Under the pieces are notes generated by a model. It saw only the letters and a program-made list of their open reading frames with translations. It was not told where the DNA came from and ran no database searches. Shown one piece after another: positions 1 through 64,000 of a stretch of 64,000 nucleotides of DNA; position 1 is the stretch's first letter, and each line of letters opens with the position of its first letter. The position numbers and the translations under genes are program-made. Source of the DNA: Siphonodentalium dalli (lineage: Eukaryota; Mollusca; Scaphopoda; Gadilida; Siphonodentaliidae); NCBI GenBank assembly GCA_032622095.1, contig CP136069.1, positions 107,412,278 to 107,476,277 on the forward strand, read 5' to 3'.

Positions 1-191
1 AAACTGTGAAACAAAACTGCGATAATTGCGAAAACATCGAACCAAGACAGCGAAAATGACGAAAACGTAGAACGTTACATCGTGCGATAATGACGGAAAA
101 ACTCCGATAATGTCGGGAAAAAAACGACGTCAATGACGCCACATTTTTCGCACTTTTTTCGCATATGCGAAAGAGGTTTTGACATGCTCCC
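1..191 (-). mobile_element. Right end of a Harbinger-like element entering from outside the window
   Basis: The sequence ends ...GAGGTTTTGACATGCTCCC followed by TAA (192-194). The first 30 nt of its inverted complement, beginning GGGAGCATGTCAAAACCTC, are identical to the end at 52017. Inside the end lie many short 'GCGAAAA/TGACGAAAA' repeats, the same layout as the other Harbinger-like ends here. The body lies upstream of the window. Confidence 0.7.
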
Positions 192-299
192 TAAGACACA
201 CGTGTATTATCGCCACGCGACATGACGCACGCGCAGTGCTTAGCGCAATGATATCGATGTCAATACCGGAACTATTTCTGCTTTGTTTACAAAATAAAA

Positions 300-880
300 A
301 TGTCGACATGTGATCCGAATTCCGATGTTAATATGTACGCAGTAGGATCATCAGTCAAAATAGACAATGAAGGCGTTGGGAAGATAGAACGTGTTATTCA
401 ATCAACACACGGGGCCATTTTCATTGTGAAATTGGATGGAATTGACTTCACGGTGAATTTGAAACAAGAAAGGTTGTCACTCATTCAGAATCAGACGACA
501 CGTGTGAACTCGCAAAACGTAAACACGGATGAAAGATTTATATTTGTGCCTACTACAGAAATTCAAGATTATGTAGACGCTCAGGTCAATAAAAATACTC
601 TCTCAAAACATATTATGACATGAAACTCCTTAAATCGTTCATGCATAGTCCTCAGATTAATGTTGACAGACCCATCCATGAAATTTCGCCAGATCAGCTG
701 TGCCTTATTTTGAGCAAGTTCTTTCTCGGGGTCAGGAAACAAGGAGGGGCTGAATATGAACCGTCAACATTAGGTGGATTTATGTCCAGTTTTGACAGAT
801 TGAAACGGTGTGATTATGGTTTTCAAATAGCTACAAGCACAGAATTCATGAAAGTTCGCGAAGTGTTGAAGGCTAAACAG
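300..880 (+). pseudogene. Crypton-type tyrosine recombinase, N-terminal half (interrupted)
   Basis: Two overlapping frames. Frame one starts at ATG 300 (MSTCDPNSDVN) and stops at 621-623. Frame two continues from about 605 with YYDMKLLKSFM, NVDRPIHEISPDQLC and FFLGVRKQGGAEYEP. Reading across a single-base frameshift near 605 gives the core-binding domain shared by Crypton recombinases and their domesticated relatives (KIAA1958, ZMYM and QRICH1 C-termini, DUF3504). The hallmark is Fx2GVRKx(D/G)GxEYxPxTL followed by SFDRxLK. Coding sequence stops at 880, inside FMKVREVLKAKQ, where a 2.5-kb repeat is inserted; the gene resumes at 3415. The element is not expected to be functional because of this insertion and the frameshifts. 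The 105 bp upstream, between the TIR end at 191 and the ATG, may hold its promoter, but nothing specific is visible. Confidence 0.85.
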
Positions 881-1493
881 ACAAGACAGTCAATGACTGT
901 GGGGTCGCTCACCAGACTGCAAAGACTGGGACTCTGGAGACCAAAACAGTCAGCACTTTTCATAATCACTTTAAAAGAAGTAGATTTAAACAGGATATGT
1001 GGCTAGAGAGACTTCAAGTATGTAGCTTGGTGAAAATCCACCTTGAAATTGCCAACTGTACACTACTGATCACCCCCCTCCTCCAGCTCAACAAGTCCCC
1101 TCCCGACCGGGCTCCAGACTCCCAAGTCTTAGGTTGGAATTTCACAACCGACACCTCAAACTTTCTCAATTGTTGGAAATTTCCAATCTCACAAGCGCCT
1201 TTTTCTAAAACCATTTAAACATGTTTGAAGCCCAATTATCCATGGACCCAAAACACAATACATGTATGTCAGACCAATCAGTCAGGTGGTTCCAAGGTAG
1301 ATGTTTTAATGAATTTGGTATTTCGATGATTTTATTGGACACAAAAGTGTTAACTCCCCATAGCCTGCCATTTCTTGACAGGTTGACCTCATTTTAACAA
1401 ATCTGAATCTCAGTCACTAAAGGATCCTCCTGATTCCTCCATACTATATGTATTAAAGCTAAATAGTCCAAACTCTCTTGAGAAGACATTTTA

Positions 1494-1576
1494 AGAATTA
1501 CTATAGAGACATATAGTTATGTCCCTGGTCCCACGGTGGGACCAGGGAGATAACTATATGTCTCTATAGTAATTCT
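1494..1576. repeat. 83-nt hairpin inside D-family copy
   Basis: The two arms, of about 41 nt, are reverse complements with almost no loop; the centre is GGTCCCACGGTGGGACC. The equivalent hairpin of the second long copy is at 14558-14640. Confidence 0.85.
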
Positions 1577-2230
1577 CCCACCCTATTTAACCTGGTGACC
1601 CTATCTGAATAAATTTGAATCCCAGACACCAAAGAACCCTTCATACATATCATAAATATCAGTAAAATAGACCTGATGGTCCTTGTGAAGGAAGGATATT
1701 AAGAGGGAAACTGTCCTTCGCTTGGCCCCTATTTGACCAGGTGACCCCATTAAAAAAAATCTGCATTGCAGTCAAGGAAGAACATTCCATTCTATATAAG
1801 CCAACTAGTTCTTGCGAACATATTTTAAGAATTACTATGTAGTGAAATAGTTAAGTCTCTTGCTCTGGCCTTATTTGACTTTGTGATCCCATTTTCACAA
1901 AGGATAAGAATTAACTTCCCCAGTTGAAGTTGGTGATATTCACCCATTGGGCACCTCATTTATGAATTTTATCTTCTGCAAATTAGGGGATATAGAAACT
2001 TCCTAGAAGGGAAATTTAACTAACAACAATGTAAATTTGATACTATAGATACTTCCCAGAAGATGAGGCCTAAGCAGAATGAGGTCTCCAGAGGGTAAAT
2101 TTGGTGATGCTAGCCTGCTGTGTGGGATAGCATCACTAAAAGCATGTCTGTTCCTACATTGTGCATGTCTGGCCTCAAGCAACACAATGTATTATACAAT
2201 CAAGCCTTGAAATAGTCTGTCTGTTGTTTG

Positions 2231-2321
2231 CAGAATGAGGTCCCCAGAGGGTGAATTTAGTGACGCTATCCTGCACAGCGGGCTAGTATCACTAAATTCA
2301 CCCTCTGGGGACCTCATTCTG
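2231..2321. repeat. Palindromic core unit (AGAATGAGGTCCCCAGAGGG type)
   Basis: A 91-nt inverted repeat that starts with CAGAATGAGGTCCCCAGAGG and ends with its complement. Related units occur at 15310-15374, 15730-15817 and 16021-16113, with diverged ones between 38360 and 39800. Confidence 0.8.
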
Positions 2322-3377
2322 ATAAGGCCCTCAACTGCTATGGAAGACCTAGAATAAGATTGAAGTTCCCCAGTTGAAGTTGGTGATGTTCACCCATTGG
2401 GCACCTCAATCATGAATTTTATCTTCTGCAAATTAGGGGATATATAAACTTCCTAGAAGGGAAATTTAACTAACAACAATGTAAATTTGATACTATAGAT
2501 ACTTCACAGAAAATGAAATTAATCTGATTTTAATGACCACTGAGTGATAATGTAAACAACAAGGGTGCTTCATTGATAACACCATTAATCTCAGTTAAAT
2601 TACAAATGACATGAATTACACTCTCTGGGGATGGAAAGCACTATGGCACAGCAGATGTTATCTACCCATCTGCCAGTTGTATAAACGTGTGTCCATCAGA
2701 GCACATGGGTGGCTTGCTGTAGTAGAGAACACAAGGATTTAAAGTCATTTACTGAACATTTCTGTACATCTGTCTGTTCCTGATTTCTCCCAAACCCCTG
2801 ATTTCAACCAAATATAGTGGAGTGACTAGAGGTACCTCCCCTCCCCTCCCAAAGATGTAATGTCATAGGTTCTTCACAATTTTAATGAGTTTTTTTTTAT
2901 TTTATTTAAAAATAAAATATTTTATTTAATAAAAAAAAAAATATTTATTAAAAATAAAATATATCTATATATATTTTTTTTGGTTAAATTGAGCAATAAG
3001 TTAAATTGAAAAAATTCAGATTTATGTCCATAGTCCCACCCACATTTGACCCAGTGACCTCATTTGAACAAATCTGAACCACAGTCACCCAAGGTACCCT
3101 CATACCAAATATGAACCCATTCGGCCCGACAACTTCAGAAAAGAAGTCGTTTTAAGAATTACTATGTGGAAAAATAGTTATGGTCCTGACATCAAAACTA
3201 TTTGACTTGGTGACCTCATTTGAACAAATCTGAATGAGAGTCACCTAGGGAACATCCACACCAAATATGAACCAATTCGATATGATGGTTTCAGAGGAGA
3301 AGATGTTTTTAAAAAAGTTTACGGACAGACAGACGGACGGATGGACAGACGGACGGACGGACGAGGAGTGATGACTA

Positions 3378-3411
3378 TAGCTCCACTGGAGACTTTGTCT
3401 CAGGTGAGCTA
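3378..3411. repeat. 34-nt terminal palindrome of D family
   Basis: TAGCTC and GAGCTA form the outer stem, ACC/GGT the middle and AGAC-TTx-GTCT-like the inner stem. The same sequence ends the D-type copies at 46040-46074 and 49405-49438. Confidence 0.85.
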
Positions 3412-3414
3412 AAA

Positions 3415-4335
3415 AGCTTAAAAGGTCAAGGTCTAGGTAACCGTGCCAGGAAATCTGACCCAATAAATGATGATGAAATAGAGAAACTGTGGGAGTCTTC
3501 ATGTTTCGGTACATCATCACCAGAATCGATATTAAACACACTTTGGTTTTATAACACTCAACAATTTGGTTTGAGGGGGTCCGACGAGCATCGAGATATG
3601 TGTTGGGGTGATGTAATGCTTGCAAGGATTCTTTGGGGCAAGAATATCTAGATTTTGAAGAACGATAGACAAAAACTCGTTCTGGACAAAATCCCAGATA
3701 TGTAAGGGCAGTGAGGCCAAAAATGTGGACAATATCAAATGTAGATCGTTGCCCTGTTTCTGTCTTCAAGAAATTTGCAGAACTCAGACCAAAGAACTAC
3801 TGTAAACCTACCGACCCCTTCTACATCGCAACACATACTTATCAAGGCAAGCTTGGTGCAAACGACCAATGGTTTAAACGACAGCCAGTGGGTGTGCCCG
3901 AAAACATCTTGTTCAGAAACTCTGTGAATCAAATATTCCTCCAACTCAAATAATACAGATCACTGGACACAAAAACCTGGCATCCATAAATAATTACAGT
4001 CACCTAAATGACGAACAACATCGTAACATATCCAAAATTCTGAGCAACGATATCTCCACGAATGAAAGTTTGAAACACAGTGATTTCCCAACCTGTCGAC
4101 CTTCGACTTCACAGGAAATAACAGTTCGCCCACTCCTTCATTGGTCGTTCCCGAATCGGTGAGACTATCAAAACAACTAAATGCACAGCTGTACAGCAAA
4201 TCTATAACAGTTTTTGGACGTGCCATATCCGGAGGAACCATAAACGTCAACATCTATAACCAAGAGAAAAGTCCAACTGAACCAAAACGAAGGAGAATTC
4301 GTGTGATTGACAGCGATTCTGAGAATAGCCAGTGA
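3415..4335 (+). pseudogene. Crypton-type tyrosine recombinase, C-terminal catalytic half (decayed)
   Basis: It resumes with SLKGQGLGNRARKSDPIND, then LWESSCFGTSSPESILNTLW, then FGLRGSDEHRDMCWGDV. The Arg in FGLRG is the first catalytic Arg of tyrosine recombinases. A one-base shift near 3635 leads to QEYLDFEER, a TAG stop, then TKTRSGQNPRYVRAVRPKMW and DRCPVSVFKKFAELRP. Further on, near 3955, a third frame gives ITGHKNLASINNYSHLN, the GH...Y box with the catalytic His and Tyr. The segment that should carry the NHSxR box is absent, so there is an internal deletion near 3900-3950 as well as the frameshifts and stop. The tail from about 4190 (FGRAISGGTINVNIY, PKRRRIRVIDSDSE) is typical of these proteins and ends at TGA 4333-4335. 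Confidence 0.85.
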
Positions 4336-4676
4336 CGTCATGACTCAACTTCCCGCGAGGGGCCCCGACGGGGATGACACAGTTTATGAACTTATCAATG
4401 TTATTGTTGTGTTAATTACAATTTAATTGAGATATTAAAGTTGTGTTGTGTTATTTTGGGTCGACTATGATAAACGCATGGGTGATAAGGCTAGTTGAAC
4501 ACTTTTGTCAACATGAAAAGACACATTTAAAATGGTACTATATTTTTGCTCGAAGGTGTCTGTACCTCTTCTTTAGTTGTGATAAGGAAATCAGTATTAT
4601 TGTTTTAACCCCTGACGTTTTGATATCATTTTTCCTCTTTAAAATGCAATTATGTGATAAAAAGGATCTCAAATTC
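4336..4676. other. Crypton 3' flank, no feature
   Basis: AT-rich sequence after the recombinase stop codon. No gene, repeat or signal recognised apart from an open frame at 4443-4703 without any family resemblance. Confidence 0.5.
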
Positions 4677-4796
4677 GTCGCAATTCTATATGAAATTTAT
4701 TAACCTCGTACACTAAATTTGATTCGATCCTCGCTAAAGCTCGCATCGAATCGAATTTAGTGCACTTGGTTAATAAATTTCATATAGAATTGCGAC
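4677..4796. repeat. 120-nt inverted repeat downstream of the Crypton gene
   Basis: The left arm begins GTCGCAATTCTATATGAAAT and the right arm is its near-exact complement, ending at GAATTGCGAC. Arms are about 52 nt with a short centre (CTCGCTAAAGCTCGC). It could be a foldback element; I see no direct duplication around it. Confidence 0.8.
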
Positions 4797-5342
4797 TATA
4801 TATTCTATATAGCTATCTGGGAAGACCCCAAAGATTTCATGTAACACCTTTTGCGATTCATTTGAAAATTAAGTACTTCACACAACGCGAGAGAGAAATA
4901 ACGTTGTGAAAATAGCATCATCACATGGAAGATTAGATTCACCACTGGTACTGTTAGTGACATGGTAAAAAGTTTGATTTTACAGAACGCTGTATAAAAC
5001 CGAAATATGTTCAAGCACGTTAACTCTTTCGCTGCCAAACGCGCATAAATGCGAACTTCGAAGACGCTGCCAATCGCGCATTTTTTGCGAATTTGGTATG
5101 TAGTCTAATGTATGGGATATAACTCTAGTCTTTCCAGCATGTTTGACAGTGTACAATGTATTTATCTGTAGTACTGTTGCACGCGAACAATTTAAAGCGA
5201 CAATGTCCTAAAAGTCATGCTATTTCTGACGTTATGGGAGTACAGTCAGAGCCGGAATATTGCGTCATTGTTGTTAGCACGTGGTTATCAGTCGAAAATG
5301 GCTGCTCGCAAAAGTCTCAGGACTGAAGAAGTTATTGTTATT

Positions 5343-5700
5343 ACCTCTATACTCTAATGATCGAGGGGCGCCTGTGGTGCATAAGTTACTTATACCTATT
5401 ATGTATGTGGGCAGTAGCCTCTATAGCGGCGCCTGCGGCGTATAAGATACTATGGGTGGCGGGACGGAGAGGTGGGTGGGTAACTATAACCTCTATACTC
5501 TAATGATCGAGGGGCGCCTGCGGCGCATAAGATACTTATACCTATTATTTATGTGGGCAGTATAGCCTATATAGGGGCGCCTGCGGCGCATAAGATACTA
5601 TGGGTGGCGGGATAGGGTGGCGGGTGGGTAACTAACCTCTATAATCTAATGATCGAGGGGCGCCTGCGGCACATAAGATACTTATACCTATTATTTATAA
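5343..5700. repeat. 146-bp tandem array, about 2.5 units
   Basis: Units start ACCTCTATACTCTAATGATC at 5343, 5489 and 5635 (period 146). Each contains two GC-rich GGCGCCTGCGGCG boxes and a GGGTGGCGGG stretch, unlike the AT-rich surroundings. Confidence 0.85.
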
Positions 5701-5860
5701 TACACCTTTACTGGTTTTGAACAACCCTTGTCTATTGTATTGTTTTCCAGTGGTGATAACAGGCAACTAAATTAATTATGCTGGTGAGTTGACCATGCGT
5801 ACGCCCGCGTGACCCATATAATTCACATAAATCATCGTAAAACCCAATTTTCCTGAAATT

Positions 5861-6360
5861 CAAGATGGCCGTCAAGATCACGTGACTTATAAGGGGCGGA
5901 GCAGGGTCATATGTCCCCCTGCACGTATATATACATATGGCTATGGTTATATTATATATATCTATATTTAGAATTGTACCTATCAGGGAATATTCAAGCA
6001 ACAAAAGCACGAACTCAACAAAGTGCGCCATTGTATCCCATTTTGCTACAAATAGGTGGCAACTTGCATAAATCCAAGATGGACGCCAAGGTCACGTGAC
6101 GTATTTTATGTCCAAAGTGGGTTCATATAGGTTACTCCCGTGTACCTTACTGTTGGACATCGTATAATTGGGTTGAAAATTAGAAAACAAACAACACACC
6201 CATTCATACCCACACAAACTGTACATATACCGGCAAATAGCCACTAATCCAACATGGCCGCCAATGTCACGTGACCTTGGTGGGCGTGTCCACGGCGGCA
6301 TTTGACAGGGTATACCTATGTCTATATACATGTGAAGTTTCAACTAATTATATTAGAAAC
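5861..6360. repeat. Three diverged tandem blocks with TCACGTGA cores
   Basis: CAAGATGGCCGTCAAGATCACGTGAC (split across 5861-5886), a similar block at 6074-6100 and another at 6250-6275. The last two contain GTCACGTGAC exactly (6091-6100, 6266-6275), an E-box palindrome of the type bound by MiT/TFE and USF factors. Whether it acts as a regulatory site is unknown. Confidence 0.6.
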
Positions 6361-6466
6361 TGCTTGAGATATGATGTATTACCCATATATACCTGAAATA
6401 CATGGATATATGTACAGGATGCGTGGCACTGGGGGGTACGTCTGTGGTGGCGGGTGGCAGCGGAAG

Positions 6467-6635
6467 AGTTAAGTAAATTGACTTGTGCCAAACTTGATTC
6501 TGATATTATATAAATATTTAATAGAGACAACATGGTATGTGGAGATGCCAGCTTCAGGCGCTGTCAGTTACAGCGCTCAAATGTTGCATGTGGTCGCCAT
6601 AAATTATTGCATATCGATAACGATTGAGTATATAT
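6467..6635 (+). repeat. Segmental duplication, copy A (right part)
   Basis: From AGTTAAGTAAATTGACTTG onwards, 165 bp are nearly identical to 7005-7175. The left part of copy A is at 4985-5023, now separated by the TTAA element. Confidence 0.85.
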
Positions 6636-6864
6636 CATATGACAATTATTTTCCAAATAAGCATCGTGAAAATTCACCAAGATTATATTTTTTAAACGTC
6701 AATCAACATGTCCACCACAGGAGAACGATATATCAGTGCTAGATATATGAATGAATGTACTCCGAAGATACTAATATCTTATTGCAATGGAGATGGCTGC
6801 CAATGTGGCAGAAATGTAGAAATTTTACATTAAAATACATATATTTCCACAATATATCCCTGAT

Positions 6865-6956
6865 TGTTAGAATGACACATATGCATATCATTATCATACA
6901 TGGGCTTTCGTGTTAGAATGACACATATGCATATCATTATCATACATGGGCTTTCG
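6865..6956. repeat. 46-bp perfect tandem duplication
   Basis: Two identical copies of a 46-nt unit starting TGTTAGAATGACACATATGC, at 6865 and 6911. Confidence 0.95.
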
Positions 6957-6979
6957 GTGAGAACATACAATTCACTATA

Positions 6980-7175
6980 TAAAACCGAAATATATGTTCA
7001 AGCACGTTAAGTAAATTGACTTGTGCCAAACTCGATTCTGATATTATATAAATATTTAATAGAGACAACATGGTATGTGGAGTTGCCAGCTTCAGGCGCT
7101 GTCAGTTACAGCGCTCAAATGTTGCATGTGGTCGCCATAAATTCTTGCATATCGATAACGATTGAGTATATATAT
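6980..7175 (+). repeat. Segmental duplication, copy B (empty site of the TTAA element)
   Basis: Carries the uninterrupted target GTTCAAGCACG-TTAA-GTAAATTG, with the TTAA at 7007-7010. Confidence 0.85.
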
Positions 7176-10100
7176 CAACTCGTATACTAAAAGGTCCAGT
7201 GACAGACTCAATCAGATACTGTATATAGCTAACAGTGACTGGCTTTTGAAGCCTGAAATTGAAAATATAAACCAGGAGATCGCCCAGGGTGTTGTTAAGA
7301 TAATATAGATATAGTTTAATCTTGTAAATTCGCCATGGTACATGTACACCGCGGTATAGGCTTGGTTGCTGAATGAGGCTGTCGAAGTCACACGGAAGTT
7401 TTCTGACAAGATATGCATAAAATATTAAAATGTATCCTTGTATCGGTACTTTTGGTGATTGGAATCGAAACTCAACACGAAATGATCAGACACAACATCT
7501 ACCGTTCTGGCAATCATATATGCGTAGGGAGAAATATTGACGATTGCCTCATGCTTAAACAGCATCTTGTCACCAGTTCATACTAAGTACCGGTACATTT
7601 CCACGTGCGCATTAATATAGGACGACCAAGATGGGATATATAGTGACAAGTTTGAACTAGAACTCAAGCAATATACTTACTTGAATTACAGCCATATTAA
7701 CATATTTTTTGTATTACTACATGTATGTATATAATTAGTTTGTCTCAGATACAAGTATCGCTAATGTGTATCTGGACAATCACTCTCGTTGTGTGGTGTG
7801 AATATAAAATTATTCCTGGAAATTACTCACATAAGCCTGTACAGTTGATGCGAAGATGTCGAATCCGGTCCACGATCAAACGTATATTGATTGCCGTATT
7901 ATTCATATATATACTGTTTAAACTAGGGTCTACTTATCAAACTGGATTGCTTATGAAGTGAACATGTATGTGGCTCTTCGGTCAATAACCTCCCCGTGGC
8001 CGTTTAGATTTCTGCTGAAGATCATCTGTATATGCCGCTAGGTTGGGGGTAGATTATCACGATGCATGAATGTAGTATGATATATACAATTTGTGGGATA
8101 TAGCCAGACTGATCAGATAACTCCTAGTCAAACAGAATTAGACCAGTTTGAGGCATTAGCATATAGGTGGATCGGCCTATATAATATGATCTGAAAGATG
8201 TCATTATTATAGTGAACCATGGCGACCTCCATAGTGCACATGCTAATTCAACTTCCTTCATTTCCGCAATTCTGTTGGTTCATGATAACGTGCTAACCAG
8301 AATCAACATGGCACGTCACGAGCTGTTATCAACTCCAACTATTACTTCACATTGTGTTATAAGAAGTTAGTGGATTACACTGCCCCAATATGTCATTCAG
8401 TATTCAGAACATGGATTCCAGAGGTTATTGGACATAATAAATCAAACTGATGACACCAGAGGACCCATCACTACCAATGGATTGTTCTCCCGTTTCCCAC
8501 TGTGTGGTCTTACCTTTATTCAAAACGTTGGAATTAGTTATATAATAAGTATCACCTGTCTATTTTTGGCCCGTATCTATTGCGTTTACTATTCATATTC
8601 TTTCGTCATCTAGTACAGGGTTCGATACGCAGAGCAGTTATGCAGTCCCTGGTGATTTCGATAAACTTAAAAATAATCACTAATGAAGTGGGACCAGCAG
8701 CACAATGATAACCATTAGCAATAACAACTTTCCTGTTGAACTGATGTACAAACGCAATCAATGCATTGTCCCACTAAACTCTTCATATGCCTAAATCATA
8801 TAAATCAATATGGGACATCGTTTTTCTCCTGTACTATCAATTGTGCATACCAGCCTACTGTGTTCATAGAAGTCACCGTTCGTATATTGGGCGAATCACT
8901 TTGGAATCACCACCAATTAACTGAACACGAAGAAAGCCAAGAACCAGACACATCACTTCATCTGGTGTCGGGGATCTAGCCTTGTGTATGATAATGTTCA
9001 TGTCAACTGAATAAACATATACTGATAGGTCAATAACTTATAGTATCTTCACAAAAGGACTCCAAGTATGCTATGAAAGTGGTTGGACTACATGTACTTC
9101 GCTGAATCTGGTATTCACAATATATCACTTTAATCTTGAGACGGGACGCTACCCCTTATATGAATATATTACCCACCTATGTGGGTCTATTCTATTTTGA
9201 TCTGCCGTGCTTATCAATACGATTGAAATATGCTAAGTTCAGCTAAAAGAGGTTCAAATGGTGTTGCCATGCAAATTTAATTCAAGGTTACAGCGCAACT
9301 AACAAGTGAGATAAGCAGGCCAAATGACAGCCAAATAATTAATTCTACTATTGTTTGTGTTTTATAGACAAGGATGTGTTGTTTCTTGCTTGCCATGAAT
9401 CATGGTATAGAAAAGTACAATCCCCACTTCATAGCTATGACACAATAAACAGCTGTGTATTCCTACCTTATATGATACACTATATGTATTGTCTACTGAG
9501 TAGATGTCACGAAAAGAACTAACATCAACGCTTATCTGCATCATCAATTGCCATTTGATATGGTAACCACCAATATTTCTCAATTAGAACTCTGGCTTAG
9601 AATATAACACAGAGGGTTAGACAATGGGATGGAAACACTTGTCCCTCAAGCTAAGATGGAGGACATATTTCTAATTTCACATAGAGTGTTGGATTTTCTC
9701 TTCAACTCTCTTTCCCCTTAATATCAGGGAACGTATGCAGTGTAGGACATCCGTCAATTCGTATAATAAATTAAAGCTATGCTCATTGACTTAAAAATAG
9801 ACGATTAACCTAATTCCCCATGATGGAATGCCAGGGCGACATTTGGTGGTGTAACGAACACAGACTTTTGCATTTTGACTGCCATGTTGGTAGCCATCTT
9901 GTGTGAAATTGAACAGTCTGTTGAAGTGTGATACTAATGCGTGTTAATTCCGTACGCGACACAAATATTTCTCCCCCCTCAATGAGTTACGCTTATTTCT
10001 ATAAATCTATTGATAGAATATTGCAATTGATTTTTGATAAAATGCTATAATTCGGTTGTCTAAAGTGGATTTTTGACAGATCGAACATGTTGTGTACAAT

Positions 10101-11480
10101 AACATTGGTGCACTACATTGGTTAAGTATTAAGTAAACACTGATTTATCACAATTCCCAGTCGCTACAAAAGGAAAGATCATTTAAATGAGATTCTTGAA
10201 AATCGCAAAATTGTTGATATTCTGGTGCAATTTTGGCGGCCATCTTAGACTGGAATAACATTTTCCAGTGAATTTGGGAACTGCATTTTGAGAACTGCTA
10301 TTGATGAATTGCCCTTACTGAGAAAAATGTAAAACAATTAAGAAATATGCGCAGAATTCATTAGTTCTTTGGACAACCCTACATCTGAACTGAACTGACA
10401 ATTACGTCATTTTTGTGACGTCATAATTCTCTCCAGTCGCGGACCCATGAAGCCTAACAAACTTTTTCCGATAAAGTAAGTGATACCCTATCATAATATT
10501 AGTCTATACATTTGTTCAACAAATTCCCACGAAAGTACATAAGGGGCTCTCTTAATTGAAAGAACTGTGCAATGTAAGTGATGCATTCTATTTCTTATGG
10601 ATATTCCAACTCAACGGTATCAAAGTTGTCAATTTGGCTCAAAATGGCTGCCAAAATGAAACCGCTTCAAAGTTGTGGTTGATGAATAAAATTGACTATT
10701 CTGTCTTATATACATTGAATACTAATATTTCTGTTGCACATTGATTAATTTTTACTATTTTAATCACTGAAATTACCAGAATTATGGGATTTTTCTGTCA
10801 CATTCTTGGCATCAAAATAAAAAAAAAAAAACTTTTCAGGTTCGGATCATTTTTTCAAGTAAAATGGAACTATCTTAGGTATCAAAGGTGCTTTTTATTT
10901 TGATCTGTCTTAAATATGTCACACTGAGGTGTTTTAGAAATATTTTACTCAAGATGGCTTGCAAAATGGCATTCACATTTGGTAAAAAGTTTATTTGTCA
11001 CATTTATTCCGAACATTATTCTCTGCTGTTCCGAAAAGGTACCAAATGGTGACTCACTAGTTTATTAAACATGCTACATAATCACTGACAACTAAATGTT
11101 ATATTCTGGTTGTGCCAGTACCTTATGAGATATGACAAATAATTTTAAGGGATGTAGTATGGATTTTGCCGAAAACGTCTTTTGGGATTCTGTCCATGTT
11201 TTTGAACGGAAATTGACAGAACATTTCAACGCAACTAAGAAGGATCATATTATGTGGCTACTCTGATCCATTAGCATAAAAATTTATTAACTTATAAACC
11301 ATTGTCAGGAAAACTGTTTCCAAACCGTTTCCTTCATATTGCATATAAAGGTGGGCCACCATTAAGGTGCAGAATACTCTGATACCGATTTTAACATATC
11401 CCTGAGTTATAGTGATAGGAAAGCGATAGTCACCCAACGGTACACCAGTACAACTCACACATAACAATTTAGTCACTCCA
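7176..11480. other. No gene seen; diverged spaced 'GCCATCTTG' motifs
   Basis: About 4.3 kb of AT-rich sequence with only short incidental frames. Between 9880 and 10980 blocks around GCCATCTTG/CAAGATGGC appear at roughly 9890, 10240, 10650 and 10950, so an old tandem repeat of about 350 bp is possible but weak. Short CRE-like TGACGTCA sites occur near 10410-10425. Confidence 0.4.
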
Positions 11481-11499
11481 TGTATACATGAACATCACA

Positions 11500-12155
11500 T
11501 AAATGACCATGTGCCACTCGCGTTATACACATACACCTCACCCATTACCATACAGCCACACCTGGAACACCAGGTATATATGCATGGCGGCATGGCCATA
11601 TAGCCACTTAAGATATACATATATACCCCACCCATGACCAATTAGTCACTCCTGGTAAAACTGTTCGCCACAGTCATGATCATACATCACATTTGACTCA
11701 CCAGTGGTCATACAGTCACTGCCTTGTATATATATTTGCGAAAACCCATGGCCATATAGCCACTCAAGATATACCAATGTCCCGCACCCCACGGACACGG
11801 CCATACACTCCAGACTTGCATATACACCTCACCCATGACAATTCAGCCTCTCACTGTATACTCATAAACCAGTCGTGATCACAAAGTCACTCCTTTATAC
11901 CAACTCACCTCGCCATTTATTTTACCACACTAGCAATGCCTATATACTTATTGGCCACAATATGGCCATATAGCTACTCAAGATATACATATACACCTCA
12001 CCCATGACCATAGATTCACTCCAGGTGTATTTATATACCTCATCAATGGCCATACAGTCCTTCTAGATATACCAATACCTGAACACACGACCATTCATAT
12101 GCTCCAGACTTGCAAATACAGCTCAACCATGACAATTCAGCCACTTACTGTATAC
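11500..12155. repeat. Diverged minisatellite (CACCCATGACCATATAGCCACTC type)
   Basis: Irregular tandem copies of a motif of about 45-60 bp containing ATACACCTCACCCATGACCA and TAGCCACTCAAGATATAC. The array continues after the inserted element at 13154-13190. Confidence 0.75.
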
Positions 12156-12158
12156 TTA

Positions 12159-13150
12159 GGCCACTGTTTTTTTATTAATTGGTTCGCGGATCCGCTGAGT
12201 CGTTTTTTTTTTGGTTTTTAGAAAAGAATTAAATTGTGTTCCGAACTTTTTTTATTGCCGCAGACCCATTTTTTCCGCACTCAAAATTTTATTTTATTAA
12301 AAAAATGAAAAAGATCGCTTTGTGTACCGTTTGTAGGAACGGATTAATTTTGTCAACGTTTCGCATCCGTGTTTTCTGCATCACTTCCGCTACTAGGTAA
12401 TCTAGTAACAATGCTAGGCTACTTTAGTTTTTTCGAAATGGCGAAAGTATATCTGTGTGCAGTTGTCATTTCGGAAAACAAGACCATAAGAAAACAGCTG
12501 AAATGTGTTTATCCTGAAATAACAGTTTGAGAGCTGTTCTCATTTGTCGAGGACAATGCATTGATTCGTCGTGACTACTTTTATATATAATAGTGGTCTT
12601 ACCGAACAATTTACTGAGGGGGTCACTGAAATCGAGGAACCCGACGTTCCGGTGTTTGTATCATGCTCATGCTTGTTGAGTTGACGATTTTATTTGACAT
12701 TTATAGCAATGTATATTTTACATATTATACACATTTGATATAATATAGTGCCACATAGATGTAATATAAATTCACATATATATTACACCTCTACGGCACT
12801 ATATTATATTAAATTCATAGAGTATGTAAAATGTATATACTGTATAATGTCAAATAAAATCAACATCTAGTTTTGTGTTTTTGTTTTCGCTATGTAATGT
12901 TTAAAGAGTATTAAAAGTGATTACAAACATATATTAACCTTGTTTTTCTAGTCAGATCAAGTATCTTGCTGTATATTGAGATGCCAATAATAGATGTAAG
13001 ATAATAGATATGATACAAAGTTATTTTCAGACCATTTTCCTTTTATTTGAAAATTTGAATATTTGAGTGTTTTCCATTTTTTTTTCCGACCGACAGATCC
13101 AACTTTTCCAGAAAAAATTCCGCTAACCAACTAATAAAAAAACAGTGGCC
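12159..13150. mobile_element. Harbinger-like non-autonomous element (992 bp) inserted in the minisatellite
   Basis: The ends are GGCCACTGTTTTTTTATTA and its complement, and similarity extends to about 31 nt with two mismatches. TTA flanks both sides (12156-12158, 13151-13153), which fits a 3-bp target duplication as in PIF/Harbinger. It splits the minisatellite: CTGTATAC before, TTACACACCCACCCATGA after. An internal long inverted repeat lies at about 12688-12860. No coding frame. Confidence 0.82.
12688..12860. repeat. Imperfect AT-rich inverted repeat inside the 12159-13150 element
   Basis: The left arm runs from TTTATTTGACAT through ATAATATAGTGCC; the right arm from GGCACTATATTAT to ATGTCAAATAAA. 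Arms are about 60 nt. Confidence 0.7.
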
Positions 13151-13153
13151 TTA

Positions 13154-13935
13154 CACACCCACCCATGAGCATTGCCCACAGCGAACGCCACCCATTCATT
13201 TAAAATAAAAACTTTTATTTTATTTTCATTTATGGAGCCTAGTATGTCGGTCGGTGATCAATGTTAATTTTTGAAAGCTCATTTGTATTATCTATTATAG
13301 ATGAAGAGTTAGTAGAAACCCATGCGGCAACTATACTCAGGTATTGAATAACTAACTGCATACGACTACAACTTGAAACTGACACGAATTAATAAATCTG
13401 AACAATATACAATGTAAATGATACATCTTTCATCCCTCAATGACAATACAATTGTTGCCAGTCGTGACTACCGATACCGACAACTGTAATGCGCTATGTT
13501 TTTGTTTTGATTTTGCATGAAGCATGTGGCCTTATTGCGTGACGTCATAGGCAGAGAACTAATTTACATTAGTTCATGACACAATTCTCTAAATATACTG
13601 GTTTCTGGCCTTCAATTTTTCGCATTCTTTCTAATTTGTGATGTGTTTTCAGTTTTCTGACTGATATTGTAACTAAGGAATTTGGAAATTAAATTCACGC
13701 AAATTTGTCACCATGGAAAATCTCGCTCTCTTTAAATTCGTTGGATAGTCAGCTGCCGATTAGTTTTATTAATATTTTAATAGTTGACAGATATGCATAG
13801 AATAAATCAAATTCTGGTGGTCTGATTGACACTTTCATTTAGAGAAATCTTCCTTGTTGAATAATAGCTATATTTCTTCTCGTCAGATCTTACACGTCTT
13901 TACACAAATAATGTCATGATTCTGGATGAAACATA
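13154..13935. other. Minisatellite tail, then no feature
   Basis: Short continuation of the minisatellite, then AT-rich sequence with nothing recognisable up to the D-family copy at 13936. Confidence 0.5.
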
Positions 13936-14557
13936 ACAAGACAGTCAATGACTGTGGGGTCGCTCACCAGACTGCAAAGACTGATAAGACTGGGACTCTG
14001 GAGACCAAAACAGTCAGCACTTTTCATAATCACTTTAAAAGAAGTAGATTTAAACAGGATATGTGGCTAGAGAGACTTCAAGTATGTAGCTTGGTGAAAA
14101 TCCACCTTGAAATTGCCAACTGTACACTACTGATCACCCCCCTCCTCCAGCTCAACAAGTCCCCTCCCGACCGGGCTCCAGACTCCCAAGTCTTAGGTTG
14201 GAATTTCACAACCGACACCTCAAACTTTCTCAATTGTTGGAAATTTCCAATCTCACAAGCGCCTTTTTCTAAAACCATTTAAACATGTTTGAAGCCCAAT
14301 TATCCATGGACCCGAAACACAATACATGTATGTCAGACCAATCAGTCAGGTGGTTCCAAGGTAGATGTTTTAATGAATTTGGTATTTCGATGATTTTATT
14401 GGACACAAAAGTGTTAACTCCCCATAGCCTTCCATTTCTTGACAGGTTGACCTCATTTTAACAAATCTGAATCTCAGTAACTAAAGGATCCTCCTGATTC
14501 CTCCATACTATATGTATTAAAGCTAAATAGTCCAAACTCTCTTGAGAAGACATTTTA

Positions 14558-14640
14558 AGAATTACTGTTGAGACATATAGTTATGTCCCTGGTCCCACGG
14601 TGGGACCAGGGACATAACTATATGTCTCTATAGTAATTCT
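14558..14640. repeat. 83-nt hairpin in second D copy
   Basis: Counterpart of 1494-1576; the centre GGTCCCACGGTGGGACC is identical, with a few changes in the left arm. Confidence 0.85.
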
Positions 14641-16707
14641 CCCACCCTATTTAACCTGGTGACCCCATCTGAATAAATTTGAATCCCAGACACCAAAGAA
14701 CCCTTCATACATATCATAAATATCAGTAAAATAGACCTGATGGTCCTTGTGAAGGAAGCATATTAAGAGGGAAACTGTCCTTCGCTTGGCCCCTATTTGA
14801 CCAGGTGACCCCATTAAAAAAAATCTGCATTGCAGTCAAGGAAGAACATTCCATTCTATATAAGCCAACTAGTTCTTGCAAACATATTTTAAGAATTACT
14901 ATGTAGTGAAATAGTTAAGTCTCTTGCTCTGCCCTTATTTGACTTTGTGATCGCATTTTCACAAATCTGATAAGGATAAGAATTAACTTCCCCAGTTGAA
15001 GTTGGTGATATTCACCCATTGGGCACCTCATTTATGAATTTTATCTTCTGCAAATTAGGGGATATAGAAACTTCCTAGAAGGGAAATTTAACTAACAACA
15101 ATGTAAATTTGATACTATAGATACTTCCCAGAAGATGAGGCCTAAGCAGAATGAGGTCTCCAGGGGTGAATTTGGTGATGCTAGCCTGCTGTGCGGGATA
15201 GCATCACAAAAAGCGTGTCTGTTTCTACATTGTGCATGCCTGGCCTCAAGCAACACAATGTATTATACAATCAAGCCTTGAAATAGTGTGATAGTGTGTC
15301 TGTCATTTGCAGAATGAGGTCCCCAGAGGGTGAATTTAGTGACGCTAAATTCACTCTCTGGGGACCTCATTCTGATAAGGCCCTCAACTGCTATGGAAGA
15401 TCTAGAATAAAATTGAATTTCCCCAGTTGAAGTTGGTGATGTTCACCCATTGGGCCCCTCAATTATGAATTTTATCTTCTGCAAATTAGGGGATATAGAA
15501 ACTTCCTAGAAGGGAAATTTAACTAACAATGTAAATTTGATACTATAGATACTTCCCAGAAGATGAGGCCTAAGCAGAATGAGGTCTCCAGATGGTGAAT
15601 TTGGTGATGCTAGCCCGCTGTGTGGGATAGCATCACTAAAGCATGTCTGTTCCTACATTGTGCATGTCTGGCCTCAAGCAACACAATGTATTATACAATC
15701 AAGCCTTGAAATAGTCTGTCTGTTATTTGCAGAATGAGGTCCCCAGAGGGTGAATTTATTGACGCTATCCCGCAGTGGGCTAGCATCACTAAATTCACCT
15801 TCTGGGGACCTCATTCTGCTAATGCCCCCAACTGCTATGGCAGACCTAGGATAAGATTGAAGTTCCCCAGTTGAAGTTGGTGATGATCACCCATTGGGCA
15901 CCTCAATTATGAATTTTATCTTCTGCAAATTAGGGGATATAGAAGCTTCCTAGAAGGGAAATGTAACTAACAACAATGTTAATTTGATACTATAGATACT
16001 TCCCAGAAGATGAGGCCTAAGCAGAATGAGGTCTCCAGAGGGTGAATTTGGTGATGCTAGGCCGATGTGCGGGATAGTATCACTAAATTCACCCTCTGGG
16101 GACCTCATTCTGCAAATGACAGACATGCTATTAGTCTTGATTTGAACAATACATGATAGATTGGGAATAATGACTTCTAGCAGATCTGCAAGGAATGTTT
16201 ATAAACATGTCTAGATTGACATGATTGTGTATGCCTACCCAGCATATATACAGTAAATGCTTCTTATTAATGATTCTGTCAAGAATTTGAGTAAATTTTA
16301 TTTTTGGGACCAGGCCAGGGTGGCAGAAACAGTGCACTTGAGTGAAGGGCCAGGGGGCACAACCTTCATAAATGTAATGGCATTAGTTTTTAAATTTTCA
16401 AAAAATGTTAAACAATATATATATATAATTGACCATGGAGTTAAATACAATTTAAATTTTTTTTTTTTTTAAAGATTTTAATAAAAAAAACAATTCCACA
16501 GTTTTTTTTAATATGCTTTTATTTTTTAATATATAATTTCTTTTCTATTCTTTTCTTTTTTGGTTAAAGAGTTTAATCTGAATTTTTTTTTTTTTAGTTA
16601 TGTCCCTGGCCCCACCCACATTTGACCCAGTGACCCCATTTGAACAAATCTGAACCCCAGTCAACCAAGGATCCTTCATACCAAATATGAACCCATTTGG
16701 CCTGATG

Positions 16708-17761
16708 TAGGCTCCTGCGAATATTCGATATTCGATTCGAGATTCGATTCGAAAGTCAAATTCGATTCGAATTCGAGTCGAAATTGCCAACTCGAAATTT
16801 CGAATATACTATGACGGAAAAGTAGGCTGTTTCAGGACAAGTACACATGTCGATCTTAGCTGTTTGTGGCATTTAATTCCAGAAAATTATGTATATATGC
16901 ACATTATAATTCTTATTGTACATAGCCAACAATTAGCCATGATAGGACGACTAAATACGTCTGAATTATATAGCTTTAAAATGGTAGCAAAAGCTAGCAG
17001 ATAGCCAATGGACCGACGACGCGGTAAATTATAATAGCTATGAGACTGGGCTACCGATAGCGTTATCCATCGTCTATTCGATTACGCGTTATGTAATATG
17101 GGTGAGAATGTAAACAACACATGTTCCTGGTGTCGAAAAGTGCATTTTGGCACTGTTCTCTTTTGAAGTTGACTTTCAGTTTCGGAGTTTTCTTTTACAA
17201 TGGACAAAATGTCGTCCATCATTCATGTTTATTTTAAACATGATAAAGCTGCAGGCACGTGAAGACGAATGTAACATGCATGGTGTATAAATCGCAAGCA
17301 TCTGGGACAATGACCCATCTATGGAATCATCAAGAAGTATCAACCAATACATGAAGAGGCTACACTGCGACTGTTGTTGCGTCTTCAAGTTTATAACAAC
17401 GGGTGTTTCCGAATGCCGATTTGCAATTTTGCATGTATATGCAAACTGTAGAAATTTCGTGTGATTTTAGTTTGATAATCCGTTTAGTGGTAATATATTA
17501 ATCGTTGTGATGGCCGCATGGACGTTTTAATCTGCTTTGTTTTCTTGACAATTATAAATTGAAGTTAATAGTATATCAAACGACGGTTTATCGCCACATA
17601 AGTTCTGATGGACCTCATGCATGTAGTTCATAGAACGTTTCACAAATAATCTAATCGTTGACAAAACATACCTAATTGAGAATGCAACACACAGATATGA
17701 TTTGATTCGATTCGATTTCGTGAATTCGATTCGATCAAAATATCCAATTCGCAGGACCCTA
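16708..17761. mobile_element. hAT-like non-autonomous element (1054 bp) with exact 8-bp target duplication
   Basis: GCCTGATG flanks it at 16700-16707 and 17762-17769. The left end is TAGGCTCCTGCGAATATTCG and the right-end complement is TAGGGTCCTGCGAATTGGAT. Arrays of ATTCGATTCGA lie just inside both ends. It interrupts a D-family copy at a position that is intact in other copies (GGCCTGATGGTT...). No transposase frame visible. Confidence 0.9.
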
Positions 17762-18139
17762 GCCTGATGGTATTTGAGAAGATGTTTAAAAGAATTACTA
17801 TGGAGGGAAAGAGTTATGGCCCTGGTTTCTCAATTAATCAACCTGGTGACCTCATTTGAACAAATCTGAATGTGAGTCACCTATGGAACATCCACACCAA
17901 ATATGAACCCATTCGGCCTTATAGTTCAGGAAAAAAAGTCGTTCTAAGAATTACTATGAAGGAATAGAGTTGTGGCCCTGCTTTCTCAACTAATTGACCT
18001 GATGACCTCATTTGAACAAATCTGAATGTGATTCACCTAGGGAACATCCACACCAAATATGAACCCGTTCCGTCTTTCAGTTTTGGCGGAGAAGATGATT
18101 CTTGACGGACAGACAGACGGACGGACGGACGAGGAGTGA

Positions 18140-18939
18140 AAACGCAAAACAAAATAGATCCTGTGTCAGACATGAACTACGTATCTATGTCGGTCTTATT
18201 TTATGCGCAAAAATAAAACTACAAGAACACCCGAGTGTTAAAAAGATAAAATATTTCCACTGTTAAACAAATAAACGTGAAATCATTTTGTTAGATATCG
18301 GTACCTTTGGAGGAGTGATATAAATTACAAGGCCAGTACACGTGGGTGCGTTATTGAGTGAAGTTTATAGCAACACAAGTTTTTTAAATATCATGTATTC
18401 GCTGTATTGTATCGCCAGTTTTGCAGGAATGGAACTTCATGATTCAACTGTACATCTCAGTCAACATCGGGAGGATTTTTCAGATAGTTTCATAGAGGAA
18501 AAGAGTTTTAAGTGTATGATTTGAAAGATATATTTTCATTTCGACACGTCGAGTTGGCTATTGTATCTCCAGTGTTTCGTGTGACCTCATTATATTTTAT
18601 ATATAGAACAGTTTGCTTCATGCTCGGTTTATGTGGCAAAGAATTACAATACATTATGAAACTTCGTGGAATCTTCGGATGGTGATATAGTTGATGGTGA
18701 TACTACAAGTTCATAATATGCAGTTCAAAATAAACGTACATATTTATTGCGTAAAAGTCGTCAAATTGAACCAGATAATATGCTGGTGATGTGAGTACAA
18801 CACTTTTCTATTTTGTATTCACTTTCGGACATATCTTATTTTAAGTCAGTTGTCTATGATGAATAGTGTCTCCACCCATAATGTATGCACAATATTATAG
18901 TTAGACTAATTTTGTATAGTTATACAGAAATTATTAAAT
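18140..18939. other. No feature recognised
   Basis: AT-rich sequence between repeats, with a 60-residue incidental frame at 18342-18524 and no family match. Confidence 0.4.
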
Positions 18940-19470
18940 GAGAGGCCGATCATGATCGGCAGATGTTAACCCATCCCTTGGCGATAGTAAATTACTATGA
19001 TCGGAATCATAAATGAGAGTTTGGATGTTGAATTAGAGTATACTGTTATGTACTATTATAGACAAATCAGGCCTTAAGATTCGACGAGAATCACCGAATC
19101 GATTCTCGTAATGATTCTCGCGAAACTTTTCCATCTTCAGTGCTTTATAACTTGATTCGACATTTGATTCTTGCAAACTTAAATGTATTTTGTGCCCTGC
19201 AAATGTACATAACACAAATTATTGGAATTTATGGGTCACTCGCATTTATTTAAGAGAATGCACTGGTACAGGATCTGTAAAGCATGCACCACCACAACCT
19301 TGGGTTAAATGTGAAAAGGTGACCTGGACATGGAATACTTGGGTTAAGAGAGTCCGATTTAAGTTTACAAGGATAATATATCAAATTCTACCAACAACAG
19401 CCATCAAGATAAGACACCTCACTGCTGACCCATTAATATCAATGGACGATTTGTGATAAGCAGAGTTATC
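18940..19470 (+). repeat. E-family interspersed repeat, copy 1
   Basis: Starts GAGAGGCCGATCATGATCGG (GCCGATCATGATCGGC is a 16-nt palindrome) and continues with AACCCATCCCTTGGCGATAG and TTATGGGTCACTCGCATTTA. Other copies are at 30846-31340 and 59625-60110, with a short one at 33521-33580. This copy carries a roughly 130-bp insertion at about 19065-19195. Confidence 0.8.
19065..19195. mobile_element. Small insertion in E-family copy, hAT-like ends
   Basis: Relative to the other E copies (ATTATAGACAAATGTACATA), about 130 bp is inserted after GACAAAT, starting CAGGCCTTAAG and ending TGTGCCCTG, and CAAAT is repeated after it. The ends CAGGCC/CAGGGC suggest hAT. It contains repeated GATTCTCG and ATTCGA motifs. 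The exact duplication length is uncertain. Confidence 0.55.
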
Positions 19471-19590
19471 GTCGATGATCGGTATTACCTCCCCTGACTA
19501 GTAGGTATATGGTATCTAACGCGATGTAAACAATGTCGTATTTGCTCATGAATTCTTCTCGGTGTAACTTCAACAAAGCGATGTTTCATC

Positions 19591-19800
19591 ATGTCTGAAC
19601 CGTGTTTTACAAATATTTCAACACTAGAGGATATAATAAATTATAGAAAATGTGACGTTGTGTTATTTCTAAAAAATAGAGGATTAAAAACTGGTGGATC
19701 AAAGCGAAATTTGGCGTCCCGTGTGACAGATTATTTTTCTATAACGACTAGTGGCAGTTCTTCTAAAACAAAAGACTGTGGTGATGATAAAGACAGTTAA
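19591..19800 (+). CDS. 69-residue SAP-domain-like protein, probably TE-derived
   Basis: An ATG at 19591 opens MSEPCFTNISTLEDIINYRK, then CDVVLFLKNRGLKTGGSKRN and LASRVTDYF. It ends at TAA 19798-19800 after a Ser/Lys/Asp-rich tail. The pattern L-x-FLKxRGLKxxGxKxxLxxRVxxY matches the SAP helix-extension-helix, a DNA-binding motif common at the N-terminus of TE-encoded proteins. It lies between an E repeat and a G repeat and opposite to the UBR5 strand. No splice donor or downstream coding was recognised, so it may be the first exon of a lost gene. No evidence of expression is available. Confidence 0.45.
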   Translation: MSEPCFTNISTLEDIINYRKCDVVLFLKNRGLKTGGSKRNLASRVTDYFSITTSGSSSKTKDCGDDKDS

Positions 19801-19802
19801 AA

Positions 19803-19986
19803 AATAGTCGGATCAAACCCATATTCTAACTCGATCTGTCTTTTGTGCTGAGAAATTCATATAAAAAATTTGAGTTATCGCACCATGTGTAAAGTGTCTA
19901 CGGACGAACAGACAGACGAACGAACGACGAGTAGTCAATCCGGACATCGACAGTATGTTTACCACACTATGGTATGGGTAAACATA
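19803..19986 (+). mobile_element. G-family repeat, copy 1, with terminal palindrome
   Basis: Contains ATCGGATCAAACCCATATTC-like sequence, a GACAGACGAACG run and GTCAATCCGGAC. It ends in the palindrome TATGTTTACC...GTAAACATA at 19954-19986. The next base starts an F-family head. Confidence 0.75.
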
Positions 19987-20460
19987 ATGAAAGTGTCAAT
20001 GACACTGAAACTCAACTGAGGTAGGGGAATAATTTAATGGTCTGCAGGGTGTGTCAAAGGATTTAGTGATCCTAAGAGTAAAATGCAAGATGGCTTCTGG
20101 CGGCCATGTTTTTTGGCTGAATGACCCTATGAAAGTGTCAATGACACTGTAGCTCAACTTAGGTAGGGGAATAATTTAATGGTCTGTAGGGTGTGTCAAA
20201 GGATTTAGTGATCCTAAGAGTAAAATGCAAGATGGCCACTGGCGGCCATGTTTTTTGGCCGAATGACCCTAAAATGACTCGTTCCCATCTTCATATCAAT
20301 GTCAACATCCATGATAATTTTTATGAAGATCAGACAAACAGTACGGCCTGTAGCTCGCGTCAACGGATTCAATTTTTAAATCCAAGATGGCTAAATGACC
20401 CCCAAAATGACTCGTTCCCATCTACATGGGTAATAAAATAATTTTAATAAATAAATTGGC
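19987..20460 (+). mobile_element. F-family repeat, head duplicated, truncated 3' end
   Basis: Starts ATGAAAGTGTCAATGACACT. The first 145 bp, including AACTCAACTGAGGTAGGGG and a 'CAAGATGGCTTCTGGCGGCC' box, are repeated from about 20130. Core units with AAGATGGCCACTGGCGGCCA start at 20223 and 20380. The frame over 20193-20441 is incidental. Confidence 0.75.
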
Positions 20461-20534
20461 TTTTGGTGAAATTCCTTTGTTGTAACTGGATGATACAGGG
20501 ACCATCAAATCAGATTTTGTATCTTTAAATGTAC

Positions 20535-20665
20535 CTTCCATGAGACATGATGATATCCACAGCTTCATCGACCCTCTGTCTAAGAGATTCCTCTGAAGCC
20601 AGAAGTAGCAGCAGTTGTGAAGGCGACAATTCTAACAACATCCCCGTAATTTTAGAAGCCAGAGT
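20535..20665 (-). CDS. UBR5: UBR5 E3 ubiquitin ligase exon: core of MLLE domain
   Basis: A 131-nt minus-strand exon after acceptor TATTTCTTTCAG, in phase 0 with the exon at 35538-35797. It encodes [17 protein letters not shown], then five leucines, [17 protein letters not shown] and MSHGR. The donor GTACAT splits the final Arg codon. KITGMLLE is the signature that names the MLLE fold, and ELSPSQ in place of EIDNSEL distinguishes UBR5 from poly(A)-binding protein. Joined to the upstream exon it gives [26 protein letters not shown], so the intron cuts the domain between its first two helices. The HECT catalytic exons should lie further along the minus strand. None was recognised between 1 and 20534, so they are probably outside the window behind another long intron. 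The donor is weak by consensus. Confidence 0.95.
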
Positions 20666-20753
20666 CTGAAAGAAATATATACTCGCACAATCAAGTGGAT
20701 GCCTATATCTAGTGGTAGACCAAATTTGAAATTCAAACTCTCTGAAACTGCAT

Positions 20754-21060
20754 ACAAGACAGTCAATGGCTGTTGAGATGCTCACCTGAATGTAAACACT
20801 GAGAAGACAGGGACTCTGAAGACTATAACTGTCAGTACTTGCCAAATTCTCTTGCAAGAAGTAGTTATAAACAGGGATATAGCTAGAGCAAGGAGTTAAA
20901 TTTAAAAAAACATTAAAAAATTAAATATAAAAAAAGTATTATTTATAAACAAAATTGCTTTGTTTTTTCTCTCAAAATGGTTAAATATTCAAAATTCTAA
21001 GTCCTAGACCTCTGATGATCAATGGTCGTGAGAAGAAGTCGTCTTAAGAATTACTAAGTT
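20754..21060 (+). repeat. D-family head, diverged, beside a UBR5 exon
   Basis: ACAAGACAGTCAATGGCTGT at 20754, then GCTCACC and CAGGGACTCTG in the D order, ending near GTCTTAAGAATTACTAAG. It begins only 89 bp upstream of the exon's acceptor. Confidence 0.65.
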
Positions 21061-22503
21061 TTGGAAACCGAAAGCAGAAAATCTGATAGGAATGACGTAA
21101 TTCTCGTTTTCATTGGGCTAATTTTCATCAATAAAACACTCACACTACACATAAAATGTGTTTATTTCCATTAAATGACCACGAGTATCACTTAATGTAT
21201 TAAAACGGCATATTCTTTACAAAATATATTGTTTTAAAGAGAGGATATTTTTTTTTTTATAGATATGACTATCTGGAAATGAGTGGAATCATGTCCGATC
21301 TCATTGGACCTTTACACCAAAAGAGTTAATGTTTAATGCCAGGTTGCTTTATTTTGCTCAGTTGGCAGTGGTTGTGACCTTTACATATCTCATGTTCACA
21401 GGCAAAGTTTTTAAAGCTATAACATTGTTGATCCAAACAAAATTGTCTGATTGATGATACCTATATCTACCATAGTGTTGTGCACAAACTTAGCAATAAT
21501 GCCAATCAGCATTTGGCAATGCTGAGTATAATACAGATTCAGATTCCTAGAAAGGAGTAATAAGTTTGAACTGTTCTAAAAAAAATTGGGAAAATCATTA
21601 CATTTTTCACAAATATGTTAAAATGGAGAAAGATACACCACAAGTTGTTTTTTGATCATACTTGCACACACTTTCTTGTCATTATATGAGTTTAGCAGAT
21701 ATCTATAACTCCAAATATGTTTGCAGTGCTCTATTATATGCCTAAGGATGGAGGAAATTTTGATTTAGGGGCTCAGCGTAGTCGCTCTTGATTTGTATTA
21801 TATTTGGACACCTTTAACAATGGCACATTAGTATCACCATGGTCGACAGATGACGCCCGACATTATGATATATAGAATTGAAAAATGTGTAGGGTGGGGG
21901 TGGGGTAGGGGTCCACTGAAACTTCAATTTTTCAGGATTGGCTTAAGTACTATTATTATTTCTTTGCAAAAGAATATTCAGTCTTATTGACATATATAAA
22001 TTCTCGCAGCTTTTTATTGGGACAGGGATATTGGCAAATATCAGGTCATGTGACTTAGGTATTCTAAATAATGTCTACCAGGTGTTCTGCGGGTCTTTGA
22101 ATGTTAATAGAATAAAAATACGCCATCTACAAGGATGACTGGCGATACAGTTAAGAAGTTTCATGAACTTTATGTAGTTAACTAACAATGAATCCATGAT
22201 ACTGTACAGTAAGTCGGACAGTTTCAAATGATCAGGCAGTACTGCATTGATCTTTGCTGTCGACTCAGTTCACGTGTTTACCGGGATGTCGGGACATGAT
22301 GTTAAGCCACCACAGCCAGCTCGACTTCTGATTCTGATTTTGAATATGCTTAATTTCAATGATATAACTCCTTAAGTGAAAGTTTGGTTTAAACAATATT
22401 TATTGTACCCTCAAGGAACATATAGAATAACTGTTGACAAATTGTAATAGAATGACATGAATGAATTCTAATAGTTTGTTGCATAGATGTTTATAGTAGT
22501 GCT
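21061..22503. other. No feature recognised
   Basis: AT-rich intronic sequence with no coding similarity and no clear repeat. Confidence 0.4.
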
Positions 22504-22506
22504 TTA

Positions 22507-24123
22507 GGGACGAAGTCATAATTATTTCGGTAGTTTTCCAATATTTTCCCCGTTTATTTTCTTCGATTTTGTTTTACTGATTTTTCCAGTATTCTGAAAT
22601 CTTACCGAAAGTGAAAACGTCAATTACGTTCCGGTAATGTGGGGGTTTGTTTTTGGTAATTACCGGAGGACAGCGGAAAATGAAAGATTGTCGACATTGG
22701 TTAGGCCTAAGATTTTGATGAATACTTCGTAATCCTGCCGGTAATACAACGGGTTTACCTTAAACTGTTAATGGTGCAGCATAGATGCAGGCACTCTCTT
22801 CATTCATGACATTATGTTGTATTTCTCATGTTTTAAAGTTGATTCATGTCATTGGATTATTTAATATAACTTGGAAGTCAAGATTGTAAGTTCACTCATA
22901 ATATAATCACATTTACGACCTTTCCATACATTAGAAACATTTACTAATTTCTATCGCGTCAAAAATATATATTCTTTTCAAAATATCGTAAATTAAGTTA
23001 CTTCTATGTTCGTATTATCTCATAATCTATCCGTGTTATGAATAAATAATTTCTTTAATTTAACTGATAGCACGATAACGTGGTATTTATGAGTGTTTTT
23101 GTCGCTAGTATTACAAGTTTTCATGTTGTCGATCGCTGTTGTGTGATTAGTGAATTCATCTGTAGCCCTGCCCATAGCTGTCAACCAAGGGAGAGGAGCG
23201 TTTCCTAAGTTGAAATAACTTCTGCTCCGATCCCCATTGTACTCCCATCATATTTTTCTGTTGTTACAACTTGTGTATTATTGCTTATATTATGTCAATG
23301 TTTGGGATGTTCAATAAAAATATGGAATGAATGAAGCTGTCAACCGCACTCGCCAAGCATTGGGCTGACTATGTGTGACTTTGGGACAAGCATTCAGTAC
23401 AACTAAGTATAGTTCGTGAAACATTCCACAAGCGGTGCTCTTTGAAGATTACATTATTTAACCATTTGCTGTGATGATATGCGAATCAAATGCACTATAA
23501 TTAGTTTTGTGTGAAAGTGTTTACATCATACTTATGATAAACATACTATCCAATTTCAAAGTCTTGTGTGAAAGGGTGTCATACTTATGATAACATATAA
23601 TTGGTATTTTTGTCATATGAATCTGGACAGGTAACCTGTGACTGTCTGATCATATACAGTCATAGCAGGTATGCATATTTGCGACAATTCATGGGCAGAC
23701 TATACATCCTTCATAGATTGTCAATCGTGTACAACAGAGTGTCCCTTCGTGTTAGTCATGTATAGTGCAGTTTCCCCTCGCCATGCATAGTGGAGCATGC
23801 CAATTTATCATACCGATCAATACGTTTTCAGAACTCCGGAGAATTTCCGGACTATCACCTATTAATTAGTGCTGTGCTCCATGATTTCCGATGTCATGAT
23901 TGTATCAGTAACATTTATAACGTAATAGGTAGATTACGATGTAATCGATAGATTTTACCGGGAAATCGGTAAGTTTAACGAAGATTCAGAGTGTGTTTCG
24001 GTAGATACCGGATCAGCATATTCAACACGTCGGTAATCTTTCGGTACTCAGGAAAATTACCAGAAAATTAACGGACGTTCTGTAATATTTTCGGAATTAC
24101 CGAATTAAATATGACACGACCCC
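22507..24123. mobile_element. Harbinger-like element (1617 bp) flanked by TTA
   Basis: TTA at 22504-22506 and 24124-24126. The left end GGGACGAAGTCATAATTATT and right-end complement GGGGTCGTGTCATATTTAAT are about 70% alike and both run into TTCGGTA. Repeated CGGTAATTACCGG-type motifs fill the first 180 and last 300 bp. No transposase recognised. A truncated retrotransposon sits inside (23187-23334). The end positions are less certain than for the other elements. Confidence 0.62.
23187..23334 (+). mobile_element. 5'-truncated LINE 3' end with 11-bp target duplication
   Basis: AGCTGTCAACC occurs at 23176-23186 and 23335-23345. The 148 bp between end with ATGTTCAATAAAAATATGG and a short (GAAT)n tail, typical of 3' ends of molluscan non-LTR retrotransposons. 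Its body is too short to classify. Confidence 0.8.
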
Positions 24124-24255
24124 TTAACTCTTATTGTGTCATACTTTTTCAAACCAAAATCTATTTTCCCTGATTTCCGAGAAATTCCATTGTTGAAATG
24201 TTTCCTTAGGAACATGTTTCTTTAAATGCAGGTCAATTTTATGTAGTCACACAAC

Positions 24256-24406
24256 AAAAAACTCCAAACAAATCGTAGGGAATACCTGATGCATATATAA
24301 TCACCCCTCCCTCAGGTGAACCATGTTTTTTTTACTATACAACCTTGAATATGAATTTTGCCCTGTCAGTGTGCATTCAATGACTTAACAAGCTGAAATC
24401 CACACT
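24256..24406 (+). repeat. N-family interspersed repeat, copy 1
   Basis: AAAAACTCCAAACAAATCGT... through GTGTGCATTCAATGAC and AAGCTGAAATCCA, shared with 30176-30328 at roughly 75-80%. Confidence 0.7.
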
Positions 24407-25185
24407 AGTTAATTATTTATAGCATCTTATTGTGCTTGTTCGCACGCTGTTCATGATTACTCAGTAGCCGATTTCCCCCCTCTCCAATATATGTTTTGAC
24501 ATTACTGGGTCATTCGGAAATACGACCAAGACTGTATAACTCAGACTGGATAACCAATATTAATATGGCTTTTCGTACCAGGTATCCAAGGAATTCCTTT
24601 CAAAATGTTTGATAACATTATTTACATGACACTCAAACGGGCATATAGGTAAAGCGACATACTTTACGGACACCTCATGTCACTATGCCTAGTGTTGTTA
24701 TCAAATAACCATAAACATGTATCTCGTGCACTATAGACAGGAATATGGTTATATATGCCAAACAATGTAGGGCTAAATATGGAGCCCAAATTGCATAGGG
24801 TTATAAGGACATGGCATTCCAGAATGGGTGTGAGTTATTGTGCCAAGTAATTGCCTGATAGTTTGCATTTGGTGTTATTGTTCTCGTTTTACAACAGGAG
24901 ATCATTTATCATAATTCATCGACTTGAATACATGTAGGCTTGTCACATAAAGCACATACATATGAGGCAGGATGTAAGTAGGTCATCATCGATATTAGTA
25001 GATTGTTGAAGTTGTTGCATAGTATGATACATTGCATTTCTTTTTCAGAATAAGTCATTATGCTACCTTTTTCCTGCATCCTGAGAATACAATCCTGGAA
25101 TTCAAGCAAGGCTTCACATATCCTGCGTCCATGACACACAGTTCCAGACAATGCCAAATATTTATCAGGTGTTGATAACAAAGAC
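24407..25185. other. No clear feature
   Basis: Contains a 90-residue minus-strand open frame (24909-25181: ICEALLEFQDCILRMQEKGS) with no family I recognise. It directly precedes the decayed gene at 25188 on the other strand and may be incidental. Confidence 0.35.
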
Positions 25186-25187
25186 TC

Positions 25188-26050
25188 CTTGAAAGGCTTC
25201 TATTGAAAGGCTTCTATTTTTCGCGAATGGTCGAGTGCAGAATCTACATGCTGTTTAAAAAAATTGAATTATATGCTTGCCATGGGGTCGAATGTCACGT
25301 GATACAGTCTATGAATGGCGACGTTTGCTTAGAGTTAGTTCCTGATCTTGTGCTAGTATGTTACCACGAGGAAGCGGATACAGGTATGCTGTTACATGCA
25401 GCCAATGCAGCACGCCTCGGTCGGAAGCTAGTTATTGTTTCTATTCCCCTGACATACATGTCGAAATACTAGAATGTTATGTTTCTCGATGAATAGGAAC
25501 TAGGATAATTCTTCATACTGAAACCAAAAATAGGTCATGTGTCATTTCCGTGAACGATATAGCGGACAGTATTGCCCAAGAGGTGTGTGAAACCTTGCCT
25601 CTAATACACATGTTGACAGGCTACGACATTCACAAACACCTATAAAATAAAGCCGCTTGACTTAATAGTCAAAAGCAGTAAAATGTGATGTGACTTTTGC
25701 ATGAATTTGAGCAATCTATTAATGGTGACGATGACACTATATATCCTACCAAGAGTTTACATGTGGGCTATACTTTGGCGAGCCATAATGTTGTCAATTC
25801 GACAAATTAACGTACACGTTCTTATGTTGTATAACCGACACAGGAACACATCTTCTACCACAAGCAGCCACAGACTCCTTAAGCTATTACATTAACACAT
25901 CTTCGTGCAAACCATATAAGTGATTAGCACATCATACTAACTCCCCAGCCTGGTGTACCATGTCCTGACAGCCATGGCTGGTCGCTCTTTGAGTCCTACA
26001 AACCAGACAGATTATACTTCCTCCCGATTTACTGTGACACTTGAGCTTTG
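25188..26050 (+). pseudogene. Decayed 'HEEADTR' family gene (TE-associated, invertebrate)
   Basis: Continuous similarity over several frames. 25203-25472 reads FFSRMVECRI-type sequence, KKIELYACHGVECHVIQSMN, then CYHEEADTGMLLHAANAARL and KLVIVSI, where intact relatives have HEEADTRxLLHA and a following SPDTDV. Later frames give NDIADSIAQEVCETLPLIHM-LTGYD, matching the 'LPxLHALTGCDxTS' box of this family. Near 25890-25950 they give HLRANHISD. The key Arg of EADTR is Gly here, the DTDV box is disrupted, and stops and frameshifts recur. The family is frequent in cnidarian and mollusc genomes and is of unknown biochemical role. No intact reading frame remains. Confidence 0.6.
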
Positions 26051-26160
26051 GCTGCAAAGATTCATGGGAATCTAACAAATGATCTTGTTTCACCGCAGAC
26101 TAACTGAAATAGTGTAAATTTTGACGACTCATAGGATGAGCAGAGTGAGAGAACATTTAA

Positions 26161-26499
26161 GGACTATAGATACTCAAATTATAGAACAGGAAGTAGTAGC
26201 ATACCTTGAAAACTGTTTGGCAACACAATATTATATACTTTATTGACAAAAAATCCTCTGTATAACAACTAATTTCGTTAATATAAAATATTTAACATGA
26301 ACACTTGTTTACATCAGAGATAGGCAACTTGAAATTGGAGGCTGGTAATGTGGGCATACCATTTCAATTTTCTTCAGAATAATTATATAAATTGATATTA
26401 CTTATATCTAAGCTGATCCAAAAGGCACATGCTAGTGATGATTGTTAATTACATTGATATTTATCAAATATTCCCCCAATAAATTATTATCTATAGTCC
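26161..26499. mobile_element. TTAA-flanked MITE (339 bp)
   Basis: TTAA at 26157-26160 and 26500-26503. The ends are GGACTATAGATA and its exact complement TATCTATAGTCC. The internal sequence is AT-rich and non-coding. Confidence 0.75.
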
Positions 26500-26503
26500 T
26501 TAA

Positions 26504-29500
26504 AGTCCAGCTGAACTGTAACCTAATTTGAGTATTGATATATCACCCCGTGTGTATCTATAAAGTCCCCTTAACACAAATCCGCAAAAAATCCCGTCAA
26601 AATATCCTGCAATTATTTTTTATATCTTGGGAACGAAACAGTCGCCGAAGATTTGTTTTCATTTTGCACTGCGCGCACATGGCTACTGGAGGAGCACGTG
26701 ACATGACGTCACGGAGGGATCACAAATGCACAGTTCTGCTTTGCGTCATTGGCAACGTGCGGCTATAATGGCAATGGCAGGTCAGCGCTAACGTTGTAAA
26801 GATGATTTTGATCTTGCTGCACTCGAGCCTGATGACAATGATCCTCCACATATCGGCGAGAGACCATTGACCGACTATCCGACAATAAATCATCGCATCC
26901 ATGGACCATGCATTTGCACCGGTTCCCCCTCTTTCGGACCAAAAGTAGAAAGATAGGCTGCTGTACGTTGGTCTAAACGTCAACACATTTCCCAATCCTC
27001 AACAATAACTGAATTGAAATTAAAACAGACAGTTCAGTCTGTATGTGGTGTATAATTTTCAACTTATGTTGTGTCAAGCAGTTAATTGCGGGAGGGGGGG
27101 GGGGGGACACATCCTTTCACCATTTATGCAGAAACCTATTGCATATCACAAGTAGATCGCTCCATGATTAAATAAACAATTATGTTTTAACTTGATATTC
27201 ACGACACTGGGTATTAGATTTGTTGGTATGTAATTATTTCATCCAGTCAGTCATGAACATAGTGAGCAGAAATCCGCAAAAGCTTGACCTATATATTCCA
27301 TTACTAGTAGGCCCTATAATCCTCCAATTAAATGCTCTTTATGTTTAAATTTTTCAACTGGCTTTATATAGACACCCAAGTTCTCATTGAGAATGTATGG
27401 TCACTAATGGAAGGTAGGTGTGAAACATCAAACATTTTATACTATCAAGAATTTCCAAACTGCTGTCTACGTACCGATACTGACCTGAATTATACATGCA
27501 GTATCATGCATGGCCTTTAGATTATCATATAAAACACATTTTTTGACAATCTGTCAACAAAACAAAAACCGCAAAAGGCGTACGTATAATATATTATTTT
27601 CAGTATGTATTATGTTTATTCACTTTGTTTCAAATGAATCAAGACCAGAAACGCACAATCTCCACACGGACCAACTATCTAGGTCCTATATAGGCCTATA
27701 TCTACCACACTCGGTGGAAATGTGGGCGTTCCTGTGCATATGACGAACGTAGTACTTACTATGCCTACGGTACTGCGCTTTGATCACAAATCGAACGATA
27801 TTTTACGCATGCTACATTCGCAATAACAAAATAGTCCCTCGCGATTGCTGTTCTTATTTTAAAAACAATACCCATACAGTGGACTGAAGGCATGTTAAAA
27901 CGTAACATAATTCCATAATTGATCTATCTTTTACGATAGTAGGTGTTTCATAGTCAACTTTAGACACATTATTGTCGAGTATGGATATACACACGCACGT
28001 GTATGACGTTGAGGTTTGGTCAGATTTATAGGTCACATCACCTGCATAATGTTTGTTTGTGTTTATAGTTCAAATACCAGTTTGTTAATGCTCGGTTACT
28101 GCTTAATGGATTAATACATTGGTGATTCGTATTGGATTTTAATTATTCGAAAAATTCAATCTGGTGAGTAGACTTACTAATGATTTTCATTGAATCATTA
28201 CATTTCAAGTTCAGGTTCTAATCGATGTTTAGACTAGAATTAACGTAGAACAGTCACTTATATTACACAGATTGTTGATTGGTAGCCTTGTAAATCATGC
28301 TTAATTTTGCATATTGTCATGCATAGCTGACATTTTGTATTGTCAAGGTGCCGATTTATGTATTCACGCTTGAGTAGAACAACTCACGATTCACACATCG
28401 CCGAAAATAAATCCTCATGTATGATCCATGTACTACGACATAGCCGTAGGTCTACTGATTCCCCCCCCCCCCCAAGGACCGTGAGTGCATGGGTGTTTAT
28501 TGGTACCGGTATTCACGTAGATAACATTTTGTTTGACAATGTGAATCACACTTTTGTATGTCCCAGCTTGCATTTCATAATATTTGTGAAAGATTCTTCT
28601 TCAAAGTGCTTGGAACACAAGCAGCTGTATTGTGACAGCCCATTCCAAACTCTCGTTGTGGACAAACGCCGTCCACTGTTGTCGAATGGCTGCATTAATT
28701 CTTGGGCCACTTGAACTGTTATGGCTACAGTTTGCAGCCATGCAGCGACGAGTACGTTTTATTCTTCAAAAAAATAAACAACAATAAAAAAAGACGATTT
28801 CAAAATACGTGATTTTAAAAACGGCGCATAAAATTTCTTCCGTCTTTGTACCCTCGGTGACGTCATTTCCGAGTCGCGACGGAAACACCCGATTCAAAAA
28901 TGACTATTGTAAACAAAGAAGCCGTTTTATTCAAATGTCTGGAAATAGTACTTTTTTGTAAAAAAATATTTAGATATGTTTGGAGCTAAATTAATTGTAT
29001 TATTCAGCTGGTCTTTAAGACAATCAATTACTCATTAGCTTAAATTGATTGAAACAAAGTAGGGTTCTTCAGTTTGTTTACGGTTACCAGTGAACTCATG
29101 ATTAACAATTCCCTTGTGCCCAGATAACAAACTCAATCACGTTTATGACGGAACGTGTGATAAACTTCGATTTTGTTGGCCGTTTTGGATGCCATCCTAA
29201 ACTTAATGTCAAATACGAAGCGCATGTAATGCCGTATCTATTGTCAGTTGTGATCAATGTCCAGACATGCGCGGCACAAATAAGAAAATACCTTTCTGTA
29301 TAATGTAAGTTATATGTGTTCAGTTGAAATATATATATATATATATAATCTTTCCATAAAAATTAAAATTAAAATTAAAAATTGAAAATTATAAGAAATA
29401 GTTGCCAGAAAGGTTATCGTATGAGGTTTTATGAACTTACTAATTCTAGACCAGTGTTCTCATGGGGTTATACCATAGCCTATCAAAATTTAATCACAAT

Positions 29501-30175
29501 GTTGTATATTTTACAGAAATTAGTACACAATTTTTTTTCAAATTTCATTCTTAGATCACGTTCAGACACCGTTATTTATAATTACCTTCATCACTCTGTA
29601 TACACACTGTTTTAGTTTATGCTTCTAAAACCATCTCGACATGCAGCATTCTAAGTGTAAGCTACATAAGCTCATATGACATCTACACAGCAACATTCTT
29701 GGCACTCTATTATTAAAATCATTTTGATATGTCATTGTGGCAATTTTTGAACCATGTTGCGGATCAATAGCCTGTGTTGTTCATACGTTATATGTGACAA
29801 TTGTTTTCAAAATCCAAGTAATTTTTCGCGATTTAAAAATATATTTATCACAATTTTTTATAACTAGCTCATAAATTGGTCAAGTTTTGTATTTGGTGTC
29901 ATTTTATGATCATTTCTTATTACTATAAACGATATATTGTGCAGTTTGTAACCGCAATATTTTGTTTATGCTCTGACACTTGTACTCGAGAAAATTTTCA
30001 TTTTATTTTTGGGGTAAGTAAGAGTTGTCTTCCCTGAAAAATCTATTTTGGGACACTTTCTGAAATGGGCAACAAGCAAAATATGATGACCTTTAATTTG
30101 ATATATAGAAACCTTTGTTGGAGGAGGGGTGCAGCCAACTCGAAAAATATCTTGTTTGACCCATGGACTAAAAAT
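26504..30175. other. No gene seen; low-complexity tracts
   Basis: Intronic sequence with a C tract at about 28462-28473, G tract near 27094-27106 and an AT microsatellite at 29328-29347. A CpG-richer patch at 26640-26760 contains GCACGTGAC and ATGACGTCACG. The 124-residue frame at 28340-28714 crosses the C tract and shows no domain. Confidence 0.4.
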
Positions 30176-30328
30176 AAAAACTCCAAATGAATCGTAGGGA
30201 GTATAAACTGATATATATAACACCCCCTGAAGGTGTAGCATCATGTTTTTTTTAACCATTGCAACCTTGAATTTGGATTTAGCCTCGTCGGTGTGCATTC
30301 AAATGACCTGTCAAGCTGAAATCCATAG
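30176..30328 (+). repeat. N-family interspersed repeat, copy 2
   Basis: Same order of blocks as 24256-24406 (ACTCCAAATGAATCGTAGGG, GTGTGCATTCAAATGACC, AAGCTGAAATCCAT). Confidence 0.7.
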
Positions 30329-30845
30329 TATTTATAGCTTCAGACAAATACTGTACTAGAAATGCTCCTAATTCAGAGAACAATACAAAACTGTGAATAG
30401 TAAGTCACATATGAAGATAGGAAAGATAAAACATTTCAGTACATTTTTAATAAATATATCCAGGTTGAATGTTCCTTTAAGATTGCAAAACACAATTTCT
30501 AACAATTTTGGCCGACCTGGGAAGGGGTACTGTACATCAAACTAATGCTTAGCCATTATCTTTGGCATAGGTCCAATCAAGCATGATTTATTATCGACAG
30601 AAATGGTAGGTGTAAAAAATTGTCTGTACTTTAGCTTCTCCGTAAATTTTTCACAGAGTTATGTGCCCCTTGGTTTGCACACACAAAACGCTTAATTTTA
30701 CCAATTTATTTGCTCAAATTGACCATTTTCAACACAAAAACATATATGACAGAGCGAATGTCAGTAAATAAGGTTCTTCCATCTGAGAGAGCTATGTTAG
30801 AGCGGGGAAATGAAATAGAAAAAAAGTTATCATAGCAATTTTAAA

Positions 30846-31340
30846 ACGAGAGGCCGATCATGATTGGCAGATGCTAACCCATCCCTTGGCGATAGTAAGT
30901 TACTCTGATCGGAATCATAAATGAGAGTTTTGATGTATAATTATAGAGTATACTGTTATGTACTATTATAGACAAATGTACATGAAACAAATTATTGGAA
31001 TTTATGGGTCACTCACATTTATATAAGAGAATGCACTGGTACAGTATCTGTAATGCTGCACCACCACAACCCTGGGTTAAATGTGAAAAAGGTGACCTGG
31101 ATATGGAATACTTGGGTTAAGAGAGTCCAATTTAAGTTTACAATGACAATATCTCAAATTCTACCAACAACACCCATCAAGATACAGACAACTCACTGCT
31201 GACCCCTTAATATCAATTATATAGCAGAGCTGTCAACAAATCACAGACATTGTTTATATTGATGCTGGCATCTCTATTAATACAATAACATTTATAATGA
31301 CCTCAGACCATCTGCCGAGTTATATATTCAGCTGTGCAAT
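30846..31340 (+). repeat. E-family interspersed repeat, copy 2
   Basis: AACGAGAGGCCGATCATGAT onward, lacking the insertion seen in copy 1. Similarity with 59625-60110 extends past AGCAGAGCTGTCAACAAATC to about 31340. Confidence 0.8.
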
Positions 31341-32394
31341 GCAGCATCAAGCAAACTTTTAAAAGCACAGTTTTATCAGGAAATCTTTCACAGACTGTCA
31401 ATCATAATTAACTGGTCTGTGGGACACAGTCTATCGCCAAATAAATAACATTCTATTCAGTGGCAGTCTACATAGTACACTCCAATATTGTGAACTACAC
31501 ATGTGTCTTTTATCAGATATCAGGAGGAATTCTGTTATTTAACTGCTACTTGACATTGATCCGTGCTGTATACAAAAACGGCTCAACGTGTAATGGCACC
31601 TTAACACTATTAGTTTATGGGTTCATTACTAAATATTTAAAGGGACACATTGGGAACCTTTTTATCAACTTGTATCATAATCATCAATATCTAAATGAAA
31701 ACAACTGAAAGAGTCAATGACATTTCTTTTATTATTATTATAAAAGTTAAAAAAAAATCTAAAAAAAAATCAAAAAAATAAGTTTTCATTTTTTTTTCTT
31801 CGAAAAAGGGTCATAACTCCTTTAAAATAAATTGGATCAAACCCATACATGTATGGGATTCCATCTCATATTTAAATGTACTTTAATTACCACCCCCTCC
31901 CATTCTCCCCAGTTGTTATTTATTTATCAATTGTATTGTATAAACTACATATATTTTTGAAAACCAGTTTCATGCTGCCATTAATCATATTTGACAGATG
32001 CCAGCAGTGTTGTTTATCTTTGACTTCATCTAACTAAAGGCCAGACTCTGTACAATATGTCATCACTCAATTAATAACAATATTTCACTTGGAATGCAAC
32101 ATCTATAAAATCTGGATATTGGATATACATAATGGTAATTTATTGATATCATTATATTGCATGCAACTATTGCATGCAACTATTGCAATAAAATCTTCAT
32201 ATTTTCAAAACAGGACATCACACCTAATTAAAGGTACAAAACTGAAACACATGAAAGTGTCAATGACAATTTTTTATAAAAATAATTTGATTTGTTATCA
32301 TTATAAATGTTAAAAAAAAATTTTTAAGAAATTTTTGTTTGTTAAATAGAGCAAGTAGTTAAACTAAAAAAAAAAATTCAGATTTTTTTTCTCG
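31341..32394. repeat. A/T-rich repeat pieces of G type
   Basis: AAAGAGTCAATGACATTTC (31710) and AAAGTGTCAATGACAA (32255) followed by A/T runs. A partial AGGGTCATAACTCCTTTAAA block near 31807 belongs to the G body. The frames 31460-31708 and 32089-32313 are incidental. Confidence 0.5.
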
Positions 32395-32777
32395 AAAAAG
32401 AGTCATAACTCCTTTTAAATAAATCGGATCTAACCCATATTCGAACTCAATCTGTATTTTGGGCTGAGAAACTCACGTACCATATTTGGTTCCAATCAGA
32501 TAAAAATTGTTTGAGTTATGGCAGCATGCGTGAATTCTAAGTCGAAAAAGGGCCATAACTCTACAAAAAAAATTCGGATCAAACCCATATTCGAACTCGA
32601 TCTGTATTTTGGGCTGAGAAACCCATATACAAAAGTTGGTTCCAATCAGACAGAAAATGATTGAGTCATCGCATTATGCGTAAAGTGTCTATGGACAGAC
32701 ATGCAGACGGACGAACGACAAGTGGTCAATCCGGACGTCTACACTATGTGTACCATACTATGGTATGGGTACACATA
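32395..32777 (+). mobile_element. G-family repeat, copy with two core units and terminal palindrome
   Basis: Two units of about 150-180 bp (GTCATAACTCC...TCGGATCTAACCCATATTCG and again near 32550), a GACAGACATGCAGACGGACG run, then the palindrome TATGTGTACC...GTACACATA at 32745-32777. A D-family head begins at 32778. Confidence 0.8.
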
Positions 32778-33520
32778 ACAAGACAGTCAATGGCTGTGGG
32801 GTCACTCACCAGACTGCAAAGACTGATAAGACTGGGACTCTGGAGACCACAACAGTCAGAACTTTTCATAATCACTTTAACCCTTTACCCAACAAACCGG
32901 CCAAAACCGGCCAAATAAAGCTGCAACAGCCTAAATTATCTTCGGTCTGTCTCAATAAAACCATACAAATATGGATATCATTGGAACAGGCTCATTGACC
33001 ACATTGTAATGGTTACAGTTATGCCCTGTGCCAATGCATTCTCTTATATATGCGAGTCGACCATAGGTCGCCTCGCATATATAAGAGAATGCATTGGCCT
33101 AAAAAATATCTTTTTTTAACACTTTTTACCATTTTTTCTTACATTCTTTAACAATTTTAGAATTTTTAATGTGTTAAGCCAATGCATTCTCTTATATATG
33201 CGAGGCGACCTATGGTCGACTCGCATATATAAGAGAATGCATTGGCACAGGGCCCTTCTGTTGGGTAAAGGGTTAAAAGAAGTAGATCTAAACAGGATAT
33301 GTGGCTAGAGAGGCTTCAGTAGTGCACAGTGGGTAATTTCAAGATGAATAACCACCTTGAAATTACCCACTGTACAATATTGATAACCCCCCTCCTCCAG
33401 CTCAACAAGTCCCCTCCCGACCGGGCTCCAGACTCCCAAGTCTTAGGTTGGAATTTCACAACCGACATCTCAAACTTTCTCAATTGTTAGAAATTTCCAA
33501 TCTCACAAGCACCTTTTTAT
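32778..33520 (+). mobile_element. D-family repeat head, copy 3, interrupted by a TTAA element
   Basis: ACAAGACAGTCAATGGCTGT at 32778, through CATAATCACTTTAA, then the inserted element, then AAGAAGTAGATCTAAACAGG. It ends at CACAAGCACCTTTTTAT, where an E-family start follows. Confidence 0.85.
32881..33272. mobile_element. piggyBac-like MITE (392 bp) with two internal palindromes
   Basis: TTAA at 32877-32880 and 33273-33276. Exact 14-bp ends CCCTTTACCCAACA and TGTTGGGTAAAGGG. The empty site CATAATCACTTTAAAAGAAG is present in the copies at about 965 and 14030. Two palindromes of about 66 nt (CCAATGCATTCTCTTATATA...) at 33033-33100 and 33179-33245 are near-identical and in opposite orientation. 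CCC-starting ends and TTAA fit piggyBac. Confidence 0.92.
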
Positions 33521-33580
33521 AACGAGAGGCCGAAAACGATCGGCAGATGTTTAACCCATACCTTGGCGATACCGATTAGT
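33521..33580 (+). repeat. E-family fragment, start only
   Basis: AACGAGAGGCCGAAAACGAT and CGGCAGATG, AACCCATACCTTGGCGATA; similarity stops after about 55 bp. Confidence 0.65.
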
Positions 33581-35537
33581 GCAAAAGTTTCAACAATTCA
33601 CACCTTACTATTAAGGTAACAAGTGGAATCAGACTTATTGGGCACCTTGCTCACATAAACACTATAGGAACACGGATGTGGCATTCGATTTCAACCTATT
33701 AGGTCACTCCAACACAGATATGTCTTATAGAGTGATAAAGCTAATTAAGCTCAATCCATAGTCACAGAGAAGCACCATAGCAGTTAAAGACAAAATAGTT
33801 AAGACATTAAGAAGATAGACATCATAGCAACTCCATTTATTTGCCAATTACATTGGAATGTGAGACATAACATATTATGTTTTTTTTATTATTGTTATTT
33901 TTTTTATTAAGTTTTGTGTTAGCGGCATATTAAAAATGGGATCAATATTAGATGGGAGAAAATGGTTAATATTTCCCATTCAAAAACCAATCAATACCTG
34001 AACAACTATACAAGTGAGGGATGTATGGACCTGGATATAAAATGATTGATAATGATTGGATATAAAATGTTTTAATGCAGAATTTTCAGATAACTAGAGG
34101 TAGGATATGAGATTGGTCATATTGAAAATATTAGATTCATTACATTGGATAGCATACTGTATGACTATGGAATGCTGTGGGTTCATTTTCTTCTAAGCTG
34201 ATCATTGGAAAGATATAATGTATGTAAACAGCGGAAATATAATTAAAGTTATGGTTAATATTTACCAAAATCTATACAGGTGAAGAATGTATCAGGCCTA
34301 AAAAAAAAAATACCTTTGTTTCCCCTAACCCGCCCGCACCTATTAAAACCTCCCGCACCAATTTGTTTTTTTTCCCCGAAAATAAAATAAAATAGCTGCC
34401 GAAAAATAAAATCCCTGAGAAACAAACTGTTATTTTTATCTGTTAGTATCTGTTAGTAGTGAGTCGTACTATTTTTTTGCTCAGTTTTAAATTCGCATAT
34501 AGTCGGGTGCTTATAAAATATAAATATGAGTAAGGTACCCTGGCTCACAATGAATAAACTTGCTCAAAATTGTCAGCTATTGTTTCGTATAAATTAAATA
34601 AAGTGATTCCCATTGGCGATATCATTCTTGTTTGTTAATCTGTGATTTGTTCTGGATGAACGAATCTGTTTGTTTTAATTATTCAGATCAGACGTCAAAT
34701 TTTATGAAATATTTTATGAGTTGCTGAATATTTTGACAATGTGTGCAGTGACTGAGTCGTAAAACTTGAGATTTATATAGTGAAATAAGCATGCAATATG
34801 TCTTTAATCCCTACCTTCCTTGACAGTAGTACTTTGGGAATAAAGTATGATTAATATGTCTAATACAGATCATCATCAACAAGGACCCTGAGCCATACTA
34901 ACAGAGACCTAGTAATAAATAATAACGCCCAGTTTTCTGTTTTCAAAGTCTGAGAAAGTCTATCAAAATCAAATGGAATGGTGAGAGTTGTTTCCAGAGG
35001 GTAAGATAGGTATCAGACATTAAGAGGAGGAAGTTGAAAAGAAGAGATAACCGAAGATAGACAGCTAGATGATAACTTATTGGCTGCAGAAAGGATTTAG
35101 ATTAAGTGTTGATAAACTGGTTTGCTTGAGATTATATAGCCAAAGAAAGATGAACATATCCAGGAACTATATACAAATATAGGGAAAATCTAAGAAAGTT
35201 GGCAGTGAATGAGTTAAATGGTTTGGTTTGAATGATGAATTTTTGAAGTTGTTTTCAATTGGAATTTCAGCGGCTCTACACAAAGGTATGTGGGGGTGAT
35301 GCCACACAGACTGGAACATTGGGTTAGGAGTGATACGTTTGGTAATGTTCTGTGTCCTTTATTTCAAAACAGACACAACTTCGTTGGTCTGGAGATATAG
35401 TTAGAATGTGTGGCCTGAGCCAGCCATGCAATAATTGTACTTCGCGGATATATGCGTAGGTATCGGATGGTATATCGCATTTATGTTGGGAAGCGGGTTA
35501 TATCAGCTTTGTGTTAGTTTGTAATGAAAAGACTCAC
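33581..35537. other. No gene seen upstream of UBR5 intron start
   Basis: AT-rich intronic sequence. A patch at 34320-34440 with CCCGCCCGCACC and CCGAAAATAAAAT resembles the interior of the 12159-13150 element only loosely. Confidence 0.4.
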
Positions 35538-35797
35538 AGGCTGCAATGCTCTGACTTTTGGGTAGAGTCTTTCACCAAGTTGTCTTCTGTATGGCGTGAT
35601 AAAGTCACTGTTTTCAGTGGCTGGATTTTCGACTGATGGGTGTCCAGTCGTTGCGCCAGTACTATCTGTCGGCATGTAAAAGGGTGCAGCATCATAAGAC
35701 AGTCGTCTTCTTTCTCGTTCTCGACTTTGTTGACGCTGTAGAGCATTGCGCTGTCTTTCCCTTTCTCTTTCTCTTGTTCTTAATCTTTGTATTAAGT
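35538..35797 (-). CDS. UBR5: UBR5 E3 ubiquitin ligase exon: Arg/Glu-rich linker and start of MLLE domain
   Basis: A 260-nt minus-strand exon between acceptor TCTTTTCTACAG and donor GTGAGT. It enters in phase 1 and ends in phase 0. The product begins with a highly charged Arg/Glu stretch (RTRERERERQRNALQRQQ) and continues through RRRLSYDAAPFYM. It ends in LGERLYPKVRALQP, the first helix of the MLLE (PABC) domain as found in UBR5. UBR5 is a very large, mainly nuclear N-degron and HECT-type ubiquitin ligase; its MLLE domain binds PAM2 peptides of proteins such as PAIP and GW182. PABPC also carries an MLLE domain, but the Arg/Glu linker and the LSYDAAPFYM segment fit UBR5. The first stretch is low complexity; the rest is a clear match. 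Confidence 0.93.
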
Positions 35798-37131
35798 CTG
35801 TAGAAAAGACGATAACACCCAACTCTCAATCATGACAGATACCAATATTTCATTGAATCCTGCAGTCCATGGCTGAGCAACTCATATGAATGGACAAACA
35901 AATTACATGTCCAGATAAATCAGAATAAACAAACAATAAAGGTGAAGATAGCTTTGTCCAGTTTATTTTGCCTGAAAGTGAGAATTTGTCACAGAATTCT
36001 ATGTAAATTTTAAACAAACATGAAAATTAGACAAGGCCATGTCAAGTGATCCCATATTCATCAAAAGTAGCATAACATTTTAGGGAAGGATTAATAAATT
36101 TGGCATCACTGACATATATTGGTTATATTATTTACATAATTCTAAAAGTCTGTCTAGTGTCTATGAGAAATGTTTGGGAAATCATAATTTTAAGCCCTGT
36201 ATACACCAATCAGTAAGCCCGGAGGGGGGGTTGGGGGCAACAGATTTTTGACACAAAACTTTGGACTGGGCTTACTTTCGAGGACCCCTTCATTGGCTGA
36301 TAGAGGGAGCTGCAAAGAAGGAAGCAATGGAAATTCAGCTGTCAAAATAATTTCTTTTAAGTTATTCTTAGGTTGTAGTGAATGGCAAAAGCCATTCAAA
36401 GTCAAATTTGAATTTGAAGAGAGGAAGTTCAAGAACGTTGGATGCCATTTTATTGGTTTATCAATTGAAATCTCAATCTGTTTTTATTGTTTACTTTGAA
36501 AATTGGGAATATGATTTCCAATGGCATTTGAGAAAATCAACCTAAAGGATTGCTATCCTGATGCATATAACAAAACACTATCGGAAAATCACCCCTAATG
36601 TGATAACAATGATCCAAGTCCCATAACATTCGCGCAATAAATAAGCAGAGAAATAAATAAGTAATACCCCCCACCGGTTGTTGGCTCTCCATCGCAAATC
36701 CTCATATGAGGTCAAATGAGTAGACTAATTAAGAACACGGAATCTGAGTCAATTGTGTCTACCTATATGACGTCATCTGAGTGGCGATGTAAAATGCGAA
36801 ATCGACATGAGCGCATGAGTGTAATGGAATTACTGTGGGGCATGTCAAAAACATTGTGTATACGTGGTGAATTGTCATCGCCCGGTGAGTTATCTTCACT
36901 TGTGATTTGTCATTAGTGCTGTTTGGAAAGTTATTGTTTTGACAAAAATATAGAAGGCCGATTGAGCGGGGTAGATAACACCGGTCGTGTCAAATATAAA
37001 GCTTATAAAAACACGAGCTGACGTGTGAACTCTATTCAGGTGTGTCTTCACGATTTTGTTTTAATTTTCCATATATATGCCCCAAGTGTCCCGTATATTC
37101 ACAATAATTTTTCGTTCATTCATTCGTGACA
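35798..37131. other. No gene seen between the UBR5 exon and the THAP remnant
   Basis: Intronic sequence. Frames at 36190-36499 overlap the AGTAAGCCC repeat and are incidental. The stretch 36660-37080 is slightly richer in CpG and precedes the THAP start; it may include that gene's former promoter, but no motif is distinct. Confidence 0.35.
36211..36290. repeat. Short inverted repeat 'AGTAAGCCC...GGGCTTACT'
   Basis: CAGTAAGCCCGG and CTGGGCTTACTTTCGAGGAC face each other. Related pieces with AAGCCC and GGTCCTCG are at 51301-51395, 51935-52013 and 54769-54868. Confidence 0.55.
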
Positions 37132-37244
37132 ATGCCAAATAACTGCAGTGTTTTCGGCTGTGGCTGGTATAGTGACTCTCAATTAGGTATAATTCTACAT
37201 TCATTTCTCCCGTAAAGAATATAGATTTGACAGAGCGTCCAGTC
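37132..37244 (+). pseudogene. THAP zinc-finger first exon, remnant
   Basis: ATG at 37132 gives MPNNCSVFGCGWYSD, then GIILHSFLP and a TAA at 37213. C-x4-C spaced after MPNN, followed by HSF, is the opening of a THAP C2CH finger (relatives read CxxxGCxN...FHxFP). Just past the stop, another frame continues RKEYRFDRASS up to GTGAGT at 37245, a possible donor, so a one-base frameshift may separate it from an ancestral exon. THAP domains bind DNA and occur in P-element-like and other transposon proteins and in host regulators. No second exon was found. Confidence 0.5.
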
Positions 37245-37379
37245 GTGAGTATTTCCAATCGAACCTATCGCTAAAATGCGAATGCATATATCAAATACAG
37301 AGCATTTAATTTTACTAGTCGGACATGGTTACTTTAACATAAAACTGCAGTTAAAGTCGGGACTATATTGATGAATAAT

Positions 37380-37830
37380 TTAGTAAATATTCACGATGAC
37401 AACTATTCTAAGTCGAGTCCCAACTTTCCTTCACCATGACTCAATAAAGAACATTCCCTGTCAAGCATATTCCTAATATGGAGCGTTTAATAAACCAGAA
37501 ATTTCTATGACTTTTACGGGTATATCAAGCATTATATCGAAAGTTCGTGTACATCCCGTAAAGAATATTAAGGGTATTCCTGATATGGTGCGAATAAAAA
37601 GCGTTAAATAAACCGGAAATGACTTTGACTTTTGACGGGTGTATAAAGCATATATATCGAAAGTTCGTGTACATGTATTTAAGTGTATTGATGTGATTAG
37701 TAAATATTCACGATGACAACTATTCTAAGTGGAGTCCCCATTTTCCTTTACCATGACTAAATAAAGAGCATTCCAGGTTAAGCCTATTCTCGATATGGTG
37801 CGAATAAAGAATGTTTGTATATGTGATTAC
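37380..37830 (+). repeat. Nested direct duplication downstream of the THAP remnant
   Basis: TAGTAAATATTCACGATGAC occurs at about 37382 and 37700 (period about 319). A shorter block, TATTCCTGATATGGTGCG with CGAAAGTTCGTGTACAT, recurs at about 37469, 37575 and 37785. Confidence 0.75.
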
Positions 37831-38343
37831 TTATTAAACCGGATTATTATCCCTCCTTCAAAAAGTTTATACATAATTGGTTGTTCAAACGAACCACTGC
37901 CAATGTTTATATCTTTTATAATGCTATTGTTATGAACACAATTCATTAATTAATTGACACAAAGAGGTAGATAATATATGCCCATGCCATATATACATAG
38001 ATAAACTAGCAACCAGCATAAGGCAGGGACAAATTTAATTGGTATAAATTCAAATATGTATAAGAATCATAGAAGCTTGATAGTAATGGGAATTCCCCCA
38101 TTAAATCGCTACATCATTGTCATGTGTTAAATCATGTGACTGAACCGATCGCTGATCATGTGACTTCAATCATGTGACTTCATCTACAAATTAATATCTT
38201 AGGTATTCTTCGAATTATTTTTTTTGGCTATAAAAACAAATATTAGCGATCAAACACAAGATTATTTGGGCAAATTTGAAAAATCAGGGTGTGATTTCAC
38301 CTGGATAAGTGCTGGTTAAGAAACTAATATTGGAACAGCCGAG
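37831..38343. other. No feature recognised
   Basis: AT-rich; contains three spaced ATCATGTGACT motifs at 38133-38182. Confidence 0.4.
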
Positions 38344-39880
38344 TCTGTATTTAATGTCTGACCTTTGCAGGTGAATTTAATGACAATATTCCGCAAGGTG
38401 GACTAACATCACCGAATTCACCCTCTGTGGACCTCATTTCCTAAAAATGACCCCATGAACAAATCTGAACCCCAGTCACCCAAGGCCCCTCCATACCAAA
38501 TATAAGCTATATAGGCCTAATGGTTCTTGAGAAAAAACTGTTTTAAGACTTATTATGGAGGGAAAGAGTTATGGCCCTGGCTTGGCACCTGCATGTATTT
38601 GATGTGATGAACTTAATTGAACAAATCTGATTGTGAGACACCTAGGGAACATGCACACTGAACTATATAAACACATTCCGTCTTTAATATGGAGAAGAAA
38701 TCAATTGTTGATAGATGGATGGATAGACATCTCAACAGGCAGACGGATGGAAGCCTGACAGATAGAAGACAAATTTAATCCAATATATACCCCCACCCCC
38801 ATTTTTCTTTGAATATTAGTCGTATGATTTCATCTGGATAAGTGGTGATTAAAAAAATAATATGAAATGGCCAAACCTGAATTTAGTATGTCTGACATTT
38901 GCAGAATTAGGTCCCAAAAATGTGGATTTAATGACAATATTCTGTAAGGCAGGCTAGCATCACCAAATTCATCCTCAATCTGATTAGGCCTCAATGGCCA
39001 ATAAAACCAAGGAACAGATTGAAGTCCTACAGTTGAAGTTGGTGATACACACCCATTGAGCACCTCAATTATGCATTTTATCTTCTGCAAATTAGGGGGA
39101 CATTGAAACTGAACAGGTGGAAAAAAGTGACTAAATCAAACTGTCAATTTGATACTTAGGATACTTTCCAGAAGATGAGGACTAAGCAGAATTAGGTCCC
39201 TGGCGGGTGTATTTGGTGATGCTAGCATGCTGTATGGGGTAGCAACACTAAATTCACCATCTGGGGGCCTCACTATGTAAATGTCAGACACACTATTTCC
39301 AGACTTGAAGAAATCAAAGCCATTCACAGTATCATTGAATGTCAGTCATCACCTAACCATGGGAGCACCAGTTTGTTGTTAAATTGCTACAGATATGTTT
39401 AGATTAGAATAATACATGTCATCTGGCCAGTTTATATAATTAATGACCTGTACCTTTACAGATATATATGCCTCTGTGGTGAGAAGAGGTATTAAATTGA
39501 GAGGTGGTATGGCTTGGAAGGGATGTTGGTTGATGGCAGGGTTGGGTCTGGGCCATGTGGGAGGGGGAGGGTGGAATGTTTCCATAATTTCATTAAAGAG
39601 TAAAGTTTCATAACTCTGCAGATGTTATAATGGTGTCACTTTTTTCAAATTTTAAAACATGTTTAAAAAAAAATTGTCCCAGAAGATGAGGCCTAAGCAG
39701 AATAAGGTAATTGAGGGTGTATTTGGTGATGCTAGCCTGTTTTATGGGGTAGCAACACTAAATTCACCATCTGGGGACTTCATTCTGCAAATGTCAGACA
39801 CACTATGTCCAGGCTTGGAGAAATGAACAATGGACTATTCCTATTTATTCTTGTAGACTCTGGTAGAATAGTTGTTTAGC
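38344..39880 (+). repeat. Diverged D-family core and 3' blocks
   Basis: GTGAATTTAATGACAATATT...CCGAATTCACCCTCTGTGGAC palindromic units at about 38365-38440, 38905-38985, 39165-39285 and 39675-39790, with a 'TTTGAACAAATCTGAACC' block and a GACAGATGGATGG run near 38700-38760. Order and orientation match 881-3414 in parts. Confidence 0.65.
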
Positions 39881-40384
39881 TAAGGGAGCGTCTCAAAAGT
39901 CTTTGCGGAATCCGCAAATATTTTCCGAAACGTCGAGATTTCCGCAACGCTATCGTCTGAATTTTTCCGCAAATGTTCCGAAAAACGCCATGAGTTTTCC
40001 GCAAAATTACCGAAACGTTACATAAAGATTTCCGCAAACGCCATGAGTTTTCCGCAAAAATTACCGAAACGTTAAATTGAGTTTTCCGCAAAAATTACCG
40101 AAACGTTAAATAAAGAATTCCGCAAACATTCCGCAAAGTCCGTAACGTCGACATTGCGAAAAGTAACTTTCCGAAAACGTTGAAAATTCATGATTGGGGA
40201 CTGGACTCCTCGTCGGAAGTAAATTTCGCCGAAAGTCATTTTCGACGGAGTGACAGTTCGCCGGAATATTATAATCCCGTAATTAGTCATTAGTGAAGAC
40301 TGATTGACACAGGTATTATAATCCTGCGAACTGCTAATTAGTCATTAGTGAAGACTGTTTGACATAGGTAATATGAAAACAAAC

Positions 40385-40605
40385 TTCGGGCTTCCTTCCT
40401 GGCACGTGTGATTATTACCATCATTTGTGTTTTACCGACAATACTGTTACCTGAGGTGTGTTCATATTACAATTCACCCGAAGCCATTCTTCCTTCCTAG
40501 CACGTGTGATTATTACCATCATTTGTGTTTTACCGACAATATACTGTTACCTGAGGTGTGTTCATATTACATATTACAATTCACCCGAAGCCATTGGTGA
40601 TCCGA
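40385..40605. repeat. Tandem duplication of about 100 bp
   Basis: CTTCCTGGCACGTGTGATTA ... TTCACCCGAAGCCATT is repeated once with small changes; a further 55-bp duplication (CATTAGTGAAGACTG) precedes it at 40283-40380. Confidence 0.8.
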
Positions 40606-40879
40606 AAAGTAAGTATAGCCTATAGGCCTATGTTGTTTTAGCGGTGGTGATCCGTATAGTAACTAGGTTGTTTTAGCGACTTTCATATGGTATATATATC
40701 ACTGGCTTTACAACATTTACCATATCCACCCAAGATGGATAGAACTACGAATGTTGAGTTGTGTAGGCTATTGGTTGTCATAAAACTGTGTATGCGCACA
40801 ATAATGCAATAACTTGCGATAAATGTCAGAAATGTTCAATTGTCCCACAATACACCCACATATAAGTAAATTTATTTCG

Positions 40880-41070
40880 GCGATTTTTTTTAACAGTCGT
40901 CTATTCCGGCGAAAAGTCGTATATCTCGGCGAAATGTCTTAAATTACGGCGAATAGTCCCGACCTTCGGTGAAGTTGTCGTCAGTTTCCGGCGAACTGTC
41001 CCAAATCTCCGCGAAGTGTCCGGAAAATTGTTGCGGCGAAATATACTTCCGCAAATCGTCACGTCGCAAT
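40880..41070. repeat. CGGCGAAAAGTC short-period repeats
   Basis: Irregular repeats of CGGCGAAnTGTC every 18-25 bp; the opposite-strand version (TCGCCGAAAGTC) is at 40190-40270, so these may be the ends of an older nested element. Confidence 0.6.
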
Positions 41071-41453
41071 TAAATCTCGAGACAAGATGCATCACAAACG
41101 GGAACCTGACACACAAGGCATTAAAGGGATTGTTAATCAGCACTGTAAATATAATTGCTCGAATCAACAAACAAACGTGCTATATTTTAATATGATCATT
41201 CAACACACTGTATCCACAGTTTTATTATAAACTCTTCTATCATTACGATAGTTTTATCAGAATAGTTTTACTATTATCGTTTATATACCCAATATACTGG
41301 GGTGCTTCTCACCTAAATGAGGGATTTCCATAACAAGCAATTAGCTACCACGCTGGACAAAACAAGTGTCCACTTAACCGCGGTGCGGTTTGTGTTTCCA
41401 CCGCGGCCGAACTGCAACAACATCGCGGCCACACCGGCTAACTGCAGTTAATG

Positions 41454-41594
41454 GTCCGCGGTCTAATTGCCGTTCGGCCGCGATGTAGGCCTATACTTGC
41501 CGTCCGGCCGCGGTATACTTGCCGTTCGACCGCGGTATAATTGCCTTTCGACCGCGGTATACTTGCCTTTCGGTCACAGTGTACTTGCCGTTTT
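41454..41594. repeat. GC-rich minisatellite, about 22-bp unit
   Basis: Unit CTTGCCGTTCGGCCGCGGTATA repeated about six times with substitutions, preceded by further CCGCGGCCG boxes from 41380. Strongly CpG-rich against an AT-rich background. Confidence 0.8.
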
Positions 41595-41952
41595 TAGAAT
41601 GTGTTGAAAAACACAAAGAGGGCACTATAAATGTGGTTTGATTGAGCCCATTGTTTAGCCAGACGATCTATTCAGTGTGTTAAATTGGCGATCTGCTACG
41701 TCAGGCGACAAGGTGTGATAATCTTATAAGTATATAGTCGACGTCCTACCGGTATACTAAATTAAATTACACTAATTTAAACTATAATTATTTGGTTTGA
41801 AATTACATTGACTACATCCGTCCATGTGGGTCTCCTTTTGGAATTTACTGCCAGCCAGAATTTTCTTCACAATAAAAAATAAAGAGCGTTTGTGCGTGGT
41901 AAGGTATGTTTCGCCCGCGAACATTTTATGAACCAAAGGGGCTTGTTACATG

Positions 41953-42331
41953 AGCCGGGACAACTCGGCTAGCCGAGTCAACTCGGTCTGCCAGGACAAC
42001 TCGGTCGCGCTGTTAAATGAGTCGAGACAACTCGGTCAACCCATCGACGTATATTTTTAATATAGATCGATGGTCAACCGGGACAACTCGGTTGACGTGC
42101 ACAAAACTAGCTGTCAATCACCGAGTCACGGCGTAATGTGGGTGGTCATTAGACGTCACTCACATGACGCGAACATTATATTGGCTGACGTCATGAAAGT
42201 AACAACGAATCGTGTAACGTTCCATATCTAGCCGGGATGACTCGCTGTTAGCATAGACTAAAAATCCTTCCTTCATCTATGCTGTTACATGGACAAGTTG
42301 TCCCGGCTAACAGAGTTGTCCCGGCTATTCA
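41953..42331. mobile_element. Small TIR element with CCGGGACAACTCGG repeats
   Basis: The left end has AGCCGGGACAACTCGGC, the right end GTTGTCCCGGCT, and each side repeats the box two or three times. Internal hairpin ATCGATGGTCAACCGGGACA faces TCGGTCAACCCATCGA. A target duplication is not clear. Confidence 0.6.
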
Positions 42332-42765
42332 ATTCAATTAAGTTTATTCTGGTCGTCAATTATAGACATTACAGAAGAGTTGTATACATAAATACAATAG
42401 GCCCTATATATGATTTCGGGAGTTAAATAGAGCGGCTAATTATAAGTGTTTGGTCTCTGATAGAAGTCGGGTTTCAGATATTTTATTCTTAGTTTGCCAA
42501 GTTCCCTACAATTCAGTACCATGTGGTATTCATCGCCGATTTCGAGATTACAGAGAGTGCAGATTCTGTCCGAATAATCCGTAGGCCTATTCGTCCAAGC
42601 GCCGAGTTCGTTTTGGCAGTTTGTGGTTTCTAGTGCGGAAAGCTAAATTATTGTGAACTGCTCTATTATCATCAGGGGATATAGGTAATTCTCTCGTTCA
42701 AATTTGACTTTATAATCCTGCAAAATGCGAATCTGCTTGTACAGCGTAAACCGGAACCGGGCACC
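42332..42765 (-). pseudogene. Non-LTR retrotransposon, C-terminal end of reverse transcriptase protein
   Basis: Reading on the minus strand: KQIRILQDYKVKFERENYL, then LAFRTRNHKLPK in a second frame, then DRICTLCNLEIGDEYHMVLN ending in Cys. ICTLC-x8-H-x4-C is the knuckle found at the end of many invertebrate LINE proteins, where LTxFRxxNHKLPxxxGR precedes RxCxxC...GDExHxxxxC. It continues to KYLKPDFYQRPNTYN and a stop. A frameshift lies near 42630. The 3' end AATAAACTTAATTGAATTG sits directly against the TIR element at 42331. Only the last about 130 residues survive. Confidence 0.75.
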
Positions 42766-44690
42766 CAGCGCGCGGTGTATTATGGGAATTGGTGAAATCG
42801 AGCATTGTTGACCACCATTCTTGAATGTGTGTTCAAATCTTTTCAATAGTTACTATAAAGACAAAGTCGCGGGGCATCGTGCCAGTGGACTTTTGATTAA
42901 ACTTGAATGAGAATATCGCCGAGAAAGTGACATACAATCATGTTCACTCAAACAACGGTATACGATGTAGCAAATCATGTTCATTGCTACACAGTCCTCG
43001 TGCTGACGTAATTCGCTGCACCTGGCATTTGAGAGATACAGATGCACGCAAAAATAACGGCGATTAACAAGTTCCCAATCAGGGGTTTTATTCACTTTTT
43101 TGTGGCAATGTTCGTAAGATTACTACTGTAAATGGGCATATAATAGGTTTACCTCTTAATGATATAAATATATGAATAATATGATATAGGTCATCAACTG
43201 ACCACATTGGTAATATTTATTGTCTTGTCAAAGTTACCCAAGTGTGTCAGTGTATGACCTGCTTATACTGAGATTTGTACTGAATTTCTACCCATGCCGT
43301 TTCTGACGGAATTATTAATTGAAGGTCACATTAATTTTCGCAGTTGAATTCACACAACATGTCCAGAAAAAAAGTGGTCGGATTAATTTGAATGGACATG
43401 TCTTCCAATGCAAATCGCCTGAGTAAACGTTACAGTTGCAAATATAGTTGGGTGTGACTTAATAATGCAGTATTGGGAACAATACGTATTTATCTGGCTG
43501 AAGATACATTTATAGAATGTTGGTCTATTTTTGAATTTAAAAAAAATCAAGTGTAGCCGTATTAAAGAAAACAACATTCATTTACAGCTACTTATAACTA
43601 GTAGCCCATATAGGCCTATGCACGTGTACACTTGTCAGTTAAATATGACTGCTTCGCGTATAACCTTTGCACTGGAGATTTGTATCGAAATTTCCTGCGC
43701 TCTTTTAATTTTTACTATCCATCAGGATTCATGAAAAAACTACGGAACGCTCTTTATTAAATTGTTAGGAGTAAAGCCGAATTAAAGACGGGACCTAATG
43801 TATCTAAAATGTAATATGCAAATAAGTGTTTCGGAAGATAAAAAAAATATGTCATTCTATGGCGATAACTAGATTCGAAAATTGGCAGTATTATATACTA
43901 TTACGACTGTATTAGGTTCCCCTACTTGCGAAAAGTTGGGGGGGGGGGTCCACAATAGGCAACATATATCATATATATAAGTGAAATATAAAGGATGCAT
44001 GCAGTCACACCTCATCGCATATTCTGGTCGTTAGCTAACGAAAACGGAATCCACAAAAGACATGCACTTTGCATGGGCAGAGCTCGATTTAACCAATCAG
44101 TGGTAACTCCATTCAGACTGAGATAGAGGCCGGGTGGGAACAATACCTGAAATACTATGATTGACGTCGGTGTTTGTTTATTGTCTAACCAATCGCAATG
44201 CGACTATTAATGAAAGAAGTCAGTAGACCTACACGCATTGCACGGACTTCAATGGGGAGGACAGTGTTGACATTGCAAACAGTGTCAAACTGACATCATT
44301 GCTATAATTAACTAGGTCAGCCGTGAACTTTTCCAGTGTCATGGAACTTGTTATACATGTAGCGATAATTGCGCACTCTCGTGTCAAATATATATGAGTA
44401 CATGTCAGGAGGTTTATATAGGGTACCGGTACTCACTCCCTGCATGCCATATATATACATGATTCGTGCTTGTGAATTAAAACACGTTTTGACTATATAG
44501 CTGTGGCAATGAATGCTTGATGAAGCCATACCAAGATTCGTCAAGGAAAAGTGTTTTAATTGCTGTATTGTTTTTATTAAGTTAATAAACACTGTAAACC
44601 TAATAAATAAACGAACCCAATAGCAATAGACCTATATACTCTAGTATGCGGTGATGTTTACGATTTTACCGGCCCGACACCCATGAATAT
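42766..44690. other. Interior of the 5.2-kb element, no gene seen
   Basis: Incidental frames only, including 42853-43095 and 44317-44592 on the minus strand. There is a G tract near 43940. Confidence 0.4.
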
Positions 44691-44729
44691 ATTCCGCAAA
44701 TTTTCCGGAACGAGGTCCGCATGCATTCA

Positions 44730-44920
44730 AATTCCGATAACGTTAGGGTGAATTCCGCAATTATTTCCGCAAATTCCGAAAGAGGAAACTAAAATTCCGA
44801 TAACGTTGGGGTGAATTCCGCAATTATTTCCGCAAATTCCGAAAGAGGAAACTAAAATTCCGATAACGTTGGGTTGAATTGCGCAATTATTTCCGCAAAT
44901 TCCGAAAACGTCGGACGTAT
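44730..44920. repeat. 63-bp tandem array in right subterminal region
   Basis: AATTCCGATAACGTTGGGGT... starts at 44730, 44793 and 44856 (period 63), three units. Confidence 0.9.
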
Positions 44921-45244
44921 TCCGAAAAAAATCCGCAAACGTCGTCTTCTTTTCCGCAAACCGTAGCGCTATTTTCCGAAAGAAGGAACGTAATTACCGA
45001 AAAATTTCCGCAAACAGTTTTCCGCAAAGTGTTCATAACGTCATTTGTTTTCGGAAAATACTTTCGGAATTCCGCAAAGACTTTTGAGACGCTCCCTAAT
45101 GTCATGTCTTGTAATGACAGATGGTAAACTGGTCTGAAGCAAGCACTCTTCAGCAAGAGTATCAGGTGACCACACTATGATAAATTGTCTTTTTCAATAA
45201 TACAGGCTTCAGTGTTCTCTTAAAAATTAATAGTGCATAGCAAA

Positions 45245-45415
45245 GAGGTGTGAATTATAAAGGGCCATAACTCTGTTATAATCGGATCAAACCCATATTT
45301 TAACTTGATCTGTATATAAGTGTCAAAATTTCATATACCAAATTTGGTGTTGATCAGATGAAAAATGTTTGAGTAATCCCGTCTTGGATGAATTCTATAT
45401 CAAAACAAGAGTGGA
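45245..45415 (+). repeat. G-family body fragment
   Basis: AAAGGGCCATAACTCTGTTA, ATCGGATCAAACCCATATTT and GATCAGATGAAAAATGTTTG, one unit without terminal palindrome. Confidence 0.7.
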
Positions 45416-45539
45416 AGGGGTTAAATAAACAATACCAAAATCCATACAGATGAAGAACATGCTAAGAAAAATCTAGGTAAGAAATATGAGGCTGTGATGT
45501 GTCCTAAACAAAATTAAAGGTAAAAATGCAAAAAAAAAA

Positions 45540-46077
45540 TTTTTTAAAGTTATGTCCCTAGCTCTGCCCCTATTTGACCCAGTGACCCCATTTGAACAAA
45601 TCTGAACCCCAGTCACCAAAGGTATCTCTGTACCAAATATAAGCTAAATCGGCCAAATATTTTTTTAGAAGTCATTGTAAGAATTACTATGAGTTATGAC
45701 CCTGGTTTCTCAACTAATTGACCAGGTGACCTCATTTGAACAAATCTGAACACTAGTCACCCAAGGACCCTCCATACCAAATATTAGCTAAATCGGCCCA
45801 ATGGTTCTGAACAAGAAGTCGTTGTAAGAATTACTATGGAGGAATAAAGTTATGGCCCTGGCTTCGCAACTTTTTGACCCAGTGACCTCATTTGAACAAA
45901 TCTGAATGAGAGTCACCTAGGGAACATCCACACCAAATATGAACCAATTTGGTCTTCCGGTTTCAGAGGAGAAGATGTTCAAAGAATTGTTGACGGACGG
46001 ACGGACGGACGGATGGACGGCGGATGAGGAGTGATGACTATAGCTCCACCGGCGACTTCGTCTCAGGTGAGCTAAAA
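45540..46077 (+). mobile_element. D-family 3' part with terminal palindrome
   Basis: Three 'TGACC...TTTGAACAAATCTGAA...CCAAATAT' blocks, a GACGGACGGACGG run at 45992-46020, and the palindrome at 46040-46074 ending GAGCTAAAA. Confidence 0.82.
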
Positions 46078-48169
46078 ACAGACATTTATATACCAATGTG
46101 TAGAGTTAACAAGACAAAACCTTGATAAAATCAATTATTATTACATGTATAGTTATATTACTTTTCAAAGGGGAAGGCAGGTAGACAACGCTCTTGGTTA
46201 TGCTGTCCCCAATAGCTCATTGAATGTTATAATAAGCCCATGTAGTGGGCTCTGTAAGTAAGGCAATACACACACTCGATGCTGGGAGAGCATTGAATCT
46301 GCAATACTGTTGAATGAAAAAATGTGTTTCCAAAAATATCTTGACCTTTGACACGCTCTTTGAACTCTTGATCTCGTCTTTCCGAGTAATACATGCAGCG
46401 ATTGGATAATCGCGTTTATCTAACCCAATCATAATTAACATTTCTTGCGCCAGTCACGGACGATCGTTAGATAAATAATAAAATTCAAACAACAGTTTCT
46501 GAAAATCATGCACCACCTCGGCGTTATTATTCACCCATTAGAGGAATTACCACACAGGAGATGGAACGAAACAAACCTGCCTACGCATGCTATATAAGGT
46601 GAGTTATGAGTATATAGTATAGTCGGCCTTGTTTGTCCGAGAATGTAACAAATTCAGCAATTCCAGGCCAGGGGCAGACTCATGCAGTGACTGAATCTGA
46701 CCTGACCTGAGTCACTCAGCTTACTCAGTCACAGACTGAGTCTCTCATCACTCAGGCAATAATCTTCGAAATTTAATTCTGAACGATTCAATTATCTATC
46801 TCATTCTATCTGTGATTATGTGTACAATGAAAGGATTAATTTATAAACAAAGTGTTGTAAAGGGTGCCAGTCAACGAAATCAGATTTTTTGTAGACCAAA
46901 CATAAACGATTGAATCGATTGTTGAAACAGATTCTCATATTGTTAACTTTTCTACTGAAAATTGGCACACAAAGATGATAAAATGGATTTCACCGTGATA
47001 GTGCAGTTGGGAAAGTATCACATAACACACTGGTCTGCACTAGTACACTACAGTAAGGACAGTTTATTGACAGTTTGTGTTGAAACTTGAGAAAACATTC
47101 TGGTAAATTCATTCAATGATTGACAACATTTGCTAAAATTGCAATGCCAAATGGCACATCATTTTCACCTACATGGTGATGCACTTCGAGTTAAACATGA
47201 TCAAGCACGCAGCTCACGATGTGATATGTATCGTAAGACAAATATCGGGCACCTTTTACGGGTCAAATTGTAGGCCTAGCGTGAGTCGTGGAAAATCGTA
47301 CGACATTTTGTCGCACGTTCGGCCCCGCAAGGAATCAAATAATTTTGATTTTCTACGATCGAGTCCTGCGATTTATTCGAAGTAGCCCATCAGATTCAAC
47401 TCTTAATATGATCACATGTTTTATTTCACAACCACATGGCATACAGAGTACAGGGCCTTATAGCCTATACCACGTTAATGATAACCCATTGTATTAACGA
47501 GAAAGTAAACAACCAGATCGTACGATCTGATCGCATCATCTGCTGTGGTCTACCGTAAGTGATAAAAACAGAAGTTGCAAGTTGCAATCACTGATCCTAT
47601 TAACGCAAGGGTCTGCGACAAATAACGGGCAACAAATATCGCTTACGGCCAAAGGGTAATACCATATTAGAAACTAAAGTTCTGTCTTGGATTCTGCTAT
47701 TATAGTTTCATCCTAATAATACCTTGCTGTTATTTAAATTTGCACAATATTCTGATATTACCGGTAATTAATATTGTTCGCTCAGTTTAAAATTTGTACA
47801 TGCATGGAACTACAGATTGTGACTGAACGTTTCATTTATTGGTATTTTTTAATAAGATTGTTGGGTCTGTAGCTAAATAGCTAAAATTAATCATCTTTTG
47901 TGTTGTTGTTGATTGTTGTTGAAACTTGTATTCTATTTAATAGTATTATCACTAACTGCATTGATGCAAGGTCTCTGGTGCTTGAAGAAGTATCTGTTCA
48001 CTCGGTGCGTTGATCTCAGTTACTGGCCCCTGCGCGTTATAAATTTTTAATATGTTAATATTATGTTACATGTATATAATAATTTTATTTGTTAAATGTT
48101 CTCATCTATAAAATACTGTTTATATGTTGAGTACAGAAACAGTTCTTAATTGATGCTGAAGATACTAGT
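46078..48169. other. No gene seen
   Basis: AT-rich intronic sequence. A cluster of GAGTCACTCAGC/ACTCAGTCACAG motifs lies at 46678-46756. The 74-residue minus-strand frame at 46217-46441 matches nothing I know. Confidence 0.4.
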
Positions 48170-48178
48170 AGTTTGATG

Positions 48179-48955
48179 AATCCTAGTCACCCATTCCAAA
48201 TATAAGCTCAATAGGACTGATGGTTCTTGATAGGAAGACATTTTAAGAATTACAATGGATGGACAAGTTATGTCCCTGGCTCCGCCCTTACTTGACCCGG
48301 TAACCTCATTTTAACACATCTGTATCCCTGTCACCCAAGGACCTTCCATACCAATTATAAGCTAAATAGCCCTGATGATTCTTGAGATGTTTTAAGAATT
48401 ACTATGGATGGAAAGAGTTAGGTCCCTAGCTATGCCACTTTTTTGACCATGTGACCCCATTTGAACAGAACTGAATCCAAGCCACACAAAATATGTCTCA
48501 ATTCTTCATCTCAGGTAAGCTGATAAAAATGCCTCCTTATTTCTCATCCATTTCCCATATTTAATTGCCTGCGAAAACAGGTATTTAGTTTTACTGGCAT
48601 AACTGTCAGATTCATCATTCACACTTGGCCTTGGGGGTTTGTTATCATAAGCCATGGGTCATTTATATACAAACTCTCAAACAGGCAAAGTTTTAGGGTA
48701 TTAATCAAAGGAGCTGTCACTCCAATCAGATTTTGTTAACACTGCCATTTCATTTATTACTTTATAATCAATGTGACTTCTACATGGTGTTCAAGTAAAC
48801 ATTCTGTGATCGCAGGCATGTTCCTCATATCTCATGGAGCCGAGTATCTGCTGTTTGCATGTTCTTGATTTTAGACTGATTTAAACCAAATATTTGGTTG
48901 AGTCACCCTGGTGGATGTTATAATGGTGTTATTTTTGTTTTATTTAAAAGTAATT
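48179..48955 (+). repeat. J-family duplicated segment, copy 1
   Basis: TCCTAGTCACCCATTCCAAA through AAATGCCTCCTTATTTCTC and GAGTCACCCTGGTGGATGTT; about 90% like 58915-59610, with a roughly 50-bp block absent in the other copy. Confidence 0.8.
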
Positions 48956-49079
48956 TTTTTTTTTTTAAATGGGTAAGAAATTAATCTCAATTAAAATAAA
49001 AAAAAATTATGTTTTTTTTTCAAATTTTGTTTGTTTGTTTTGTTTTGTTTTTGTTAATTGAGCAAGGAGTTTAATCTAA

Positions 49080-49440
49080 AGAGTTGTGTCCCTGGCTCTG
49101 CCCCTATTTGACCCAGTGACCCCATTTGAACATACCAAATATAAGCCAAATCGGCCCAACGGTTCTTGAGAAGATGTCATTCTAAGAATTACTATGGAGG
49201 AATAGAGTTATGGCCCTGCTTTCGCAACTATTTGACCCAGTGACCTCATTTGAACAAATCTGAATGCGAGTCACCTAGGGAACATACACACCAATTATGA
49301 ACCCATTCGGTCTTATGGTTCCGAAGAAGATGTTTAAAGAATTTTTGATGGACAGATGGATGGACAGACGGATGGATGCACGGACGGATGAGGAGTGATG
49401 ACTATAGCTCCACCGGAGACTTCGTCTCAGGTGAGCTAAA
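49080..49440 (+). mobile_element. D-family 3' part with terminal palindrome
   Basis: Two 'TGACCCAGTGACC...TTTGAACA' blocks, a GACAGATGGATGGACAGACGG run and the 34-nt palindrome at 49405-49438. Confidence 0.82.
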
Positions 49441-49513
49441 AATCAATAATAATCAATTTAAATGACTTGGATAGAAGTCTTGAATGTGCACTAATAATTT
49501 AATCCTCACTTAA

Positions 49514-49992
49514 AGGTACTCAATCCGTAAAGAGGGTCCCCATCTCAACAGATTCCAACAACAACAATCCGATCAGAGGGTCCTATATTACTATTTCTTT
49601 GGCTTTGGGGGTAAAAAATATTTGATTCGAGTCGAGGAACCCATCAAACAAAGCTCAGAGTTATTAGATATTGATTTTTGAAATTTGTTAATTGCTCGAG
49701 ATGAGTACTAATAACTGCCGTCAATTTGGTAACCTGCTCGAGATTTTACGCCAAAACTCTATTCAAACAGACAAGGATGGATAACTCTATAATCAAGTGG
49801 TAATAATAACGAAATTTTGACTGTCTTCTGGGCCAGAAAGAATTCCCGATAATGAAAAATAATAGATTTCTAAAATCGATATCTAACAAATCTGAGCTTT
49901 GATGGGTGACTTCTTCGACTCGAATCAAATATTTTTGACCCCCGAAGCCATTGAAATAGTAATTGAGAGGAGTTTTATCGGATTGAGTACCT
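49514..49992. mobile_element. TTAA-flanked foldback MITE (479 bp)
   Basis: TTAA at 49510-49513 and 49993-49996. The ends are AGGTACTCAATCCG and its exact complement. Inverted similarity continues with gaps for about 160 nt (for example ATATTTGATTCGAGTCGA against its complement near 49915-49935). The minus-strand frame at 49746-49928 is a by-product of the arm. Confidence 0.82.
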
Positions 49993-49996
49993 TTAA

Positions 49997-51300
49997 CTGA
50001 GCAACCCAGTACCCAGTACTCAGTACCCAGCTAGTAATGATTCTAATGTTGTTTTTAATGATGATAGCTATATACTATTAATTTTTCATGTTAAAACAAA
50101 ATTCACTTACCTGAATCATTTACATGTACTAATAGTTCAAACCGGTCAGCTAAGCAGGAAGTACTTTTAGTCATTCCTTTTTATTAATATTTAACAGTTC
50201 AAACTTCTCGAAAAGAAGGCATATAGTACTTATTAGACTTATAATAATAATGTCCAGATTGATGTTGGATGTGCTTTGTATACTTAAAGTGTTTTATTTC
50301 TATTTTCAGTGTCAGATACTTCAGATCTACAATCTGCTTTAATATCACACAAACTATCAGAAGTTCAACTCTGATCTGACATGTACTGATTTCTGACTAA
50401 ATTTGCAAATGGTGTCAGACAACTTCATTGAACCGGTGTAAAATTCACATTCTCAAGCAGTGATTAAATGGAACTGTCGCATCATGTTTATGATGACACA
50501 CAGGTCAAAGCCAATATTTTCTATGTTTCCCTATGAGCACTGATGATGGAATGTGTGCCACTGGCAAAGACAATATCGACATGAACTGACAAAACAGGAA
50601 CCAACATTTTTAAAGAATTTGCCATTCTAGCTTCCTCATAATTCTAGAATGAAGTGTTGGGAAATGCAAGATAGCAAGAAACACTTTCTTTCCAAATTAT
50701 TTAAGGTAGTCCTATGTGCAATGGATACCTTTGGTGTGGAGGCAATACAAGGCTTCCACATGTACATTGCACATATGGTGATTCTTGAATCTGTGGTCAC
50801 AAAACGAAATCACTCCAGGAAGCTGATGCATATTTCTTTTCTCCAGTGCAAAGCATCTTATCAAAATACAGGGTATTTATTCACTTGTTCTAAAGAAAAT
50901 ATACACTCTTTCAATTCGGAAGAGCATAAATCTTGTTGTATAAAGTTTGGAAAATGCCATGTAATCTATACTTGAAGGCGTATGTCTTACAGAAAGTGTA
51001 ATCAAAGAAGACACAAAGACTCCTAGATGATGTGATTGCCTTCTGATCAATAATATATTGGTTCCAACAATATGATCACAATATTTTAAACTAATTCCAA
51101 ATTCACCAACAAGCCAGAATATCACAATGGGGTATATTGTTATTAGAATGAGATACCCGGTTGTATTATTTTTATTTTTGCAATGCTTGTCATGTTCCAG
51201 GGGACAGAGTTGAGCCATAAATACCAATAGGCCAAGCTGATTGTAATTGGGTCCCCCTATCAAACCTATTTTACCACCACCAAACTCTATATACACCTGT
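49997..51300. other. No supported gene; two medium open frames
   Basis: A plus frame at 50649-50975 (108 residues) and a minus frame at 50877-51296 (139 residues, with a hydrophobic run YLILITIYPIVIFWLVGEFG) overlap. Neither has a recognised domain or splice context. They are listed as uncertain, not as genes. Confidence 0.3.
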
Positions 51301-52013
51301 CAGTAATCCCACCATCGAAGATAAGCCCAGTCTGGGGTTTATTACCCTAAATAAAACATGGGGTGGTCCTCGTAGATAAGCCCACCCTCATTTTTAAGCA
51401 TTTGGAAGGTGAATACAATCACATCTTTCTATCCTGTAGAACAGGAGAAGATACTCAAGCACATCTGTGCTTTTATTATTTTTTCGTGGTTTTTCTTAAA
51501 AAATAAAGGTGAATAATAGTACACACTTGTGTTAATTTTGTTGTGAATTATACACATCTTATTCTGTTCTTAGTTGTTGGATCAATCAGAGGCATCAAAT
51601 TAATAAAGTCAAAGGATGTGTCACTTACTGTTCACTAGCATCTCACTGTTTGGTTTTTATAAGAATTACTAGTAGCTTGAATAATAAGCATTAGTGTAAC
51701 ACAATTAACTTGTGAACTCATCATACAACCCTATTGTGTTAACAAATTAATCCCAAAATTTACAACCTTATTCAAATTGATCCCAAATTGATCTGTGTAT
51801 CACTGTTTCTGGTTATTTAATATCATGTGATTTTATCTTTTCAATAATATAAATCAAACACATTATTTATATCTTTAATCAATACAAAACATGTTATTGG
51901 TGCATGTATTAAATATGAATGTAGGTTACTGAATGTTTGCACAGAGGGGTCCTCGTGAGTAAGCCCAATACCCACTTCTTGAGCAAAAACGAGCACGAGT
52001 ACCCCCGCCGGCC
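51301..52013. repeat. AAGCCC inverted-repeat pieces flanking about 540 bp
   Basis: GATAAGCCCAGTCTGGGGTT and GGTCCTCGTAGATAAGCCCA near 51320-51390; GGGGTCCTCGTGAGTAAGCC at about 51946. Possibly two ends of one decayed element; the interior has no gene. Confidence 0.45.
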
Positions 52014-52016
52014 TTA

Positions 52017-53520
52017 GGGAGCATGTCAAAACCTCTTTCGCATATGCAAAAATAATGTCGATAATGCCGAAAAACAGATTGAACGTCAGAAGATAAACTA
52101 TTCATAGGAACTTTGAGTCCATAACAACAGTCTTTGTAAATCTACAGACTTGTGTAACTTGTGTAACTCATTCAAGAGGGAGCCACTTATTGGCCTAGTC
52201 CAGATCGGTTTAACAGATTTCAATTATCCAGCAATGCTTTGTAGCGTTTTATCAATGACAAAGATAGAAGGTCTTTTCACATTTGGGTCAAAGCCAAGAA
52301 CCAAGTACTGAGGGAATACCACAGCATCATTGGAACTTGGTGAGTAATCATTCTAACAAGCAAGACGTTTTTTTGTTTGACTTGCCATACGAAAAGCAAA
52401 AAAATTTACTAGCCCAGCAGCCACAGTGGACTACCCTTCAAATTCTGGTCGTGTCAAAGCATGGTACATAGCTGAAGCGGTGACCCATTTAGCAATTATC
52501 AGGATGAACAGAAAAGAGACAGGAGAGAAGAGAGACATCATACGTGAAATAACAGAAAACAATACTTCAAATTTCAGACCAGCAATACAACATATAACAC
52601 AAATTTAATCTGAAACACTGTGGAGAGGCGTGACTAGCCAATTGATTGAGCAGGGTCAACTCAACCACTCGTCTTGAAGAGATGTAGGACCAAAAAGGAC
52701 AATCAGCTAAGTCGCATCCGCCGGTCGATGCCTCATGTGATACGACCTAATACCTCCAGGACTCCTACACCACACCTCATGGGATGCACCCCAAGGCAAA
52801 CATTGTGCCACATTAGGGGATTTTTACCCCTCGCAGTGGGGTGGTAGGCCTATTCTACTCTGGGTCCACACGGGGTTCAAGATGAAGAATGAACAGTCAG
52901 AGATGTTGCAGTTATGAAGATCTTTAATACTACACCATTAACGGTACATAAGATTCAACCTAAGGATCGTTTTACAGTATGGAATCACAAGATACATTAC
53001 CTAGTCAAATTTCAAAGAAGAACGGGAGCATCGTAATATTTTGTGAAATGAATAAAGAGAAAGAATCTTCGGGGAAGCGTATTGTGGGAATCTCATCTAC
53101 ATCAGCACCAGAATCCACTAAATACACACAGATCCCGGATATACAGGTAAATAATAAGAAAGAGTCCTGCACAGATATGAATGAAATAAACAGATTGAAG
53201 AAAGATTTAAGATTCAAGGAATTGAAGATTAAACAGATGGAAAAACATTAAATGAAAAGGAACAAAATCTGAGAGAGCAACATGAACAGTTAATTTTTCA
53301 GGAGGATACCAAGCGATACCAAGTACTCTTCAACCTCCTAGTTTTTTAAATAAATTCATCCAGAACGAGGAATACGAGACTAACACAAGAAATCACTGTG
53401 TTAAAAAAAAACAAATGAAAAAGAAATTGAACACTTTAAAGATATATAACAGATTTATGGAGCAATACATATAATCAATCAGCAAGCACAGGGAAACTAC
53501 ATGTACAAGCAAGAATGAAG
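52017..53520 (+). mobile_element. Left end of a Harbinger-like element with an unrecognised coding remnant
   Basis: TTA (52014-52016) then GGGAGCATGTCAAAACCTC, identical for 30 nt to the inverted end at 162-191. The interior has coding-like pieces: HIWVKAKNQVLREYHSIIGT, DVFLFDLPYEKQKNLLAQQP, and in another frame GRVKAWYIAEAVTHLAIIRM with EKRDIIREITENNTSNFRP. The right end is not present; an F-family head begins near 53525. I do not recognise the protein family. Confidence 0.55.
52979..53251 (+). pseudogene. Coiled-coil open frame of unknown family
   Basis: ATG at 52979 gives MESQDTLPSQISKKNGSIVI, then SSGKRIVGISSTSAPEST. It ends in a charged heptad-like tail, NRLKKDLRFKELKIKQMEK. The stop at 53249 is probably a frameshift, because the next frame continues LNEKEQNLREQHEQLIFQED in the same coiled-coil style to about 53330. 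It lies about 370 bp downstream of the AWYIAEAV piece and may be a later part of the same decayed gene. There is no recognised domain, so no function can be given. Confidence 0.4.
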
Positions 53521-53524
53521 TGTA

Positions 53525-54545
53525 CTTAGGCTGTGCCAAAGGATTTAGTCATGCAAAGTAAAATCCAAGATGGCTGCCGGTAGCCATGTTTTATGGCCGA
53601 ATGACCCCAAAATGATTTATTCCAATATACATATCAATATTAACAGCCATGACAAATTTCCTGATGATCAGACGAACAGTTCTACCTGAAGCCCGTGCTA
53701 ATGTATTGAATTATAAAATCCCAGACGGCCATGTTTGTTTGCCGAATGACCCCAAAATGACTCGTTCCCATCTACATGTCATTGTTAACATCCATCACAA
53801 ATTTCATGATGATCTGATCAAAGATGCGACCTGTAGCCTGTGCCAAACGATTTAAAAAGATTAAAAACCAAGATGGCTGCTGGCAGCCATGTTTTTTTGG
53901 CCGAATGGCCCCAATATAAATCGTTCCCATTTACATGTCAATATTAACATCCATGACAAATTTTAATGATGATCAGACAAACAGTACGGCCTGTAGCCCG
54001 TGCTAATGGATTGAATTTTGAAATTCAAGATGGCCACTGGTGGCCATGTTTTTTTGCTGAATGACTCTAAAATAACTCGTTCCAATCTACATGTCAATGT
54101 CAACAGCCATGACAAATTTCATAATGATCCGACCAAAGGTATGAACTGTAGCCTGTGCCAAAGGATGTAGTCATGCAAAGAGTAAAATCCAAGATGGCTG
54201 CTGGTGGCCATGTTTTTTGGCAGAATGACCCCAAATGACTCGTTCTCATCTACTTGTCATTGTTAACATCCATGACAAATATCATGATGATCCCACCAAA
54301 GGTACGACCTGTAGCCCATGCCAAAGAATTTAGTCATGCAAAGAGTAAAATCCAAGATGGCTGATGGTGGTCATGTTTTTTGACAGAATGACCCCAAAAT
54401 GACTCGTTGGTGAAGATTGGATAAGGGATGCGGCCTGTAGGGCATGCCAAAGGAAATTGTTGATGCACGCCTCGATGGATGGACGCACGGATGCCAACCC
54501 ATGGCATTAGCTCAAACTTTACCCTGTAAAGTTGAGCTAAAAACT
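53525..54545 (+). mobile_element. F-family array, six core units, complete 3' end
   Basis: Core units of about 146-165 bp begin with AAATCCAAGATGGCTGC-like sequence at about 53563, 53717, 53863, 54021, 54186 and 54348. Then come GGATGGACGCACGGATGCC and the palindrome TTAGCTCAAACTTTACC... at 54507-54540, followed by A-rich sequence. Frames such as 53649-53855 are repeat translations. Confidence 0.85.
54507..54540. repeat. 34-nt terminal palindrome of F family
   Basis: TTAGCTCAAACTTTAC pairs with GTAAAGTTGAGCTAA with one bulge. TAGCTCAACTT is also in the 5' head of F copies (20149-20162, 63355-63366). Confidence 0.85.
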
Positions 54546-54935
54546 GATAAATTGATAATATTGAGTATGATATTGTTATGCTAAATTATGTTGCTGTTAT
54601 ATGACATACACCACTGGATAGTGGTCAGTCAATACAATTCTATTCTATTTCAATATATACTGTAGATAAAGAGAGCATATCTCTTTGATGTGTATGTGGA
54701 TATGTGCATGAACTTTAGTTATCTTGATTCTTGGTAACCTGACATCAATGTCAACTCGCCCTCTGTTATAAAAATGGGGGTGGGCTTATCTTCAATGACC
54801 ATCCCCATAAATGCTTTGGGAGCAAAAACATAGATTGGGCTTAACCTCAGGGATGGGCTTACTGCCGGATGTATTCAGTAATTGATATATCTTATTAAGT
54901 AATATACAATCAGATAGCGTTGACTGTATACTAAC

Positions 54936-55005
54936 TGTACTGCAGACTTTTTCTTTCAATGAGAACACCTTCAAGAGACGGAAGTTTCTCCTGTGACATT
55001 GCAGC
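54936..55005 (-). CDS. UBR5: UBR5 E3 ubiquitin ligase, internal exon (first of three in window)
   Basis: A 70-nt exon on the minus strand. It follows a pyrimidine-rich acceptor (TTTATTTGTTTCAG) and is followed by GTTAGT as donor. In the open frame it encodes AAMSQEKLPSLEGV, then LIERKSLQY, plus one base. That last A joins the AC that opens the next exon to make AAC (Asn), giving a continuous reading ...KSLQY-N-LIQRLRTRE. The phase match across a 19.1-kb intron is the main evidence that it belongs to the same gene. I cannot place this segment against the family from memory, so its identity rests on splicing and phase, not on motif recognition. Upstream exons lie beyond the window or were not recognised. 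Confidence 0.72.
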
Positions 55006-55289
55006 CTGAAACAAATAAAAGAACAATTATTTTCAGAACCCTTCCCCTTTATTAAATATCTTATCTATGCCGTATTCTGCCCCTATTTGAACCAATATAA
55101 ATCCCAATTAATGAGATCCATTCATCTAGTAATTTCAACTATATATTTTAAGATTGATTTCATTTTCCTCAAAAGAAGTTACAAAATTATGGAAGGGTTA
55201 TCGCCCATGCTGGCAGCCCTGATATTTTTTCCTTGAAATTATCAGCATAATAGATCGACACATCATTAGCAGCCACAAAGAGTTAACAG

Positions 55290-55291
<2 letters not shown>

Positions 55292-55320
<29 letters not shown>
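55292..55320. repeat. (TA)n microsatellite
   Basis: About 14 uninterrupted TA dinucleotides. Confidence 0.95.
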
Positions 55321-55323
<3 letters not shown>

Positions 55324-55420
55324 CAGGAACCCATATATCAGTACCCAACTTGTATTCAAAAGCTCAATTAATTTGTCTTAAGAAGGGTTAAAGTATTTGG
55401 GGAGGGTGGGGGTAGTTTTA

Positions 55421-55945
55421 ACAAGACAGTCAATGACTGTGGAGACGCTCACCAGACTGTAAAGACTGTGAAGACTGGGCCTGGAAGACCATAAGAGTTA
55501 GTACTTGTCAAATTCACTTAAAAACAAGTAGTCCTAAAGAGGGACGTAGCCTAGAGAGTCAACGTTGAGCAGTGGAGTGTCCACCTTGAAATATGGTCCA
55601 GATCCCCCCACCTTACATAGTCCATGGTCTGCTCCCTCCCAACTGAAGCAAACACACTCCCAAGTTCATAAAATTCCTTTGCACATGTTTGAATTTTACA
55701 ACTGATACCTAAAGCTTTCCTAACTGTTGCAAAGTTCCAACCTGGCATGCCCCCCCCCCCCTTTTTTAATGGTGAACCCCATTCAAACAAATTTTGATCC
55801 CAACTCTCCATAGGCCATATACATGATTGGTCGAACCCATTTTAACAAATCTGTAACGCAGTCCCAAGTAACACAAGGACCCTCCATACTAGTTACTACA
55901 TATAAGCTAAATGGCTCCTCCTCCTCTTGAGGAGGAGCCGTTTAA
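55421..55945 (+). repeat. D-family repeat, copy 5, left part
   Basis: ACAAGACAGTCAATGACTGT at 55421 with GACGCTCACCAGACTGTAAA; diverged. It continues at 58688 after the inserted TTAA element. The frame at 55551-55811 is the antisense of this repeat. Confidence 0.75.
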
Positions 55946-58687
55946 CCCTTTACCCAACAGTAATATGTCTAACGTCATTACCCACACCAATACTGATAGG
56001 AGAGAACGTCGTCACCCCAGCCAACATAACTTTCTGGTAACGTCAAAGTTATAGGAAAAAATGTATTATTAAATCTTATGGTGGCTCTTGTTTATCTGCA
56101 AGGATGGTTTTTTTTATTTTAATTAATTGGTAACAATTGATTTTCATATTTATGAAAGTCAAGTCCCCCCCCCCCCCCATTGGCAATGTGCAATTTTTTT
56201 GTATTTAATTCATACTACATCCTTAGTATGGGAAGAGCAGGTAAGATGATTTGTTTGATCATATATTCCATCTGGCGATGGAGAACAAGGAGACACTATG
56301 GAGTTGGTACTAATGGTAGGTATCTTTCCGGATTTTTCTTGACCCCGATTCGTTGCATAGAATTAAAATCAATTTCACATTGAAATGTATCAGATTCTGA
56401 ATTTTATTGCTGTCATTTCAGCTGGTAATTTCCGAAAATTTATCGTATTATTGTGTTCAATTTATCAACAGAAATATTGCAAAACAAAAAACGCCGGAGA
56501 TCTGGTTGTGTACGGTACTGCGTGAGACATTAACACAGTCGCCATAATTTCTTTACTGTTAGCAATCACTTTCAAATAAAAAAATGAGATCGTTTTGCAG
56601 TGCATTCCTTTAAATTTTCACATCTACATGTGCACCAATCACTCTAGTTCATGTCCACATGAATCCGTACCATAATTTGACATCGTTAAACAAAATTATC
56701 CCCCATTATATATTGCATATATAAATTTGCAAAACAGAAAACGTCGTCATTGAGTTGTGTATTACGTAAGATGGCAAGGCAACACAGTTGCCATACTTTC
56801 TTTACTGTTAGCAATCACTTACTAATAAAATAATGAGATCGTTTTACGCGTGCATTCCTTTAAATTTTCACATCTACATGTGCACCAATCACTCTAGTTC
56901 ATGTCCATATGAATGCGTACCATACTTTGACATCGTTTAATAAAATTATCCCCAATATTTTATCAACAAAAACACCGCGAAGATTTTGTATGAAGTTTGA
57001 CGTTGTAACCTCGATTTCCAGAATTACCTTCACTTTTCCACAATCACTAGCAAAGTGTTAACCAACTTCTATTTATTTGCATTTAATAATGTACCAACGA
57101 AATTCAATAAAATGTGGAAATGCATTGTGAAATTGATTCCAGTATTGTAAAAATCTGATTAACTGTTGTTGACACGTGATCACAAATAGTAACCAATGTA
57201 AACAAAACACAAGCCATGATCGTGAGGATACAGAAATAAGATGTATAACGTCGACGTAAACACTTCGACAATTACTCCGTGTGTCATGTATAAAAAAAGA
57301 CATAAAAACAGCATTAATAGACTAAAATTTCAATTTTTTAAATCATAGGTTAGAAGTTGAAATGCTATTCAGTAACAATATAATGTTTAATATGTCGGAA
57401 TAGAAATATATATCGCAAGAACTATATATTCAGCGCTGACAACAACTCCTTCTGTGTACCTCACGAACGTAATGCGTACGTACTTCGAACCTGACCCAGT
57501 TTATTACGATATATCTTGGCACATTTACATGCGTAGATCATGTCCATCACATATTGTCATTTGAAAAAGATTGAATGGCCATTAAGGTCGATAACAGTGC
57601 TTTTCTCTTCGTGAATATATGAGATGCCAAACTAAATAATAGTTAGCAAGACATCGTATTGAATAAGGATGACGAAATATTCTAAAAATAAATCACATTG
57701 AGACACAGGCGTTACCTTGACCTTGATGTAATGATGATGCAATGAATATCACAGTTAGTGCCAAAACACAAGGTGTGTACACAGTTAAACTACCGGTAAT
57801 CGATATATTGTTTGGCCTATGTTCAACTTGTAACAAAGGACATACTACTAGTGCAATTTTGTTCGATTAAATGATAAATATCTCTTGAAAAATTATTGAT
57901 AATTATAAGATTGAAATTCGCGCCCAGCTTGGATGGAAGCCACGTGTTCAGAAATTGGTAAACGCGCTGTTTGCTGGAAGCTTCTAATTAGTTCCTCGCA
58001 TTGCTATTCAATACATTTTATACACTCTATAAAAAATATAATATTGTCAATATGATCATGTGAAGAATTAGGAAAAATAAAAAAATAATTGGAAACAGTT
58101 TTATTTGGGAATAGGCCTACACACTAACACAGCAGTAAGAACAAACACGGCGTCCTTAGTAACAAAAACTAACATCAGCATGTCGTCTTGCTCTTACCGT
58201 AGCTTCGTTAGTCAAATTAATGGTAGTGATTGTTTTATATTTGGATGCATATGATATAAAAACATAAACAAGTCAAGTAAATATTTTATTGGAAATAAAA
58301 ATAAAGTTCGAAAATAAATAAATGTCAGTTAGACGACCGTACACAGTTGCCCGAGTACGCTGATTTCTCTAGTCGACTTCATAAAATAGCACCGCCGCAT
58401 TCCACTTTTCATTTTATTGCGATTTTATTGACAACTATCGATTAAATTGTACAAAATCTGCCACAAAACCCCACAAAAACGTAACAATTAATAATGTAAC
58501 ATATATTTTATTATTTACATTAACAATGAAAGCAATTTGTTGTGTTATAATGCAATAGTTTTGTTGTAAACTATGACTGAAAAAAACGCAAAACTCCGGG
58601 CTCTCTGGACGCTACGCGGCAGGGCTCTCTAGGGTGTTCTGTACACTACACGGCGGGGCGCTCTGGGGTGTTCTGAACGCTAAAGGG
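55946..58687. mobile_element. piggyBac-like element (2742 bp) at TTAA inside a D-family copy
   Basis: TTAA at 55942-55945 and 58688-58691. The left end is CCCTTTACCCAACAG and the right-end complement CCCTTTAGCGTTCAG (the first seven and several later bases agree). The D consensus at this point is GATGTTTTAAGAATTACTAT, and here the right flank is TTAAAAAAAATTACTATGG. It holds a 250-bp tandem duplication and GC-rich CTCTCTGGACGCTACGCGGC repeats near the right end. Frames at 56180-56383 and 57073-57303 show no transposase motif. Confidence 0.72.
56480..56960. repeat. 250-bp tandem duplication
   Basis: CACATCTACATGTGCACCAA occurs at 56619 and 56869. The surrounding 240 bp, with GTTAGCAATCACTT and TGAGATCGTTTT, are about 90% alike. 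Confidence 0.88.
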
Positions 58688-59250
58688 TTAAAAAAAATTA
58701 CTATGGGGGAAGAGTTATGTCCCTGGTCGCACCCCTATTTGCTCTGGTGAACAAATCTGAATCCCAGTCACCCAAGGACTCTATACCAAAATGTATGCTA
58801 AATATGCCAAATGGTTCTTGAGAAGATGTTTTAAGAATAACTATTGAGGGAAAGAATTATGTCCCTGGCTCCGACCCTATTTGACCCAGTGATCCAATTC
58901 TGAATCAGATCTGAATCCTAGTCACCCATACCAAATTTAAGCTGAATTGGCCTGATGAAATTTTAAGAATTACAATGGATGGACAAGTTATGTCCCTGGC
59001 TCCGCCCTTATTTGACACGGTGACCTCATTTTAACACATCTGTATCCCTGTCACCCAAGGACCTTCCATACCAATTATAAGCTAAATAGCCCCAATGATG
59101 CTTGAGAAGATGTTTTAAGAATTACTATGTATGGAATGAGTTAGGTCTCTAGCTATGCCACTTGTTTGGCCATGTGACCCCCCATTTGAACAGAACTGAA
59201 TCCCAGCCACCTAGGGACTATCCACACAAAATATGACTCATATTCTTCAT
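58688..59250 (+). repeat. D-family repeat, copy 5, right part
   Basis: Blocks of TTATGTCCCTGG...CACCC and CCAAGGACCTTCCATACC; merges with J-type sequence from about 58915. Confidence 0.7.
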
Positions 59251-59610
59251 CTCTGGTAAGCTAAGAAAATGCCTCCTTTTTTCTCATCCAGTTTCACATA
59301 TGTAATTGCCTGAGAAAACAGGTATTTAGTTTTACTGACCTAACTGTCAGGCAGAGAATTTTAGGCTATTAATCAAAGGAGCTGTCACTCCAATCAGATT
59401 TTGTTAACACTGCCATTTCATTTATTACTTTATAATCAATGTGACTTCTATATGGTGTTAAGTAAACATTCTGTGATCGCAGGCACCTTCCTCATATCTC
59501 ATAGAGCTCTGAGTATCTACTGTTTGCATGTTCTTGATTTTAGACTGATTTAAACCAAATTTGGTTGAGTCACCCTGGTGGATGTTACAATGGTGTTATA
59601 TATTTTTTTT
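58915..59610 (+). repeat. J-family duplicated segment, copy 2
   Basis: ATCCTAGTCACCCATACCAA through GAGTCACCCTGGTGGATGTT, matching 48179-48955. Confidence 0.8.
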
Positions 59611-59624
59611 TAATTTAAAAGTTA

Positions 59625-60110
59625 AACGAGAGGCCGATCACGATCGGCAGATGTTAACCCATCCCTGGGCGATAAAAATTGACTATGATCGGATAAATGA
59701 GAGTTTTGGTGTTGAATTATAGAGTATACTGTTATGTACTATTATAGACAAATGTACATAACACAAATTATTGGAATTTATGGGTCACTGGCATTTATAT
59801 AAGAGAATACACTGGTACAGGATCGGTAATGCTAAACCAACAGAGCCTTGGGTTAAATGTGAAAGGTGTGACCTGGCAATGGAATACTTAGGTAAAGAGA
59901 GTCCAATTTAAGTTTACAATAATACTATGTCAAATTCTACCAATAATATAGTATACAGATAAGCCACCACACTGCTGACCCACTAATATCAATTATATAG
60001 CAGAGCTGTCAACAAATCACAGGAATTGTTTATGTTGAAAACTGACCTCTCTATTAAACCAATAACAATTATAATGATCTCAGACCATCTGAAGATATAA
60101 CTCTGCAGCA
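59625..60110 (+). repeat. E-family interspersed repeat, copy 3
   Basis: AACGAGAGGCCGATCACGAT, AACCCATCCCTGGGCGATA and TTATGGGTCACTGGCATTTA in the same order as 30846-31340. Confidence 0.8.
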
Positions 60111-60596
60111 CAGATGTCCATGTCTACTGTTAATATCATGTGATGTTTATTTTTGAATCTTTATTTTAAATTAGATACCATAGCCTTCTTTATCAGATTA
60201 TTTGCACACTGGCATAAGAGACATCAGAAAATAATATAGCCTTATCAATAGCTAAGTAGTCCAAAGGCATGGGATAGAATTGGTGAATTGGATTTAATGT
60301 TTCTCCAAACAGATTTACCAGTACATAACACAAGATTTTGGACAGATTTAAACAAATTTGGTGAGGTGATTCGGGGTACCCTTGGCAGAGTTATAATTGT
60401 GTTAGTTTTTCAAATTTGTTTAACTTAAAAAAAAATTGTTTTTAATTGTTTAAAAAAAAAAGATTGGGAACCTTTTTATCAACTTGTATCATAATCATCA
60501 ATATCTAAATAAAAACCAATGAAAGAGTCAATGACATTTTGTTTATTATTATTATAAAACATAAAACATAATTTTTTTTATTATTTTTTTTTACGA
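60111..60596. other. No gene; A/T-rich repeat flank
   Basis: Includes GAAAGAGTCAATGACATTTT at about 60521, the same sequence as near 31710, and A/T runs. Confidence 0.45.
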
Positions 60597-60780
60597 AAAA
60601 GGGTCATAACTCCTTTAAAATAAATTGGATCGAACCCATATTCAAACTCGAACTGTATTTTGGGCTGAGAAACCTATATACAAAATTTGGTTCCGATCAA
60701 ATAGAAAATGTTAGAGTTATCGCATTAAGTGTCTACGGACATTGACACTATGTGTACCATACTATGGTATGGTACACATA
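60597..60780 (+). mobile_element. G-family repeat, short copy with terminal palindrome
   Basis: AAAGGGTCATAACTCCTTTA, one core unit, and the palindrome TATGTGTACC...GTACACATA at 60749-60780. The GACAGACGG run is deleted. Confidence 0.8.
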
Positions 60781-60965
60781 AAAAGTTTTATCTCATGCAG
60801 AGTACAAGAAAAATATATCAAACCTGGTGTGCCCCTTTAATATTTCAATTCACATTTGTAATCAATTGAAATTAATGTCCAACAAATCTACTAAACACAA
60901 TCACATTATTAATCTCCAATAGTAATGCTATTAAACAATGAAACCAGATTATGCCTTTAAGATGG

Positions 60966-61740
60966 AATTTAAACAAGAGATGGACTGTCGTCCGGTACAT
61001 ACCCCCTAGTGGCATACCGCCTAGTGTGGGCATATCTATAACTTATGACTGCTATACTCAGACAGATGGACCCAAAAATCAGCATTTTCATATAAACGAA
61101 GATGAATAACTATAGCACAAAAAAACAAAACAAAACAGTTGAATGTGCCATTGTGAACATCCATACAAAATTTCATTGAGATCCAAGCATTACTGTTCAA
61201 GTTATGACCTGAACAGACATCGGATGGACCAAACAGCCAACATGTCCAGATAAACAAACTTGAATAACTCTAGAATGGAAAAGCCAAACAGAACAATGGA
61301 ACCCTCTATTGAATGTCCTCACAGTGGTGAACATCCATACCAAATTTCATTGAGATCCCAGCACAACTGTTGAAGTTACGACATGAACAGACACCAGACG
61401 GACCAAAAAGCCAACATTTCCAGATAAACAAAGATGTATAACTCTAGAATGGAAAATCCGAACAAAACGATAGAACCCTCTTTTTAATGTCCTCATAGTA
61501 GTGAACATACATACCAAATTTCATTGAGATCCCAGCACAACTGTTGAAGTTATGATATGAACAGACACCATACAGACAAAAAAGCCAACATTTCCAGATA
61601 AACAAAGATTTCATTTGAGATCCGAGCACTATTGTTCAAGTTATGACATGAACAGACATCGGACAGACGTACGGACGGACGGATGCACGGACAGGTGCAA
61701 AACAGTATACCCCCCTTTTTAAAAAAAAGGGGGTATAATA
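60966..61740 (+). mobile_element. H-family tandem repeat element with terminal palindrome
   Basis: Starts AACAAGAGATGGACTGTCGT and ACATACCCCCTAGTGG. Units of about 175 bp carry CCAGATAAACAAAGATG (about 61247, 61421, 61595) and CAAATTTCATTGAGATCC. It ends with a GGACGGACGGATGCACGGAC run and the palindrome TATACCCCCC...GGGGGTATA (61706-61737). The minus-strand frames in 61036-61771 are translations of the units. Confidence 0.8.
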
Positions 61741-61994
61741 ACCATGCATATAAAATATATAGTAGAAACATTCCATCTGTGCTATCTCAGCATATGGTCA
61801 GAGACACTTTATAGAGTATAAAGTATATATGATATGGCCAACACATCCCCTAGTAGTTAATTATCTCAATGCAAGAGAGAGACAATTCATGGCATTGTAA
61901 CTGGATACTATCTCTGTGTGCAAAGACAACCTCAGACCTGATTTATAGGATTCTATTTGGACAGTGCAAACTGGGTATCTTTGATATATTTTAG
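61741..61994. other. No feature recognised
   Basis: AT-rich spacer between H and G repeats. Confidence 0.4.
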
Positions 61995-62547
61995 CGATGA
62001 ATAAAATAATCAAAAGACCATAACTCCATTAAAATATATCGGATCAAACCCATATTCGAACTCGATCTGTATTTTGAGTTGAGAAACTCACATACAAAAT
62101 TTGGTTCCTATCAGTTGAAAAATTGTAGATTTATTGAAACATGCATGAATTCTATGTCAAAGGGCCATAACTCCATTAAAAAATATCGGATCAAACCCAT
62201 ATTCGAACTCGATATGTATTTTGGACTGAGCAACTCACATACCAAATTTGGTTCCGATCAGATAAAAATTGTTTGAGAAATGACAGCATGCGTGAATTCA
62301 AAGTCGAAAAAGGGCCATAACTCCGTAAAAAAAACTCAGATCGAACCCATATTTGAACTCGATCTTTATTTGGTGCTGAGAAACCCATAAACAAAATTTG
62401 GTTTCGATCGGATAGAAAATTATTGAGTTATCGCACCATGCGTAAAGTGTCTACGGACAGACAGACAGACAGACGGACGGACGGACGGACGACGAGTGGT
62501 CAATCCGGACGTCGATATTATGTTTACCATACTATGGTATGGGTAAA
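61995..62547 (+). mobile_element. G-family repeat, three core units with terminal palindrome
   Basis: Units begin near 62008, 62160 and 62309 (GGGCCATAACTCCATTAAA, ATCGGATCAAACCCATATTC). A GACAGACAGACGGACGG run lies at 62456-62487 and the palindrome TATGTTTACC...GTAAACATA at 62515-62547. Confidence 0.85.
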
Positions 62548-62664
62548 CATAAAAACAAAAATTGGGCAAGAAATTAATATCAATTAAAAAAAAAAAAAAT
62601 TTGAAAAAAAACAAAACATTTTTGCTTTTTGTTTAGTTTGTTAAATTAAGCAAGTAGTTCAATC

Positions 62665-63325
62665 TAGGGCTTCTCAATATGATCAAAAATATTATCGATA
62701 CGATATCCAAATTATTATCGCGATATGGGTATATATCGATAATCTAAAGTTTTGAATTCCAAACTAATGTAATTTTAAATTGTATGCTTTCATGAAAAGC
62801 CGCGAACGAGCGTTAGCAGTTTGCGTATTTTCGTTGTATACATAACATTTCCATGTTAGTTCCTGTTGTAATTGAAAGTAAGAACTAAACGATAAGTTTA
62901 CGTAATATAGTAATGTTTATTGAATTAACACAGCATTTGAATGAAAGAACATACAGGTAAAACAATAATAACAAAAGAGGCTAACAATGTGAAGGTGACT
63001 TGCACAGAGACATATTTACATGTTTGACGCTAAGAACGCGCTGAATAGCTCTTAAGTTGCGTCGACGTATCCAGCTGGTCGAGAAAGCAGATACTATCCC
63101 GCGGCAAATACTGAGCAATCTACTAACACGTTTGTCGTCTTTCATAGAGTTGTTAACAGCCAGATTCAAATTGTGCCCGAAGCAGGAAAGGTGTTGCCAT
63201 CCGAGTATGTCAACAGCTTTGATAATGGTTGACCCATTGTCTGTTGTGATGCACGACAGCTGATCGGGGTTGAGACCCCACGTCCTTAAACAATCAGGCA
63301 ATACTTCCGCGATATTCTCGCTAAT
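62665..63325 (-). mobile_element. hAT element remnant
   Basis: The terminal TAGGGCTTCTCAATATGATC at 62665, followed by ATCGATACGATATCC and TATCGCGATA repeats, looks like a hAT end read inward. The other end is replaced by the F-family head at about 63338. The transposase piece within it is listed separately. Confidence 0.65.
62981..63325 (-). pseudogene. hAT-family transposase fragment (ZBED-like)
   Basis: The minus-strand frame opens without its own start: SENIAEVLPDCLRTWGLN, then CITTDNGSTIIKAVDILGWQ, HLSCFGHNLNLAVNNSM and a stop at 62981. TDNGSNIxKA followed by xCFGHxLNLAV is the conserved central block of hAT transposases, with the second catalytic Asp in the TDNGS motif. The continuation RLLSICRGIVSAFSTSW also fits. 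The zinc-finger N-terminus, the first catalytic Asp region and the C-terminal dimerisation domain are missing. The methionine at 63301 is internal, not a true start. It cannot encode an active enzyme. Confidence 0.85.
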
Positions 63326-63337
63326 TTAATGACAATA

Positions 63338-64000
63338 AAGTGTCAATGACACTGTAGCTCAACTTGGAAAGGGAATAAATTTAATGTATTACAGTCAATG
63401 GAGCGATTAGGAATATGGAAAGTTGAATGTCTAATACTAGTTTATAGACATGAAGAGAAAAGTAAAATCCAAGATGGCTGCTGGCGGCCATGTTTTCGGC
63501 CGAATGACCCCAAAATGAGTCGTTCCCATCAACATGTCATCATTAACATCCATGACAAATTTTATGACGTTCAGACTAAAGGTACGACCTGTAGCCCGTG
63601 CTAAAAAATTTAGTCATACAAAGAGTAAAATCAAAGAGGGCTGCTGGCGGCCATGTTTTTTGTCCGAATTACCCCAAAATGACTCGTTCCCATCTACATT
63701 CCAATTTCAACAGCCATGACAAATTTTATGATGATCAGACTAAAGGTACGACCTGTAGCCCGTGCTAAAGGATTTAGTCATACAACGAGTAAAATCCAAG
63801 ATGGCTGCTGGCGACCATGTTTTTTGGCCAAATGACCCCAAAATTACTCGTTCCCATCTACATGTCAATATTAACATCCATGACAAATTTCATGATGATC
63901 AGACTAACAGTATGACCTGTGGCCCATGCTAATGGATTAAATTATTAAATCCAAGATGGCCACTGGCGGCCATGTTTTTTGTCCGAATGACCCCAAAATG
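63338..64000 (+). mobile_element. F-family array, four units, running off the window
   Basis: Head AAAGTGTCAATGACACTGTA and GCTCAACTTGGAAAGGG, then units with CCAAGATGGCTGCTGGCGGC at about 63467, 63629, 63791 and 63948. The 3' end is outside the window. Confidence 0.82.

Follow-up and report, generated by a model that had tools for sequence, protein, structure and literature searches.

The repeat families of this window (the whole stretch of 64,000 nucleotides from Siphonodentalium dalli that was analysed) raise two questions, namely to which class of transposon they belong and why every recognised copy lies on the same strand.

Element plan and class assignment

Families D, F and H, with G as a less complete match, are very probably non-autonomous Helentrons (HINEs) on the plan of "pearl", Cg_HINE and DINE-1, an assignment made because of their anatomy, their sharp boundaries and one insertion into an open reading frame (ORF) without target-site duplication. 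Read along the minus strand, the modules follow the order T-rich terminus, 5' subTIR with an adjacent IR (together a hairpin), GTCY microsatellite, tandem satellite-like core, 3' subTIR, short 3' palindrome and terminus. A preliminary description had proposed both a shared architecture for D, F, G and H and a HINE or pearl-type identity; the architecture stands for D, F and H and fits G less fully, and the class is upheld by the evidence named above, but the proposed polarity is inverted and the notion of unrelated bodies is only partly right. The supposed 3' terminal palindrome is the HINE 5' subTIR and IR, and the GTCAATGAC head, formerly called 5', is the HINE 3' palindrome, so that 5' and 3' are swapped relative to published HINE usage ("head" and "tail" are kept below as labels for the GTCAATGAC and hairpin ends). 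This correction matters for consensus building, as does the core box described below, since anyone joining ends in the earlier polarity would take the terminator for the start.

By the rolling-circle route that would account for past mobility, a Helentron Rep/Helicase encoded elsewhere would nick the T-rich 5' end, one strand would be peeled off by rolling-circle replication with the 3' palindrome as the putative termination signal, and this presumed single strand would be pasted between two T's, leaving no target-site duplication. A Pfam scan of the 89 stop-to-stop ORFs of at least 75 aa in the window found no Rep/Helicase, and Rfam at gathering thresholds gave 0 matches.

Terminal modules

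GACG/GACA-type runs of at least three units occur eight times on the plus strand (3324, 18104, 38710, 45992, 49347, 54474, 61674 and 62456) and not at all on the minus strand, and a family hairpin follows six of the eight, the exceptions being 18104 and 38710. Such microsatellites, GTCY on the minus strand (in the first D copy at 3324-3363), precede the hairpins in three D copies and in F, G and H. Dinucleotide shuffles as good as the tail hairpins were rare in D (1 of 200, for the 5' subTIR and IR at 3378-3411 on the minus strand, -7.4 kcal/mol) and absent in F, G and H (0 of 200 each). A-rich sequence comes after the hairpins, so that the previously described order of run, terminal palindrome and A-rich sequence is borne out. 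The hairpin ends, at the HINE 5' side, read TAGCTC, TATGTTTACC or TATACCCCC, and three full D tails end at GGTGAGCTA, followed by A-runs and differing sequence.

At the other end, GTCAATGAC occurs ten times in the window, always on the plus strand, against a mean of 0.90 and a maximum of 4 in 100 shuffles. Nine of these sites are heads (D at 881, 13936 and 55421; F at 19987, 20129 and 63335; G at 31706, 32251 and 60519), the tenth, at 129, is not, and the D heads at 20754 and 32778 carry the motif with one mismatch. Its reported presence in D and F heads is confirmed, and the G heads, for which it had gone unreported, make it a 3' signal common to D, F and G. Five D heads begin at the same base with differing flanks before them (two have only ACATA in common), and the D 3' palindrome, ACAGTCAATGACTGT, lies at 886-900 on the minus strand. 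The 3' ends of the elements read ACAAGACAGTCAATGACTG, TGAAAGTGTCAATGACA or ACAAGAGATGGACTGTCGTCC.

A scan for perfect head stems of 7-8 bp recovered eight heads of D, F and E on the plus strand, plus one unrelated match per strand, where control simulations gave a mean of 1.07 per strand and a maximum of 3 (30 simulations); it missed eight further heads, G and H among them, whose stems are shorter or imperfect. By fold energy the head palindromes of D (66 of 200 shuffles as good), H (64 of 200) and E (162 of 200) were not separable from shuffles, and for F 6 of 200 were as good. The hairpin arm, described earlier as repeated in inverted form in the heads of F, D and H, was recovered over 11/11 nt in F (equalled by none of 2000 mononucleotide shuffles) and 9/9 nt in H (3 of 2000), and weakly in D (7 nt, 136 of 2000). 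Two pairs compared in G revealed no subterminal repeat of its own arm, since shuffles did equally well in 799 and 1800 of 2000 cases. Against the HINE reading stand a G family with no detectable 3' subTIR, a D subTIR of 7 nt, head folds in D, H and E that resemble those of shuffles, the lack of a Rep/Helicase among the ORFs scanned, an E family showing the 3'-type end alone, and a single insertion with both junctions tested, in which the two ORF halves are linked by frame and family features.

Core sequences

The cores of D, F, G and H had been called different, yet all four contain a common box around GAACATCCATACCAAATTT, on the same strand and at overlapping places in H. The box extends over 17/17 nt between D and H (13 of 1000 shuffles as good), 31 nt between F and H (3 of 1000) and 48 nt between G and H (2 of 1000). 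Direct consensus comparisons among the other families were not strong (160, 557 and 712 of 1000 shuffles as good for D-F, D-G and F-G, respectively, and 46 of 1000 for D-G with opposite strands compared). Fully unrelated bodies are accordingly rejected in part, the shared box being strong in three of six consensus comparisons (D-H, F-H and G-H). When single units were compared with E, none of seven results was 0.01 or lower, the best being G2-E on the opposite strand (0.014). Between head and core, D and G may also share a module, as an alignment suggests.

The box, as a 16-base pattern, was found in at least 117 stretches of genome_contigs, prokaryote records being among the matches listed, and a blastn comparison of 123 loci with the window found no similarity at 1e-4. 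In viral_contigs, one pattern gave 6 loci, none with wider similarity to the window, and four more patterns gave 6, 0, 0 and 0 matches.

Insertion boundaries and target sites

The complete D element at 881-3411 (2531 bp, minus strand) lies inside a Crypton-type (DUF3504) ORF, with its HINE 5' end at 3411 and the end of its 3' palindrome at 881, as delimited by its boundaries and the joined flanks. Joining base 880 to 3412 gives a single open frame, KAKQ|KSLKG, running into DUF3504. Pfam assigned the right half of the ORF to DUF3504 and gave the left half a sub-threshold QRICH1 match (0.038 alone and 0.13 joined, so that joining did not help), and a PDB match to QRICH1 covered the right part only. 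On the strength of the frame and of the known features of the family, the two halves are taken as probably one Crypton-type ORF. The right flank is A-rich (T on the minus strand), and there is no target-site duplication. Duplications typical of DDE elements, named in the preliminary description as what would speak against its reading, are thus missing from this insertion, the one for which both junctions were tested. The E copy at 59623 was examined on its left side, where the flank corresponds, as far as 59622, to a paralogue near 48.95 kb that lacks the interruption.

It is highly improbable that these repeats are instead MITEs of a cut-and-paste (DDE) transposon with coincidental hairpins. 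In favour of that view, they are short, repetitive and non-coding and carry inverted repeats, and pearl elements were originally named MITEs, according to extracts of the published account; against this, no terminal inverted repeats stand at the very ends, and the D insertion at 881-3411 left no duplication. That duplications are detectable in this window is shown by those of 4 and 8 bp (TTAA and GCCTGATG) around two further elements, which are nested in D copies.

Copies in the window and the host gene

All copies given here lie on the minus strand. Family D further includes a copy at 13936-18139, interrupted at 16700-17769, with its tail hairpin missing and 95% identity to that at 881 over 1.66 kb; a head with partial body at 20754-21059; a head copy at 32778-33520 with a nested TTAA-duplicating element at 32877-33276; a degenerate core with palindromic units at 38370-39827; cores with microsatellite and hairpin end at 45545-46074 and 49066-49438; a core at 48188-48490, whose similarity to 58.9-59.6 kb continues into the flank; a head with degenerate body at 55421-55889; and a core at 58687-59236 that has its flank in common with the 48188 copy. 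Family F is present at 19987-20428, with its 3' palindrome end tandemly duplicated (142 bp), at 53527-54538 as a core array with hairpin end, and at 63335-64000 as a head and core running off the window, beside an ORF presumably for a hAT-like transposase. Family G comprises copies at 19797-19986, whose hairpin end adjoins the F head, at 32251-32777, from head to hairpin with its end adjoining the D head at 32778, and at 60519-60784, together with a head fragment at 31706-31847 (flank in common with the 60519 copy), a core fragment at 45253-45405, and a core array with microsatellite and hairpin end at 62010-62551. The H copy at 60973-61739 has head palindrome, core, microsatellite and hairpin end. 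Family E, at 18935-19443, 30844-31314, 33521-33571 (a head fragment) and 59623-60091, has palindromic heads at 18937, 30845, 33521 and 59625, perfect (GCCGATCATGATCGGC) in the first; its 3'-type end alone was seen, and no microsatellite or tail hairpin was noticed in an unsystematic inspection.

Two minus-strand segments are exons of UBR5: 20534-20665 corresponds to residues 2412-2454 of PDB chain 8ewi_A (HYD 3e-16, UBR5 6.8e-15), and 35537-35795, with splice-like ends, to residues 2325-2411 (E 2e-4). These exons place at least part of the window inside UBR5 on the minus strand, so that the elements, which appear to sit in this gene, are sense to it. A C-terminal UBR5 query returned only these two exons at E < 0.01, the 35.5-kb exon queried in another frame had no PDB match, and among 21 candidate exons from a scan for splice sites over 35.9-64 kb, visual inspection identified none as UBR5.

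Orientation and its possible causes

After abutting copies and recognised duplicates had been merged, 17 conservative clusters remained, all on one strand (two-sided 1.5e-5, for one window and counted after the pattern had been seen), an arrangement that the preliminary description does not mention. A possible counter-example lies on the plus strand at 13825-13838, where 14 nt are identical to the start of the F/G head; neither a second half of the palindrome nor a core or microsatellite was seen beside it, and if it is an opposite copy the count becomes 17/18 (1.4e-4). Insertion bias, selection, and local spread or chance are the candidate causes. Searches of the open-licence literature yielded no description of a one-strand arrangement inside a single long gene for Helitrons or Helentrons.

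One tentative possibility is contagion or chance, whereby new elements enter the T-tract with which an older copy begins on its 5' side and so inherit the older copy's orientation, and copies are duplicated locally in direct orientation. Two direct abutments (G end to F head at 19986/19987 and G end to D head at 32777/32778) and segments with flank in common at 48.2/58.9 kb and 31.6/60.5 kb are consistent with such spread, but abutting copies and recognised duplicates had already been merged in the count of 17, and the flanks of the D copies at 881 and 13936 differ.

Selection would produce the same pattern if the copies lie in UBR5 introns and antisense insertions were removed for disturbing splicing or polyadenylation, which on balance seems unlikely. 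The minus-strand exons at 20534-20665 and 35537-35795 favour it, as does the orientation bias of intronic elements of other classes in extracts of the literature, but the bias there is antisense and here it is sense. Poly(A) signals in the elements are about balanced (32 antisense versus 37 sense), as are donor-like (39 versus 36) and acceptor-like (8 versus 10) sites; no splice or poly(A) asymmetry was seen as a cause.

Insertion bias, in which a single-stranded intermediate enters T-rich DNA that is single-stranded on one side (a lagging-strand template or a strand freed by transcription), is likewise a doubtful cause. The 17 same-strand clusters argue for it, and A-run and T-run targets outside the elements are balanced (386 versus 401 runs of at least 4), which leaves target asymmetry unsupported as a cause. 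Extracts of published work also report that IS200/IS605 orientation tracks replication, that Helraiser in vitro cleaved DNA only when it was single-stranded, and that its insertions favour expressed genes. Set against this are the single window and post hoc count, the possible opposite copy at 13825-13838, the skew outside the elements, which as a pointer to fork direction gave no signal (overall AT 0.009, GC 0.003), and the presence of Cg_HINE in both orientations genome-wide in the excerpted account, which allows a local bias and not a global one. That local transcription or replication direction sets the orientation of Helentron-type insertions in this genome, the peeled-off strand entering T-rich DNA only where this is exposed on one strand, is a conjecture that we rate as distinctly improbable. 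If true, the orientation of HINEs would preserve a fossil record of the direction in which forks or RNA polymerase travel in animal genomes, comparable to IS200/IS605 in bacteria. The one-strand arrangement itself turns the open question of where rolling-circle transposons find single-stranded targets into a matter of counting orientations relative to gene strand and fork direction.

Comparison with known systems

As transposons, these repeats are unremarkable for a bivalve-like genome, and they are further members of a kind already described in bivalves and insects; the likenesses below are drawn from descriptions, in extracts of the sources, and not from sequence. The pearl elements of bivalves (CvA and relatives), later re-filed as non-autonomous Helentrons, have a tandem core of about 160 bp flanked by unique end sequences. 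DINE-1 of Drosophila and the mite HINEs (PMC4067079, PMC2374699) have subTIRs, a GTCY microsatellite, a 3' stem-loop and a TT target with no target modification, and DINE-1 has an IR beside the 5' subTIR, central repeats and a 3' hairpin just after the 3' subTIR; autonomous partners are named there, whereas none was identifiable here. Cg_HINE of Crassostrea gigas (PMC7492417), whose families have related flanks and unrelated cores, differs in occurring in both orientations genome-wide, in contrast to the single-strand placement of the copies recognised here, and resembles the present elements in its 5' subTIR with complementary IR, GTCY/GTCC microsatellite, satellite-like tandem core, 3' subTIR with palindrome, and T-rich target with no duplication in the excerpted description.

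Repeat families and their boundaries

Self-comparison and mapping revealed at least five dispersed repeat families with a related plan in the window: D (copies at 881, 13936, 20754, 32778, 38.4 kb, 45.5 kb, 48.2 kb, 49.1 kb, 55.4 kb and 58.7 kb), F (19987, 53527 and 63335), G (19797, 31706, 32251, 45253, 60519 and 62010), H (60973) and E (18935, 30844, 33521 and 59623). These account for ~28% of the window including a nested element of ~1.1 kb, or 26% without it. The motif GTCAATGAC occurred 10 times against 0.9 expected, nine of these at heads (left ends on the forward strand); the preliminary description had confined it to D and F, and the enrichment at heads holds, but three G heads also carry it. 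Within F, 142 bp of the 3' end is tandemly repeated at 19987-20270, as though termination occurred twice.

Five D heads start at ACAAGACAG, with unlike preceding flanks save for an ACATA common to two, which also precedes the F head at 19987. Three D tails (right ends) finish at GGTGAGCTA, followed by A-runs and unlike sequence, while G ends directly adjoin an F head (19986/19987) and a D head (32777/32778). The D copy at 881-3411 sits within an ORF that matches DUF3504 in its right part (7.1e-13) and, below threshold, a QRICH1 model in its left part (0.04), a score that dropped after joining; with the copy removed, base 880 joins base 3412 in a single open frame, and the insertion has no target-site duplication. 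By contrast, two elements nested in different D copies have duplications, namely TTAA at 32877-33276 and the 8-bp GCCTGATG at 16700-17769. For the E copy at 59623, a paralogue near 48.95 kb that is not interrupted agrees with the left flank right up to the element's first base; this comparison did not locate the right junction.

The ORF split by the D element is of Crypton type and remains at 620-880 and 3412-4332, with DUF3504 and a sub-threshold phage-integrase-like piece. The nested element at 32877-33276 is ~400 bp long, with CCCTTTACCC ends and a pair of 69-bp palindromes whose 33-nt arms are 97% complementary, and that at 16700-17769 is ~1.05 kb long with TAGG..CCTA-type ends, and is presumably hAT-like.

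Polarity and end structures

In Cg_HINE, a non-autonomous Helentron (HINE), the order is 5' subterminal inverted repeat (subTIR), a complementary inverted repeat a few bases off, GTCY microsatellite, central repeats, 3' subTIR and 3' palindrome (PMC7492417), an order also described for DINE-1 (PMC4067079, PMC2374699). Read on the minus strand, D has a similar module order: TTTTTAGCTCACCTGAGAC-AAA-GTCTCCAGTGGAGCTA, a GTCY run and the core, then GGTGAGC, ACAGTCATTGACTGT and TCTTGT, as do F (with TAGCTCAACTT) and H (with ATACCCCCT). The tail palindrome, previously described as the 3' terminus, is therefore the HINE 5' end and the head is the 3' palindrome. The identity of the elements as HINEs is secure enough.

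The 5' hairpins of D, F, G and H were equalled by 1, 0, 0 and 0 of 200 shuffles, respectively, whereas head palindromes fold less well (D 66, F 6, H 64 and E 162 of 200 shuffles as good). Repetition of the inverted tail arm in the head, proposed for D, F and H, was borne out by strong subTIR matches in F and H, but the match in D is weak; in G, tested alongside, none was detected.

A shared box in the core monomers

Consensus monomers of D (156 nt, 12 copies), F (163 nt, 9), G (149 nt, 7) and H (174 nt, 3) have one short box in common on the same strand. Each of the first three matches H there (raw values, each one of six comparisons): D and H share an identical GAACATCCATACCAAAT with a score reached by 13/1000 shuffles, the F-H match spans 31 nt (3/1000 as good) and the G-H match 48 nt (2/1000). 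On the same raw basis, D-F (160/1000) and F-G (712/1000) were not significant, though located at the box, nor was D-G (557/1000), which matched elsewhere. The previous description of the bodies as unrelated thus holds only in part. The box is recognisable in seven of nine pre-microsatellite stretches (four D, two G, one H), 51-64 nt ahead of the microsatellite with its start placed by hand; by eye, the 19.8-kb G copy and the final unit of F show it damaged or lost. A shared box in otherwise differing cores suggests either distant relationship or constraint at one point, and resembles the shared motifs described, in general terms, in bivalve satellites.

Strand of copies and the host gene

The 43 minus-strand self-matches, listed in full, comprise self-palindromes, D units that are palindromic, low-complexity sequence and four inverted pairs belonging to none of the families (156/52052, 39883/45097, 49565/49985 and 51291/54874). 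Minus hits mapping to families lie in or beside palindromic stretches, save a 23-nt AT-rich one at 48993. Two more minus matches, of 13-14 nt, came from queries with heads and tails. One of them, 13825-13838, lies ~100 bp to the left of a D head and reproduces exactly, in opposite orientation, the 14 nt that open the F/G head (E 0.01). It may be a stump left by a copy in that orientation; the second half of the palindrome is missing, and the kilobase examined contains no microsatellite. GACG-type runs of at least three units numbered eight on the plus and zero on the minus strand. A search for stem-bearing heads, based on the start motifs of observed heads, returned nine on plus (eight true heads; 23512 is not) and one on minus (control mean 1.07 per strand).

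Once abutting copies and recognised duplications had been merged, 17 clusters remained, all on one strand (two-sided 1.5e-5, counted after the pattern was seen and with cross-family polarity from structure), or 17 of 18 if the stump is included (1.4e-4). Contagion, local duplication and chance may account for this in a single window, as may insertion into strand-exposed DNA; outside the elements, the 386 A runs are balanced by 401 T runs.

Separately, the pair at 39883-45097 has inverted ends of ~49 nt (94%) and encloses ~5.2 kb containing tandem repeats of TTCCGCAAA type; it may be a single large TIR element. Long palindromes at 4677-4796 (arms 59 nt, 88% complementary) and 12709-12838 (63 nt, 79%) match no family.

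A minus-strand ORF at 20534-20665 matches HYD (3e-16) and UBR5 residues 2412-2454 (6.8e-15), and minus-strand 35537-35795 matches the preceding residues 2325-2411 (2e-4), indicating two consecutive exons separated by a 14.9-kb intron. This intron contains several transposons and splits the MLLE domain. The N-terminal part of UBR5 has to be located right of these exons and the HECT part left of them; a C-terminal query and a splice-site scan of 35.9-64 kb found neither within the window, which is therefore probably wholly inside UBR5. Read in HINE polarity, the elements run in the sense direction of UBR5. The intron holds three of the 17 clusters, and a further four are found to its left (0.016 for these seven alone). 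Selection within introns may also explain the common strand in this window, but the elements' splice and poly(A) signals are roughly even between strands, mild evidence against it. A minus-strand ORF at 62984-63325, beside the F head at 63335, resembles a hAT transposase, though its sole Pfam match was a weak one to something else.

The orientation reading, from one window, is a lead. Listings and a few passages of the open-licence literature yielded no published orientation bias of Helitrons. A local bias may exist, linked to the direction of the gene or of the fork. Cg_HINEs occur genome-wide in both orientations (PMC7492417), so that a global bias would not be expected, whereas the recognised copies here occupy one strand, with one possible 14-nt exception.
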